Part shown: positions 1 through 64,000 of the stretch, piece by piece
Position numbering within the stretch: position 1 is the first letter of the stretch
Layout of the letters: every line of letters starts with the position of its first letter
Source: Chloranthus sessilifolius
Taxonomy: Eukaryota; Streptophyta; Magnoliopsida; Chloranthales; Chloranthaceae
DNA length: 64,000 bases
Reading direction: 5' to 3'
NCBI GenBank assembly: GCA_021018995.1
Contig: CM037585.1
Location: forward strand, 125,764,831 to 125,828,830
Notes under the pieces: model-generated
The model's input: the letters and a program-made list of their open reading frames with translations, nothing else
Database searches by the model: none
What the model was told of the DNA's origin: nothing
Program-made: the position numbers and the translations under genes

Positions 1-1084
1 GGAGGGCTGGAGTAGGAGGTGTGGTGGATGGAGGGACTGCTGCAGTAGTAGAGTTGACAGGAGCTTCCACCACCTTCTCAGAGCAGGTGCTCTAACCATC
101 TTTTTGAGAGCAAGGGTGGCCTTTGCAACAGCAGCTCCTTCTCCTTGCTCTGTAGCAACCTGAGCCTCAGTCTTCTTCTTCTTCTTTTGGAGATCCATTA
201 GACTCCTGCTGATCCCCCATTGCCTCTTTGCAAAAGTTGTAGGGGTGAGGTCATCAGTTAATTCTCCCACTGGTATCTTGTACCCCCCCCCTCAAAAGTA
301 ATTTGGTAATGAGTCTTGCATAGGGGAGAGTGTGAGGCTTCTTTTTCTGTCCTAGCTTCACCATCACATCCTTTATTGCTTCAAAAATTAACCTTGCAGC
401 ATGAAAACCGTGGCCCAGAGAAAAGGAATAAACAATATCAGCAATAGGGGTCCTCCTCTCCTGCTGATGGCCGGCACAATAAATGTTCTTTCGCAGAACT
501 TGATCAATGAACAAAAGTTTAGGGTCCAGGTCTCTTCTCCTGATGGAATCCCCTGTGGCCTTCAATCCTCTGGTAAGGGCCTGTGCAATGGTATCAATGG
601 GGGCATTCACAGGGGGGCCATATCCATAGTTGGGGTCAAAGATAGTAGGGATGCCCATTACTTCAGCAATCAACTCAGGGCTGAGTAACATTTCAAAATT
701 GTCAACTAACACAAGGAGGACTGGCTGCCCACGTTGGTCTGGTCTAGCCCTAATGTGCTGGTAAAAGAGTTGCACTAGTCTAGGGTAGGCTAGTGCAGGG
801 ATAGCTTGCAGCATGGGGGTCAAACCAGCCTTACGCATGAACTCAATGGTAGGGGTTGACAGAGGTTCCGTTTCAAAGAAAGATAGGTCAAAAACAGCTT
901 CAGGCTCCAAGGGAATGGGAGTCAGGAGCTCAGAGGGTGTAGAGTAATCAGGTGTTAGTTCAGCCACTTCCTGAACCACTTATTTCCCTTTTTGCGGCGC
1001 CTTTGAGGACTTGGCCTTCTTGGGAGTGGGCTCCACGGGAGCCTTATCCCTTGCTCTTTTCACAGGTACGCCCTTAGGGGCCAT
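1..1084 (-). pseudogene. Athila 3' accessory ORF, plant-transposon-protein (Transposase_32-like) domain, broken
   Basis: The ORF starts at an ATG at 1084-1082 with a lysine-rich N terminus (MAPKG..., several KK/KR pairs, possible nuclear localisation). An in-frame TAA at 982-980 interrupts it. The main domain runs from about 930 to 300 and shows the same landmarks in the same order as the accessory ORFs of the Tekay elements in this window: YPRLV-LFY, SIRR-DL, a K-N-Y segment, an A(R/T)-I-E segment, and PYARLI. A run of nine C at 283-291 marks a probable frameshift; the next frame stays open from there towards base 1 and contains a lysine run. I see no signal peptide or membrane segment, so an env role is unlikely. 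The domain resembles what Pfam calls putative plant transposon protein; its function is unknown. Lack of introns, the TE position and damage support a pseudogene. Confidence 0.6.
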
Positions 1085-1377
1085 TGAACTTCTCCTCTGT
1101 GAATGTGTAGTTTGAAAAATGAAAAGAAAAGGTTGAAAGCTGAGGCTTACCCTAAAACTTAGGGTTTTGTTTAATGTGATGCACAAAAGACCGCGAGAGC
1201 TCCTAGCAGGGGGCAACTGGTGGAGGAGGCTTTAGGAACAAATCCCCAGAATTAGAAGGTGAATGATGGACTATAAAAATGGATGCTGGAGGAGAGAGAT
1301 TAATGGGAGTCAGAGCTAGGGTTTCGCTGGCTGGAGAAGAAAGAGAAAACAGAAAAGGAAAGCAGCGCGGGGTTGGA

Positions 1378-1565
1378 TTATATATATCACGAGGCTTGGC
1401 GCGCTTTAAAATTATCTGCTCGCTGGATAGAAATGAGTGGGTCGCGAGATTGGATGTTCATCTAAACTGCGCGAGGAAGCCCACACAACTACGTTTGAAA
1501 CTCGCGGCAACTAAGCAGAGTAGTTCCTTATGACCTACGCGAGAGGAAGCCAAGCCAAATCTTCA
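1378..1565 (-). promoter_or_regulatory. Own promoter of the Athila accessory ORF: TATA box plus GCGCGAGG-like motif cluster
   Basis: On the minus strand a TATATATAA box sits at 1386-1378, about 290 bases before the ATG. Directly upstream, from 1387 to about 1560, lie repeated CpG-rich motifs of the types CTCGTGA, CGCGAG, CTGCGCGAGGA, CTCGCGG and ACGCGAGAG. The same motif family is clustered in this element's LTR at about 5515-6010. That the box and motifs form a promoter for the accessory ORF is inferred from position. Confidence 0.5.
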
Positions 1566-1970
1566 GAACCTCGTGACGGCTTAAAGAGAGTCAAAAAATC
1601 ACACATCCACTAGTCAGCCTTTGACCTTTGTTTTGTGGGTGGATTCTCTCATATGCACTCGTCCAGGGACACCCTTAGTCATTCTAAACAGGACTCTCCA
1701 TGCTTTCCCAACAATTAATCATGCAATTACTCAAAAAGCATTTAATCAAAACCTTATATCCAAAAAAAAGAATTCTCATTATCAAAACAGTATAATCATC
1801 ATTCATTCACTCAAAATCATCAATTCAAAGGGGACAAGAAGCAAAGCAGGCAGAAGAATTTTCAGGTCATATACACTCAGACTCCGACAAGATCACTAGA
1901 AATTCCTATAAACAGAAAAAAAACGAACCATACTAAAATACATAACATACACAATGCACAGTTCTGTGAA
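1566..1970. other. Non-coding stretch where Athila pol would be expected
   Basis: All frames on the minus strand are broken by frequent stops, and nothing resembling protease, reverse transcriptase or integrase is visible. The stretch joins the C-terminal end of gag to the accessory-ORF promoter, so it marks the internal deletion. Confidence 0.5.
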
Positions 1971-3534
1971 TCAATTTAATGAAAGTTTCCCCTGCCCCTC
2001 AAGGTTTGAGGATCCTTCACTAATTAAAAATTGGCCCTTGGGATTAACCACTGGCTGACTGGGCAACCTCCCCTCCTCTCTTTTAGCTAAGGCATTCGCT
2101 AGTTGGCCAGTCTGCTCTTCCATCTTCTTTATGCTCTGACCATGAGAATTCACAGTCTGAGCCACGGACCCCAGGTTTTGCAGTGAAGTCAAGACCTGGT
2201 CCTCGAAAGAAGTATTTCTGGGTTGAGATGGGGGTAAGACCAATTGATTTTGTTGCTGATGGGGCTGCTACTGGTGTTGGAAATTAGACTGAGGGGCATA
2301 TCCTTGATTGAACTGCTGCTGTGGCCTTTGGGGTAAGGCCAACATTTGCTGGGGCTGCATATAATTGGGTGGTCTCTCCATTGGTAACCAGTATTTTGGT
2401 GTTGGTATCCAAATGGCTGTCTGTTGTAGCCACCAGATTATTGCTGGCCAAAAGATTGCGCAGCAGTAGCATGTTCCAATACCAATTCAGGGTATTGCCC
2501 TGCAGATGGACATTCCTCTACTGTGTGCTGTGGGGACTGACATATCAGACATGCCTCCACCACTTGAGCAGCCCTTCCGGGTTGCATCACAGTAAGTAAT
2601 TTGTCAAACTTGTCTGAGAGGTTTGCCATCTGCAGCTGTAGATCGTTGTTCCCAGACACCTCATAAACTTTTCCTCTTGATAATGCAGCAGGCCCCACTT
2701 TTGACACAGACTCCTGACTAGTTCTTGCCAGGGATAGCTTTTGAAAAACATTTTCACTGATTACTTCAAACAATTCCCATGCCTCATTAGCAGTCTTGTG
2801 CATGTAGGTTCCACCACAAGAGGCATCAACCATATCTCTATTTTTCTCATCAATCCCATTGTAGAAGCTTTGTACAAGCTGCCAGTCTGGGATCTTGTGG
2901 TGGTGGCATTGTTTGAGCATTTCCTTAAACCTATCCCAGGATTGATTAAAATCCTCAGTTGGGGATTGGGCAAAAGCAAGAATTTCCTTCCTCAACTGGC
3001 TAGTTTTGGTTTCAGGGAAGAACTTTGTCAGGAACTTGGTCTGTAGGTCTTTCCAGAAGTGATGCCATTGTTGGGAAGAGTAGCCAACCAGGTACTAGCC
3101 CTATCCTTCAGAGAGAAGGGAAAGAGCCAGAGTCTAGTTGCCTCTGGTCCCAAACCAGCGATATTGAATGTGGTGCACAAGGCCAAAAATTGGTCAATAT
3201 GCTTGTAAGGGTCCTCCTTGCTAAGCCCATGGAAAGAGGGCAGCATCTGGATGATAGAAGTTTTAATTTAATAATTCCCCTGAACATCAGGGAATTGAAT
3301 GTTAAATGGAGAGTTATAGTCATCTGGAGCATTCAACTCCTTGAGAGTTCTGGGTTGTTCTTCACCCACGACTACTGTCTCAGATTCAATTGGGGGCTCT
3401 ACTGTGGTGTGCCTGTTACTTCTAAGTCTTCTACCCCTTTCTAGCTCAGGGTTGAAAGGCTCTAAAGTAGGACTAAGAGATCTCCTACCTAGCATACAAA
3501 CACACCACCAGTAGGGACAACTCCTTGCAGGCAC
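1971..3534 (-). pseudogene. gag: Athila gag
   Basis: Gag is the structural protein of the virus-like particle and binds the genomic RNA. Reading 3534 to 1971, the N-terminal part has the family landmarks GLS-EDPYKHIDQFL, LFPFSLKDRA and TWL-LPN (about 3230-3060). Next come LRKEILAFAQ and WDRFKEMLK-CHHH--PDW--VQ-FYNG (about 2995-2840), then a GGT-M-KT motif. A CCHC zinc knuckle, C-x2-C-x4-H-x4-C, follows at about 2560-2500. The C-terminal coiled region with LPSQ-V-NPKGQ (2243-1971) is the usual Athila gag end before protease. Frame changes near 3268, 3028 and 2438 and stops break the reading frame. The match in order to known Athila gag is strong; the protein cannot be made as it stands. Confidence 0.8.
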
Positions 3535-3826
3535 ATTGCACTTGACTCAAAGAATTTATCTAACAAATTTACAGCTATTTATGAAAACATAAATTTACAA
3601 CTATCCTAAATACTGCTATGGAAATTGTAAGAGAAATAGACAGAGTTTTAAAGGTTAGAGAATTTGCAAACAGAGGTAGCTAAGATCCAAGTGCGTACCA
3701 TCGTCCTCTCTCACATCTTGTCAGATCTGCAAGAAAAATCACATATACATCAGCAGTATCAATTATTCACAGCTAACACAGAATACCAACAATACAAAAA
3801 TCCTGGGGCTACTATTAGATCAACAT

Positions 3827-3844
3827 TCCCTGGCAATGGTGCCA
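3827..3844 (-). other. Primer-binding site, Athila type
   Basis: On the minus strand the sequence reads TGGCACCATTGCCAGGGA, a few bases inside the LTR end at 3851. It differs from the Athila-type PBS TGGCGCCGTTGCCGGGGA at a few sites, mostly CpG to CpA changes. The leader between it and gag (3826-3535) has no ORF worth calling. Confidence 0.7.
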
Positions 3845-3850
3845 AAAACT

Positions 3851-6190
3851 TGTTGCGAATCCCAGTGTGCTTATTTTATTTGTTGGTGGTAAAAACAATT
3901 TAAAATCAAAGTAAAACAGGGGATGGAATCAGCACAACTGAGAAATCCTAGACCTGCAAGATACAGGGTCCATTGTAGCATGTTTTGATAAGTAAGAGTT
4001 TGTCCCACAGGGAAAGATGATCTACAACTCCAAGGGAGCCATCTCTAGTAGTCCCTCCAGATCTGACTACAGATCTGGCAGTCCTAAAAGGAAGGGAGTT
4101 TAGGGTCACTTATTCTAAATATCCTAAGGTAGCCTAATGAATTAACTTCAGAAAGGGTTGAGAAGATGGATGGAGTGTGGGAGAATAAATATAAAAGGGT
4201 GAGAAGTATGCTATTGGGTCTAGATCAGAGGAGTTTTGTAACTAAGACTCAGATCTGATGTTATAGAAATCCTGTCCAATGGCTACATTATCACCACTGA
4301 GGAGAAAGAATCCAACCCATCTCTGTGCCATGATCCAATCCCTTAAGGCTATAACCTGTCCACTCAAATGGTCACAGACTATCTCATAGGGGAACCACAG
4401 TCCAGAGATGGGTCAAAACAAGTTAATCATTGTAGGCACTACTTCATTCAGGCTACAAGCTCAGGAATCCATAGGGAACCTCAACCTCTAAAGCTCTATG
4501 TGTGGAGCTAGGGCCGTATAGGACCATGTTAGCCTGCATACATAAAACCAAAGAAGGATTGAGTACAACCTTGATCTAGATGTCCATTGCTTGAGTGGGA
4601 CTACAATGGTCCATCACAAGCCCACAATCTCCATAACCAGATCGGATCTAACATCCGATGGCGGGTCTATACAATATAGGGAGTGCCTCATACAATCTCC
4701 CACAAGGCTACAAGCATATGTGCAGAGAAGAAGAATCCATCTTGGGTCCTACGAATTGGCTTCACCCTAAGGCTATAGCCTGTCCACTTGAATGGTCATA
4801 GACTATCCCAGAGGCTATCCTCCTCATAGAGTCCAAAATAGAACAGTAATATTGCTGCCACCACCATGGTCACAAGGCTACCAGCTCAGGCTCCCATGGG
4901 GATTTCAGATCTAGTGGGTCCTGTGGTGGGGCTAAGGCTGTATCAGACCATGATAGCCCAGACACACAGGTCACTTGGATCTGAATGGATCCTTAGAATC
5001 AGTCCTTCATTGCTTTAAATCACAGCCAAAGCAATGACAGATCACAAGGCAGCAGCCTTGCACAGAGCAACTCTCATTCGCACACATCCCATAAAATTAC
5101 ATATCCTATTACAAAACATCCATTAAACTAGTTCAAAAATACATACAAAGGCATAGCCAGCAAGTGCTGGACTATGGAGAGAAAGAAAAAGAAAAAAAAA
5201 AAAAACTACTTACAACTACAGAAGAACAGGAAAGAAAATGATCTCAGATCCCGTATCAGTGATAAAGTCTGAGCTCTTAAACCTAAACCAAGTTTGGGTT
5301 TATTTAACAGCGGTGTGGCGGCGCATTAGTGTTAGAAAACCCTAATTTTAACAATGCCACGTGGCCGAATACTGTTCCTTAAATGCCTCAGAGTGCGTGC
5401 ACAGAGATTTGAGCATGGGAGTGCGTGCCCTAATCACTGGAAATCCCCAGAATGTCCTCTACAGAATGATGGAAGTTGGAGTTCAGAGCTTCGCTAGGTT
5501 GCAGTCGATTCCCAGACTTATCGCGTGGTAGCACTGACTTCGCGAGGATGAGTTAGCATTAAAACTTCAGACGTCGGGGGTTGCAGCTTCTTGATGCTTT
5601 GAGCAGTCGCGAGGTAGATATTTAAGCTCTCGCTAGATTGGGCTTCGTGTAGTTGGATTGCTACTTGTGAATAGCGCATGAACTGCGCGAGCATTCCATT
5701 TCATAATAGATCTTCGGGAGGCTAACTCTGGCTTCGCTAGGCTGCTTTCTTCCTGAACAGCGCGAGAACTTCACTTCTTAATGAAACTTCGCGAGGATCC
5801 TCGTGAGGCTTTGATAGTTTCTAGACTGCGCGAGAGGTTCTCTTGACAATGCATCCCATGGCTATCAACACAATGCCCGAGGCAGGATTCTTAGTCTTGC
5901 TACTCAATCTGAGAAGTTGTTGTGAAGTCTTGGGAATTCGCGAGGACTGCACGAAGCATATTTTTCTGAATCCTCTGAAACTTTGGGAAGCTGCGCGAGG
6001 CGCTTCTCAGGTCTGGATTCAGTTCTCATTCTTCTGAGGGACTTCTGGGATCAAAATAGGCTCCTTAACAGGATTTATGGCCTTATTGCACTGCTGTTTA
6101 TTACCTACAAAAATAGCTTAACAAACATTTATTAAAGGGCTAAGGGCCTAATCATAGGTTAAGTTAAGGGGTGAAAAGTGATACTTTTCA
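3851..6190 (-). repeat. 5' LTR of the Athila element (2,340 bp)
   Basis: The plus-strand ends are TGTTGCG at 3851 and CTTTTCA at 6190, a TG...CA pair. The limits were set by comparison with the homologous lone LTR at 33630-36287, which shares text at both ends, including TTTGATAAG and GTTTGTCCCACAG near the left end and GTGAAAAGT at the right. The part at about 3990-4990 is rich in short repeated phrases such as AGATCTGACTACAGATCTG and CTATAGCCTGTCCACT. Confidence 0.8.
5515..6010 (-). promoter_or_regulatory. GCGCGAGG-like motif cluster in the Athila LTR
   Basis: At least ten copies of a CpG-rich motif occur here, for example TTCGCGAGG (around 5540 and 5790), GTCGCGAGG (about 5607), GCGCGAG (about 5685, 5760 and 5829), TTCGCGAGG (about 5936) and GCGCGAGGCG (about 5993). 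The lone Athila LTR has the same type of cluster at about 35470-35960. The same motif precedes the accessory-ORF TATA box at 1378. The cluster lies in the LTR half that precedes the expected transcription start on the minus strand. A regulatory role is inferred. Confidence 0.45.
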
Positions 6191-6305
6191 GGTCTTAACA
6201 AGTATCTCCAAACCTGAAAAGAGAAGTAAACATGAAAGATATGTCAGAGGCAGGACGAATAAGTAGCAAATGAACCAAGAGGAGTGAGAGAATCTAGGGT
6301 TACCT

Positions 6306-7241
6306 CTATCGCAGGCCAGAAACCAACAACGGAACCCAAATCCCCAATCGAGGCTCAAGCCAAGCCATACATCAGCACGGTGTACCCGGCCCCGCCCCAG
6401 TCATATTGGTGCACATTATCCCAATTTCCCATAAGACTAAGCAGGGACAATGAGACTCGATCTCCGCTAGCATTAGAAAAAAGAGTCTTGCTCAGAAGGA
6501 AAAGGAGCGAGATACGAGCCAGCATCAAGGCACGCTCAGGCTCAATGGGGATATCCATATCCAACTGATTCGGATCCACTAATTCATCCTCACTAAACAG
6601 ATCGACCAACCAAGACAATTTAATGTCGGAGCCACTCATATCCCGAGAAGAGACGTAATCCTTGATCAGTTGTACCACCTCGCCCCGAACCGGTACCCGA
6701 AGGCCAACCACTGGTGTGCCCCCTATCCCAATCCCCGTAATCATCGGCCAATCAACTGGAGTGATGGTCATCTCGACCACTGACATGTGAAAAGTCATGG
6801 TCTCGGGCCGAAAGCATTCTATCAAGGCCTTTAGATAGGCCGAGTCGCCCCTTTTGGTAGGGCACAAAAGAAAATCTCCAAAGCCGGCCTGGGCTAGGAG
6901 GAACTTCACAACCGGAGGAAGGAGGACGTAAAGGCGTTGGAGGTCGAACCAACCTCCGCAAAAATGAATCAAGGGCAAAGACTGTAGTAAAATGAAGAAA
7001 GTGTTAGAAAAATAAGGCATGCGTAAAAGAAAGCCACCAAAAAGTTATTTTCTTACCTTGCCGGCAATCCCAAAGTCTGAAATATGGGCATACTGTTGAT
7101 GAAGTAGACCGATGTGAGCCGCCTCGCCCTGCATCTCGTACCAAATCCGGGAGGAGCGCTGCACTGCAATAAACCGCTCCCCCAGAGGACCATAGACCAG
7201 CTCAGGATCCTCCTCGTGCCTTGCTTCTCTTCACTCGACAT
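6306..7241 (-). pseudogene. Antisense PMD (plant mobile domain) gene of B1
   Basis: PMD proteins are plant-specific; the cellular members MAIN and MAIL1 act in the nucleus, and many others are TE-borne. The landmarks are GWFDLQRLY, a long LLPPVVKFLLAQ helix, FRPETMTFHM---EMTITPVDWPM-TG (the PMD core, about 6830-6720), WLVDLFSEDEL, PERA-MLARISLL and YDWGGAGY. An intron of 75 bases is likely: donor GGCAAG|GTAAG at 7057/7056 and acceptor ACTACAG at 6982, with exon 2 from 6981. A second donor, GAG|GTAACC, is near 6306. The ATG at 7241 follows a CCCTCAG acceptor, as in B2, suggesting a 5'-UTR intron. A one-base shift after the ATG and a stop at about 6355 break the frame. It is antisense to the retroelement, so the element's genomic RNA would not lose these introns. 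Confidence 0.65.
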
Positions 7242-8082
7242 TCTGAGGGAGACACAAGCAACAATACCAAGAGATGTCAGTAAGGAGAAACCAATTGCTG
7301 CGAGCCAAAAGAAGGTAAGTATGCTCCATTCATTTGCCATCAATCATAATCATCATCATTTCAGAAAATACATAAAAAAGGGGCTCCCAAAGCGCCCCAC
7401 ATTACAATATATATATATATACATATATAAACAAAACAAAAACCAAACAAAAAATAAAAATAAAAAAAGAAGAATAAAGAACTCATTTTCTGTAACTTTA
7501 CAAAGTTTTGATCAAGATCCCCGATGCACATGGACTATGGGTAGGGATGCTTTCAAAAAATATATATATCTCACGCGTAGACACAACAGGGCGCAAATCC
7601 AAAAAAGAGAGAGGGCCGTAATCACACCAAAAAAAAAAGAAAGAGAAGAAGAAAAGAAGAAAAAAAAAAGAGATGGGAATAAGGCACCATCTAATCTTAC
7701 TTTCATTTAAAATCAAAAGCCATTGCATGCAAATCAATTAAGTGGATCATAGATAATCATATTCACAATAGAGATCATTCATTTGTCACATAAAAATGCA
7801 AGAATCCTAACCACATTGAAAATAACTCAAGAAAAATCAAAAGAAATAGGGCTAAGAAAAAAGAAAAGAAAGGAGAGAGGATTACTTTGGAGAAAAATGG
7901 ACCCTTGATCCGGCGTGGAACATACGTTTGATCGGCGAGAGTAGACGTCGGCACAATGATGGGGTTCAAATTGATTCAAGAGAACCCTAGGAAGAAGTCC
8001 CGATTCGGTTTAGAGAGGAGGGGGGAAGAAATTTTTGAAAATAACCTCAGGCCCAACAGTTTTAAAACCACCCCCAGGTCTG
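7242..8082 (-). other. 5' untranslated and intron region of the B1 antisense gene
   Basis: No ORF is credible here. The stretch holds A-rich runs (about 7420-7480 and 7625-7670), dinucleotide AT tracts, a leader-like segment with CCCTAGGGTT on the minus strand (about 7990), and GTTTTAAAAC (about 8060-8069) as a TATA-like sequence facing left. Its homologue in B2 is about 43811-44560. Confidence 0.4.
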
Positions 8083-8160
8083 GCTTAGAGTGTATAATAT
8101 ACATGCTAGGCTTATACTGGCCATATTTGGCTTAACGTGTATATTATACAAGCTAAGCTT
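8083..8160. promoter_or_regulatory. Two B1-type palindromes upstream of the antisense gene
   Basis: Site a (8083-8113) and site b (8129-8160) each have GCTTA/TAAGC-like ends around a TGTATAATATACA-like core and are imperfect dyads. The equivalent B2 sites (44564-44590 and 44613-44638) keep the outer sequence but have a different symmetric core. The sites lie just upstream of the TATA-like GTTTTAAAAC on the minus strand. Confidence 0.5.
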
Positions 8161-8274
8161 TGTCCTCCCTAGACTGATGAAGGTGCACACGCCCTCAAAT
8201 AGTGCATCATTCCCCGCTTAATCTGCTCGGGAGGCTGTGCTAAAATAAGTGGTTCAGGATCAATGAACATGCTC

Positions 8275-8430
8275 AAAAATCTCGAACGAATATACAAAAA
8301 ATAATAAAAAAAGTACATGAAAAATACATAAAATAATACATGAAAAATACATAAAATAACAAAAAAATATACATAAAATAACAAAAAACATACATAAAAT
8401 AATAAAAAAAATATGTGATTTAAAAAAAAT
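8275..8430. repeat. AT-rich ACATAAAATAA tandem repeat
   Basis: Short units close to ACATAAAATAACAAAAAA repeat irregularly. B2 has the longer homologous stretch at about 44830-45180. It separates the antisense-gene promoter from the 3' LTR and appears non-coding; minus-strand ORFs here are low-complexity artefacts. Confidence 0.6.
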
Positions 8431-8693
8431 AGGCACGTACTCCCAAAAGCATTCTGATATCAATTCACTCCACTCAGGTAGTCGTGCTAAATTAACTTCG
8501 GGATTGATGGGTTTGCATAAAGACTTCAAACCCTACTTCACGTAGGGGCACCAGTGGTCGGTCAAATGGGGAAATCAATGCCTCGTATGATCGAACACAA
8601 GCTGTGGATCTTCATGTATTTGCTTCGCGCCTATCTTTAAGTATGGGTCGATCGCCCTTTCACTCATGGAGTTGTTTTATTCAGAATGAAACT

Positions 8694-8961
8694 TATAATA
8701 TCCCCAAAAATTGAGTGACAAACAGTGATCTCGAGATCCGTGCCTGATTGATCGTAGGCTGACCAAGTGATGGTCAAACAGTAGAATTGAGAAGGGAAGT
8801 GTTTTATGATGTAGTATGACCCTAAGCATAGTGTATGGTGTTAGTTGGGAGTCACATACACCTATCTGTGGTGTATATGCTCAACACCTAAGTAAGAGGG
8901 GTTATAAGAGTTTTAATACCTAAGAGAAGTTATTTCTCTTGGTTGGTTGGTGAGAGAGTTA

Positions 8962-9009
<48 letters not shown>

Positions 9010-11265
9010 AAGGGTAAATGCTAAGGAGGTTGAGGCATGTTGTGAATTTAAGACGGGATCGAACAATAAATGCTGGATTCAACGTGATTGGAATCATTGG
9101 AGCAAGAGCTGGAACCCTGGCCATCTAAATCAACCATTCAATCAATTAGGAGATTGATTTGAGGTAAGTTTTAGCTAGATTTAATTGAGTACATTATTGT
9201 TTATTAACTCTAGGGGAGATGGGTTAAATTATCAAATTTAAATGATAGAAAAGAAAGAAAAATAGAAGGAAAAAGATTTGGAAGAACAGCCCGAGAAGGG
9301 GTTGAGTTCTGGCCAAATCAATTAATCGATTTGGAAAATCGATTAATCGATTTTGGTTCGAAAGTTGAAAAAGCAAAAAGGCCCGAGTTCGATTAATCGA
9401 TCTTGAAATCGATTAATCGATTTTGAAATTCGATTAGTCGATTTAGAAATCGACTAATCGACTGGGTACCTCCAGTGGATGGAGGGATAAGGCTTGGGAA
9501 AATCGACTAATTGATTTGAGAATTGATTAATCGATTATGAATTTCGATTAATCAATTTGGGAATCGATCAATTGATTGTGGACTTTCGATTAATCGATTT
9601 GGGATCGATTAATCGATTTTAGATTTTGATTAATTTATTTGGGAATCGATTAATCAATTTAGGGTTCGATTAATCGATTTTGGAGATCGATTAATCGATT
9701 TTGGCTGTTTTAGTTGAATTCTTTGTTGAACATTGAGGTTCATAGAGGGTCTTGGACCTTCTCTATTGCCTCTTTATTGATGCTGTGCATATGTTATGAT
9801 ATACCATAGGTGGTATGAGCTAAGGCAAGCCTGAGGAGCCGTGTGGGACCTTGATGCTTGGACAGTCAGACACCTGAGGTAGGGAACACTTTGAACATGT
9901 ACTTTGACTACAAGAGCATGTATGTAGTGATATAGAAATAAAATGAATCATATAATCTCCATGTGTGTGTGTGTGTGATACACCAATGAATTGAAAATGC
10001 TTAAATCATATAATCCTCTCAGTATGTATGTGTGTGTGTATGTGACACCAAGTAAACATATGAAAATGAGACATCTCCAGGGGATGAGAAAGTGATAAAG
10101 GCATCAGTGTGATGCGAGTAATTTAGACATTCCAGGGATGTAAGTGAGATTGTAAAGTAAGATTGAAAAAAGACTGATAAGGCCTAATTGATATAAAGTA
10201 GCACATTTATACGGTGAATAACTATATGTAAAGCACCTGATATTTTTGTTTTTTAAGGTTTGAACATAATACCCCACCGACGTGGCGGGATACCCACGAC
10301 GGACTCGACAGGATATTCGTGACCGGTATGGTGGCCAATCCGTACACCGGTACGGCGGTCTATCCGTACACTGTAGCACATCTCAGGGATATTGAGATGA
10401 GATTAAACCCCGTTGCCTATGAGAAAGGGACCTGGGTAGTATTCAAAGTGATATATTCATAACAACTGTCTATTTAGATGACGATGGAGGGTATTCCATC
10501 GGGGTTCGATGCTATATTACTCGGGGACTACTTAAGTTGAAAATTTAAGTTTCTTTAGGCCTATTCAGTGAGGTTCATGAACAGTTGATAATAAATGTAA
10601 CATGTAAACCACCAGTAAACTTCAATGCATATTGTAATCTTTTAAACTGTTTTCCAACAAGTTCATAAATGCATCATGCTAAGAATATCATGGGATATAT
10701 GTGAGGATTTGACTTATATATTTATTGTGTTGTTCCCTATTGAGCTAGGATGTAGCTCACCCTTTAGACTATACATCGCAGGTCCTTTGCTTGCAGCCGT
10801 AGAGGCTTCGGGAGATGTTGATTCGGGGGATTTAGACTACGTGCCAGGAGACGAGTTAGAGCCTCCTCCCGAAGACTTCTTCTAGGAGACTCCGCTGTGT
10901 ACTTGTTAGAGAGAGTTTTAAGAGCATATTGTGTGGCTTGGTATGTCAAACTTTTATTTTAAGAAATAATATAATTAAATAGATATATTCTTTTGGCGAA
11001 CCATCTTGGGTGACTAAGTGATGTCACTGATGGTTCGGGTGGGTTCTTTTACTCATGCAGAGGCATGAGTTTAGAACCATCTTATGGATTATAGATTCTG
11101 GAGTATATGTATAGAACTGAAGATTTAATACAGTATCAGTTCTTATGCGATCTTTCTCTTTATGATTGTTTGCTATGCCAATGTTCCGTACGTATCCATG
11201 GGGCATGGTCTGGAGGATCATGCTGATGGCGTGGGTTTCGGGGTGCCAAAATTTGGGCTGTCATA
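8694..11265 (+). repeat. A1 5' LTR (2,572 bp)
   Basis: It starts TATAATATCCCC, a decayed form of the TGTAATAGCCCG start seen in A2, and ends GGGCTGTCATA (A2: GGGCTGTCACA). The limits are confirmed by the target duplication and by the 3' LTR copy at 18844-21355. An (AG)n run fills 8965-9004, longer than in the 3' LTR (about 19114-19131). TG dinucleotide runs occur near 9963 and 10030. No ORF inside it is credible. Confidence 0.85.
9316..9702. repeat. TCGATTAATCGA palindrome array in the A1 5' LTR
   Basis: About twenty units of the 12-bp palindrome TCGATTAATCGA or one-step decays such as TTGATTAATC, AATCAATT and TCGACTAATCGA are spaced irregularly by roughly 3-20 bases. A perfect unit is at 9605-9616. 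Spacers are short and partly related (TTTGGGAA, TTTTGGA). The same array is in all four Tekay LTRs and twice more beside the accessory-ORF promoters. Confidence 0.85.
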
Positions 11266-11267
11266 GT

Positions 11268-11281
11268 TGGTATCAAAGCAA
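11268..11281 (+). other. A1 primer-binding site, initiator-Met tRNA type
   Basis: TGGTATCAAAGCAA starts two bases after the LTR end. It resembles the common plant PBS complementary to the 3' end of initiator methionine tRNA (TGGTATCAGAGC). Confidence 0.75.
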
Positions 11282-11365
11282 CTATTTTAGAAATTCTGAC
11301 AATCATTATTTTTGTCAGAGTATAGAGACTTGCTAACGAAACTTTAGTTTCACGTGAAAACCGTT

Positions 11366-12737
11366 ATGTCTTCTAGAGGAAGGGGACGATCCAGGGGTGG
11401 CCATAATAGAAGCTTGCGCAGTCGAGAAGATTTTATCTCGGATACCAATAGAGTGCCTATAAGAGATAGATGGGCTTCAAGCAGTGGTGGCCAAGGGAGC
11501 CAAGATCAGGCAGAGAATCAGGATTGAGATCGTCAGGATCCAGATAAGAGGGAACATGAGAGAGTTAGAGAAAGAAATGAAGATAGAGAGGAGCATTAGA
11601 GGATGATGCACACTATGAAAACCATGGCGACTGCCATGGCACAGTAGGCAACATCCTTGGCAGCTCATACTGTCCACGAGCAGTATCAACCACTGACACC
11701 TCCAGTGGCTCCAACACCGCCAGTGTTTTCTGCGTTTATTGAGTTTAGGAGGATGAGACCTCCTAGCTTTTTGGGGCAGGCAGAGCCCATGGTAGCTAAG
11801 AACTAGCTGAGTGAGATGGAGAAAGTGTTTAGTGTGCTCACATGCACAGAGGACGAGAGCATCCGTTGGGCAACCTACATGCTAGATGGGGAGGCTGGGC
11901 CATGGTGAAAGTCCATTTCACGGACTAGGGCTTAGGAGACCCCAGGTTTTCCCTGGACATGGGACGAGTTTGTTGAGGAATTTAATAAACGATACTTTCT
12001 TGAAGTTGTGCAAAATCAAATGGAAATACAATTTTTGCAACTCGTGCAAGGGAAGATGACCATTAGAGAATATGGAGTAGAGTTTATGTGACTTGCTCGC
12101 TTCGTGCCTGACTATTTTATTACGGAGATGATAAGAGCAAAGAGGTTTCAACAAGGTTTGAGACGGGATGTGAGGGGAGGAGTAGCACCATTCTAGATGA
12201 GGACCTATAGAGAGGTCATGAGCAAGGCATTGGTGGTAGAGGAAGGAAATAATAATAAATACTGCCAGAGGGAACAACAAGGAAGGTGGAGCGTGGATCA
12301 GAGTAGAACGGGGAACTACGAGCCGGTGAATAAAAAGTCGAGATTCGTAGCCCACAATCAGAGACCAGCGCAGCAGACCAACCAACAGAGATTTACATTG
12401 CTTACATTGGGGAGACTGATACGATATGAGAGCCCTGCTATCACTACCGGAGCTACAGTTACACAGGGCTTCTCACGAGCAGCTTCTTCCACACCGCGGG
12501 AGACTTGTGCCAAGTGTGGCAAGTCTCACAAGACGGCAGACTGTAGGCAGGGAACTCGGTGCTGCTTTAGATGTGGCAAGGTGGGCCACCTGATCAAAGA
12601 TTGCCCTGAGGTGAACAAAGGGAAGACGACATCAGCTTCTATGCCACGACCTATACAAGTAAGGAAGTCGATCGTCCAAGGGAGAGCCTATGCGGTCACA
12701 ACTCAAGAGGCCCAAAATACAAACGACGTGATCCAAG
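11366..12737 (+). pseudogene. gag: A1 gag (Tekay/Del type)
   Basis: The ATG at 11366 opens a glycine/arginine-rich start (MSSRGRGRSRGG). The capsid-like region follows, with RRMRPPSF-G (about 11750), MEKVF-VLTCTEDES-RWA-YMLDGEA (about 11815-11900), EFVEEFNK-YF and KRFQQGLR-DVRGGVAPF (about 12140-12195). The C terminus has two zinc knuckles, CAKCGKSHKTADC and CFRCGKVGHLIKDC (about 12505-12605). In-frame stops at several sites are CAG to TAG (for example near 11600 and 11649) or TGG to TAG/TGA (near 11804 and 11907), typical of deamination. The frame ends at the putative donor at 12738; without splicing it stops after six more codons. Confidence 0.8.
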
Positions 12738-12884
12738 GTGGGAATCTCTTTTAAATAAAGAATTTCAATTCTTGAAAATTTTTAGATAGAGAAGGTGCAT
12801 CCATATAGAAAATAGAAAAGAACCTGTATGTAATAATTTTGATATGATGGTATACATTATATATATATATGTATGTATGAGTAG
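12738..12884 (+). other. Putative sense-strand intron between A1 gag and protease
   Basis: Donor CAAG|GTGGGA and acceptor TGAGTAG|GTACG bound 147 bases rich in T and A. Joining the flanks keeps the reading frame from gag into protease (phase 1, Q-G-T). A2 has the same arrangement at 52650-52817 with a better donor. An unspliced reading ends at a nearby stop. Confidence 0.5.
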
Positions 12885-15800
12885 GTACGTTACAAATTTA
12901 TGAGAAAGGATGCAATGTAACATATGAAGCTCGAGTGTTAATAAACTCGGGGTCTACCCACTCATTTATTACCCCTCGCTTCGCAAAGAAGATGAAAGTC
13001 AAACCAGAGGAGTTAGACTTTGTGTTAACTATAACTGTTCCGACTGGGAAGTCGATTGATACCGAAAAGGTTTGCAACTCCGTGATCGTGAGAATCATGG
13101 ATGGAGACGTCTTTGAACTACCGACAAATTTGATCATGTTAGACATACAAGGATTCGACGTGATCCTTGGCATGGATTGGTTGTCGACTCATTGTGCAAC
13201 CATGGATTGTAAGAATAAGGTCATCATCTTCAAACCTAACACAAGGAGATCGTTTCAATTTTGAGGAGAGAGATCGACGTGTATGCCACTTATCTCTGCA
13301 GTTACGGCCAAGCGCTTGATCAGAAAATGGTGTAGTGGATACTTGGCATTCTTGAAGGAGGATAAGGAAGAGAAGAATATTATTTTAGAGATAGCAGTTG
13401 TGCGAGACTTCGCTAACAGTTTTTTAGAGGAATTACCCGGATTACCTCCAGATAGAGAAGTTGAGTTCGCCATCGACTTAGCACTAAGAACGGAGCCTAT
13501 TTCTAAAGCACCATACATAATGGCTCCTGTTGAGTTGAAGGAGTTGAAAGAGCAGTTACAAGAGCTCATGGACAAGGGGTTTGCTAGACCGAGCGTGTCT
13601 CCATGGGGAGCACCGACCTTATTTGTAAAGAAGAAAGATGGGTCAATGCGTCTGTGCATTGGCTATCGACAATTAAACAAACTCACTATAAAGAATAGGT
13701 ATCCTTTGCCTAAGATAGATGACTTATTCGACCAATTGCAAGGAGCAAGGTATTTCTCCAAGATCGATCTGAGATCTGGATACCATCAGTTGAGAGTCAA
13801 GGCAGAGGACATCCAGAAGACGGCATTCAGGAAATGGTACGGACACTATGAATTCTTAGTGATGCCATTTGGGTTGACGAATGCACCGACGTCGTTTATG
13901 CACTTGATGAATCGGGTGTTTAAACCACATCTGGACTCCTGCGTCTTGGTGTTCGTTGATGATATCCTAATATACTCCAAGTCAAAAGCGAAACACGAAG
14001 AACACTTGAAGATTGCTCTATAAATTTTGTGTGAACACCAACTGTACACCAAGCTCAGCAAGTGCGAGTTTTGGTTAGAGGAAGTTAGCTTTTTAGGACA
14101 TGTCGTCTCAAAGCATGGTGTCATAGTTGACCCGGCTAAGATAGAAGCAGTGGTCAATTAAGAGCAACCAAAGACCGTGATTGACGTCTGTAGTTTCCTC
14201 GGACTAGCTAGCTATTATCGGCATTTCGTTGAGGTTTTTCAAAGATATCGGGACCACTCACGAGACTTACATGGAAAGATGCAAGGTTCGAATGGAGCGA
14301 GACGTGCGAGAAGAGTTTTGAAGAACTCAAGAAGAGACTCACTTCAGCTCCAGTATTAGCAATTTCGTTAGGCAGTGGAGGATTCGCAGTCTACAGTGAT
14401 GCTTCGTATAATGGTTTGGGTTGCGTGCTCAACCAACATAGAAAGGTGATAACTTACGGGTCGAGACAGCTGAAAGAACATGAGAAAAATTATCTGACAC
14501 ATGACCTGGAATTGGCAGGGGTCATATTTGCGCTAAAGATTTGGCGACATTACTTGTACGGTGAGACTTTTGAAATTTTTACCAACCACAAGAGCTTCAG
14601 ATATCTATTTACACAGAAGAAACTAAATATGAGGCAGCACAGATGGATGGAGTTCCTCAAGGACTATGACTGTTTCATACAGTACCATCCAGGCAAGGCT
14701 AATGTAGTAGCAGATGCCTTGAGTTGGAAGGGTTCAGCTCAGTTGGCTAGTTTGATATTGGGTATGCACAGATGGAAGTTGTTTGAAGATCTGACATTAT
14801 ATGATGCGAACATCGAGCCATAAGCACAGGAGCCTTTTGGGCAAACATTTCAGTGAGGCCAGTGATATTTGAGCATATCCACGTGCTACAGATGAAAGAC
14901 CCGACACTAACCAAGATTCGTCAAGATGTGATTGAAGGCATCAAACCGGACTTCTTAGTGAAAGAAGATGGTTCCTTATTGTTCAAGGGTCATCTCTACA
15001 TTTCGGACAATGCCGATCTATGGTAAACTTTTTTTGATGAATCTCATAAGTCAAACTATGCGATCCACCCTGATATTTGAGTACGTGTCGCGATGTTTGA
15101 CATGTTAGCAGGTGAAAGTTGATCATAGACATCTTGCTAGATTATTGCAGCCTCTACCCATACCAGAGAGGAAGTGGGATTCGATCTCTATGGACTTCAT
15201 AGTAGGACTACCACGTACAGCGAAGAAATATAATGCCATTTGGGTAGTCGTAGACCGATTAACTAAGTCAGCACACTTCTTGCCTTACAACACGATGCAT
15301 ACGGCGGGAAGACTCGCAGAGCTATATATGAAAGAGATCGTCTGTTTGCATGGGATTCCAAGTAGCATTGTTTCTGACCGTGACCCATTATATACATCAA
15401 AGTTTCGAAAGAAATTTTAAGAGGGAATGAGAATGCGATTGGATTTCAGTTTAGCATTCCATCTGCAAACTGATGGGCAAACAGAGTGGGTAAATCAGAT
15501 CATCAAGGACATGCTTAGGGCGTGTATACTAGAGTTGCAAGGCTCATGGGATCAGCACCTGCCATTGATTGAGTTTGCATACAACAACAGTTTTCAGACG
15601 AGCATTGGGATGGCACCGTATGAAGCTCTTTATGGACGGCGATGTAGATCTCCTATCAATTGATAAGAAACTGGTGAGAAATTTGTTTTGAGACCCGAAA
15701 TACTTGAAGATAATGCCGTCTATGTTCGGATGATAAGGGCAAAACTCAAAGCGGCTCAGAGCAGGCAGAAAAGCTACGTTGATATCAAGCGGACCAGTGT

Positions 15801-16066
15801 GTACTATAAAGTGGGTGAACACATGTTTGTAAAGGTGTCGCCTATGAAGGGCGTCATGAGATTCAGAAAGAGAGGGAAGTTAAGTCCCCGTTATCTTGGA
15901 CCCTTTGAGGTTTTGGGTCGAGTAGGAGAGGTTGCGTATCATGTTGCGCACAAAGGTAATTCCATTAGTTCTTGTTCTATGGAAAAATCATCTGGTCGAA
16001 GAGGTTACGTGGGAATGAGAGGCCGACGTGAAAGAACAATATCCGGACATATTTGCGATAACTTGA
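12885..16066 (+). pseudogene. pol: A1 pol: protease, RT, RNase H, integrase, chromodomain remnant
   Basis: Protease spans about 12885-13260; the catalytic triplet is changed to NSG (usual DSG) in NSGSTHSF. RT runs about 13450-14030 with [32 protein letters not shown] and [11 protein letters not shown] (active-site DD present), then stops where A2 reads LQTL. RNase H spans about 14390-14823 ([13 protein letters not shown], then [12 protein letters not shown] and DALS). Integrase covers about 14890-15660 with [21 protein letters not shown] and TDGQTEWVNQ. The zinc-binding region has lost about 65 bases near 15080, and about 150 bases are missing near 15950 before a chromodomain tail (W-NH--EEVTWE and EADVKEQYP). 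Several TAG/TAA stops and shifts make it inactive. Confidence 0.85.
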
Positions 16067-16336
16067 GAGTTAAAAATTGTATCACCGCAAGCATGTTTGC
16101 AGATTTAAACTTTTTGTTGTAATCTAATGTTGACCATTTGGCCAATTTATCCAATGGAGAGAATGTTAATAGAAAATTGTGCTATGATGCGATGTAGAAT
16201 GCATGGTCAAGAGTCATCACACCAGCCAATGATTATGAAGACCTACTTCACAAAACCAATGACCCACTGGTCATGCACTACCAAGAAAACAAAGGAGACA
16301 TAAAAACAAGAAAAAATTTTAAATTTATGATGAAAA
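16067..16336 (+). other. Spacer after A1 pol
   Basis: This non-coding stretch links pol to the palindrome array. I see no ORF or structural signal in it. Confidence 0.4.
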
Positions 16337-16860
16337 CCGATTAATTGATTTTCAAATCAATTAATCAATTTTGAATTTCAATTAATCAATTTTGGCTGAT
16401 TGATCGACTGGCATACGCAAGTGAGTGGAGAGTGAGTAGAGACTCAGAAAATTAATAAAGGAAAATTTCGACTAATCGAGGGAAATTCGATTAATCAATT
16501 TGGAAAATCGATTAATCAATTTGGGATTTTGAGTACTCGACTAATACACGCCAGTGAGCTGGGAATTTTGGAAAAATCTAAGGGTATAATGATTTCGGTT
16601 AATCGAGGTGAAATTCGATTAATTAATTTTGGGAAATCGATTAATCGATTTGGAAAATCGATTAATCGACTGACACATGCCAGTGAACTGCAAACCCAAA
16701 ATGTAAAATGACCTAAAAATTTTGATTAATTGAAATGAATTCGACTAATCGATTTTGAATTTCGATTAATCGATTTTGGAAATCCATTAATCGATATCGC
16801 GCGGCTGGTGAAAATTTTTAAAATCGATTAATTGATTTAAAAAATCGATTAATCGATTTC
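16337..16860. repeat. TCGATTAATCGA array upstream of the A1 accessory ORF
   Basis: More than twenty intact or decayed units of the 12-bp palindrome run up to 6 bases before the TATA box at 16867. Decayed forms such as TCAATTAATCAATT are common at the left end. Some units are followed by a second inverted motif of the form GACTGAC-CATGCCAGTGA (16668-16685), clearer in A2. Confidence 0.8.
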
Positions 16861-16866
16861 GGCCTC

Positions 16867-16877
16867 TATATATAAAA
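16867..16877 (+). promoter_or_regulatory. TATA box of the A1 accessory ORF
   Basis: TATATATAAAA lies between the palindrome array and a C/T-rich leader with TAGGGTTT, 224 bases before the ATG. A2 keeps the same box, spacing and array position, which argues for a real separate promoter. Function is inferred. Confidence 0.6.
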
Positions 16878-17100
16878 GAGGGGAATTTTTTTCCCATTCA
16901 AATATTTTTTATTTTTTCCTTTCGCGTGCTCCTTCTTCCTCCTTGAGCCACTGTGCAAGCTAGGGTTTTTGGGGGTTTTACACTGATTTCGACTCGAAAT
17001 CCTTGCACAGTTGGATCGAAACCTAAGGTAAACCCTAGATTTCGAGTATTCCTTTCAATTTGAGCTATCAAACCCTAATTTCATTGCATTTGGATTCAAA

Positions 17101-18548
17101 ATGCCTCCGAGAACTCGCTTGATTATGAAGCAAGCGGCTTCAAAATTCCCGGTACGACGTAAGAACGTCGCACCTCCACCACCATCACCATCACCTCTAC
17201 AAACCCCATCCCCATCGTCATCGGATACCACATCCGGTTCGACGAGCGCGTCTTCGCACGAATCTTCACTGACATTACCACCACCACCCGTAGATTTGCC
17301 CCAACCAAATGAGTGGTGGGCGGCAAAGAATTTCGAGGATGAATATATTATCGACGAGGACTTGTTTATTGACCCCGACATTGAGGGTGAGACAAAATGG
17401 GCTAAGAACTATTTGGTCAATGCAGGCCTCCGTAACTTATTGAAGCCGCTACACGGGTGTTATTGCCCAGGCTAGTTTGCCTATTTTACCAGGGCTTGGC
17501 GGAGGGTCCAGTTGATGACATCGTTACGACCAAGATTGATGGTCGTAGCTACACATTTACCTGTCGCCACATACATGAGTCCCTAGAGTGCTATTTGGAC
17601 TTCATGCCCGAGACCGCCCTCTTTCCACCATTTGCGAAAGAGGTGAGATTTGAGGAAATCATGACTGAGATGACCAATGGGAAAAAGGGGTCCGATAAGT
17701 CTATTAGGCGGGTAGACTTACCCCACTACATGTGGATTCTTGATTCAATAATCAAGTGCAACCTCTACCCGATGCGCCACGATACAGAGAGGGTGGAGTT
17801 GGTCCAATAGGCCCTATACGTGGCATTCCACGGCCGTTGGTTCGACGCCACAAAGATCATCATCGAGGGGATGACTTACATCAAAGGGAAGTTGATGAAG
17901 GGTCCTTTGAGACCAAAGGAGAAAATGCCTTATGCTCGTCTCATATCGAGCATGCTTGAGTGCTACTCTGACGCCTCAGAGTATGCCATCTCACCCCAAG
18001 AGCAGAAAGCTACGGACCACGTGAAGCATTACTTCATCGCTTCATGGGGTCGTAGCTACAGATTGTTGAAGAGGACCCTGCTAGTTGAGGGCCTAGCAGC
18101 AGTAGTAGCACCACCACCACCCCCGCCACCACATCAGGGATCGCCAGTAGGGGGAGCACACCCTGTTATTCCACTAGCTGAGGGGGCACCCTCTCACACT
18201 ACCGCGTCCCCTACGCCACCTTCGCAGTCAGCGGCTGCCACACCTACATCATCCTACCGCCGACGAGCGGCTCGCCTTGCGCCTATGATCAAGGATGTGT
18301 TGGCCCGGATGGAGGCCAACAACCAACAGATGAATCGATGCATGAACTTTTTGATGTACCATACCATGCGGTACATCTATCCTTTGGACTACCAGCAGCG
18401 CCTTGCGCAGGAGCAGGCTTGAACTGCGAGTGCGACCACTTTCCATTCAGGTGTCGTAGATGCTGGCACATCCACCTCAGTGCCACAACAGCCAGGTGAG
18501 GCGGACCAGCCTGCAGCACCAGACCAACCGAGAGAGGGGACGCCCTGA
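17101..18548 (+). pseudogene. A1 accessory ORF (plant-transposon-protein domain)
   Basis: The ATG at 17101 begins MPPRTRL, followed by a basic stretch and a proline/serine-rich segment (residues about 15-65). The domain then has NEWWAAK-FE-EYIID, WAKNYLVNAGLRNLLKP, PRLVCLFYQGL, HIHESLECYLDF-PET-LFPPF, SIRRVDLPHYMW and NLYPMRHDTERV. It continues with GRWFDAT, YIKGKLMKG, KEKMPYARLISSMLECYSD and a proline-rich linker. The C terminus is helix-like (VLARMEANNQQMN and RYIYP). A stop after CYCPG at about 17473 reflects a frameshift, TAG interrupts at about 17808, and TGA at about 18420. No signal peptide or membrane segment is visible. Both Tekay copies and the Athila accessory ORF share the domain; its activity is unknown. 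Confidence 0.65.
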
Positions 18549-18830
18549 GCTTGCGGCGATGCTATTCTTTTGTGATCATTTTTTTGATTTTTATGGTGTT
18601 GTACTTAAATTGTCAATTGTAATTATTGAGAAAAGTGAAAATTGTAAATTTTTGGGAAATGAATAGTGAAATATAAATCATCTTTTTAGATATTCGCTTA
18701 CATTACGTTATTTCTTCCATTGTGTGGCTATCTTAGTTAAATTTTTCGTGATCAGGTACGTCACATCACCTGTGTGTGGGGTACCCAATCGACACACCTT
18801 TTAGGTTCATTTTCAAGGATGAAAATTCTC

Positions 18831-18843
18831 AAGGTGGAGAGAA
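18831..18843 (+). other. A1 polypurine tract
   Basis: AAGGTGGAGAGAA directly precedes the 3' LTR, the normal plus-strand priming position. A2 has AAGGTGGGGAGGA at the same place. Confidence 0.75.
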
Positions 18844-21355
18844 TATAATATCCCCAAAAATTAAGCGACAAATAGTGACTTCGGGATCCGTGCCCGATTG
18901 GTCGTAGGTTAACCAAGTGATGGTCAAACAGTAGACTTGAGAAGGGAAGTGTTTTGTGATGTAGTATGATCCTAAGCATAGTGTATGGTGTTAGTTGGGA
19001 GTCAGGTACACCTATCTATGGTGTATGTGCTCAACACCTAAGTAAGAGGGGTTATAAAGGTTTTAATACCTAAGAGAAGTTATTTCTCTTGGTTGGTTGG
19101 TGAGAGAGTTAAGAAGAGAGAGAGAGAGAGTAGAGAAGGGTAAATGCTAAGGAGGTTTAGGCATGCTGCGGATTTACGACGGGATCGAGCAATAAATGTT
19201 GAATTCAATGTGATTGGAATCATTGGAGCAAGAGCTGGAACCCTAGCCATCTAAATCAACCATTCAATCAATTAGGAGATTGATTTGAGGTAAGTTTTAG
19301 CTAGATTTAATTCAGTACATTATTGTTCATTAACTCTAGGGGAGATGGGTTAAATTATCAAATTTAAATGATAGAAAAGAAAGAAAAATAAAAGGAAAAA
19401 GATTTGGAAGAATAGCCCGAGAAGGGGCTGAGTTCTGGCCAAATCGATTAATCGATTTTGGTCCAGAAGTTGAAAAAGCAAAAAGGCCCGAGTTTGATTA
19501 ATCGATCTTGAAATCGATTAATCGATTTTGAAATTTGATTAGTCGATTTAGAAATCGACTAATCGATTGGGTACCTCCAGTGGATGGAGGGATAAGGCTT
19601 GGGAAAACCGATTAATCGATTTGAGAATCGATTAATTGATTATGGATTTCGATTAATCAATTTGGGAATCGATTAATCGATTGTGGGCTTTCGATTAATT
19701 GATTTGGGATCGATTAATTGATTTTGGATTTCGATTAATCGATTAATCGATTTAAGGTTTCGATTAATCGATTTTTGAGATCAATTAATCGATTTTGGCT
19801 ATTTTAGTTGAATTCTTTGTTGAACATTGAGGTTCATGGAGGGTCTTGGACCTTCTCTATTGCATCCTTATTGATGTTGTACATATGTTATGATGTACCA
19901 TAGGTGGTGCGAGCTAAGGCAAGCGTGAGGAGCCGTGTGGGACCTTGATGCTTGGACAGTCAGACACCTGAGGTAGGGAACACCTTGAACATGAACTTTG
20001 ATTACAAGAGTATGTATGTAGTGATATAGAAATAAAATGAATCATATAATCTTCATGTGTGTGTGTGTGATACACCAATGAATTGAAAATGCTTAAATCA
20101 TATAATCCTCTCAGTATGTATGTGTGTGTGTGTGACACCAAGTAAACATATGAAAATGAGACATCCCCAGGGGATGAGAAAGTGATAAAGGCATCAGTGT
20201 GATGCGAGTAATTTAGACATCCCAGGGATGTAAGTGAGATTGTAAAGTAAGATTGAACAAAGACTGGTAAAGCCTAATTGATATAAAGTAGCACATTTAC
20301 ACGGTGAATAACTATATGTAAAGCACCTGATATTTTTATTATTTAAGGTTTAAACAAAATATCCCATCGATGTGATGGGATACCCACGACTAACTCGGCA
20401 GGATATCCGTGACCGGTATGGTGGCCAATCTATACACCGATACGGTGGTCTATCCGTACATTGTAGCACATCCCAAGGATGTTGAGATGAGATTAAACCC
20501 CGTCGCCTATGAGAAAGGGACCTGGGTAGTATTCAAAGTGATATATTTATAACAACTATCTATTTAGACGACGATGGAGGGTATTCCATCGGGGCTCGAT
20601 ACTATATTACTCGGGGACTACTTAAGTTGAAGATTTAAGTTTCTTTAGGCCTATTAAGTGAGGTTCATGAACAGTTGATAATAAATGTAACATGTAAACC
20701 ACCAGTAAACTTCAATGCATATTGTAATCTTTTAAATTGTTTTCCAACAAGTTCATAAATGCATCATGCTAAGAATATCATGGAATATATGTGAGGATTT
20801 GACTTATATGTTCATTGTGTTGTTCCCTATTGAGCTAGGATGTAGCTCATCCTTTAGATTATACATCGCAGGTCCTTTGCCTGTAGCCATAGAGGCTTCG
20901 GGAGACGCTGATCCGGGGGATTCAGACTACGTGCCCGGAGACGAGTTAGAGCCTCCTCCCGAGGACTTCTTCTAGGAGATTCTACTGTGTACTTGTTAGA
21001 GAGAGTTTTGAGAGCATATTGTGTGGCTTGATATGTCAAGCCTTTATTTTAAGAAACAATGTAATTAAATAGATATATTCTTTTGGCGAACCATCTTGGG
21101 TGACTAAGTGATATCACTGATGGTTTGGGTGGGTTCTTTTACTCATGCAGAGGCATGAGTTTAGAACCATCTTATAGATTATAGATTTTGGAGTATATGT
21201 ATAGAACTGGAGATTTAATTCAGTATCAATTCTGATGCATTCTTTCTCTTTATGATTGCTTGCTATACCAATATTCTGTACGTATCCATGGGGCACTGTC
21301 TGGAGGATCGTGCTGATGGCACGGGTTTCATGGTATCAAAATCTGAGCTGTCATA
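18844..21355 (+). repeat. A1 3' LTR (2,512 bp)
   Basis: It starts TATAATATCCCC and ends GAGCTGTCATA, followed by the duplication AAACT. It is collinear with the 5' LTR with scattered substitutions and a shorter (AG)n run. The palindrome array lies at 19440-19795 and lacks some units present in the 5' LTR. Confidence 0.85.
19440..19795. repeat. TCGATTAATCGA array in the A1 3' LTR
   Basis: The same palindromic units as at 9316-9702 occur here, but with unit losses near 19450 and 19740, where two units abut (GATTAATCGATTAATCGA). Loss and gain of units between LTRs of one insertion shows the array is unstable. Confidence 0.8.
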
Positions 21356-21662
21356 AAACTTGAGCATCAAACATGTTCGATCATCTCGAGAAGCGAACAT
21401 TTTTTCTAGCATATTGGGCTTTCGCAACTCGCTCCATCTCGATTATGCCCAGTAATGTCGCTAAGCGCTTGGGGACCGATAGCCTTGAGGAACGAACATT
21501 TTTTCTGACATACAGGACTTTCGATTACTCACCATGTTACCCACTTGATGTTTGGGGTTCATTTTAAATACGGTAGACCTGTCAGTATTGCCTTGGACCT
21601 CTTCGGATGTCTCTTGTCTTTGGCATTCAATCATTAGTAATCGGATACCAAAGAGGGGCATC

Positions 21663-23195
21663 TGTAGACACCCAAATTTGGCCCAAGGCTCAATCGAAAC
21701 ATACTACGAGAGAGACGCACCCCCAAGCTTTCGATAGCATCTCCCATACTCCTAGGAACTTTCCCATATCCCTAGGAACCTTCCCAAACCCCTAGGAACC
21801 TTCTCAAACCCTTAGGAATTAACCCCAAACCCATAGTTAACCGTCCTGGGTAATGGTTAGAGAGAGATATACTAAGACTGGTAGGGACCTCTACCGAGAC
21901 TAAAGCTTATACCATTGAAAAGTAGAGGATCCTAGCTTTCCAACAAGCCAAGAATCATCTCAATCCAAGTGGCATATAAAAAGTTACGGCGATCCGAATA
22001 TGGCCAAGCCCCTCAAGAGCTTCTCGAGAGGATGGGCCTGCTTAGCGTGTTTATTATACACACTAGGCTATTTTTTCCCAGAAATGGCTTAGCGTGGATA
22101 ATATACACGCTAAGCATAGTTGGGTCCCACAGTAAGCTCTGGACTTTGATGGCACTGTAGCTATGCTTGGCGTGTATAATACACACGCTAGGCTTAACTA
22201 TAGTAACTATTGGATTTTGCTCGAAATTCACCTTTGGGTTTGATTTATTGACCATCCCAATGTTTAGGGTGTGTTTCATTAGGACTGTTGCACCCTCATT
22301 TACCTATTTGCAACCCTCTAGTCATTTAAAAACCCCACCCTATCATCTATCATTGAACCCATCCTCACACATATCCCCAACCTCAAAAAGCCAAAAAACC
22401 TTAGATTTAGGATTATTTAATTGCTAACCCTAATTAGCTTTTAAGTACCCCCTAACCCTCTCCTTTTGTATAAATAGAGAGGCACCCCCCTTGCAAATGG
22501 CTTGAAAAAAATTCTAAAAGAGAGAAAAGATTAAGAGAGACCTTTTTCCCCCTTTGGTGCACCAATCTCATACAAATTCCAGAACTTCAAAGCCCCTTTT
22601 AGCCCCCATCTTCCATAAAAAACCTTAGAATTTAGGTGAGAGCTACCCCTTAAACCTCCTCTCCTACCTCTTAGTCATCAAGCCTTAGAAGATTAGAACC
22701 CCCCATTCCATCTTTTCAAGCTATCGAAAGCTCACCAAGTGCACCTATGCAAAGGTCCACCGCTGTGCTATAAGGGCCCGAGAGATCCGTCTCTCCCCTC
22801 TATTCCTCTACTTTCTTTGCTTTTCCCTTGACCTCGAATTTGTACCGTTACACCATCAAAATCTTGGTAATTGTGGAGGAGCACAAATAGGATTAAAGTA
22901 CCTTTGGGAAGAGGAAGTATATATTTTTTACCTTTATTTTTCTTTCATTTTGGCCATAAGTAGAGACTGCGTTTGAGCAGGTTAATCAGGTGCTTAACAC
23001 CTTTCAGATCGATAACCGAAGCCCCTACTCAAGAGCCTTTGGTGTGAATCGGTAAATCAGAGTCATATTTGGCACTTCGATGCATTTAATATTGATTTGA
23101 GGTTTCCCGGGACACCAAACTCTCCCAGTGGCCACTCTAGTTTTTATGAATGAGCACATCGTTGCGACAAACTCGTGAGAGCCCATGGTCGAACA
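21663..23195 (+). repeat. B1 3' LTR (1,533 bp)
   Basis: It starts TGTAGACACCCAAATTTGG and ends GTCGAACA, aligned with the ends of the B2 LTRs. A polypurine tract AAAGAGGGGCATC precedes it. A TATAAATA box is at 22469-22476, followed by a C-rich leader and a TGCGTTTGAGCAGG / GCCCCTACTCAAG segment also found in B2. The duplication cannot be tested because the left end is outside the window; the next five bases are ATTGT. Confidence 0.75.
22041..22192. promoter_or_regulatory. Three B1-type palindromes upstream of the B1 LTR TATA box
   Basis: Site 1 is 22041-22068, site 2 is 22088-22114 (arms CTTAGCGTG and CACGCTAAG) and site 3 is 22166-22192 (arms CTTGGCGTGT and ACACGCTAGG). The three B2 LTR sites occupy the same relative positions in otherwise alignable sequence but have ACTAATAGT-type cores. 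They lie about 280-430 bases before the TATA box. Confidence 0.6.
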
Positions 23196-24360
23196 ATTGT
23201 CTGATATCAATCTTTTAATATTCTGACATCAGTCCTTTATAGAATCAGATAAGTTTACTCATGCCTGTGACAATGTAGCTTAAAGGTATATGAGTATAAT
23301 ATCAGTCATGTCTTGTCTCACATCAATACTTTATGGTCTGATATCAGTCCTTTAATGTTTGATATCAGTCCTGTGACAATATAGTTTGAAGCTAAATGAG
23401 TCTGATATCAATCCTTTACTGTCTCACATCCATACTTTATTGTCTGATATCAGTCTTCTAATGGTCTGATATCAGAAATATGAAATGTCTGATATGAGTC
23501 CTCTAATGGTCTGATATCAGAAATATTAAATGACTGATATTAGACCATTAGATGACTGATATCAGTCGTTTAATATTTCAGATAACTTTACTCATGCCTG
23601 TGACAATGTAGCTTAAAGGTAAATGAGTATGATATCAGTCTTGTCTTGTCTCACATCAGCACTTTATGATTTGAGCTTAGTCTTTTAATGTTCCAGATAG
23701 AATTAGTCATGCCCGTGATAATATAGTTTGAAGCTAAATATGTGTTTGATATCAGTCCTTTACTGTCTCACATTAGTACTTTATTGTTTGATATCATTCC
23801 TTTAATGGTCTGATATCAAAAATATTAAATGTCTGATATGAGTCCTCTAATGGTCTGATATCAGAAAAATTAAATGACTGATATCAGACCATTAGAGGAC
23901 TGATATCAGTCATTTAATATTTCATATAACTTTACTCATGCCTGTGACAATGTAGCTTAAAGGTAACTATGAGTCTGATATCAGACTTGTCTTGTCTCAC
24001 ATCAGCACTTTATGGTCTGAGTTTCGTCCTTTAATGTTTCAGATAAAATTAGTCATGCTTGTGATAATGTAGTTTGAAGTTACATATGAGTCTGATATCA
24101 GTCCTTTACTATATCACATAAGTACTTTATTGTCTGATATCAATCCTCTAATGGTCTGATCTCAGAAATATTATATGTCTGATATCAATCTTCTAATGGT
24201 TCAATGTCAGTCCTTTACTTTCTCATATTAGTACTTTATTCTCTGATATCAGTCGTCTAATATTCTAACATCAGTCATTTAATGTATTATAATGTCTTAT
24301 ATCGATCTCATATTAGTCGTCTAACATCTTTCAATCATCTTATTTCAGATATTCATTTAG
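23196..24360. repeat. CTGATATCAG palindrome array, left block
   Basis: Many copies of the 10-bp palindrome CTGATATCAG, or near versions, are separated by phrases like TCCTTTAATGG and TCTCACATCAGCAC. A longer period of about 340 bases is visible from the repeat of ATGCCTGTGACAATGTAGC at about 23260, 23594 and 23937. Two 30-base arms at 23835-23864 and 23878-23907 form an inverted repeat with one mismatch and a 13-base loop. No coding potential is seen. Confidence 0.8.
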
Positions 24361-24559
24361 CTTATAAAGTCCAAAATAGAAATGAAAAAATGATTGAAGA
24401 AAGGAAAATGGAAAGCCGATGAGGATGACTGACAAGTCATCAAGGGAGCAATGAACTGCCGCAAATTATGCCGATGGTATGCTCAATTAAGCAGTTACAA
24501 GAAAAAGCTCCTCCTTCAAAAAAGTTATTTTAAATATTTATGGTTAATTAGCGAATTCC

Positions 24560-25165
24560 TCACCCAATTCGGATAGCTTGTACATGCTATTATTAGAGGC
24601 TTTGATTCGGAGCACGAGCTCCACTGGAGAGTATGTTATTCCGTTTGTCCGAACAGACATGAGTAAGATTTTGGGTTGGAAAGTTGGCTCTCCTTCAGCA
24701 TCGGCAGAACCTTCAGTGTCGATAGATCTTGAAGGAGCAGCCACTTTCAGAGAGCGATTAATTGGCCAAGTGGCAGTCGGGCAGTCGGTCACCAGGGATC
24801 AGATCGAATCAGCCCTCGATTCACCTAGCCTGGTCGATGTTGACTTCATACGGCTCGCGAACTTATACATGTTAGCGAACTTTCTCCTCCCCGACATTTG
24901 CCATACGATCGATTGGGACTACATCGATCTCACAAATGATCTTCACACGTTCAATGGCCACAATTAGGGGGTGTAGTTTATGCTTACTTATTCAATTCCA
25001 TACATGCAACCATGCGTTCTCTTGATGGTAAGAGGTATTGTGTGCTAGGCTTCACTATTCTATTACATGTATGGGCATTCGAGCATGTTCCTCAAATTTC
25101 ATCGGATAAAGTAAAGAACGCATGTAACGAGAGGTCACTGCTCTTGAATATATGCCACTGAAGAT
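24560..25165 (+). pseudogene. N-terminal exon of an Ulp1-like transposon gene (PMD/DUF1985-like region)
   Basis: An open frame of 129 residues (24578-24967) has TDMSKILGW, RDQIESAL, a LANLYMLANFLLPD helix and WDYIDLTNDLHTFNGHN. This pattern of a helix followed by a W--ID--DL--F-- motif is typical of the N-terminal region of plant TE-borne Ulp1-like proteins and of PMD-like domains. The homology seems to continue past the stop in other frames (GKRYCVLGF, LLHVWAFEHVPQ, about 25030-25095). The rest of the gene lies downstream at 25939-27541 and 47545-47945. The exact domain name is uncertain. Confidence 0.4.
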
Positions 25166-25309
25166 TTCGCGTGCCGATGTAAACTTCTATTTTTGGAAAT
25201 TTCATAAGTTCGAGGTACTATGCTATCAACAAGATCAATTACTGGATACAGAATATGTAGTTTTATATTTATCTCTGCTATGCCAGTCATTTATTGACTC
25301 TTATAAGTC

Positions 25310-25910
25310 CAATAATGTTTCTAATATCAGGCTATTAGACGACTAATATCAGACATTTAATATTTATGATATCAGACCATTAGAGGACTGATATCAGGCA
25401 TTTAATATTTTGGATATCAGACCATTAGAGGACTGATATCAGACATTTAATATTACTAATATTAGACTATTAGAGGACTGATATTAGATATTTAATGTTT
25501 CTGATATCAGACCATTAGAGGACTCATCAGAATTTAATATATCTGATATCAGATCATTAGAGGATTGATATTAGACATTTAATATTTCTGATATCAGACC
25601 ATTAAAGGACTGATATCAAACATTTATAAAGTTCTGATGTGAGACTTTCTATCAGACATTTAATAAAGTACTGATATTAGACCATTAGAGGACTGATATC
25701 AGACATTTAATATTTCTGATATCAGACCATTAGAGGACTAATATCAGACATTTAATAAAGTACTGATATCAGACTATTAGAGGAGTGATATCAGACATTT
25801 AATGTTTCTGATATCAGACCATTAGAGGACTGATATCAGATAATAAAGTATTAATATGAGACCTGATATAAGATATTTAATAAAGTATTGATATATCATA
25901 TTTTCCTTGT
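25310..25910. repeat. CTGATATCAG palindrome array, second block
   Basis: Units of about 45 bases contain CTGATATCAG, ACCATTAGAGGA and ACATTTAATATTT in a regular order, more homogeneous than the left block. The block falls between two parts of the Ulp1-like gene, possibly in an intron. Confidence 0.8.
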
Positions 25911-25938
25911 TTGACTGATATACATATGTCTGTTATTG

Positions 25939-27541
25939 TAGGTTGTCGCTGGAGATCTTAAGCCACCTAAGGGACCTGGACTTCCTAGACCGAGCAACCC
26001 AAAAGAGATACCAAGGAAAAGAGAGCAACTAGAATAAGGAGATTACGTGTATAGAAAGGGGGAAGATAATAAGGAAGAGGAAGAAGAAGAAGATTATAAT
26101 GATGTGGATGAGTATACAGTGCGGCTAAGATTGGCACCGGTCAGCACCGATATTGGAGAATCTAAGGTTATTATAAGTCTTTTAAATAGAGTTGATACAT
26201 TAGAAGTTGAGGTGAGGTCAATTTGGCCCCTTCTCGCAATCATTGAGAAGTAAGCCACTCGATCAAAGTCCTGAAACAACAAAATTTGTTATTATTGGAA
26301 TGTGTTAAGATACTTGAGGACGCATTAGAGGCAGATGAGAGCTCCGAGATTGGAGAGGGCAGAGAGGGAGATGAGAGGGGAGGAAATAAAGATTGTGAGA
26401 GAGAGGGAGAGGGCCAAGAGAGTGGGAGAGGGCAGAGAGGGAGATGAGAGTAGAGGAAATAGAGAGTGTGAGAGAGAGGGAGATGAGAGCGGAGGAAATA
26501 GAGAGTCTGAGAGAGAGAGGGCCAAGAGAGTGGGAGAGGGAGTTGATACTGTGACAGTTGAAGTAGAAGAGAGAGGAGAAACGACTACGAGAATTATTGA
26601 AGGAAAGCAGGTATTTATTTTAAATTAAATATAGTTACCCATGCAGTCTTCTATCTACTCTTACGCGATATTCTCATGTATCCATAATGCCTATTATCCC
26701 TTTAGTAACATGGGGTTTATATAAATATAGGTTTCAATGACAAGGGCACGTCTAGCTGAGGTCAGCCTTGCTCAGCAACGTCCAGTAAGGGAGAAAAAGC
26801 CAAAGCACAGATTGACATGACTACCTGATTAGCTAAAAGGTCAAGGACTATGCGAAAGAAGTAAGGGGAAGTACATGAGATGATAGGAAAAGGGTCTCTA
26901 GTTGTTGGAAAAATAAAAGTAATATTATCGAAAGACTATGCCTCATTAGATGAGGCTCAGCTGGCTGCCAATATTTAGCAGAAAATTGATGACACAAAGA
27001 AAACGAGAGTTATGATGGTAGAGGGTAGAAATGGGTTTGCCTCATTCTTTTGGGGCTTGCCGAACGCAACTGATAAGTAATATATCTTAATCAAGTCAAA
27101 ATTTAATTTTCCAATTATATATGTATGAACAACTCACAATTCGTATAGTGGGTGTTTATACAGATTGATGGTGTCTAAGGTTGAAGAGCTTCAGATAACT
27201 ATTAAGCTCATTCATAGTCTTAGGCTGAATAAAGAAGTGGAGGACGATGTGCTGAATGCAATGATGATGGGCCAATATTGCAAATACAGTTCGCATACCG
27301 TGTACCTTCTATCGATTATATTGTGGTAAGCACTCTTCTCACACACTCATTTCCTTGGGTCTTACAAATTATGACTGGTAATCGTTAATTGAGTGCATCT
27401 TTATGCAGGAATTGCTGAAGGAGGTGGTGCTTAAATTTGAAGAGTCCCAAAATAATAACTCTATATACAATGCAATTAAGGATGAGGGATAGAAAATTAT
27501 AGTTTGGGAGGGCGATGAAAGGTTTCATCATTTTTGCCTTC
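25939..27541 (+). pseudogene. Middle part of the Ulp1-like transposon gene
   Basis: At 26047-26250 is an acidic run (KEEEEEED) followed by RLRLAPVSTDIGE and a leucine-patterned helix (LLNRVDTLEVEV). After a stop, another frame carries a leucine/lysine coiled-coil pattern (about 26253-26340). Arginine/glutamate-rich low complexity follows. Later fragments include FASFFWGLPNATDK (about 27030-27080), LNKEVEDDVLNAMMMG (about 27230-27280) and ELLKEVVLKFEES (27408-27450). The last ends just before B2 with WEGDERFHHFCLP. Stops, shifts and plausible introns break it up. The catalytic end resumes at 47386 beyond B2. Confidence 0.4.
26345..26560 (+). repeat. GAGA-rich minisatellite inside the Ulp1-like gene
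   Basis: Imperfect units of GAGAGGGAGATGAGAG and GGAAATAGAGAGT repeat three times or more, coding for an E/R/G-rich run in the gene's frame. The repeat probably accounts for local frame instability. Confidence 0.6.
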
Positions 27542-27542
27542 C

Positions 27543-29220
27543 TATAGACACCCAAATTTGGCCCAAGGCCCGATCAAAACACACTTCGAGAGAGGTGCAC
27601 TTCCAATCTTCCAATGGCATGTATCGAACCCTTAGGAACCTTTCCCAAACCTTAGGAGTCATCCCAAACCCTTAGGAATCACCCTTGACACCTTTAGAAA
27701 CCTCCCCAAATCTTTAGGAACCAATCCCAACCTTTAGAAACCTCCCCAAATCTTTAGGAACCAATCCCAACCTTTAGAACCCCTTCCGAGCCCATACCTA
27801 GACTTTCCCGGGCAATGATCAAGAGTGGTATATTGGGACTAGTTGAGATTTTTTACTATGATCAAATAACATACCAGTAAAAATTAGAAGTCTCCAGCTT
27901 TCCGAGCCAAGAATCGCCCTTATCGGATTTGTACATCAAAATTTACGGTGATTCGAAGGTTGGGCACAAAATGGGCAATTTTGAACCTGTTAAGAGGTTC
28001 ATTTGGAACCTCGTCAGAACTTCGCATGGATCCCTATGAACTTGGCACAACTAATTCACGCGCCAAGCCATTTCTCCCCAGAAATGGCCTGGAGCAACTA
28101 ATAGTTGCTCCAAGCACAGGTGGATCCCACCTCGGGCAGTCAACTTCCTAAAATCCTGTATTGACATTGTTTTACTATACCTAAGCTTGGCACATCTATT
28201 AGTTGTGCCAGGCTTAGCGACAGTAACCCTGGATTTTTTGTTCAAATTTTGAGATTGGGGTTTGACTTGTTGAACATCTTGATCCCTTGGGTGTATTTTG
28301 CTTGTTCTATTGCACCCATTCCTATTCTATTTGCAACCCTTTGAGTGACTTAAAGCTCTAATCTATCATCCATAATTAGAGCTAGTTTTCAGACTTTTCA
28401 AGGCTCCAAAAACCCTAGAAAACCTTTGATGGCTAGATTACCTAATTCCTAAACCTACTTAGCTTCTAAACGCCCTCCTAACCTCTCCTTTTCCTATAAA
28501 TAGAGAGGCACCCCTCCCTTAGAAAGGGCTTGAAATTTTTTAAAAGAAAATAGATTACGAACTTTCTCTCTCTTCTTTAGTGCCCCTTTTGTATACAAAT
28601 TCCAAAACTTCAAACCTCTCTTTAGACCTTACTTCTCCATCTAAATCCTCTAGGTTAGGTGTGAACTACCCCCTAGCCTTCCCTCTCTACCTCTTAGCTA
28701 TCAAACCCTAGGAGCTAGAACACTGATTCTCACCATATAAGTCATTGGAGCTCACCGAAGTAAGCCTATGCAAGGCTACACAGTAGTAGAACAAGGGCCC
28801 GAGAGCTCTGGCTCTCCCCTCTATTCCTCTACCTTCTCGATTCTTTCTCTATCCTCGCATTTGTGCCGTTACACCTTCGAAATTTTGGTAAAAACGGAGG
28901 GGCGCAAATAGGATCTTAGTGCCTTAAAGGCAAGAGGAAGGGCTTTTTGCTTCTTTATTTTTATTCTTGTTTTAACCCTAAGTAGAGACCCCATTAAGAA
29001 GGTTGATCGGGTGCCTAACACCTTCCTGATCGATAACCGAAGCCCCTACCCAAGAACCTTTGGCATAGTTCGGTGATTCAGAGTCATATTTGTGGCACTT
29101 TGGTACTTATAAAATTGATTTGGGTTTCTCGGGACACCGAAAGATCCAGGTGACGACTTTAAATTTTTAAGAGAATGCGCATCGTCGTGATGAGTTTGAC
29201 GAAAATCCACGGTTGCACCA
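27543..29220 (+). repeat. B2 5' LTR (about 1,678 bp)
   Basis: It starts TATAGACACCC (TGTAGACACCC in the 3' LTR) and ends GGTTGCACCA just before the PBS; the end is uncertain by one base. A TATAAATA box is at 28495-28502. The R/U5 part has a pyrimidine-rich leader and AGCCCCTACCCAAGA. Repeats of CCCAAACCTTAGGA-type phrases occur near the start (27630-27790), one of them duplicated locally. Confidence 0.8.
28041..28212. promoter_or_regulatory. Three B2-type palindromes upstream of the B2 LTR TATA box
   Basis: Sites are at 28041-28067, 28089-28114 and 28186-28212. Site 2 has arms GGAGCAACT and AGTTGCTCC about AAT; against the commoner GGCGCAACT/AGTTGCGCC both arms changed together. Sites 1 and 2 are separated by CCATTTCT...AGAAATGG, itself a small inverted repeat. 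The 3' LTR repeats the set at about 46190-46350. Confidence 0.65.
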
Positions 29221-29221
29221 A

Positions 29222-29239
29222 TGGCGACTCTACTGAGGA
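29222..29239 (+). other. B2 primer-binding site
   Basis: TGGCGACTCTACTGAGGA follows the LTR end. TGGCGACTC-type sites, thought to pair with an arginine tRNA, are typical of Tat/Ogre elements; the tRNA identity is from memory of the family, not tested. Confidence 0.65.
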
Positions 29240-30640
29240 GTAGCTAGTAGAGCTTCCCCTTAAATTTTTTCCTATTTTATTTGTTTTTACTAACCATTTT
29301 TACTATTTTTTTATCGTTTTTACTCACCCCTACAATTACGTCATTTCACTTATCCCTATTTTTACGTCATTTACAAGCCTTAGCCGATTGGCGGGCCTAC
29401 TTGCACACCGCATTTAAATTCCTTTACTTTTCAGTCATTTTGGTCCGTTAGTCGATTGGCAGGCGGACCTACTTGCACTTTGTATTTAATTTCCATTACT
29501 TTTACGTCATTTAAGGTGCCTTAGCAGTTTGGCGGGCCTATGTGCGCATTTACGTTTCTGCAAACATATTCCAACGGTGGACACCGACCTGTAGAGGAGG
29601 CACGACATCATCACTCCCCGGTCTTTGAACTTAAGAAAACTCCTATAAAATCAAAAAATTAAAATTGAACCAACAAGGGAGACTTAATCAATTTTTATGG
29701 GGTTGAGTTTTTCTACGCACACATACAACCTCCTGGTTCTTAGTACGACGGTAGCCCCTAGTAGTGATGATCCGGAAAAGTTTCAGCCCACCTAGTACCT
29801 GAGAAAGCGCTTGCGCTTGAGGTATATCGGGTGGGTAACCTTATCATTACTTAGCCTAAAACTTGGGAATGTGAGCGTTAGCGAACCTGCACCGGCCTTG
29901 TATCCCTTAGGTTCGGTGAGGAGAGACCCATTGTAATTAAACAGTCAGTCCCCGGAAGCATAGCTTCCAGAAAAACTAGAAAAAAGACTCATTTCGGGCT
30001 GTTGTTCCTTGCTGTCAAAACTGTCAAAACCCTTTGTTTGCCTGGCGCCACTAACACATGTGCCAAGGCAAAAATTCCTAGAAGTGTTCTGGCGCATGTA
30101 TTAGTTGCGCCAGCTTTAGACCTAAGCATTTTTTACCTGGCGCATCCATTAGTTGCGCCAAGTCTACTTTAGACAGAGCAATCCGAGTTTGTGGCCTGTT
30201 CCACCCTCCCGAACTCCCCAATTAGTGATTTTAGTGCCTCTGTTTAGGCCCCACAATTTTCGACACCTAATATGCCCTCGCCGGCCAAAAGAAGGTGACT
30301 TCTTTTTTACCCATTTCGGGGGATCGGGTTGTTTTGCATCAATTTTTGTGCCTTCAATAGATCAAAGGGTTTCTCTTTGATTCTTCCGAAGTGCTTCGGA
30401 GTTTTTGTCGCGAAACCTATTTAGGGTACGAAAGCCACCCGAGACAAAAATTCAAAGGCCTCGGAAGCCTTAAATCATTTCCATTTTACAAAATTTTCAA
30501 AAAAATTAAATAAGTCAAAAACCTAAAAATAGAGATTTATGGTGCTGGCACAACGACATCATCTTGTCCTCCGACATCCCATAAGGAAAGAAGAAGGAAA
30601 CTTTATGGGCCCCACCCGAGGCACCCGTACCTTACTCGAT
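29240..30640 (+). other. B2 leader between PBS and gag
   Basis: This long non-coding leader has three related segments with TTACGTCATTT and TTGGCGGGCCTA (about 29330-29545) and A-rich stretches. The three palindromes at 30041-30162 lie within it. No protein homology was recognised. Confidence 0.5.
30041..30162. promoter_or_regulatory. Three B2-type palindromes in the gag leader
   Basis: Sites at 30041-30067, 30089-30113 and 30136-30162 share GGCGC...GCGCC ends and a GTATTAGTTG-like centre. Site 2 reads CTGGCGCATGTA, then TTAGTTGCGCCAG. They match the B2 core type, not B1. What they regulate here is unknown; they precede gag by about 500 bases. Confidence 0.55.
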
Positions 30641-30648
30641 ACCAAGCC

Positions 30649-33430
30649 ATGTCGTGGGCAGTGGATCTAGCATACACCAATCCCGACTCATGCTTGCCAC
30701 ATTCCCCAACCCATTCCCATGTGGAAGAAGTTTTCACATCCATCCCCCTTACCCAATCTCCCTTCACCATTACCGACCCTTTGGCGCCCCCATTTTCCCA
30801 TCTACCACCTCCCAAAATGCCCAAAATCCAACCCCCCATTCCACATCATTTTCCCAAGCCATGCCCATTCCTCCATCCATGGCCATTCCCAATCCATCTC
30901 ACCTTCCATCCACACCCATTCAAAACCAGGCCCAATCCTCCACCTTCACCAATATACCCTATTTCTCATCTGCCCGACGCATACCCAATCCACCCGCATC
31001 TACTCATGCCGCATCCGATTTTACCAATCCCCCATACATCCCTCCATCTACCCAGGTCGTGCCCATATTTACCGGGCTATGACAAGCTTTTCCCCCTCAT
31101 CCCCCACATCCATACCCCATCCCTCATCATCCCAATATATACCTGATCCACCCACATTCACCAATGCCCCACCTAATTTCTCCAACCCACCCCATATCCC
31201 CTCATCTACCCAGGTCATGCCCAATTTTACTAGGGTCATGCCCAATTTTTCCCACACCTTCACTTCATCCACACCCCAAATACCCTCAAATGCACCATCT
31301 CCATCCGATCCCTCTCCAATAACCATGATGGAGGAGATGGTTCGGGCCCACACCAGTTGAAAGGCCTCTCAAAACAACCCCTCTCATCCACACCACACAT
31401 CCATGAACTATTCCCATACACTATCAAGCCTCCATGCTTCATTCCCCCATGATCCCATCAACCCCCCATCATCCATACCATCAAAACCCCCATACCCAAA
31501 ACCTCCACGGCCCAATGGCCCAAATCCCCATCACCCAAACCCATATACCCTAAGGCCCACTGGGTCAAACCCATCAAGGCCTAATGGGCTAGACCCAACA
31601 AGGTCCAATGGGTCAAACCCACAAAGGCCCAATGGGCCAGATCCAACATGCTCAAAGCTTCGTGGCCCAACCCTCCCAAAGCCTCATGGCCCAATCGTCC
31701 CAAGGCTTCATAGCCCAAACCCATCAAAGCTCTTTTCCCTACCCCCAGGCCTAGCAAGGCCCAAACCTTGAAGCCTCACACCCATACCCTTCACAAATCC
31801 TCCAAAATTTCAATTACCCACAACCCTCATACCCAGCTCAAACCCATGCCCTGCATCAACCCCAATTTACCCATGTCCCTACACCTCAAAGCCATCTCCA
31901 AGCCTTTCCCCATCCCCAATGGCCCCATCAGGCCCAAAATTGGACCCCCACTCACCCCATCACCCAACAAAACTTCCCTAAGATGCAATGGTCACACACG
32001 ACCCCCATTCAGTCCGTACAACACCAACAAGAGAATCTCACCCTCACTACACCATATATAGACCAATAGTATGAAGAGGACGAGATTAGAAACAGTGGGC
32101 TTATATCGGGGCATTGGCCAATATTAATCCTCCACCCATGATCACCAACCCCCTAGTAGCACAGAGTGAAGCAAGACCTACTGCTGAGAAGATGGCCCCC
32201 ATGTCTAAGGAATCAGAGAAGTTGAAAGAGAAGCTAGACAAAATACAGAAGCAGCTATTGAAAATGGGTGGAGCTGAAATTCATGCCACTGATTTTTCAG
32301 ACTTGTGTTTATTTGTTGAGGTCCCCCTACCCCCAAAATTTAAAATGCCAATTTTTGATAAGTACAACGACACTGGCAATCCCATTGCACACCTCAAGTC
32401 TTATTGTGGGGACATGTGCTAGTATGGGGGGATGCAAGACTACTGATAAAGGTCTTTTAGAAAAGTTTAACTGGTCCAGCTTTGAGATGATTCACATCTC
32501 TAGAACCGTCTATGATAAAGACGTGAAAAGATCTGATCACTTGTTCCAAGAGAAATATGTCTACAATATAGACATTGAACCTCACAAGTCAAACATAGCC
32601 CGATTGAAGCATAGCCCTAATGAAACTTTCAGTAATTACTTAGGGCGTTGGAGAGCATTGGCAGCTTAGGTGAGAAACAGGACACCTGATGACGAACAAA
32701 TTGAGATGATTTCAAAGAATATCCTGCCAGTGATCTCAAACTTTCTCGTTTACCAATAGCAATCTAGCTTTACTGATTTGGTAAGAAATGCCAATCGTTG
32801 CGAAGATGCTATCAGAGAAGGGCGTCTAAGCAAGAACGTACCAAATGGAATTAGCGGGGTCAGGAGGTTCACGGAGCAGAGGAATGAGAAAAGAGTAGGG
32901 GCAGATGTGCAGAATATTACCAACATCCGACCCAACACTAATAAAACTCCATTCCAATTTACAGTCGTCCAGCCAGCTCCAGTTAGAACCGAAGCGATGA
33001 AAAGAACCAGGAATGGGCAGGGAGCGCAAATGACTCTAGAGCAGAGAAGGGCCTGCTATTTCCATGTTTTTACACCCTTGGGGCAATCATTGAATGTACT
33101 TCTGCCTTTATTAATAAAAAAGAGATTAGTCACGGCCCTTCAACCACGACCTCCTCCAAATCCCATCCCGAGGAACTATGACTCCAATACTCACTGTAAT
33201 TTTCACCAGGGTCACCCAACGGATCGTTGCTTTCCATTAAAATGCGTGATACAAGATTTAATTGAGGCCGGGAAGATTATTCCACCTGTGCCTTCCCAAG
33301 TGAACTAGCACACGAACATACATCAAGCACCGCTGCCCCCACACCCTCCCGGTGGGACAGGTCCGAGACCCATTGTCGATATGATCGAAGAGGATGATGC
33401 GGAATTTGAATTTGATCTGTCAGATTAAAT
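30649..33430 (+). pseudogene. gag: B2 gag (Tat lineage)
   Basis: The first part (30649-32060) is low-complexity, proline/histidine/serine-rich, in several frames. The recognisable gag begins near 32114: a charged helix (ESEKLKEKLDKIQKQL), then LCLFVEVPLPPKFKMPIFDKY (read as shorter blocks LCLFVEVPLP and PKFKMPIFDKY), and H-KSYC (32300-32400). After a shift: FNWSSFEMIHISRTVYDKD, FSNYLGRWRALAA (to 32669), then LVRNANRCEDAIREGR and the zinc-knuckle-like C-FHQGHPTDRC-PLK-VIQDLIEAGKI (to 33308). Tat gags show this same H-x-C-x-F-H-Q-G...C pattern. Stops at about 32670 and 32758 and frameshifts break it. The reading continues weakly to about 33430. Confidence 0.7.
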
Positions 33431-33629
33431 CAGTGACTGAGAAAGTTTTATAGCACCAAGGCAAAGAGATCAAGAAGAAAGAAGTATTAGGGTGATTGAA
33501 CCCTTGAATTTGCCATATTATTTCCCCAACCTTGCACCCCAAATTGAACCCTTAGATATTAGGGCATACTTCCCATTACCCACTCCTACGAATTACGTAC
33601 AAATAAATGCCTATCAACTGTAAAAAGCT

Positions 33630-36287
33630 TATTGCGGATCTTTAGGTGCTGATTATTGTGTGGTGAAAACAAATTAAAATCAAAGTAAAATAAAAGAATG
33701 GATTCAGCACAACTAAAACAATCCTAGACCTACAAGATATAGGACCTATTGTAGCAAGTTTTGATAAGAGTTTGTCCCACAGAGAAATTGATCTAGAAGC
33801 CAAAATAGGCTATAATCGTAGGCCTCTAGATCTGGCTACAGATCTGACAATCCTAAAGAAAGGGAGTTGGGTGTCACGACTACACTAAATTAACCCTAAC
33901 AAAAGAGAAATAAAATATAGCCCTATCCTAAAGAAAGGGCTAAAGAGAAGATAGTGATGGTGTGCGCCAAAATAAAATATAAAAAATGGTGAGAAGTAAG
34001 CAGGTTAAGTTTAGAGTTAAAGCCATAATGTAACTCAGATTTAGTCTGTCTCTGCAGTGTTCCTTGCTGAGACTCTATCAAAAGCCTCAACAAGGTAGAA
34101 GTATCCAACTTAACCCATGCCATTTGGGGTGCTCTTAAGGCTTTAGGCTGTCTACTCAAATGGCCACAACCTATCCTATAGAGTCTATCAAATCTCATTG
34201 ATCAAGCCAAAAATTGCTAATCTAATCCAGAGGAGTTGACTGATCACTTCCCCAATCACTGGACCAGATCAGGCCATGAATACTATTGCAGCACTATGTA
34301 ATGCCAGTGCTACAAGATCCCCAGATCTACGCACAGATCTGGCTGACATCCATAGGTATTCCAACCATAAAATCCTAAGTGCTTTGCTAAGGCCAATGAC
34401 TCACTGTGCCCACAAAAAGGATCATGTAACAGGTTAAAGAAGGCTCTAGATTCAGTTGGTCATTGCTACAAAAGGTCTGCAATGACTCAGCCTCAAGCTG
34501 TAATTACTACAGAGAAATCAGATCTAACATCTAATATCGGTTAGGTAAAACAGAGGGGAGCCAGTTCCTGTACAAACCTCCTCACAAGGCTCTAGAAGCT
34601 CATGTGCAAGGGAGAAGAATCCTTCTCAAACATGTGATTGGACACCACCTTAGGGCTATACTTTGTCCACTCAAATAGTCACAGGGTATCCCATTGGCCT
34701 CCATACCACAGAGATATGAGAAAGAACATATAAATTGTTGTAACCACCATGGTCCACAGGCCTCCGAGCTCCCCAGATCTCACTATAGATCCAGCATTAA
34801 AACAAAGGGAAATCAGATGGTAAATAATAGATCTACTAGAAACTAAATGGCTCGTCCCAAATACATGGATCCTATAGACATCTAAGAAAACCATAAGATC
34901 TTTAGATTCAATTAGTCATTAAAACAACAATCCATTAATAAAGTCAAAACTTACAATGAACTGCCTCCAAGCTGCAGCCTATACACAACTGCTCATCAAA
35001 AATCCCAATGTATATAAAACCTATTACAAAACTGAAATAAAACTAAACCTAGCTACTTATAAGAGGATTAGCCAACAAATATTGGGCTAAGAGAGAAGAA
35101 AAAATGAGAAAAAGAGATAATCAAACCTTAACCCAAGCCCTAGCCTGCTAGAGCTCTCAGCCGATAGAGGATGAAGGAAGGATTGATGATTAAAACTAAA
35201 CTCTAAGTGTAGCTTATATACTCTGTCCATAAGGCCTTGGCTCTGAAGAGATTAACCCTAATTTTTCCAGCAAACGTGGCACTGTTACGACCCTTGAATG
35301 CCTTGAGATGTGCACCTTCAGATCTATGCCTCGAGAAGTGTGCCCTAGCCTTGAAAAATTCTCAAACGGTCCTTGTGTTAAAATTGAGAAGTGGGGAGCC
35401 CGTACTTTGTGGGGCTAGCATATGCATTAATTCATTCACGCAATTGCAGAGCCTTCACGGAGTAGCCTTTGGCTGGTGGGAAGTGCTCACTCGCACAGTA
35501 AATCTTCAGTTAATCATGCAGTTCCTTTGTGGTGCAATGTTGTCGCAGAGATGATCTGGAGCGCCTGGATTTCTCGTGCAGTAGAGCTTCAGAAGCTCTC
35601 TCTCTCTCTCTCTCTGAATACTCGTGCAGATATGCTCCTGCACTCGCATAGTAACTGGTAAGACTTCAGAGTGCACGAGATCTGTGCGAGGAGAATTCTG
35701 GGCGTCTCTCTCTTCTAGGGCTACGCAAGAACTCCGCGAGATAACATTTTTTTCAGTATACATATGGACTCGCTATGTTTTGCGTGTGGCTGCTTTATGG
35801 CTTGATCTCCATGAGAACTTCGTGATGGCAAATTATGAGGATTTTAAACCGTGAGATCTTTGCGATATCTTTATAGCTCTCCTCTTGACTACACGCCCCA
35901 TCTGCGCGAGGGCATCTTCCACTGCATCCTTAGCTTTGCGAGGAAGCTCCACAACTCTGTGAGATCTATCTTTTGATACTATGATGCACTGCACCTGCTG
36001 CTGTTGCAGTTTCCACCATTCTCAGCTAACTTCATCCATCTGCTAGACTTTGGTCAATGATGACTAGCAAGTGAGTCACCATGGTGAGCACTACCAAGTT
36101 GTTCCATTAGGCTTTGGCACAGCTGTCATCCTTGCATATATTCTCTCTTCTTTGGACCAGAAAGCAGGGATTTTGTATTAAGCAGCATAGATTATTACTA
36201 ACTACAAAACACACTTAACACATGATTATTAGTGTGCTTCAAGGTCCATCAAAGGCTAGGTTAAGAGGTGAAAAGTGGTACTTTTCA
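33630..36287 (-). repeat. Lone Athila-type LTR inside B2 (2,658 bp)
   Basis: The ends TATTGCGG (33630) and CTTTTCA (36287) match the ends of the Athila LTR at 3851-6190 and it is collinear with it in between. No Athila internal sequence adjoins either side. The flanking five bases differ (AAGCT and ATGAA), so there is no clear target duplication. On the minus strand a TATATAAG box lies near 35210-35221, and the CpG-rich GCGCGAG-like motifs lie upstream at about 35470-35960. Confidence 0.75.
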
Positions 36288-36375
36288 ATGAATAACAGTC
36301 GTACACTGCCACCCCCATCAATTACCCAATAACCTATCATGTCCCCCATATCCCACCACCACCTATTAATTATCA

Positions 36376-36888
36376 GTGGTCCACCCCTACCCCATTACCT
36401 ATCGAGATTGGAGCGAGATGTTGTCGTTTACATTATGGGCCTACAGAACGTCGATCCGTACCATTACAGGGGCAACACTATTCTCCCTTGTGTATGGAAC
36501 TGAGACAGTCTTACCGGTTGAAGTTGAAGTACCGTCGCTCCGCATCCTCATGGAATCAGTCCTATCTGAAGTTGAGAGAAAGCGATACCGCTTTGAGCGG
36601 CTGAACTTGTTTGATGAGAAAAGGCTCCTCGCCTTGTGTCATACCCAAGTCTATCAAAGGCGAATCCCACGCGCTTACAACAAATGTGTTCGCTGTCAAG
36701 ATCTGAAGGTAGGAGACACGGTACTCAAGAAGATCTTCCCATCCCTCCATGTCGATCCAAGAGGAAAATTCAAGCCTAACTGGGAAGGACCTTATGTCGT
36801 TCGAGAAGTGCTCCCGAGGTACGCCATCCGCCTCGCCACCATGGACGGAGATAAGTTTCCTGAGCCCATCAACGCTGGATACGTCTGA
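36376..36888 (+). pseudogene. pol: B2 integrase C-terminal remnant
   Basis: The 170-residue frame is the C-terminal end of a Tat-type integrase: RDWSEMLSFTLWAYRTSIRT, TGATLFSLVYGTE-VLPVEVE-PSLR, the RYRFERLNLFDEKRL stretch, R-YNK-VR--DLKVGD-VL, and PRGKF-PNWEGPYVV. The integrase DDE core, RNase H, RT and protease are absent, so the frame begins at a deletion junction near 36403. It is open throughout but cannot be functional on its own. Confidence 0.75.
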
Positions 36889-38500
36889 GGTTCTACTCCT
36901 AGGTCTCCGCGGCAAGGTAAGTATGGACAGAAATGGATACGTGACTACTTAAGGGCCCAGTAAAAGAGGAAGCCATCATTTTAAAGCTCAGTAGCCAAAA
37001 AGTTTTCCTAAAAGACCATACCCCTTTGCTACACCCGTTGAGCCATTAGCCTTTCTTTCTCACCCCCTCTCAGAAAAAGGAAAAATGTGTATATGATACT
37101 AACAAAAAAAGAGAAAAAAGAGTACCTATCAAATAAAAAAAAATTAGAAAAGCAAAATCTCAAAAAGAGGATGTCTGAAAAGAAAAGATAGAAAAGAAAA
37201 GGTGGGGCATGTACAGTCAAAATCCCCCAAGTAAGAAGTGTGTTAGGACAGCTGAAACCCAATCAAAGAAACCTTTTTAAACTCAAAATACCTTAAAAAA
37301 TCTTAACCTTACCTATGGCCAAGATACATCCCTGAATAATGCCCTCTTTAAGGTTCATGAGCAGTCATAGTATCCGTTGAGTCAGCACGAGCCAAGCTGT
37401 GAGACGATCAGATGAATTCCATCTGGCCGGCTATGACGAAATCGATGTCCATGTCGTGGCTTTTGAAAAATAAAATAAAAAGAAAAAGAAAAATAAATAA
37501 AAATATACAATCTCAAAGCAAAAGGACGTGGTGAAAACTTGAAAGGGCACTACGGGTAAAAAGAGCAAGTTTGTGCAGACCACGTGAAAACCTAAAAGGG
37601 CGTCGGGGGTAAAAATGTAAACCCATGGACGTAGTGAAAACCCAAGAGGGTATTATGGGTAAAAAGAGGAAAACAACGGGCACGACAAAAACCGACCTTG
37701 GGCATTGTGAGTAAGAATGTTGAAAAGAAGAAAAGGTTGAAAGATAATAAGAATGACTCCTTGGTTACCCTTCCGTACTCCCGACTCTCGACGGGGCCGC
37801 TCATGTTAGCTCAAATCAGGGTCCCCAACCAATAATGTCTTAAATGGCTGCACTGTCAAAAGTATGACCTAGGGTAAGGAGAGAAGGTCAATTCGATCCA
37901 AAGGGATGGATGTTCTGACCTCGGTAAAAATTACTAACCTCACTCAAACCCAATCACGTGAAAGAGGGGTTCGACCATGCTCAAAAGAGGACCCGTCATC
38001 CCCCCGATAATTAAGGCATCAAACCAAAAAAAAGAGAAAAGAAAAGGAAAAAACCATAAAAAGAGTTAATAATTTTCTTTTCCCAGCACTGTGAATGCCC
38101 CACTCCGGGATGATTGGCTCGATGACCGGAAAGGCCACTTTTGTAAAAGATAATATATTTTCCTTTCCCATTTTCACACCTACACTGTGTGTGCCACATG
38201 AATAGTCGGCACAAACCCCTAGTTTATCATTTTATGAAAACAAAATAGAGAAGATAAAATCCTTATAAAAAAATAGATTTCCTTTTTTGATTACAAGTCT
38301 GTACCTAGCTGACACCACATCCCGAAAGATAATATATGTGATGTCTAGCTTTTGTCTAGCTTCTTTCTTTCTTTTTTACAAAAGTGCAGAAAAATTAAAA
38401 ATATAAAAAAAAATATGTATTCCAAAAAATATGTATCTGAATAGGGGTCTCTTATGCCCCTTTCTCTAAGTTTGATATGTGCAAAAAGATATGTGCAGGA
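36889..38500 (+). other. Long non-coding region after the B2 pol remnant
   Basis: A-rich text contains four spaced copies of GTGAAAACC-like phrases with AAAGGGC or AAGAGGG and GGTAAAAA (about 37520-37680), which Tat/Ogre elements commonly show downstream of pol. No coding region was recognised. Confidence 0.5.
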
Positions 38501-38505
38501 TGGTG

Positions 38506-40112
38506 TCAACGACCCAGCTCGCGCTTCAAGGCGTAAATCTCTGCACGCAGGGCATCCTCCCATACGTCCCGCTCAATCATCTGGCCACCGTGAAGGCTCT
38601 TATACAGTTTCTGAGATGCGTCGGTAGCACCAAGAGCATCATTCAAGGCTCCTCCCAGACGGAGGACCTCGCACTCAGCTATATCAGCTCTGGCCTCTGC
38701 CGTTTCTGCTCTAACCTTTTGTTTTTCTGAATGTTCATGCAGAATGTGTTTCTCGTCCACTAGCAGCTCAATATGGGCTTGAAGCACCGACTCCTTCTTC
38801 GGCCAAGGCCCACCCACATCGTCGCTCTCTACCTAATCCAGATGATCAGCAGTAGGCTGCTCGGACAATAGCCAGGCCTCAAACTCTAGGGAAGACTGAA
38901 TTGAATCTCCCTGCTCCAAATCACACATGAGCGTCGATTGACGCGCCTCCCAAAGAGAAGCAATCCGATCCATAACCCCAGAGGACTCCCGAGAAAAGAT
39001 CAAATCACATAAAGGGGGTTTCGTCTCGCAAGGCACTTGCTGAGAGCAGCCGAACTGACGCAACACCCGAAATGGGAAGTAGAAGGTACTGCCAGTCAAC
39101 CTAAGGAGGGTGATGCCCTCGTGGTCTCTAGAGCGAACCACAGGGAAGGTTCGATCTAATCAGGGAAGTCTCCATACCAGCTCTGCATCGGTCAACCAAA
39201 GCTTCAACTCTGACATATCTCCTTGTGGAAGCATGTGGCACTTGCCCAAAAAGCATCGGACACCTCACCACGAGCGATATAGAAGCGAGGCACTGGTTCC
39301 AAAACAGCAAGATGCTCACCTAACCAGACCTGAAACAGAAGTGGACATCCCCTGAGGCACTCCACCTTGCCCAAAGCGAAAGCATCAAGACAACGATATA
39401 ACTCAACTAAGCCCAGATGCATCACTGATCAACACTCATCCAATTAAGTCAAAACATCGCAGAGAGCCAGAGAGAAGCTCTCTCCGCCAGTAAAGAAAAG
39501 GACTTTAAAGATGAGACCGAGAGCAAAGGCCTTCACGTTGAAAACGTTCCGAACTAGTAATTTTCGAAGGCTTTTGTCACCAAAAAGTTCTCTTAGGAAT
39601 TTTATCGAACACCTGGTGGGCCCTCCAATGAGACTTTTCTCATATTCAAATTTCTTTAAACCCAGAGTGAGATGGACGGCTTTAGCGTAGCCCGGCTTTG
39701 GTACAACTCTTGCAAGACCTCTGTGGAGCTTCAAGCCTGACAGATTGGAGAGCTCTTCAAGTGTAGGAGATAGTTCCGGCTTCCCAAAATGGAATACGTG
39801 GACATTCACATCCTAAAAGGAGGTTGCCACATGAAGTAGGTCCCACCGTGGAGAAACCTCAAGGAAGGATGAGAGGCATGACAATCCGATCTGATCTAAA
39901 TCAATGAGCTCACTCTCATTCAAGCTCCCAAGCCAACTTTTGAGAAAACTGGGCCCTAGGCCCAAAGAGGGGAGTAAATTGGTTTCGAGCCCTCCATGTA
40001 AGGGAGGGTTGGAAAGTGGGTCCCTTGACATACAAGGATTTTTCAAAGATATAAAAATTTGATGTAGGACAGTGGATCCACCCTTGGGAAAACAAGGAGA
40101 AAAAGACAGCAA
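38506..40112 (-). pseudogene. Antisense gene 1 of B2, PMD-like (DUF7745-type) protein
   Basis: Reading leftwards from an ATG at 40112: a serine/leucine-rich start, then FL--SPRWDLLHVATSF, a stop, and VHVFHFGKPELSPTLEELSNLSGL (split by that stop; 39809-39740). Next come FLRELFGDKSLRKL, FALGLIFKVLFF (to 39444) and YRCLDAFALGKVECLRGCPLL-QVWLGEHL (39425-39290). The C terminus is a long coiled coil with ELLVDEKHIL and AETAEARADIAECEVLRLGG (about 38817-38506). The pattern W-L, F-FG--EL-PTLEE is that of DUF7745-like plant TE proteins, structurally comparable with PMD; the label is from memory. Several stops split it. It resembles neither gag nor pol and is antisense to B2. Confidence 0.5.
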
Positions 40113-40159
40113 AAAAAGTCAAGCCAAAATGACAAGAGAGGGAAAACGCTGTAGTCTCG

Positions 40160-40199
40160 GGCTATAAAGGCCCCACTGCCCCCAGGTTTGGCCTGGCGC
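40160..40199 (-). promoter_or_regulatory. Promoter region of antisense gene 1 with a split palindrome
   Basis: On the minus strand the half-palindrome GCGCCAGG is at 40199-40192, followed by AAACCTGGGGGCA and a TTTATAG box at 40168-40162, about 50 bases before the ATG. The same phrase with GCCCCCAGG precedes the PMD gene at 44549-44558. The other half of the palindrome is at 40954-40971, separated by inserted sequence. Confidence 0.5.
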
Positions 40200-40220
40200 C
40201 TCCATGTAAGGGAGATTTTT

Positions 40221-40457
40221 TATCATCCCAATCTTTCATGAGATCGATCTTTAAATCATGGGTGTACCATCAGATGGTCGACTTTTTATTTCATGTGGTA
40301 CACACCCCTAAAAGTGACCTTAATATCAATTTTAAGCATGCATGTGATGTTAAGGTCACTTTTCTAAGATGTGTGCCACGTGAAATAAAACACTGACTGT
40401 CTGATGGTACGATCATGATCTCAAGATCTATCATGTGAAAGATTGGGAGGATAAATG
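40221..40457. mobile_element. MITE-like foldback element
   Basis: Arms of roughly 100 bases are near-inverted repeats. The left arm begins TATCATCCCAATCTTTCATG and the right arm ends CATGTGAAAGATTGGGAGG; both contain GTACCATCAGA and AAAAGTGACCTTAATAT-like text around a GCATGCATG centre. A partial second copy of the right-arm text is at about 40860-40953. No ORF is present. A target duplication was not resolved. Confidence 0.65.
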
Positions 40458-41440
40458 ATCTCCATCGTTCGATTCAATTCAATTAACGTGTTTCAGCGTG
40501 GGTGAACTTAAAGATTCAGTGGGTGGATTTAAAGGTACTCTTCTAAAAGGCCCTTCATTCACCCATCAGATTCAAGACTCATCAGATGGGTGATTCCCCC
40601 ATTAAAGCATGCCAACGGTTGGACGAATACTCAACCAATGGAGGATTTGTGGCAAACGATGCAATTATTCTTGAAAAGAAAACCTTCAATCTATGTGTTC
40701 CACTCCAAATACTCGTCCCTCCAATTTCCTATATGATTCAAGACCCATTTTTAGGAATTGGATTGCCTAACCGCGTCTGCTTCCATCCACCGAATCTTTG
40801 AGTTCACCCATGCTAAAACACATTGATTGCATTGAACAAGACGATGGAGATCATTTAGGCATACCATTAGACGATCAGTGTTTTATTTCGTGGCACACAT
40901 CTCAGAAAAGTGACCTTAATATCACATATACGGTTAAAATTAATTTTAAGGTCACTAATAGTTGCGCCAAGCCATTTTTCCCTAGAATTGGCCTGGCGCA
41001 AGTAATAGTTGTGCCAGACCAATCTACCCCCTACAACAAATGTGGGGTTTTGGGGTGGTAGTTTGTGGTCTTTGCTAGACCCTCTAGCCATTTCACCTGT
41101 GCGTCATGCTGTGATCACATAAATTTTTTATTGCACCTAACTTATATAATCATTCATTCGTGCAGGAAAAACCCACGTCAAATGCGAGTGAAACATTGAA
41201 CAAAGCAGTTGGCTTGGGAGGCCCTCTTTTCACCAAAATCAAACCTATTATGTAAGTGACCAGATATGCTACAAGAGAAGAGAAGTAAAGCATGCGATAA
41301 AAGGAAAGAGTACTAACATTCCAATACGCTGACAAACCATTCTAATGAAAATAAGTACCATATCATCTATTACAAATTGACCAAAAATCACAAAAAGAAT
41401 ATGTCCAAGAATGTCTAAAGTTCAAAACCCAAAAAATAGA
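40458..41440. other. Non-coding insert and spacer between the two antisense genes
   Basis: This holds CACCCATCAGA...CATCAGATGGGTG (an inverted pair, about 40561-40590), the partial MITE copy, the displaced half-palindrome (40954-40971) and another palindrome at 40992-41017. I see no gene. Confidence 0.45.
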
Positions 41441-41446
41441 GCCTAA

Positions 41447-43810
41447 TCCTTTCTAGCACCCTTGGACTTTTTGCAACTGCGCACCGAGCTCTGAAATATT
41501 CAGGTCTCTCCCACTCGGGTCCACGCCTGAGCAAGTCGGCTACGCAAGGAGCGTGATTCTTTTTCCCGAACGTGCTGCAAGGTCATACTAGAACCCATCA
41601 ATCAATATTAGTTGAAAGAAAAAGATAGTGAAGCAACCATCAAGATTAATCAATGAGACACTTACTATTTCATCCTTCTGAAGGCTATGAAGATTGCGAT
41701 AGTACTCTACCTGGTGGACCGCTGACTCGTAATCCTACAGGGGAGAGGAACGAAAAGGAGGTCAACTGCATGAATCATAATACAGAGAATGAACATGCAA
41801 AGGAAGGCTTACCCCAGGGACTAACTTAGGTGGGGGAGCCTGCTCCGTGTTAGCAGATATACAGGCCCGCTCATCGACCGCAACACATTATTTCGTGAGA
41901 AAGGCATCGTCAAGGCGCCTAAAGGTCCCCTGGACCCCGGCGGTCGAACTACCCGAGGCACCCGTGTCAGAGGGGCCTGAAGGGCCAGCACCCGTAGGCT
42001 CAGAAGTACCCGCCGCCGCCCCATTGTCATCATCAGAATCACTTCCCTGCTCAAACTCTGAAAAGAAATAGGGTTTTCATTAGTCAAGATCACAAGTCAA
42101 TCAAAGCTACATGGAACCGATCCAAAAGAGAAGGGAGAATTACCTGAGAACATGGGCTGTCAAAAGCTAAGAAGTTTGTGCCAGGAACAAAGTGTGGGAG
42201 AAGAGACCGATAAGGTAATGACTCATACCACATCTGGTAATCTCCGGGCACTAAGAGGGCATTAATAGGGACCCCGTTTTGAAGGAATCCGACAGTGAGA
42301 TCCTCTATACTACCCAAGGGCACCATGACATCTACAGGAGGAGCCGAGGGCACGGTAGGATGGTCCCAATACTGATGAACTACCTGCTCCCCCAGGTAGT
42401 AAGCCCTGGCCCAGGCCCCATAGAAAAAGACGACGCGACGGTCGACGAAGAGGCGAGATGGACCTACAGCGGCTCGATCCCAATAAGGAGAACCAATGTA
42501 GGGGTCATATATAACCTGCCCAAATCAAGGAGGGTCCAATCAGTCAAACATGCAACACAATATAAAGGAGAAACTCAAATAACAGAAAGGAAGAATAGCC
42601 TTACCTGCTCCGAGATCAACAGGTCGAATTGGGACCTCAGGCCCATCTCCAGGTATTTCATGCCAACATCCCTACGGCGGTGCTTATTCCAATTGATCAG
42701 AAGTGGATAAGTGTATATTTCAGAGTGAAGAATGAGGCGGCCAGGTTGAAAGTGCAAATACCCCCATGCCTAACAAGAGTAGTGCATAAGAGACGGGTCA
42801 GAAGCAGAGAGTGATTATCTAAATAAATTGAGAAAAGCAAGAGAGTCAGAAGTTACCTCCAAAGAAGGCTAAAAGCTGATGACAGATTTTGAGTTGCCAA
42901 CAGAGACTCGAACTAGGTTGGACATCAACGCGACTTAGCCAGCCCCACCCCAGTCATATCTATGCACGTCATTCTAATTGTCCATGAGGCTGAGAAAGGC
43001 TAGGGAGACCCGCCCACTGTTGGCATTAGCAAAGAGGGTCTTGCCCAGTAGCAGGAGGAGAGAGATGCGGGCCAACATAACCGCACGCTCAGGCTCAATA
43101 AAAATATCCACTTCTAGCTGCCCCAGATCTACCAACTCATTCAGCTCAAAAAGATCAGATAGCCAGGACATCTTAACCTCAACACCATGTAGACTTGTGG
43201 AAGAGGGATAAGTCCTTATCAATCGAATGATCTCATCTTGAGCAGGCACTGTAAGGTTGGCCACCGAAACCCCCCTATTCGGATCCTCGTAATCATGGCC
43301 CAATTTATGGGAGTCAGCGTAATCTCGGCTGTGGCCATGTGAAAGGTCAATCTTCGGACAGAAACGCTCAATAAGGGCCCTTATATAGGCTGCATCAGCT
43401 CGCATGGCGGGGCATGAAAGGAACTCTCCAAAGCTGGCCTGTCCAAGAAGGAACCTCATGACCGATGGGATGTACCGATAGAACTGTTGAAAGTCCAACC
43501 AACCGCTATGAAACACGATATGGGGCAAGTCTTGCACCAAGGTAAAAGAGGCATCAGATCATGGTAATATAGCAAGGTTGCACAAGGAAGAATAACTGAT
43601 CCTATCCCTTTACCTTGCCCGCGATACCGAAATTGGAGATATGGATATGTTGTTGATGTAGCCGACCAGCATGGGCGGCCTCACCCTGCATTTTGTACCA
43701 AGAGCCGGCAGGGCGCTCCACCACGAAGAATTACTCTTCCTTGGGACCATAGGTCACTCTGGCCCCTCTTCCTGTCCCTCCTCCTGCATGCATTCCTCCT
43801 CACTTGACAT
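41447..43810 (-). pseudogene. Antisense gene 2 of B2: seven-exon PMD gene
   Basis: Likely coding exons (minus strand): 43810-43614, 43530-42857, 42769-42605, 42515-42144, 42057-41813, 41734-41666 and 41587-41447. Introns start GT and end AG, for example GGGCAAG|GTAAAG, GGAG|GTAAC, GAGCAG|GTAAG, CTCAG|GTAATT and AATA|GTAAG. The ATG directly follows a CCCCAG acceptor, suggesting a 5'-UTR intron. Exon 2 has the PMD landmarks HSGWLDFQQFY, MRFLLGQASFGEF, a decayed EMTIT position, WLSDLFELNEL and PERAVMLARISLL. Exon 3 has AWGYLHFQPGRL; exon 4 FFYGAWARAYYLGEQVV and LPHFVPGTNFLAFD. Exon 5 is acidic then glycine/serine-rich (SDSDDD). Exons 6-7 look coiled-coil. A stop in exon 1, one in exon 5, and shifts make it a pseudogene. 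B1 has the homologue with the first two junctions conserved. Confidence 0.65.
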
Positions 43811-44540
43811 TCTGGGGAAAATACAAGTAATTATATCAAGACTGATCGATGATAAAGAACCATTGTGCTACAGGCCAAGGGAAGGTAAGTACGCCCATCT
43901 TTTCTTTATGTTTATAAAATCAATAAAAAAAAATCTTTTCTTTATAAAATCAACAAAAAAAATCTCTTCTTTATGTTTATAAAATCAACAAAAAAATCTT
44001 TTCTTTATATTTATAAAAATAAAAAAACCAAAAAAATCCCTTTACTTTATTTGGCAAAAATAAAAAAACAAAAAACCAAAAATATCCCTTTACTTTATTT
44101 GGCAAAAAAAAAAAAAAAAAATCCCTTTGCTTTATTTACAGACATAAAAACCAAAAACATAAAAAATAATATATAGCTTTATGTCCTAATAAAATCCATA
44201 AACCAACAAAAAAATATAGGGCATCATGCATACAATAACGTCAAACTCATCATCAATAAGCACGCGTACAAGAGAAATAAACCATTTATCATCTAAGAAA
44301 GCAAAGATCATGATCACATTACAAGAAAAATCAAGAAAATCAAGTAAAAATGGGTTTGTTACCCTTAAGGAAAAATGGATCCTTATTCTAGTGTGGAGCG
44401 GGGGTTCAATCGGCGCGAGTGAACGTCGACAATAAAGCATGTTTGGAATCGATCCAAAGGAACCCTAGGACAGAGCCTCATTTTGGTTTAGAGAGAGGGG
44501 GAGCGAAAATTTTGAAATAAACCCCTGTGTGGCTCAGACA
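43811..44540 (-). other. 5' leader and UTR intron of antisense gene 2
   Basis: The stretch has three or more tandem units of about 35-60 bases containing AATCTTTTCTTTAT, AAAATCAACAAAAAA and CCCTTTACTTTATTTGG (43915-44130), which are non-coding. On the minus strand, ACCAAAATGAGG and CCTAGGGTTCC mark the transcribed leader near 44490-44455; a possible donor, TTAAGG|GTAACA, lies near 44367-44360. Confidence 0.4.
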
Positions 44541-44638
44541 TTTTAAAATGCCCCCAGGTTTTTCTTGGCGCATGTATTACATGCGCCAAGTATATTTTGG
44601 CCCCCATTTGGCCTGGCACAACTAATAGTTGCGCCAAG
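44541..44638 (-). promoter_or_regulatory. Antisense gene 2 promoter with two B2-type palindromes
   Basis: On the minus strand a TATA-like TTTTAAAA is at 44548-44541. Upstream lie palindrome a (44564-44590: two perfect 13-base arms, left arm CTTGGCGCATGTA, around one T) and palindrome b (44613-44638, TGGCACAACT and AGTTGCGCCA arms). The same arrangement with B1-type cores is at 8060-8160. Confidence 0.6.
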
Positions 44639-44829
44639 CTACTTCTAGGTTGGGTTCTGACTAGGTGTGGTTTATACACACCCGACCTGACCTCTTTTCT
44701 TTCGTTTTGATATTTTGTAGGTGCACACACCCTCAAATGACATATCAACTCTCATTTGACTTGCCCAGGAAGCTGTGCTAGAATAAATGGATCGAGATCG
44801 ATGAGCATGATCAAAGCATCCCGATCATA

Positions 44830-45180
44830 CATAAAATCATAACATAAAAGTCTAAAAAATTAACATAAAATCATAACATAAAAGTCCAAAATTTTCACAT
44901 AAAAGTCTAAAACAATTCACATAAAATAACATTAAAAAAGTCCCAAAAATTCACATAAAATCATGACATAAAAATCCAAAAAAATTCACATAAAATAACG
45001 TTGAAAAGTCCACAAAATTCACATAAAACAACATTAAAAATCTAAAAAAATTCACATAAAATCACAAAAACATCCCATATAAAAATCCACATAAAATCAC
45101 AAAGAAATCCCATATGAAAATCCACATAAAATCATAAAAATCTCCACATAAAAAAACAAAAAATTCTATAAAAAGCAGCA
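44830..45180. repeat. ATTCACATAAAATCA tandem repeat
   Basis: Irregular units of 25-40 bases contain CACATAAAAT and AAAAGTCC/AAAATCC. This is the B2 counterpart of 8275-8430. Non-coding. Confidence 0.65.
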
Positions 45181-45730
45181 TGTATTCCCCAAAAGCGTTG
45201 CGACATCTATTCGCTCCGCTCGGGTAGTCGTGCTATATCAATTTCGGGATCGTTGGGTTCGCCCAAAGACCTCGAACTCTGCTTCATGCATGGGCACCTG
45301 TGACCAGTCAAATGGGGCAGTCAATGCCTCATAGGGTTGGACACAAATTGTGGTCCTTTACGTATTTGCTTTGCGCCTATCTTTAAGTATGGGTCGATCA
45401 CCCTCTTACTTACGAAGCTGTTGTATTCAGACTGAATCTTGAACAGCGAACATCTTTAATCATCTCGAGAAGCGGACATTTTTCCCATCATATTAGGTTT
45501 TCATAACTCGGTTATGCCCAGTAATGTCGCTAAGCGCTTGGGGACCGATGACCTTGAGAAATGGGCATTTTTTCTGACATGCAGGGCTTTCATTTTCTCA
45601 CCATGTTACTCACCTGATTATTAAGGTTCTTTTTTAATACAACAGACCTGTAGTAATGCATTGAGCCTCTTCAGATGTCTTTTATCTTTGGCATTCGATC
45701 ATTAGTGATCGAATATCAAAGAGGGGCATA
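45181..45730 (+). other. B2 sequence between AT-rich repeat and 3' LTR, with PPT
   Basis: This has no gene. It is collinear with B1 8440-8693 plus 21356-21662. The polypurine tract AAAGAGGGGCATA lies at 45718-45730, just before the LTR start. Confidence 0.6.
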
Positions 45731-46708
45731 TGTAGACACCCAAACTTGGCCCAAGGTCCGATCGAAACACACTTCGAGAGAGGCACACTTCCAAGCTTCC
45801 AATGGCATGTTTTGAACCCTTAGGAACCTTCTCCAAACCTTAGGAGTCATCCCAAACCCTTAGGAATCACCCCTGACCCCTTTAGAAACCTTCTTGAACC
45901 TTTAGGAACCAATCCCAACCTTTAGAACCCCTTCCGAGCCCATACCTAGACTTTCCCGAGCAATGATCAAGAGTGGTGCACTGGGACTAGCTGATATTTT
46001 CTACTATGATTGAATCATATACCATTAAAAAGTAGAAGTCTCTAACTTTCCAACGAGCTAAGAATCTCCCTGATCGGAGTTGTACATCAAAAGTTACGGC
46101 GATTCGAAGGTTGGACACAAAATGGGCAATTTTGAACCTGTCAAGAGGTTCATTTGGAACCTCATGAGAACTTCGCATGGAGCCCTATGAACTTGGCACA
46201 ACTAATACATGTGCCAAGCCATTTCTCTCCAAAAATGGCCTGGTACAACTAATAGTTGTGCTAAGCACAGTGGGTCCCACCTTGAGCAGTCAACTTCCCA
46301 AAACCCTATGTTGACACTATTTTACTATACCTAAGCTTGGCGCATCTATTAGTTGCACCAGGCTTAGCGACAGTAACCCTAGGTTTTTTGTTCAAATTTT
46401 GAGATTGGGGTTTGACTTATTGACCATCTTGATCCCTTGAGTGTGTTTTGCTTGTTCTGTTGCACTCATTCCTATTTTATTTGCAACCCTTTGAGTGACT
46501 TAAAACTCTAATCTATCATCCACCATTAGAGCTAGTTTTCACACTTTTCAAGGCTCCAAAAACCCTAGAAAACCTTAGATGACTAGATTACCTAATTTCT
46601 AAACCTACTTAGCTTCTAAACACCCTCCTAACCTCTCCTTTTCCTATAAATATAGAGGCACCCCTCCCTTAGAAATGGCTTGAAAAATTTTTAAAGAAAA
46701 GAGATTAC

Positions 46709-46742
<34 letters not shown>

Positions 46743-47385
46743 TTAGTGCCCCTTCTGTATACAAATTCCAAAACTTAAAACCTCTCTTTAGACCTTACTT
46801 CTCCATCCAAATCCTCTAGGTTAGGTGTGAACTATCCCCTAGCCTTCCCTCTCTACCTCTTCGCTATCAAACCCTAGGAGCTAGAACACTGATTCTCACC
46901 ATATAAGCCATTGGAGCTCACCGAAGCAAACCTACGCAAGGTTATACAACAGTACAACAAGGGCCTGAGAGCTCCGGCTCTCCCCTCTATTCCTCTACCT
47001 TCTTGGTTCTTTCTCTATCCTTGCATTTGTACCGTTACACCGTCGAAATTTTGGTAGAAACGGAGGGGCGAAAATAGGATCTTAGTGCCTTAAAGGTAAG
47101 AGGAAGGGCTTTTTGCTTCTTTATTTTTATTCTTGTTTTGACCATAAGTAGAGACCGTATTAAGAAGGTTGATCAGGTACCTAACACCTTTCCAATCGAT
47201 AACCGAAGCCCCTACCCAAGAGCCTTTGTAGTAGTCCAGTGATTCAGAGTCATATTTGTGGCACTTCGGTGCTTATAAAATTGATTTGGGTTTCTCGGGA
47301 CACCGAAAGCTCTGGGTGGCGACTCTAAATTTTTAGGAGAGTGCACATCATCGTGACAGGTTCGATGAGAATCCACGGTTGCACA
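45731..47385 (+). repeat. B2 3' LTR (1,655 bp)
   Basis: It starts TGTAGACACCC and ends GGTTGCACA, followed by CTTCC, the target duplication. A TATAAATA box is at 46645-46652. Palindromes lie at about 46194-46350 in the same places as in the 5' LTR. A (CT)n run of about 30 bases is near 46710-46738, longer than in the 5' LTR. Confidence 0.85.
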
Positions 47386-47544
47386 CTTCCATTCCTCAGT
47401 AAACACAATTTCAAAAATGTGGCAGCCCATTGTACAACGATAACTGTAATTCGTTATTTTAAAATGTCTTATTATTCATTACTCATATAATTAGTATTTT
47501 GTAATATGAGTGACCCTTCACTAATCACGGCTTAGACATTACAT

Positions 47545-47945
47545 CTACAGGTTTTAATTCCGTTACACATTGATACTGGCTCCCATTATGCGTTAGTCCG
47601 TGTCGACCTCAATGAGAAAACAATTTATCTCTTAGACCCATCGGTCAAGCCAGCATTCGGCTGTGGAAACATCACACTCATGCCTTGGTAAGCAAATTAG
47701 TGGGTTATTTAATCTATTAATTTATTTATCATCTTATGTACTTCGTGTTTATGTACTCGATTTATTTCAGGCTTCTCACCTCCTGCAGTTGCTATACTTG
47801 AATGGACCAGACAACGTGCTCGAGAAAGCTCTTTCGTGGCCACTATTCTTCACTAACGGCCTCCCAAAATAGCCTCAAGGATTGATGGACTATGCATTAT
47901 TCGTGCTAAAAAAACACAGAAAATATTATGGTTGGGAGAGAAGGT
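47545..47945 (+). pseudogene. Catalytic end of the Ulp1-like (C48) protease gene, dead copy
   Basis: Ulp1 proteases cleave SUMO or related tails; TE-borne plant relatives are common. The first exon carries IPLHIDTGSHYALVRVDL, where H of SHYAL and D of LLDPS fit the catalytic His and Asp (47555-47690), and ends W|GTAAGC. A CAG acceptor precedes ASHLLQLLYL at about 47770. The region around the catalytic Gln and Cys reads PK-stop-PQG then MDYALFV (47865-47910): a TAG stands near the Gln and Tyr replaces the Cys expected in DC-x-FV. A donor-like AAG|GTAAGT follows at about 47942. The gene belongs with 24560-27541 on the other side of B2. Confidence 0.55.
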
Positions 47946-48590
47946 AAGTTCCAGTTTGGAGTGGAAGAGAGACTTGTTTTTCGAAAGCAATGCGTGTCTG
48001 ATATTCTCACATATCAGCCTCAAACATGTCAGTAATTTTGTGCTATTTTCAAAAAAATGATAGTAAAAAGGCAAACAATTCTAAGTGGCCCAGAAATTAT
48101 TCAAATGGATGAGACAAAGAGTCATTTTTAGACTCTCATTGCTGGTTTAGGGTAGATCTGTATGATGAGTTTGTTGATGGTAGTAGTTTGAGAATTTGTG
48201 ATATTTTATGCTGAAGTTTTGAATTTGTGGATGGCAGCGGTTTGAGAATTTCAGAATTTGTACGATGAATTTGTGAATTTGTGGTTGACAGTCATTTTTA
48301 GACTGCATTATGTCTGTTATGAGTTATTTTGCCACAAACAGATACTTGTGGTTGATTAATGCAGATATTTATGAATATATATTGAATGTCTTAGATGTTT
48401 CACTACCTGCATATTGCAGGTACTTATGATATTGATGCTGCAGATATTTTAATCAAATTGATAATGCAGTCCAGTAGGCTCATTGTTAATTACCGAATTT
48501 GATCATGCAGGACATTTCATTGGATTTTTCATGTCTTAGATGTACTGGCTGTGTATTGCAGGGATTGAATATTGTCAGTGACAAATGAGG
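47946..48590 (+). other. Region between the Ulp1-like gene and the right repeat block
   Basis: Mostly AT-rich and non-coding. A phrase like GTTTGAGAATTT and GAATTTGTGGATGGCAG recurs (48180-48290), and ATATTGCAG or GTATTGCAG recurs (48410-48560). No ORF is credible. Confidence 0.4.
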
Positions 48591-48711
48591 AATATGTTTG
48601 ACTGTATAATACAGGTTGATGCATGAGATGAGTGGGTGACATAAATTATTTATTGACTCTTCTCGTGTGAGACTTGTAGGCTCCAAATATGATAGCCATT
48701 TTTCATGACTG
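48590..48711. repeat. Left end of the GAGTCATTTACTGACTC repeat block, cut by A2
   Basis: This has CATTTTTCATGACTG, TATTGACTCTT and GAGACTTGTAGGCTCC, matching units of the block at 61668-63800. A2 separates the two parts. Confidence 0.7.
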
Positions 48712-51171
48712 TGTAATAGCCCGAAAAATCACGCTAAACTATGACCTCGGGATCTGTGCCCGATCGGTCACAAGTTTGACCAATTAGGAGTTCGATAATT
48801 AGCATAGAGTGTGATGAGTGAATGTGATGTGATGGTTTGTGTAGCAATGTGGTGTGTGTTGAAAATCTAAAGTCACATACACCTATTGAGGTGCATGGGC
48901 TCAACACACAAACTAGGAGAGAGATAAAAAGGGTTTAATAACCCTAAATGTGTGTTTTTGGGTTGTTGAGAGAGGAGTAAAGAAGAGAGAGAGAGGAGTA
49001 AAGAAGACTAAACAAGAGTTATTGTGTGATTGGAGGGGGGGATTTTAGCATTTAAGAGGTCGATTTAGCGAGGAGAATCCGTTCAAGCTAAAGCTGGAAC
49101 CCTAGCCTTTCCAACCATGGATTTGAAATCAATTTGAGATCGATTCAAGGTAAAAAAAATTTTGTGAATAAAATGCATAGATCGTAGGGGCTAAATGGTA
49201 GTTGAAAATGGGTTAAATCTTAGGATAATGGTTTAGAAAAAATAGAGGAAAAGTATGGAAAAGATTAGAAAATTTCGAAAGAAATTTGAATCGACAATTT
49301 TGATTAATCGAAATTGGGTTTCGATTAATCGAAATTGGCCAGGAAGTTGAAAAGTCAGAGGACCCCGATTTCGATTAATCAATTGAGTTCGATTAATCGA
49401 CTTTGGATTTCGATTAATCGACTGGGCACCTCCAGTGGACCCAAGGGGGGCTGGAGGAAAGGATTTGGGAAAATCGACTAATCGAAATGGGAATTCGATT
49501 AACCGATTTCAATTTTCGATTAATCGATTTGGAATCGATTAATCGATTTTAGGAACTCGATTACTCGAATTGAGAATCGATTTCATTGGTTAAAGGAATT
49601 TCGATTAATCGAATGAGAATCTCGATTAATCGATTTGAGAATCGATTAATCGATATTGACTTTTGATTAATCGATTTTAGGAAATCGATTAATCGAATCA
49701 GATTCGATTAATCGAATTGGAGTTCGATTAATCGACTGAGAAAATTTATGTTGACCTTTGAGTTTGACTTTAAGATTCTTGGAGGGTCTTAGACCTTCTT
49801 TATTGCATCCTTTGTGATGTGTTTCACCTGTTATGTGGTACCATAGGTGTGCGTGTGACGATGCACAAGGAGCCACGTGGGACCTTGATGCATTGATCAA
49901 ATGAAGACTTGAGGTAGGGAACACCTTGAATATGTACTTTATTTTACAAGAGCATGTATGTAGTGATATAGAATTCAACTCAAATGTTTTATTGCTTAAG
50001 AATTGTAAAAAGTGTGTGTGCGTGTGACATTCGTAAGAGTAATCATAATGAGCCATCCTGTGGGATGAAGAAGTAAAGAGACAAGAGCATCGTGTGTGAT
50101 GTAGTAAATGGATACATCCTGTGGATGTATCCAAGATTGAATCATGTTTGATAGGCCTAACCGATATAAGATAGCACACTTACACGGTGAATAACTATAT
50201 GTAAGGCAATCATATTTTTGTTATTTGAGGTTTGATAGGTTACGGATATCCACGACACGGCAGGATATCCGTGACCGATACGTGCGAAACCGTGAGGCCG
50301 GCGGAGGCTTATCCAGTACATAAGCGCACACGTGGGTGTTGATTTGAGACAAGTGAAACCCGCCACCAATCCCTGGAAAGGGGCTTGGGTACTATATGGT
50401 ATTCCCAGGGAATACGTTAAAACTGTCTATATAGATGACGATGAAGGGTATCTCATCGGGGCTCGATGCTATATTGCTCGGGGATTACTTAAGTTGAAAG
50501 TTTAAGTTTTGCTTTAGGCCTTTTCAGCATCATTAATGAATAAATGAAAACATAAGTGATTAACAGTAAAAAAATGAAATGCTTTTAACTGTTTTCATCA
50601 ATAACTGCATAGACACATCATGCATGACATATCATAGAATATATGTGAGTTATAATTTATATGTTCAACTGTGTTTGTTCCCTATTGAGCTAGGATGTAG
50701 CTCACCCTATAGACTATACGTCGCAGGTCCACTACTAGCAGCTGCCGAGGCTTCAGGAGACGCGACCGGTGAGTCGGACCTTGCGGCGAGACGAGTTGGA
50801 GCCACCTCCCGAGGACTTCTTCTAGAGGACTCACAGCCGCTTTGAGGGCTTTTAGAGAGATTTTGTACGGCTTGGTATGTCAAGCCTTGATTTTGTTTAA
50901 AACCATGTATATAAGGAGTTGGGATTATTCTTTTGGGACGAACCATCCGGGATGATTGCTATCATTGATGGTTCGGATCGGTTCTCCATTCATGCAGAGG
51001 CATGAGGGTAGAATTGTCTTTTGAGGAGTTGCTTTTGGGGAGTTGATTAATATAGATTTAAATTCCGCAATTTCGTTTATTATTCTATTGCAATGCTTGA
51101 TATACCAGTGTTCCGTGCTTAGCTAAGGGGCATGGTCAAGATGGCACGGTTTTGTCAAATCCGGCCGCACA
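48712..51171 (+). repeat. A2 5' LTR (2,460 bp)
   Basis: The ends are TGTAATAGCCCG and CCGCACA. The first 1.3 kb is close to the 3' LTR. From about 50040 it has many small losses at G/C runs relative to the 3' LTR, for example CATCCTGTGGGATG against CATCCCCAGGGGATG, and the end itself is shortened. Confidence 0.85.
49290..49740. repeat. TCGATTAATCGA array in the A2 5' LTR
   Basis: About twenty units occur. A perfect 12-mer is at 49685-49696, and a 16-base palindrome ATTCGATTAATCGAAT is at 49702-49717. Most units keep both CG pairs, unlike A1. Confidence 0.85.
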
Positions 51172-51173
51172 GT

Positions 51174-51187
51174 TGGTATCAAAGCCA
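51174..51187 (+). other. A2 primer-binding site, initiator-Met tRNA type
   Basis: TGGTATCAAAGCCA begins two bases after the LTR end. Confidence 0.75.
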
Positions 51188-51264
51188 TTTTCTTTTAGCA
51201 ATTCTGACAATCGTCCTTTTTGGTCAGAACATAGGGGCTTCTGCTAACGAAACTTTAGTTTCAA

Positions 51265-52649
51265 ATGCAGCCGCAAATGTCATCTAGAGGAAGAGGCCGA
51301 CCAAGGGGAGGCCAACAGAGGAGTCTACGTAGTGGAGATGATTACATCTCTCCTACTAATAGAGTGCCTTTAGGAGGTACTGAGGCCCCAGGGGGCAGTA
51401 GTAGTAGACAACATAATGAAGAGGATCGAGATCATCAGGATCAAGATCTAAGAGAACAAGAGAGAGTGAGAGAAAGACAAGAAGACAGAGAAGAGCGACA
51501 AAGGATGATGCACACTATGGAGACTATGGCAGCTGCCATGGCACAACAAGCCGCATCCTTTGCAGCTCATGCGTCAAGAGAACAACAGCCACCTACACCA
51601 CCTGTAGGACCTGCGTTGCCTGTGCCCTCATCTTTTACAGAGTTTAGGAGGATGAGACCTCCTTCATTTTCTGGGCAGGCAGACACAATGGCCGCTGAGA
51701 ACTGGCTGATGGAGATGGAGAAAGTCTTTAGCGTGCTGACATGCACGGAAGATGAGAGTGTGAGATGGGCAGCTTATATGTTGGATGGGGAGGCTGGGCC
51801 TTGGTGGAAGTCCGTGATACAGTCTCGGCTCGAGAGAGACCCCAGAGTTGCCTTGGACTTGGGAGGAGTTTGTTGAGGAGTTCAATAAACAATATTTTCC
51901 TAAGTGGTGAGGAACCACTTGAGATACAATTTTACTAGTGCAAGGGAGAATGACAAAGAGAGAATATGGGTGGAGTTTCTACGACTTGCCCGTTTGCTCG
52001 GATTACGTCTGCCATCAAGTGATGAAATCCAAGAGGTTTCAGCAAGGTTTGAAGCCTGAGGTTAGGGGAGGCGTAGCTCCATTTCAACTGAGGACCTATG
52101 AAGAGGTCATGAGTAAAGCACTGGTGGTCGAAGAGGAAAATACAAATAGATATAGACAGAGAGAGCAGCAGAGAGGGGGAAATGAACAAGGAAGAACGGG
52201 GGCCTACGAACCGGTGAACAAAAAGCCGAGGTTCGTAGCCCAAAATCAGAGACCACAGTTCCAAGGGGGTTTCGGAAGACCGGCGCAACAACAACACCAA
52301 CAGAGGTTTCCATTACTTGCGTCGGGGAGACCTTTTCGCTATGAGAGCCCTGCCATATCTACTGGCGCCACTATCACACAGGGTTCTCGTACTGTTTCTT
52401 CCGCACCTCGGGAGACTTGCGCAAAGTGTGGCAAGCCTCATAAGACGGTGGATTGTAGATTGGGAACTAGGGGCTGTTTCCGATGTGGCAAGGTGGGCCA
52501 CTTGATCAAGGATTGCCCCGAGACGGATAAGAGAAAGACGGTTTCAGTTGCAGCACCACGACCCATTCAAGCAAGGAAGCCGATCGTTCAGGGGAGAGCC
52601 TATGCAGTCACTGCTCAGGAAGCAGGGAACGTGCATGACGTCATACAAG
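51265..52649 (+). pseudogene. gag: A2 gag (Tekay/Del type)
   Basis: The frame from 51265 (MQPQMSSRGRGRPRGG; the second Met at 51277 corresponds to the A1 start) holds a long E/R/Q-rich helix, then RRMRPPSFSGQ, AENWLMEMEKVF and VRWAAYMLDGEAGPWW (to 51876). Small deletions at about 51840-51990 break the frame. It resumes with KRFQQGLKPEVRGGVAPF and EVMSKALVVEE, and ends with knuckles CAKCGKPHKTVDC and CFRCGKVGHLIKDC (about 52420-52520). It reaches the putative donor at 52650; without splicing it would stop after about 16 more codons. Confidence 0.8.
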
Positions 52650-52817
52650 GTGAGACCCTTTTAAAATTAAAGAAAATTTTCATTTCATTAAAATATTAGA
52701 TAGAGAAGGAACATGCATCAGAAATTGAATAGATATATTTTTATAAATATACAAAAGCTGTATGTGAATTAAGAGTGTAAATTGATGTGTAAATTATTGT
52801 ATGTATGTATACTATAG
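52650..52817 (+). other. Putative sense-strand intron between A2 gag and protease
   Basis: Donor CAAG|GTGAGA and acceptor ACTATAG|GTACT bound 168 AT-rich bases with several stops. Splicing would join Q-G to T-L-N-I-Y in frame. A1 has the same junctions with a different interior, so the sites are conserved while the inside drifts. Confidence 0.55.
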
Positions 52818-55800
52818 GTACTTTAAACATATATGAAAAAGGATGCTTCGGTGGATATGACGCTCGAGTGTTGATAGACCCAGGGTCTACCCACTCATTC
52901 GTCACTCCACGTTTCGCCAAGAAGATGAAGATTGTTCCAGAGACGTTGGATTTCGTCCTATCTGTGTCTATTCCGACTGGAGAGTTAGTAGACACAGAGT
53001 TAGCATGCAAATCCATCATTACGATTCGAGACTTAGAGGTGCACGAACTAGAAGTAAAGTTGACATCATTAGACATGCAAGGGTTTGATGTGATCCTTGG
53101 CATGGACCGGTTGGCAAAGACATTGCAACCGTCGATTGCAAGAACAAGGTAGTCATTTTCGACCCAACACAAGAAGATCATTTCGGTTTCAAGGAGTGAG
53201 GTCATCTCAGGCTAATCGATCTCAGGAAGGGCAGAAAATGATCGAAAGGGTTGCGTGGATACTTAGCTTTCTTAAAGGAGGACAAGGAAGAAAAGAACGT
53301 CATTTCGAGATGGCGGTTATGCGAGACTTCACCGACGTGTTTCGGAAGAATTGCCGGATTACCTCGAAAGAGAAGAAGTAGAATTCGCCATTGACTTAGC
53401 ACCAGGAACGGAGCCTATTTCGAAAGCACCTTATAGAATGGCTCCTGCTGAGTTAAAGGAGTTGAAGGAACAACTACAGGAACTTATGGACAAGGGGTTT
53501 GTTAGACCGAGCGTGTCTCCATGGGGAGCACCGGTCTTGTTTGTCAAGAAAAAGGATGGGTCAATGCGGCTATGCATTGACTATCGACAATTGAACAAAC
53601 TCACTGTGAAGAACCGCTACCCTTTGCCTAGAATTGACGATCTATTCGACCAACTGCAGGGAGCAAGGTATTTTTCCAAGATCGACCTGAGATCTGGGTA
53701 TCATCAGTTGCGAGTCAAAGCTGAGGACATTCAGAAGACAGCTTTCCGGACACGATATGGACACTATGAATTCCTCGTGATGCCGTTTGGATTGACGAAT
53801 GCTCCGGCGTCATTTATGGATCTGATGAACCGAGTGTTTAAACCACACTTGGACTCCTGCGTCGTAGTGTTTGTTGATGATATACTGATATACTCCAAAT
53901 CCAAGACGGAACACGAAGAACATTTGAGGATTGCTCTACAGACGCTACGTGAACACCAATTGTACGCCAAACTCAGCAAGTGTGAATTTTGGCTGGAAGA
54001 GGTTAGCTTTTTGGGACATGTTGTCTCAAAGCATGGTGTCACTGTAGATCCAGCAAAGATAGAAGCAGTAGTTAAGTGGGAGCAACCAAGGACAGTGACC
54101 GATGTCCGAAGTTTTCTGGGCTTAGCAGGCTATTATCGACGTTTCGTCGAGGGGTTTTCAAAGATATCGGGACCTCTCACAAAGCTGACACGAAAAGATT
54201 CAAGGTTTGAGTGGAGTGAGGCATGCGAGAAGAGTTTTCAGGAACTCAAAACGAGACTCACTTCGGCTCCCGTGTTAGCGATTCCTTCGGGCAGTGGAGG
54301 GTACGCCGTGTACAGCGACGCGTCATACAATGGCCTTGGTTGTGTGCTCAACCAACACAAGAAGGTGATAGCTTACGGATCAAGACAGCTGAAGGAACAC
54401 GAGAAAAATTACCCGACTCATGACTTGGAACTTGTAGCAGTCATTTTTGCGCTGAAGATTTAGAGACATTACTTGTATGGTGAGACTTTTGAAATTTTCA
54501 CAGATCATAAGAGCCTCCGATATCTCTTTACACAGAAAGAGCTCAACATGAGACAGCGCAGGTGGATGGAATTCCTCAAGGATTATGATTGCTCCATACA
54601 ATACCATCCTAGCAAGGCGAATGTAGTAGCCGATGCATTGAGTCGGAAAGGTTCAGCTCAGTTAGCTTCTTTGATTTTGGGTATGCACCGATGGAAATTA
54701 TTGGAAGACCTGGCATTCTATGATGCGAACATTGAGTCAAAGGACACCGGATCCTTTTTGGCTAACATATCAGTAAGGCCAGTGATATTTGAGCATATCC
54801 AGGATCTACAGATGAAAGATCCGGTATTCACGAAGGTTCGTCGAGACGTGAGTGAAAGCATTAGGTCGAAGTTCTCAGTAAAAGGAGGCGGTTCGTTGTT
54901 GTTTAAAGGCCGTCTCTGCATTCCGGACAATGCCGATCTAAGACGAACGATTCTTGATGAGGCCCATAAGTCAAATTATGCTATCCACCCTGGTAGCACC
55001 AAAATGTACCAAGATTTGAAAAAGAACTACTGGTGGAGAGGACTGAAACAAGACGTGGCCGAGTACGTGTCACGGTGTTTGACTTGTCAGCAAGTAAAGG
55101 TTGATCATAGACATCCTGCTGGACTATTGCAACCTTTACCAATACCAGAATGGAAGTGGGAATCGATCTCAATGGACTTCATTGTTGGATTACCCCGTAC
55201 TGCCAAGAGACACAATGCTATTTGGGTCGTCAGAGATCGATTGACCAAATCAGACTTTTGCCGTACAATACTACGATATGAGAAGACTGGCAGATTTATA
55301 TATGAAGGAGATTGTAAGATTATATGGGATTCCAAGCAGCATAGTTTCAGATCGTGATCCACTATATACGTCCAAGTTTTGGAAGAAATTTCAAGAAGGA
55401 ATGGGAACATGACTAGACTTTAGTTCAGCTTTCCATCCTCAAACTGATGGGCAGACAGAGTGAGTGAACCAAGTAATAGAAGACATGCTCAGGGCATGCA
55501 TGCTTGATATGCAAGGATGCTGGGATGAGTATCTACCGATGCTCGAGTTCGCATACAACAACAGTTTCCAAACGAGCATTGGCATGGCACCGTATGAAGC
55601 TCTGTATGGACGACGATGCAAATCACCCCTCAATTGGGAGGAAATAGGTGAAAAAAAATTGTGTTAGGACCAAAACTACTTGAAGATAATGCTACCGTTG
55701 TTCGAATTATCAGAGAAAGGTTGAAGACAGCACAGAGTAGACAGAAAAGTTATGCCGATATGAAGCGGACTAGTGTTGACTATAAAGTGGGCGAGCATGT

Positions 55801-56213
55801 GTTTGTGAAGGTGTCACCTATGAAAGGTGTAATGAGATTTGGCAAGAGAGGGAAGTTAAGTCCACGTTATGTTGGACCATTCGAAATTTTGGGACGCGTA
55901 GGTGAAGTTGCATATCGCATTAGTTTACCACCGCTGTTTGATCGAGTGCATAATGTTTTCCACATATCGATGCTCAGGAAATACGTGAATGACTCGTCTC
56001 ATGTATTAGGGAAGCAACCTATAGAGATGTGTGAGGACATGAGCATGATAGAGGAACCGGTGGAAATCTTGGATCGAAAGGAACAAGTATCACAAGACTA
56101 AAGTGATTCCCTTAGTGCTTGTTCGGTGGAACAATCATCCAAAAGAAGAGGCTACTTGGGAACGAGAGGCCGATGTGAAAGAACAATATCCAGCCTTGTT
56201 TCCAACGACGTGA
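52818..56213 (+). pseudogene. pol: A2 pol: protease, RT, RNase H, integrase, chromodomain
   Basis: Protease (52818-53150) has DPGSTHSF; Pro replaces the usual Ser of DSG. Indels at 53100-53380 break the frame. RT is open from 53351 with [34 protein letters not shown] and [12 protein letters not shown]. RNase H continues ([27 protein letters not shown]); a TGG to TAG stop is at 54463. The second frame (54473-55357) holds RNase H end, the HHCC-type integrase finger ([11 protein letters not shown] through [11 protein letters not shown]) and [13 protein letters not shown], then breaks. The remainder has [17 protein letters not shown] (next codon CGA to TGA) and ALYGRRCKSPLNW. The C-terminal part is 55661-56101, followed after a one-base shift by a chromodomain tail (VLVRWNNHPKEEATWE, 56104-56180), stop at 56213. 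Confidence 0.85.
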
Positions 56214-56439
56214 GAATTTAATGTAAACCACGAACGTGTTCGTGGAATCTCCACGATCCTTGTAATTCGATGGAAATTTTGCTCAATTGTATGATTAAAG
56301 GAATATTTTCTTTCTTGTATATATATGACCAAGTGAATGTGTTTTTATGGATTTATGAACCACTTGAGGTCATAAATTGTCAAAAATAATCATAGAACGA
56401 AAGAACTTGAAAAATCTTCGAAATTAAGAAACCGACATC

Positions 56440-57055
56440 GATTTCAAATCGATTAATCGATTTGGAATTTCGATTAATCGATTTTGTTCGATTAGTTGAC
56501 TGGCATGTGCCAGTGACTGGAAATGAAAATGAGAGTTAGAATATACATAGGATGCAATTTCAATTGATCGAATTATAATTTCGATTAATCGATTTGGGAT
56601 CGATTGATCAATTTTGGGAATTCGATTAATCGAATTGGGAAGTCGATTAATCGAACTGCAGGTTCGATAAATCGAACAAATTGGGAATGTTAGAAGAAAT
56701 TGAAGTCAGAGAGACGATTTCGATTAATCGAAGTGAAATTCGATTAATCGATTTTGAAATTTCGATTAATCGAATGGGGTTCGATTAATCGAATAACTTA
56801 AAGAATCCTAAAATTTTTAGAAGTTACTGCACGATTTCGATTAATCGAAATGGATTTCGATTAATCGACTGGCTCGCGCCAGTGAGCTCAAAAATTTAAA
56901 ATTTTAAACAGATACGATTTCGATTAATCGAAATGGTTTCAATTAATCGAATTTGACTTTCGATTAATCGATTTGGGAAACCGATTAATCGATTTTACGC
57001 GGCTTAACCTAGTTTTGAATCTCGATTAATCGATTCTGAATTTCGATTAATCGAG
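56440..57055. repeat. TCGATTAATCGA array upstream of the A2 accessory ORF
   Basis: More than twenty-five units, most with intact CG pairs, end 8 bases before the TATA box. A second inverted motif is embedded: CTGGCATGTGCCAG (56500-56513) and CTGGCTCGCGCCAG (56869-56882), each following an ATTAATCGA or ATTAGTTGA unit and followed by TGA. Confidence 0.85.
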
Positions 57056-57063
57056 CCGAGGCC

Positions 57064-57072
57064 TATATATAA
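57064..57072 (+). promoter_or_regulatory. TATA box of the A2 accessory ORF
   Basis: TATATATAA sits between the array and a C/T-rich leader, 211 bases before the ATG at 57283. Position and context match A1 at 16867-16877. Confidence 0.6.
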
Positions 57073-57282
57073 AAATTTGGGGATTTCATTCCCCATTCGA
57101 AATTATGTTTGCTTGAGATTTTTGGGCGTTTCACCTTCTTCCTCTTCTTCGACAATCCGGTGCCCTAGGGTTCCCTTTCTCCGACGGTTTTTCGGCTCGC
57201 ATCGCCATCAAAACCTACGGGTAACCCTAATTTCGCACTTTTCTTTCAAATTTAAACTAGATAAACCCTAGATTTTCTAAGA

Positions 57283-58849
57283 ATGCCGCCCAAAACCCGG
57301 CTATCTTCAAAGAAGGCGACTTCTAAACTCCCGGTTAGGCGTAAGAACGCCGCGCCACCACCACCTACCCCATCGCCGGTGAGGACTCCATCTCCGTCGG
57401 CATCGGAGACCACCTCCGGTTCGACGAGCGCATCCTCGCGCGAGTCTTCCCGTGAATCGACCCCAATGCCCCCACCACCCACTAACGTGGTACAACCAAA
57501 CGAATGGTGGGCGGCCAAGACCTTTGAGGTCGAATACATTATCGACCCTACCCTATTCACCGATCCCGATGTGCCGGGCGAGACCCAATGGGCTCGAAAC
57601 TATCTTAACAATGCCGGTCTCGGCAACCTTCTCAAACCAATCCGGGGTTCCTACTACCCTAGATTGGTGAGATTATTCTACCGACGACGTGGTTAAGACC
57701 ACCATTGAGGGTCGGGTGTACATAATCACCCGTCACCACATACACGAGGTGCTTGAATGCTACCTCGACTTTACCCCAGAGACTACCCTATTCCCACCCT
57801 TCGAGGAGGACCCTCGATTCGAAGAAATCATGACCCGTATGACCAACGGGAAAAAGGGGTCGGGATCCTCCATTAAGAGGGTTGACCTTCCAACCTACAT
57901 GTGGATGCTTGATTCAATAATCAAGTGCAACCTCTACCCTATGCGCCACGATACGGAGCGCGTGGACAAAGTGCAACAGGCACTTTATGCGGCCTTCTGT
58001 GGCCGATGGTTTGATGCTACCATGGTCATCCTAGAAGGGATGAGGTACATCAAAGGGAAGCTGATGAAGGGCAACATGCGGCCCAAGGAGAAGATGCCCT
58101 ACGCTCGCCTGATATCGAGCATGTTGGAGTGCTACTCCGACGATCCCTCCTACACCGTCTCTCCTCACGAGATGAGGGCTACGGACTGCGTGAAGACATT
58201 CTCTCGGTCTTCATGGGCCCGTAGCTATAACCTACTAAAGCGGCCCCTGCCGGCTCCGGGTCTCGCTCCAGCAGCAGTCGCAGCAGCAGCAGTAGCACAG
58301 CCACCACCCCCACCACCTCAGCAGGACCCACCCGTGGGTGGGGCACACCCTATCCCCGCCGAGCCATCCATGGAGAGGGTTCCCTCTCACACCGCAGCCT
58401 CACCGATGCCACCTACCCACTCCGCGCCCGCGACACCCACCTCCTCATACCGCCGGCGCGCCGCTCCATCCGGTCCTACCATCGAGGACGTGTTGGCTCG
58501 CATGGAGGCCAACAACGAGCGGATGAACCGGAGGATGGACTTCTTGATGTTCCACACCCTCCGCTACATCTACCCGACGGACTACCACCGCTACCTCGCC
58601 CAGGAGGAGGAGTGGACCGCTGGACGCACCGCCTTCCATCGAGGACCCGTCTTCCATCCTACCCCAGCCACTACAGACGCGGTTCCTTCCACATCTGCCT
58701 CCGCTCCGCCGACTGAGACGCTTCCACCACGGTCGCCACCACCGCAGCCGCAGCCAGCTCCAGCAGACCCGCCAGCCACTGTAGTACCGTCACCTCAGAT
58801 GGAGCAGCCTGCTCCAGCACCAGACCTGCCTGGCGGGGGGATTGCATGA
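57283..58849 (+). pseudogene. A2 accessory ORF (plant-transposon-protein domain), one frameshift
   Basis: Starts MPPKTRLSSKKATSKLPVRR, basic and possibly a nuclear signal, then a proline/serine/threonine-rich segment. The domain has NEWWAAKTFEVEYIID, WARNYLNNAGLGNLLKP and YYPRLVRLFY. Around 57675, about 20 bases present in A1 are missing, shifting the frame; the second frame (57689-58849) is uninterrupted: HIHEVLECYLDF, SIKRVDLPTYMWMLDS, NLYPMRHDTERVDKVQQAL, GRWFDATMVILEGM and KEKMPYARLISSMLECYSD. A proline-rich linker, a helical VLARMEANNERMNRRMDFLM segment and a long proline-rich tail follow. The codon-level conservation between A1 and A2 suggests past selection. No signal peptide or membrane span, so not env-like. 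Confidence 0.7.
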
Positions 58850-59116
58850 GTTTTATTTTTTTATGAGTCATGATTGTATAGATGTATGTTTTGTACGCCA
58901 ACTCATGTGGCGCCTTGTAAAAATTTGCTGATATTAATAGAAATCCAAACTTTTTGTGTACATTGTTCAAATTCGTCAAATTTAAATTCTATGCTAGTAT
59001 ATGTAACTAATTTAATGCGTTTGAGTCAACTGGATCGCCTCACCTGAGAGTGTGGGGGGGGGCGAGAGAGACCCAGCCAGACAAACCTTGGGTTATTTTC
59101 GAGGACGAAAATTCCC

Positions 59117-59129
59117 AAGGTGGGGAGGA
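59117..59129 (+). other. A2 polypurine tract
   Basis: AAGGTGGGGAGGA directly precedes the 3' LTR. Confidence 0.8.
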
Positions 59130-61667
59130 TGTAATAGCCCGAAAAATCAAGCTAAACTATGACCTCGGGATCTATGCCCGATCGATCACAAGTTTGACCA
59201 ATTAGGAGTTCGATAATTAGCATAGAGTGTGATGAGTGAATGTGATGTGATGGTTTGTGTAGCAATGTGGTGTGTGTTGAAAATCTAAAGTCACATACAC
59301 CTATTGAGGTGCATGGGCTCAACACACAAACTAGGAGAGAGATAAAAAGGGTTTAATAACCCTAAATGTGTGTTTTTGGGTTGTTGAGAGAGGAGTAAAG
59401 AAGAGAGAGAGAGGAGTAAAGAAGACTAAATAAGAGTTATTGTGTGATTGGAGGGGGGGATTTTAGCATTTAAGAGGTCGATTTAGCGAGGAGAATCCGT
59501 TCAAGCTAAAGCTGGAACCCTAGCCTTTCCAACCATGGATTTGAAATCAATTTGAGATCGATTCAAGGTAAAACAAATTTTGTGAATAAAATGCATAGAT
59601 CGTAGGGGCTAAATGGTAGTTGAAAATGGGTTAAATCTTAGGATAATGGTTTAGAAAAAATAGAGGAAAAAGTATGGAAAAAGATTAGAAAGAACAACTC
59701 GAAAAGGGGCTGAATCTGACAATTTCGATTAATCGAAATTGGGTTTCGATTAATCGAAATTGGCCAGGAAGTTGAAAAGTCAGAGGACCCCGATTTCGAT
59801 TAATCGAATTGGAGTTCAATTAATCGACTTTGGATTTCGATTAATCGATTTAGTATCGATTAATCGACTGGGCACCTCCAGTGGACCCAAGGGGGGCTGG
59901 AGGAAAGGATTTGGGAAAATCGACTAATTGAAATGGGAATTCGATTAATCGATTTCAATTTTCGATTAATCGATTTTAGGAACTCGATTACTCGAATTGA
60001 GAATCGACTTGGCTGAACAGTGAATTTCGATTAATCGAATTAGGATTCGATTAATCGAATGAGAATCTCGATTAATCGATTTGAGAATCGATTAATCGAT
60101 ATTGACTTTCGATTAATCGATTTTAGGAAATCGATTAATCGAATCAGATTCGATTAATCGAATTGGAGTTCGATTAATTGACTGAGAAAATTTATGTTGA
60201 CCGTTGAGTTTGACTTTAAGATTCTTGGAGGGTCTTAGACCTTCTTTATTGCATCCTTTGTGATGTGTTTCACCTGTTATGTGGTACCATAGGTGGTACG
60301 TGTGAACTGATGCACAAGGAGCCACGTGGGACCTTGATGCATTGATCAAATGAAGACTTGAGGTAGGGAACACCTTGAACATGTACTTTATTTTACAAGA
60401 GCATGTATGTAGTGATATAGAATTCAACTCAAATGTTTTATTGCTTAAGAATTGTGAAAAGTGTGTGTGCGTGTGACATTCGTAAGAGTAATCATAATGA
60501 GCCATCCCCAGGGGATGAAGAAGTAAAGAGACAAGAGCATCAGGTGTGATGCAAGTAAATGGATACATCCCAGGGATGTATCCAAGATTGAATCATGTTT
60601 GATAGGGCCTAACTGATATAAGATAGCACACTTACACGGTGAATAACTATATGTAAGGCACCGATATTTTTGTTATTTGAGGTTTGATAGATTACCCCAC
60701 CGACGTGGCGGGATATCCACGACTGACACGGCAGGATATCCGTGACCGATACGGCGGCGAAACCGTAGGCCAGTGCGGAGGCTTATCCGTACATAGTAAG
60801 CACACCCCAGGGGTGTTGATTTGAGACAAGTGAAACCCCGCCACCAATCCCCAGGGGAAAGGGGCTTGGGTACTATATGGTATTCCCAGGGAATACGTTA
60901 AAACTGTCTATATAGATGACGATGAAGGGTATCTCATCGGGGCTCGATGCTATATTGCTCGGGGATTACTTAAGTTGAAAGTTTAAGTTTTGCTTTAGGC
61001 CTCTTCAGCATCATTCATGAATAAATGAAAACATAAGTGATTAATAGTAAAAAAATGAAATGCTTTTAACTATTTTCATCAATAACTGCATAGACACATT
61101 ATGCATGGCATATCATGGAATATATGTGAGTTATAATTTATATGTTCAACTGTGTTTGTTCCCTATTGAGCTAGGATGTAGCTCACCCTATAGACTATAC
61201 GTCGCAGGTCCACTACTAGCAGCTGCCGAGGCTTCAGGAGACGCTGACCCCGGTGAGTCGGACCTTGCAGCCGGAGACGAGTTGGAGCCACCTCCTGAGG
61301 ACTTCTTCTAGAGGACTCCGTTGTGCCGCTTTGAGGGCTTTTAGAGAGATTTTGTATGGCTTGGTATGTCAAGCCTTGATTTTGTTTAAAACCATGTATA
61401 TAAGGAGTTGGGATTATTCTTTTAGGACGAACCATCCGGGATGATTGCTATCATTGATGGTTCGGATCGGTTCTCCATTCATGCAGAGGCATGAGGGTAG
61501 AACTGTCTTTTGGGGAGTTGATTAATATAGATTTAAATTCCGTAATTTCGTTTATTATTCTATTGCAATGCTTGATATACCAGTGTTCCGTGCTTAGCTA
61601 AGGGGCACGGTCAAGATGATCGTGCTGATGGCACGGGTTTTGGGGTGCCGAAATCCGGGCTGTCACA
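59130..61667 (+). repeat. A2 3' LTR (2,538 bp)
   Basis: Starts TGTAATAGCCCG and ends GGGCTGTCACA. It appears the cleaner of the two A2 LTRs. The palindrome array is at 59715-60180 and has unit differences from the 5' LTR, for example an extra ATCGATTAATCGAC unit near 59855. Confidence 0.85.
59715..60180. repeat. TCGATTAATCGA array in the A2 3' LTR
   Basis: About twenty units are present. Unit gains and losses relative to 49290-49740 must have arisen since, or during, this one insertion. Confidence 0.85.
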
Positions 61668-63800
61668 GATTGGTTCCGATATGAGTCATTTACTGACTCT
61701 TATAAGTCAAAGTTAGAGTAATGTGATACCTGTAGGCTTCAAATCTGAGACTCGTATGAGATCAGCCATGCTAGACACCGCGAACATTGATGTACCAATA
61801 GGAATTTTGACTTGGTCCCATATGAGTCATTTACTGACTCTTATTAGTCCAGGTTAGACTTAAGTGAGACCTATAGGATCCAAATATGATAGACAATGAG
61901 ATCAGTTATGTTAGACACCACGAAGATTGATGTACGAATAAGAATTTTGAATGACTTGGTTCCATATGAGTCATTTACTGACTCTTATCAGTTCAAGTAA
62001 GACTCATGTGAGACCTGTAGGCTCCAAATCTGATAGCCAATGAGATTAGTCAAGTTATAGTCTGATAATAGTAATGTACCAATAATCATTTTTCATGACT
62101 GGGTATGATATGAGTCATTTATTAACTTTTATAAGTCCAAGCAAGACTAATGTGAGACCTGTAGGCCCCAAATCTGATAGTTAATGAGATCAGTCTTATT
62201 ATAGTCTAAAAATTAGTGACGTCCAAAAGGGGATTTGGCATGACAGGGTCACATATGAGTCATTTATTAACTCTTATCAGCCCAAGTAAGACCTTATGAG
62301 ACCCGGCTTTCGAGAATCATATGAGAGCAATACGTAACTGAACGAAGTAATAGATTTACCAATAGAGATTTTGTATGACTTGGTCTCATATGAGTCATTT
62401 ACTGACTCTTATCAGTCTAAATCTAAGACTCATGTGAGATTAGCCATGCTAGACATCGCGAACATCGATGTACCAATAGGGATTTTGGATGACTTGATCC
62501 CATATGAGTTATTTACCGACTCTTATCAGTCCAATTCTAAAACTCATGTGATATCAGTCATGCTAGACACTGTAAACATCAATGTACCAATAGGGATTTT
62601 GCATGACTTGGTTTCATATGAGTCATTTACTGACTCTTATCAATCCAAGTAAAACTCATGTGAGACTTGTAGGCTCCAAATCTGAGACTCATATGAGATC
62701 AATCATGTTAGACACCGCGAACATTGATATACCAAGAGAGATTTTGCATGACTTGGTCACATATGAGTCATTTACTGACTCTTATCAGTCCAAATCTGAG
62801 ACTCATATGAGATCAGTCATGCTAGACACCATGAACATTGAGGTACCAATAGGGATTTTGCATGACTTGGTCCCATATGAGTCATTAACTGACTCTTATC
62901 AGTCCAAGTAAGATTCATGTGAGACCTGTAGGGTTCAAATCTGAGACTCATATGAGATCAGTCATGTTAGATATCGCGAACATTGATGTACCAACAGGGA
63001 TTTTGCATGATTTGGTCCCATATGAGTCATTTACTGACTCTTATTAGTCCAAATTTGAGACTCATGTGAGATCAGTCATGCTAGAAGCTGCGAACATCGA
63101 TGTACCAATAGAGATTTTGTATGATTTGGTCCCATATGAGTCATTTACTGACTCTTATCAGTCCAAATTTGAGACTCATGTGAGATCAATCATGCTAGAC
63201 ATCGCGAATATTGATGTACCAATAGGGAATTTGCATGACTTGGTCCCATATGAGTTATTTATTGACTCTTATCGGTCCAAGTAAGACTTATGTGAGATCT
63301 GTAAGCTCCAAATCTAAGACTCATATGAGAGCAGTCAAGTTATAATATGATATTAGTGATGTATCAATAACCAATTTTCATGACTGGGTCTAATTTGAGT
63401 CATTTATTGACTCTTACTCTTATAAGTCAAAGTAAGACTCATGTGAGGCTTGTAGGCTCTAAATCTGATAGTCAATGAGATTAGTCTTGTTATAGTCTAA
63501 AAAATAGTAATGTACAAAAGGAGATTTGACATTACAGGGTCACGTATGAGTCATTTATTGACTCTTATAAGTTCAAGTAAGACTCATGTGAGACCTGTAG
63601 GCTCCAAATCTGATAGTCAATGAGATCAAGCTTGTTATAGTATAAAGAATAGTGATGTATAAAAGGGGATCCAAATTTGATAGTCAATGATGTCAGCCAA
63701 GTTATAGTCCGATAATAGTGACATGCCAATAAGCAATTTACCTGTACTTGGTCTCATATGAGTCATTAACGGACTATTACAAGTCCTACAGAGACTCATG
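61668..63800. repeat. GAGTCATTTACTGACTC tandem repeat block, right of A2
   Basis: About sixteen units, each carrying the inverted pair GAGTCA-TTTAC-TGACTC and TTATCAGTCCAA, GAGACTCATATGAGATCAG, ATGCTAGACACC and GATGTACCAATAGGGATTTT. Spacing is about 117 bases in the regular middle part (62370-62880) and up to about 150 elsewhere. The middle units are open in one plus frame with a 39-residue period. The block adjoins the Ulp1-like gene locus and may be a subterminal array of that transposon. Confidence 0.75.
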
Positions 63801-64000
63801 TGAGTCCAGTAGGCCTTCGAGGAATGGGTTGAATAACACCAAATTGAAAGAACACTCCCCAGTTCAGACATATATATGCATGATAATAAACCTCAGCTTC
63901 TATTAGTAGACTAGAAATCTGCTTCACTTTTTCCTTAAAGCTATTGAGACCCATCAATAATTTTAAATAATTTAATCATCTCATCTATCATATTCGTTGC
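63801..64000. other. Unassigned end of the window
   Basis: AT-rich sequence outside the repeat block. I recognise nothing in it. Confidence 0.4.

What the first reader, a model, noticed from the sequence alone, without database searches (positions are those of the whole stretch)
1..64000. Several TE families each pair an accessory gene with a family-specific clustered motif: a possible VANC-like anti-silencing design
Seen: the Tekay elements have TCGATTAATCGA arrays, Athila has GCGCGAGG-like clusters and the Tat elements have 27-bp palindromes. In each case the clusters occur both in the LTR and next to the TATA box of a non-structural accessory gene. The Ulp1-like locus is surrounded by CTGATATCAG arrays. 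Known from memory: Arabidopsis VANDAL transposons encode VANC proteins that bind short clustered motifs in their own family and counter DNA methylation. Inference: the accessory proteins here could be sequence-specific factors for their own element's motifs. Three of the four motifs contain symmetric CpG pairs. I know of no such description for LTR retrotransposons.
Basis: partly seen in the sequence, partly recalled or inferred. Interest (0 to 1): 0.88.

Follow-up and report, generated by a model that had tools for sequence, protein, structure and literature searches.

The report
Retrotransposons with matched regulator-and-motif sets
In this stretch of a plant genome several jumping-gene families each carry an extra gene whose promoter bears the same family-specific DNA motif as the element's own main control region, and in two element pairs the motif differs in step at both places, as expected if each element makes its own DNA-binding regulator, possibly to escape silencing.

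Summary
Of six motif types counted over seven element territories, five lie only or almost only in their own element; Athila's CGCGAG is enriched there. Clusters lie in the LTR and upstream of an accessory gene's core promoter in two Tekay, one Athila and two Tat elements.

New evidence is co-divergence inside the window. Two Tat elements share a 27-bp palindrome frame at orthologous sites, but the inner 8 bp differ (3/24, 2/24, 2/16 identical; about 0.61 nearby). Within each element LTR and accessory-promoter cores agree (0.71-0.88). Tekay shows a milder form. Tekay accessory genes are under purifying selection; Athila and Tekay accessory proteins are homologous (5e-16).

This fits a family-specific trans-acting DNA-binding factor, most likely the accessory protein. 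Anti-silencing is unproven: motif CpGs decayed like other CpGs after insertion. VANC's domains were not found above cut-off.

The parts
8692..11265 (+). Tekay-1 5' LTR
   Evidence: self-BLAST pair with 18844-21355; 5-bp TSD AAACT on both sides
9318..9698 (.). TCGATTAATCGA array in Tekay-1 5' LTR, spacing mostly 19-22 bp
16336..16856 (.). TCGATTAATCGA array upstream of Tekay-1 accessory gene
16867..16877 (+). TATA box of Tekay-1 accessory gene
17101..18422 (+). Tekay-1 accessory gene, PF20167-like, broken (frame change between 17436 and 17475, in-frame stop at 17808-17810)
18844..21357 (+). Tekay-1 3' LTR with array 19444-19792
48712..51170 (+). Tekay-2 5' LTR with array 49300-49735; TATA-like box near 50908
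56449..57054 (.). TCGATTAATCGA array upstream of Tekay-2 accessory gene
57064..57075 (+). TATA box of Tekay-2 accessory gene
57283..58849 (+). Tekay-2 accessory gene, PF20167-like, broken by a frame change between 57671 and 57696
59130..61666 (+). Tekay-2 3' LTR with array 59725-60181; TSD GACTG/GATTG
254..1084 (-). Athila-1 accessory gene, PF20167 (45.5 bits, cut-off 45); in-frame stop at 980-982
1377..1388 (-). TATA box of Athila accessory gene
1388..1545 (.). CGCGAG-type cluster upstream of Athila accessory gene: a CACGAG variant touching the TATA box, exact sites at 1443, 1470, 1501, 1538
3853..6203 (-). Athila-1 LTR (limits by eye); CGCGAG-type cluster at about 5490-6000
33616..36289 (-). 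Athila-2 LTR-like copy inside Tat-B, with a decayed CGCGAG-type cluster at about 35420-35960
6355..7250 (-). Tat-A antisense accessory gene, plant mobile domain PF10536 (62.4 bits, cut-off 34.9); exon limits inferred, frame change in the upstream exon region
8084..8157 (.). pair of A-type 27-bp palindromes (8084, 8131) upstream of Tat-A accessory gene; TTTTAAAA box at 8060-8067
21358..23190 (+). Tat-A 3' LTR region; A-type palindromes at 22041, 22088, 22166; TATA box near 22469
27545..29218 (+). Tat-B 5' LTR; B-type palindromes at 28041, 28088, 28186; TATA box near 28495; TSD CTTCC
30041..30162 (.). three B-type palindromes upstream of the ORFs at 30.5-31.4 kb in Tat-B
40945..41018 (.). B-type palindrome pair upstream of a second antisense ORF (39444-39812); one site split by an inserted inverted-repeat element
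42974..43558 (-). Tat-B antisense accessory exon, 52% identical to the Tat-A PMD exon
44564..44638 (.). pair of B-type palindromes upstream of Tat-B accessory gene; TTTTAAAA box at 44541-44548
45733..47384 (+). Tat-B 3' LTR; B-type palindromes at 46192, 46239, 46336
23201..24252 (.). CTGATATCAG array, left part of the Ulp1-type locus
25321..25872 (.). second CTGATATCAG array of the Ulp1-type locus
24548..24967 (+). ORF between the arrays, sub-threshold DUF1985 hit (E 0.3)
47536..47691 (+). Ulp1 peptidase fragment (PF02902, E 9e-4, 19.5 bits against cut-off 20.7), on the far side of the Tat-B insertion
61667..63850 (.). GAGTCATTTACTGACTC array, continuation of the same locus beyond Tekay-2

Best explanation
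Each of these Ty3-type retrotransposon families encodes an accessory protein (PF20167 type in Tekay and Athila, plant mobile domain type in Tat) from its own promoter. The protein most likely binds, as a dimer or in arrays, a short family-specific motif clustered at that promoter and in the LTR. It would thereby sustain its own expression and keep the LTR of the same family, and of no other, active. Shown here: the anatomy, motif exclusivity in the window, signs of motif constraint, concerted difference of the motif at LTR and accessory promoter between sister elements, and purifying selection on the Tekay accessory genes. Inferred: that the accessory protein is the binder. More weakly inferred: that the effect is VANC-like removal of silencing rather than simple transactivation or autoregulation.
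For: Exclusivity: 90/90 TCGATTAATCGA in Tekay, 5/5 A-type in Tat-A, 13/13 B-type in Tat-B. Tat discordance: at orthologous sites the inner 8 bp are 0-25% identical between elements, while LTR and accessory sites of one element are 71-88% identical; the spacer inside the palindrome pair instead follows the locus (LTR A against LTR B 0.75-0.85, LTR against accessory 0.52-0.62). Inner identity lies below the local background, P 2e-6, 6e-8 and 9e-5. Half-sites: A is TGNN in 10 of 10, B begins CA in 23 of 26. Palindrome pairs sit 47-48 bp apart at LTR, accessory and internal positions. Tekay: the base next to the motif is mostly CGA|T in element 1 and mostly CGA|A in element 2, in LTR and internal array alike (between elements p 0.0003-0.003; within an element p 0.36-1). 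Motif columns 0.89-0.96 identical between the Tekay elements, spacers 0.63-0.68. Tekay accessory dN/dS 0.12-0.18. Athila and Tekay accessory proteins homologous, E 5e-16. Precedent: VANC proteins bind clustered motifs of their own family and co-evolve with them (PMC5735166, passages and discussion).
Against: No binding, expression or methylation data. Only two element pairs. The inner/outer split of the palindrome and both consensus sequences were chosen after seeing the sites. Array units and 5'/3' LTR pairs are not independent. Aligning unrelated arrays of one element also gives motif 0.87-0.89 against spacer 0.56-0.60, so part of the motif/spacer contrast is an alignment effect. A host factor would give the same pattern if each lineage had switched host factors. 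Motif CpGs decayed like other CpGs since insertion: T1 11/28 against 22/53, T2 6/34 against 12/56, so there is no sign of lasting protection in these copies. The Tekay accessory gene evolves no faster than gag (dN/dS 0.15, 75% identity). Tat and Tekay/Athila accessory proteins gave no usable profile link (hhalign probability 3%, E 0.013), so a single VANC-like protein family is not shown. Structure models were too poor to show a DNA-binding fold (pLDDT 40 and 34).
Confidence: 0.52

Rival explanations
1. The motifs are enhancer boxes for host transcription factors, and each element uses the same host factor for its LTR and its accessory promoter, as Tnt1 and ONSEN use host factors (recalled precedents). 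Sister Tat elements switched to host factors of different specificity.
For: Motifs sit at promoters; palindromes suit dimeric host factors; co-divergence of all promoters of one element is expected under any trans factor.
Against: Needs a separate host-factor switch in every family and subfamily, although all share one host genome. The five elements here with motif clusters and a visible internal region also carry an accessory gene.
Confidence: 0.24
2. The accessory protein binds the motifs but is a plain transactivator or autoregulator (like retroviral Tat or CACTA TnpA), without a VANC-like effect on DNA methylation. This is a version of the best explanation, not exclusive of its first part.
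For: Motifs lie just upstream of core promoter boxes of the accessory genes. Published suggestions for antisense accessory genes are regulatory roles (PMC11963269, passages and discussion; PMC7264820, passages). No CpG protection seen.
Against: Tekay LTR arrays lie about 1.2 kb from the LTR TATA-like box; CpG o/e of the Tekay arrays is 2.2-2.9 against 0.4-0.9 elsewhere in those elements, which would be an odd choice if methylation had no part.
Confidence: 0.3
3. Neutral concerted evolution: tandem duplication, gene conversion or template switching spread one repeat unit through the element, with no trans factor.
For: Tekay and Ulp1-locus motifs are in tandem arrays; palindromes can be made symmetric by templated mutation (recalled).
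Against: Tat-B sites are dispersed over about 18 kb and share only the core, while their spacers follow the locus. Conversion would have to stop at about 8 bp at site after site. Tekay spacers diverged more than motifs, although alignment favours motifs.
Confidence: 0.12
4. The Tat palindromes work as RNA hairpins (11-bp stem, 5-nt loop) in the genomic RNA, not as DNA sites.
For: Stem-loop geometry and two-sided difference between A and B; the sites would be present in genomic RNA.
Against: The loop reads TAATA or TATTA without regard to strand, and orthologous sites flip. By their sequence the 12-bp Tekay motif and the non-palindromic Athila motif do not make such hairpins (not folded here).
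Confidence: 0.06

Closest known systems
VANDAL transposons and VANC anti-silencing proteins (Arabidopsis)
   Same: Accessory gene; short motif clustered in non-coding DNA of its own family; motif specific to the family; motif differs between related families; tandem arrays (PMC5735166, passages and discussion).
   Different: Those are Mutator-like DNA transposons; VANC carries DUF1985 and DUF287. Here the carriers are LTR retrotransposons with PF20167 or PMD proteins, and Tat sites are spaced palindrome pairs. Binding and demethylation are untested.
Ogre/Tat elements with PMD accessory genes
   Same: PMD in the extra ORF; reported for 57% of Ogre elements (PMC6317226, one passage); antisense placement between pol and 3' LTR is known for other plant elements (PMC7264820, passages).
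   Different: No cis motif partner is described in the passages seen.
Athila accessory ORF with Transposase_32 (PF20167)
   Same: Athila-1 accessory piece scores just above the PF20167 cut-off; the same domain is reported in sunflower Athila (PMC11728184, passages).
   Different: The Tekay 3' sense accessory gene here is homologous to it; the sunflower Tekay accessory ORF is a 5' ORF without known domains.
Retand elements with TRP28 (PF04195)
   Same: Antisense accessory genes, family-specific tandem repeats, predicted DNA binding and suggested regulation (PMC11963269).
   Different: PF04195 was not hit in the four antisense pieces scanned; that paper leaves repeat function unknown and draws no link between repeats and protein in the parts read.
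CACTA/Spm TnpA
   Same: Element-encoded protein acting on its own methylated promoter (reference title seen; repeated sites recalled).
   Different: DNA transposon; no protein comparison was made.

Membership tests
VANC/VANDAL system | Carried by a VANDAL (Mutator-like) element | tested here: not met
   Tekay carries RT, RNase H and integrase domains and LTR pairs with TSDs; Athila has a gag hit and an LTR; Tat-B has an LTR pair with TSD
VANC/VANDAL system | Protein with DUF1985 and DUF287 | tested here: not met
   Only DUF1985 below cut-off: Tat-A E 0.01 (16.3 bits, cut-off 35.1), Ulp1-locus ORF E 0.3; DUF287 not listed for any of the 10 pieces
VANC/VANDAL system | Short motif clustered in the element's non-coding DNA and specific to the family | tested here: met
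   (within this window only)
VANC/VANDAL system | Motif diverges together at separate loci of one element between related elements | tested here: met
   Tat; weaker in Tekay; two element pairs only
VANC/VANDAL system | Protein binds the motif | not testable with these tools
   needs EMSA or DAP-seq
VANC/VANDAL system | Expression removes DNA methylation from its own family | not testable with these tools
   indirect test by CpG decay since insertion gave no protection
PMD-bearing Ogre/Tat element | PF10536 in an extra ORF | tested here: met
   Tat-A 62.4 bits, cut-off 34.9; Tat-B exon alone 11.5 bits but 52% identical to Tat-A
PMD-bearing Ogre/Tat element | Tat-lineage reverse transcriptase | not tested
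Athila with PF20167 accessory | PF20167 above cut-off | tested here: met
   45.5 bits, cut-off 45
PF20167 family, Tekay accessory | PF20167 above cut-off | tested here: not met
   17.2 and 15.5 bits, cut-off 45; but BLASTP 5e-16 to the Athila protein
Retand with TRP28 | PF04195 in antisense ORF | tested here: not met
   no PF04195 hit in the four antisense Tat pieces scanned
Ulp1-bearing Mutator-like element | Ulp1 peptidase domain | tested here: inconclusive
   PF02902 E 9e-4, 19.5 bits, just under cut-off 20.7
Ulp1-bearing Mutator-like element | Mutator transposase | not tested
   no piece scanned from this locus hit a transposase, but the whole locus was not scanned

The most novel reading that the evidence does not exclude
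Plant Ty3-type LTR retrotransposons of at least three lineages carry self-encoded, sequence-specific anti-silencing or transactivation systems, with two protein types, PMD and PF20167, each co-evolving with a private motif present at the LTR and at the accessory gene's own promoter. VANC would then be one case of a widespread design, and host silencing proteins with a PMD (MAIN/MAIL1) would be relatives of such a factor.
Probability: 0.38. Interest if true: 0.9.

Novelty: new variant of a known kind. Interest (0 to 1): 0.74.

Why it matters
Extra genes are repeatedly reported in plant LTR retrotransposons and their function is unknown. If they are family-specific regulators with readable target motifs, their function becomes testable by DAP-seq and methylome comparison. 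It would also help explain how retrotransposon families escape silencing one at a time in large plant genomes, and give a rationale for the origin of the plant mobile domain silencing proteins.

Tried and rejected
Protein relatives: two searches of the large protein database found none (in one search only the 8000 candidates sharing most words were scored); it seems to hold few plant proteins. The third allowed search was not used. Five scans of viral contigs by motif and by protein found no relative; genome contigs was not scanned. One PDB sequence search, with the Tat-A PMD piece, gave only two hits at E about 1. AlphaFold models of the Athila and Tat-A pieces were unusable (pLDDT 40.3 and 33.8), so no fold search was made. 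Profile comparison of the two accessory types gave no usable link; BLASTP of the Ulp1-locus ORF against both PMD pieces gave none. A search for CpG protection by comparing 5' and 3' LTRs was negative. Rfam and tRNA scans found nothing. In one search the row for the Tat upstream exon region (dN/dS 0.67, 40% identity) used the wrong reading frame, as one search shows, and is set aside. The first simulation control for the palindromes scanned one strand only; one search repeats it on both. Considered and rejected: chance.

Papers: passages only, from PMC5735166 (plus its discussion), PMC10398659, PMC6317226, PMC5418596, PMC11963269 (plus its discussion), PMC7264820, PMC11728184, PMC12859917 and PMC12844716. 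Other papers were seen only in listings. PMC9016345 is not held. That I found no LTR-retrotransposon motif/accessory pairing in print rests on the searches in an open-access library only, whose hits I mostly saw as listings; PMC12844716 raises the question whether such ORFs modulate methylation.
Full report
What is in the window. The 64 kb hold nested plant retrotransposons. Tekay-1 (about 8.69-21.36 kb, TSD AAACT) lies inside a Tat element (Tat-A, whose 3' part is at 6.2-8.69 and 21.36-23.19 kb). A second Tat element (Tat-B, 27.55-47.38 kb, TSD CTTCC) and Tekay-2 (48.71-61.67 kb, TSD GACTG/GATTG) lie inside a locus with Ulp1-like coding fragments. Athila-1 occupies 1-6.2 kb on the minus strand, and an Athila LTR-like copy lies in Tat-B at 33.6-36.3 kb.

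Noticed in passing
1-6203 (-): In Athila-1 the accessory gene follows the gag region with no pol ORF seen between them, so this copy looks non-autonomous; its far end lies outside the window.
   Followed up: partly
23191-27544, 47385-48711, 61667-63850: One Ulp1-type locus is split by Tat-B (TSD CTTCC) and Tekay-2; its two ends carry different arrays, CTGATATCAG on one side and GAGTCATTTACTGACTC (114/145-bp units) on the other.
   Followed up: partly
16408, 16670, 56500, 56869: A second palindrome box, CTGGCNNNNGCCAG, recurs inside the internal Tekay arrays: two exact copies in Tekay-2 and two one-off copies in Tekay-1, and no other exact copy in the window.
   Followed up: partly
40206-40954: An inverted-repeat element (arms 40313-40527 and 40782-40956) interrupts a Tat-B palindrome upstream of an antisense ORF.
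   Followed up: partly
50109-50133, 60559-60585: A further palindrome, TGGATACATCC...GGATGTATCCA, lies in both Tekay-2 LTRs.
   Followed up: no
Tat palindrome centres: The centre TAATA/TATTA resembles the TATTA in the VANC21 motif YAGTATTAY; may be chance.
   Followed up: no
8071-8079, 44551-44559, 40179-40187: ACCTGGGGG is conserved just downstream of the palindromes at three antisense promoters of the Tat elements, followed by TTTTAAAA at two of them and TTTATAG at the third.
   Followed up: partly
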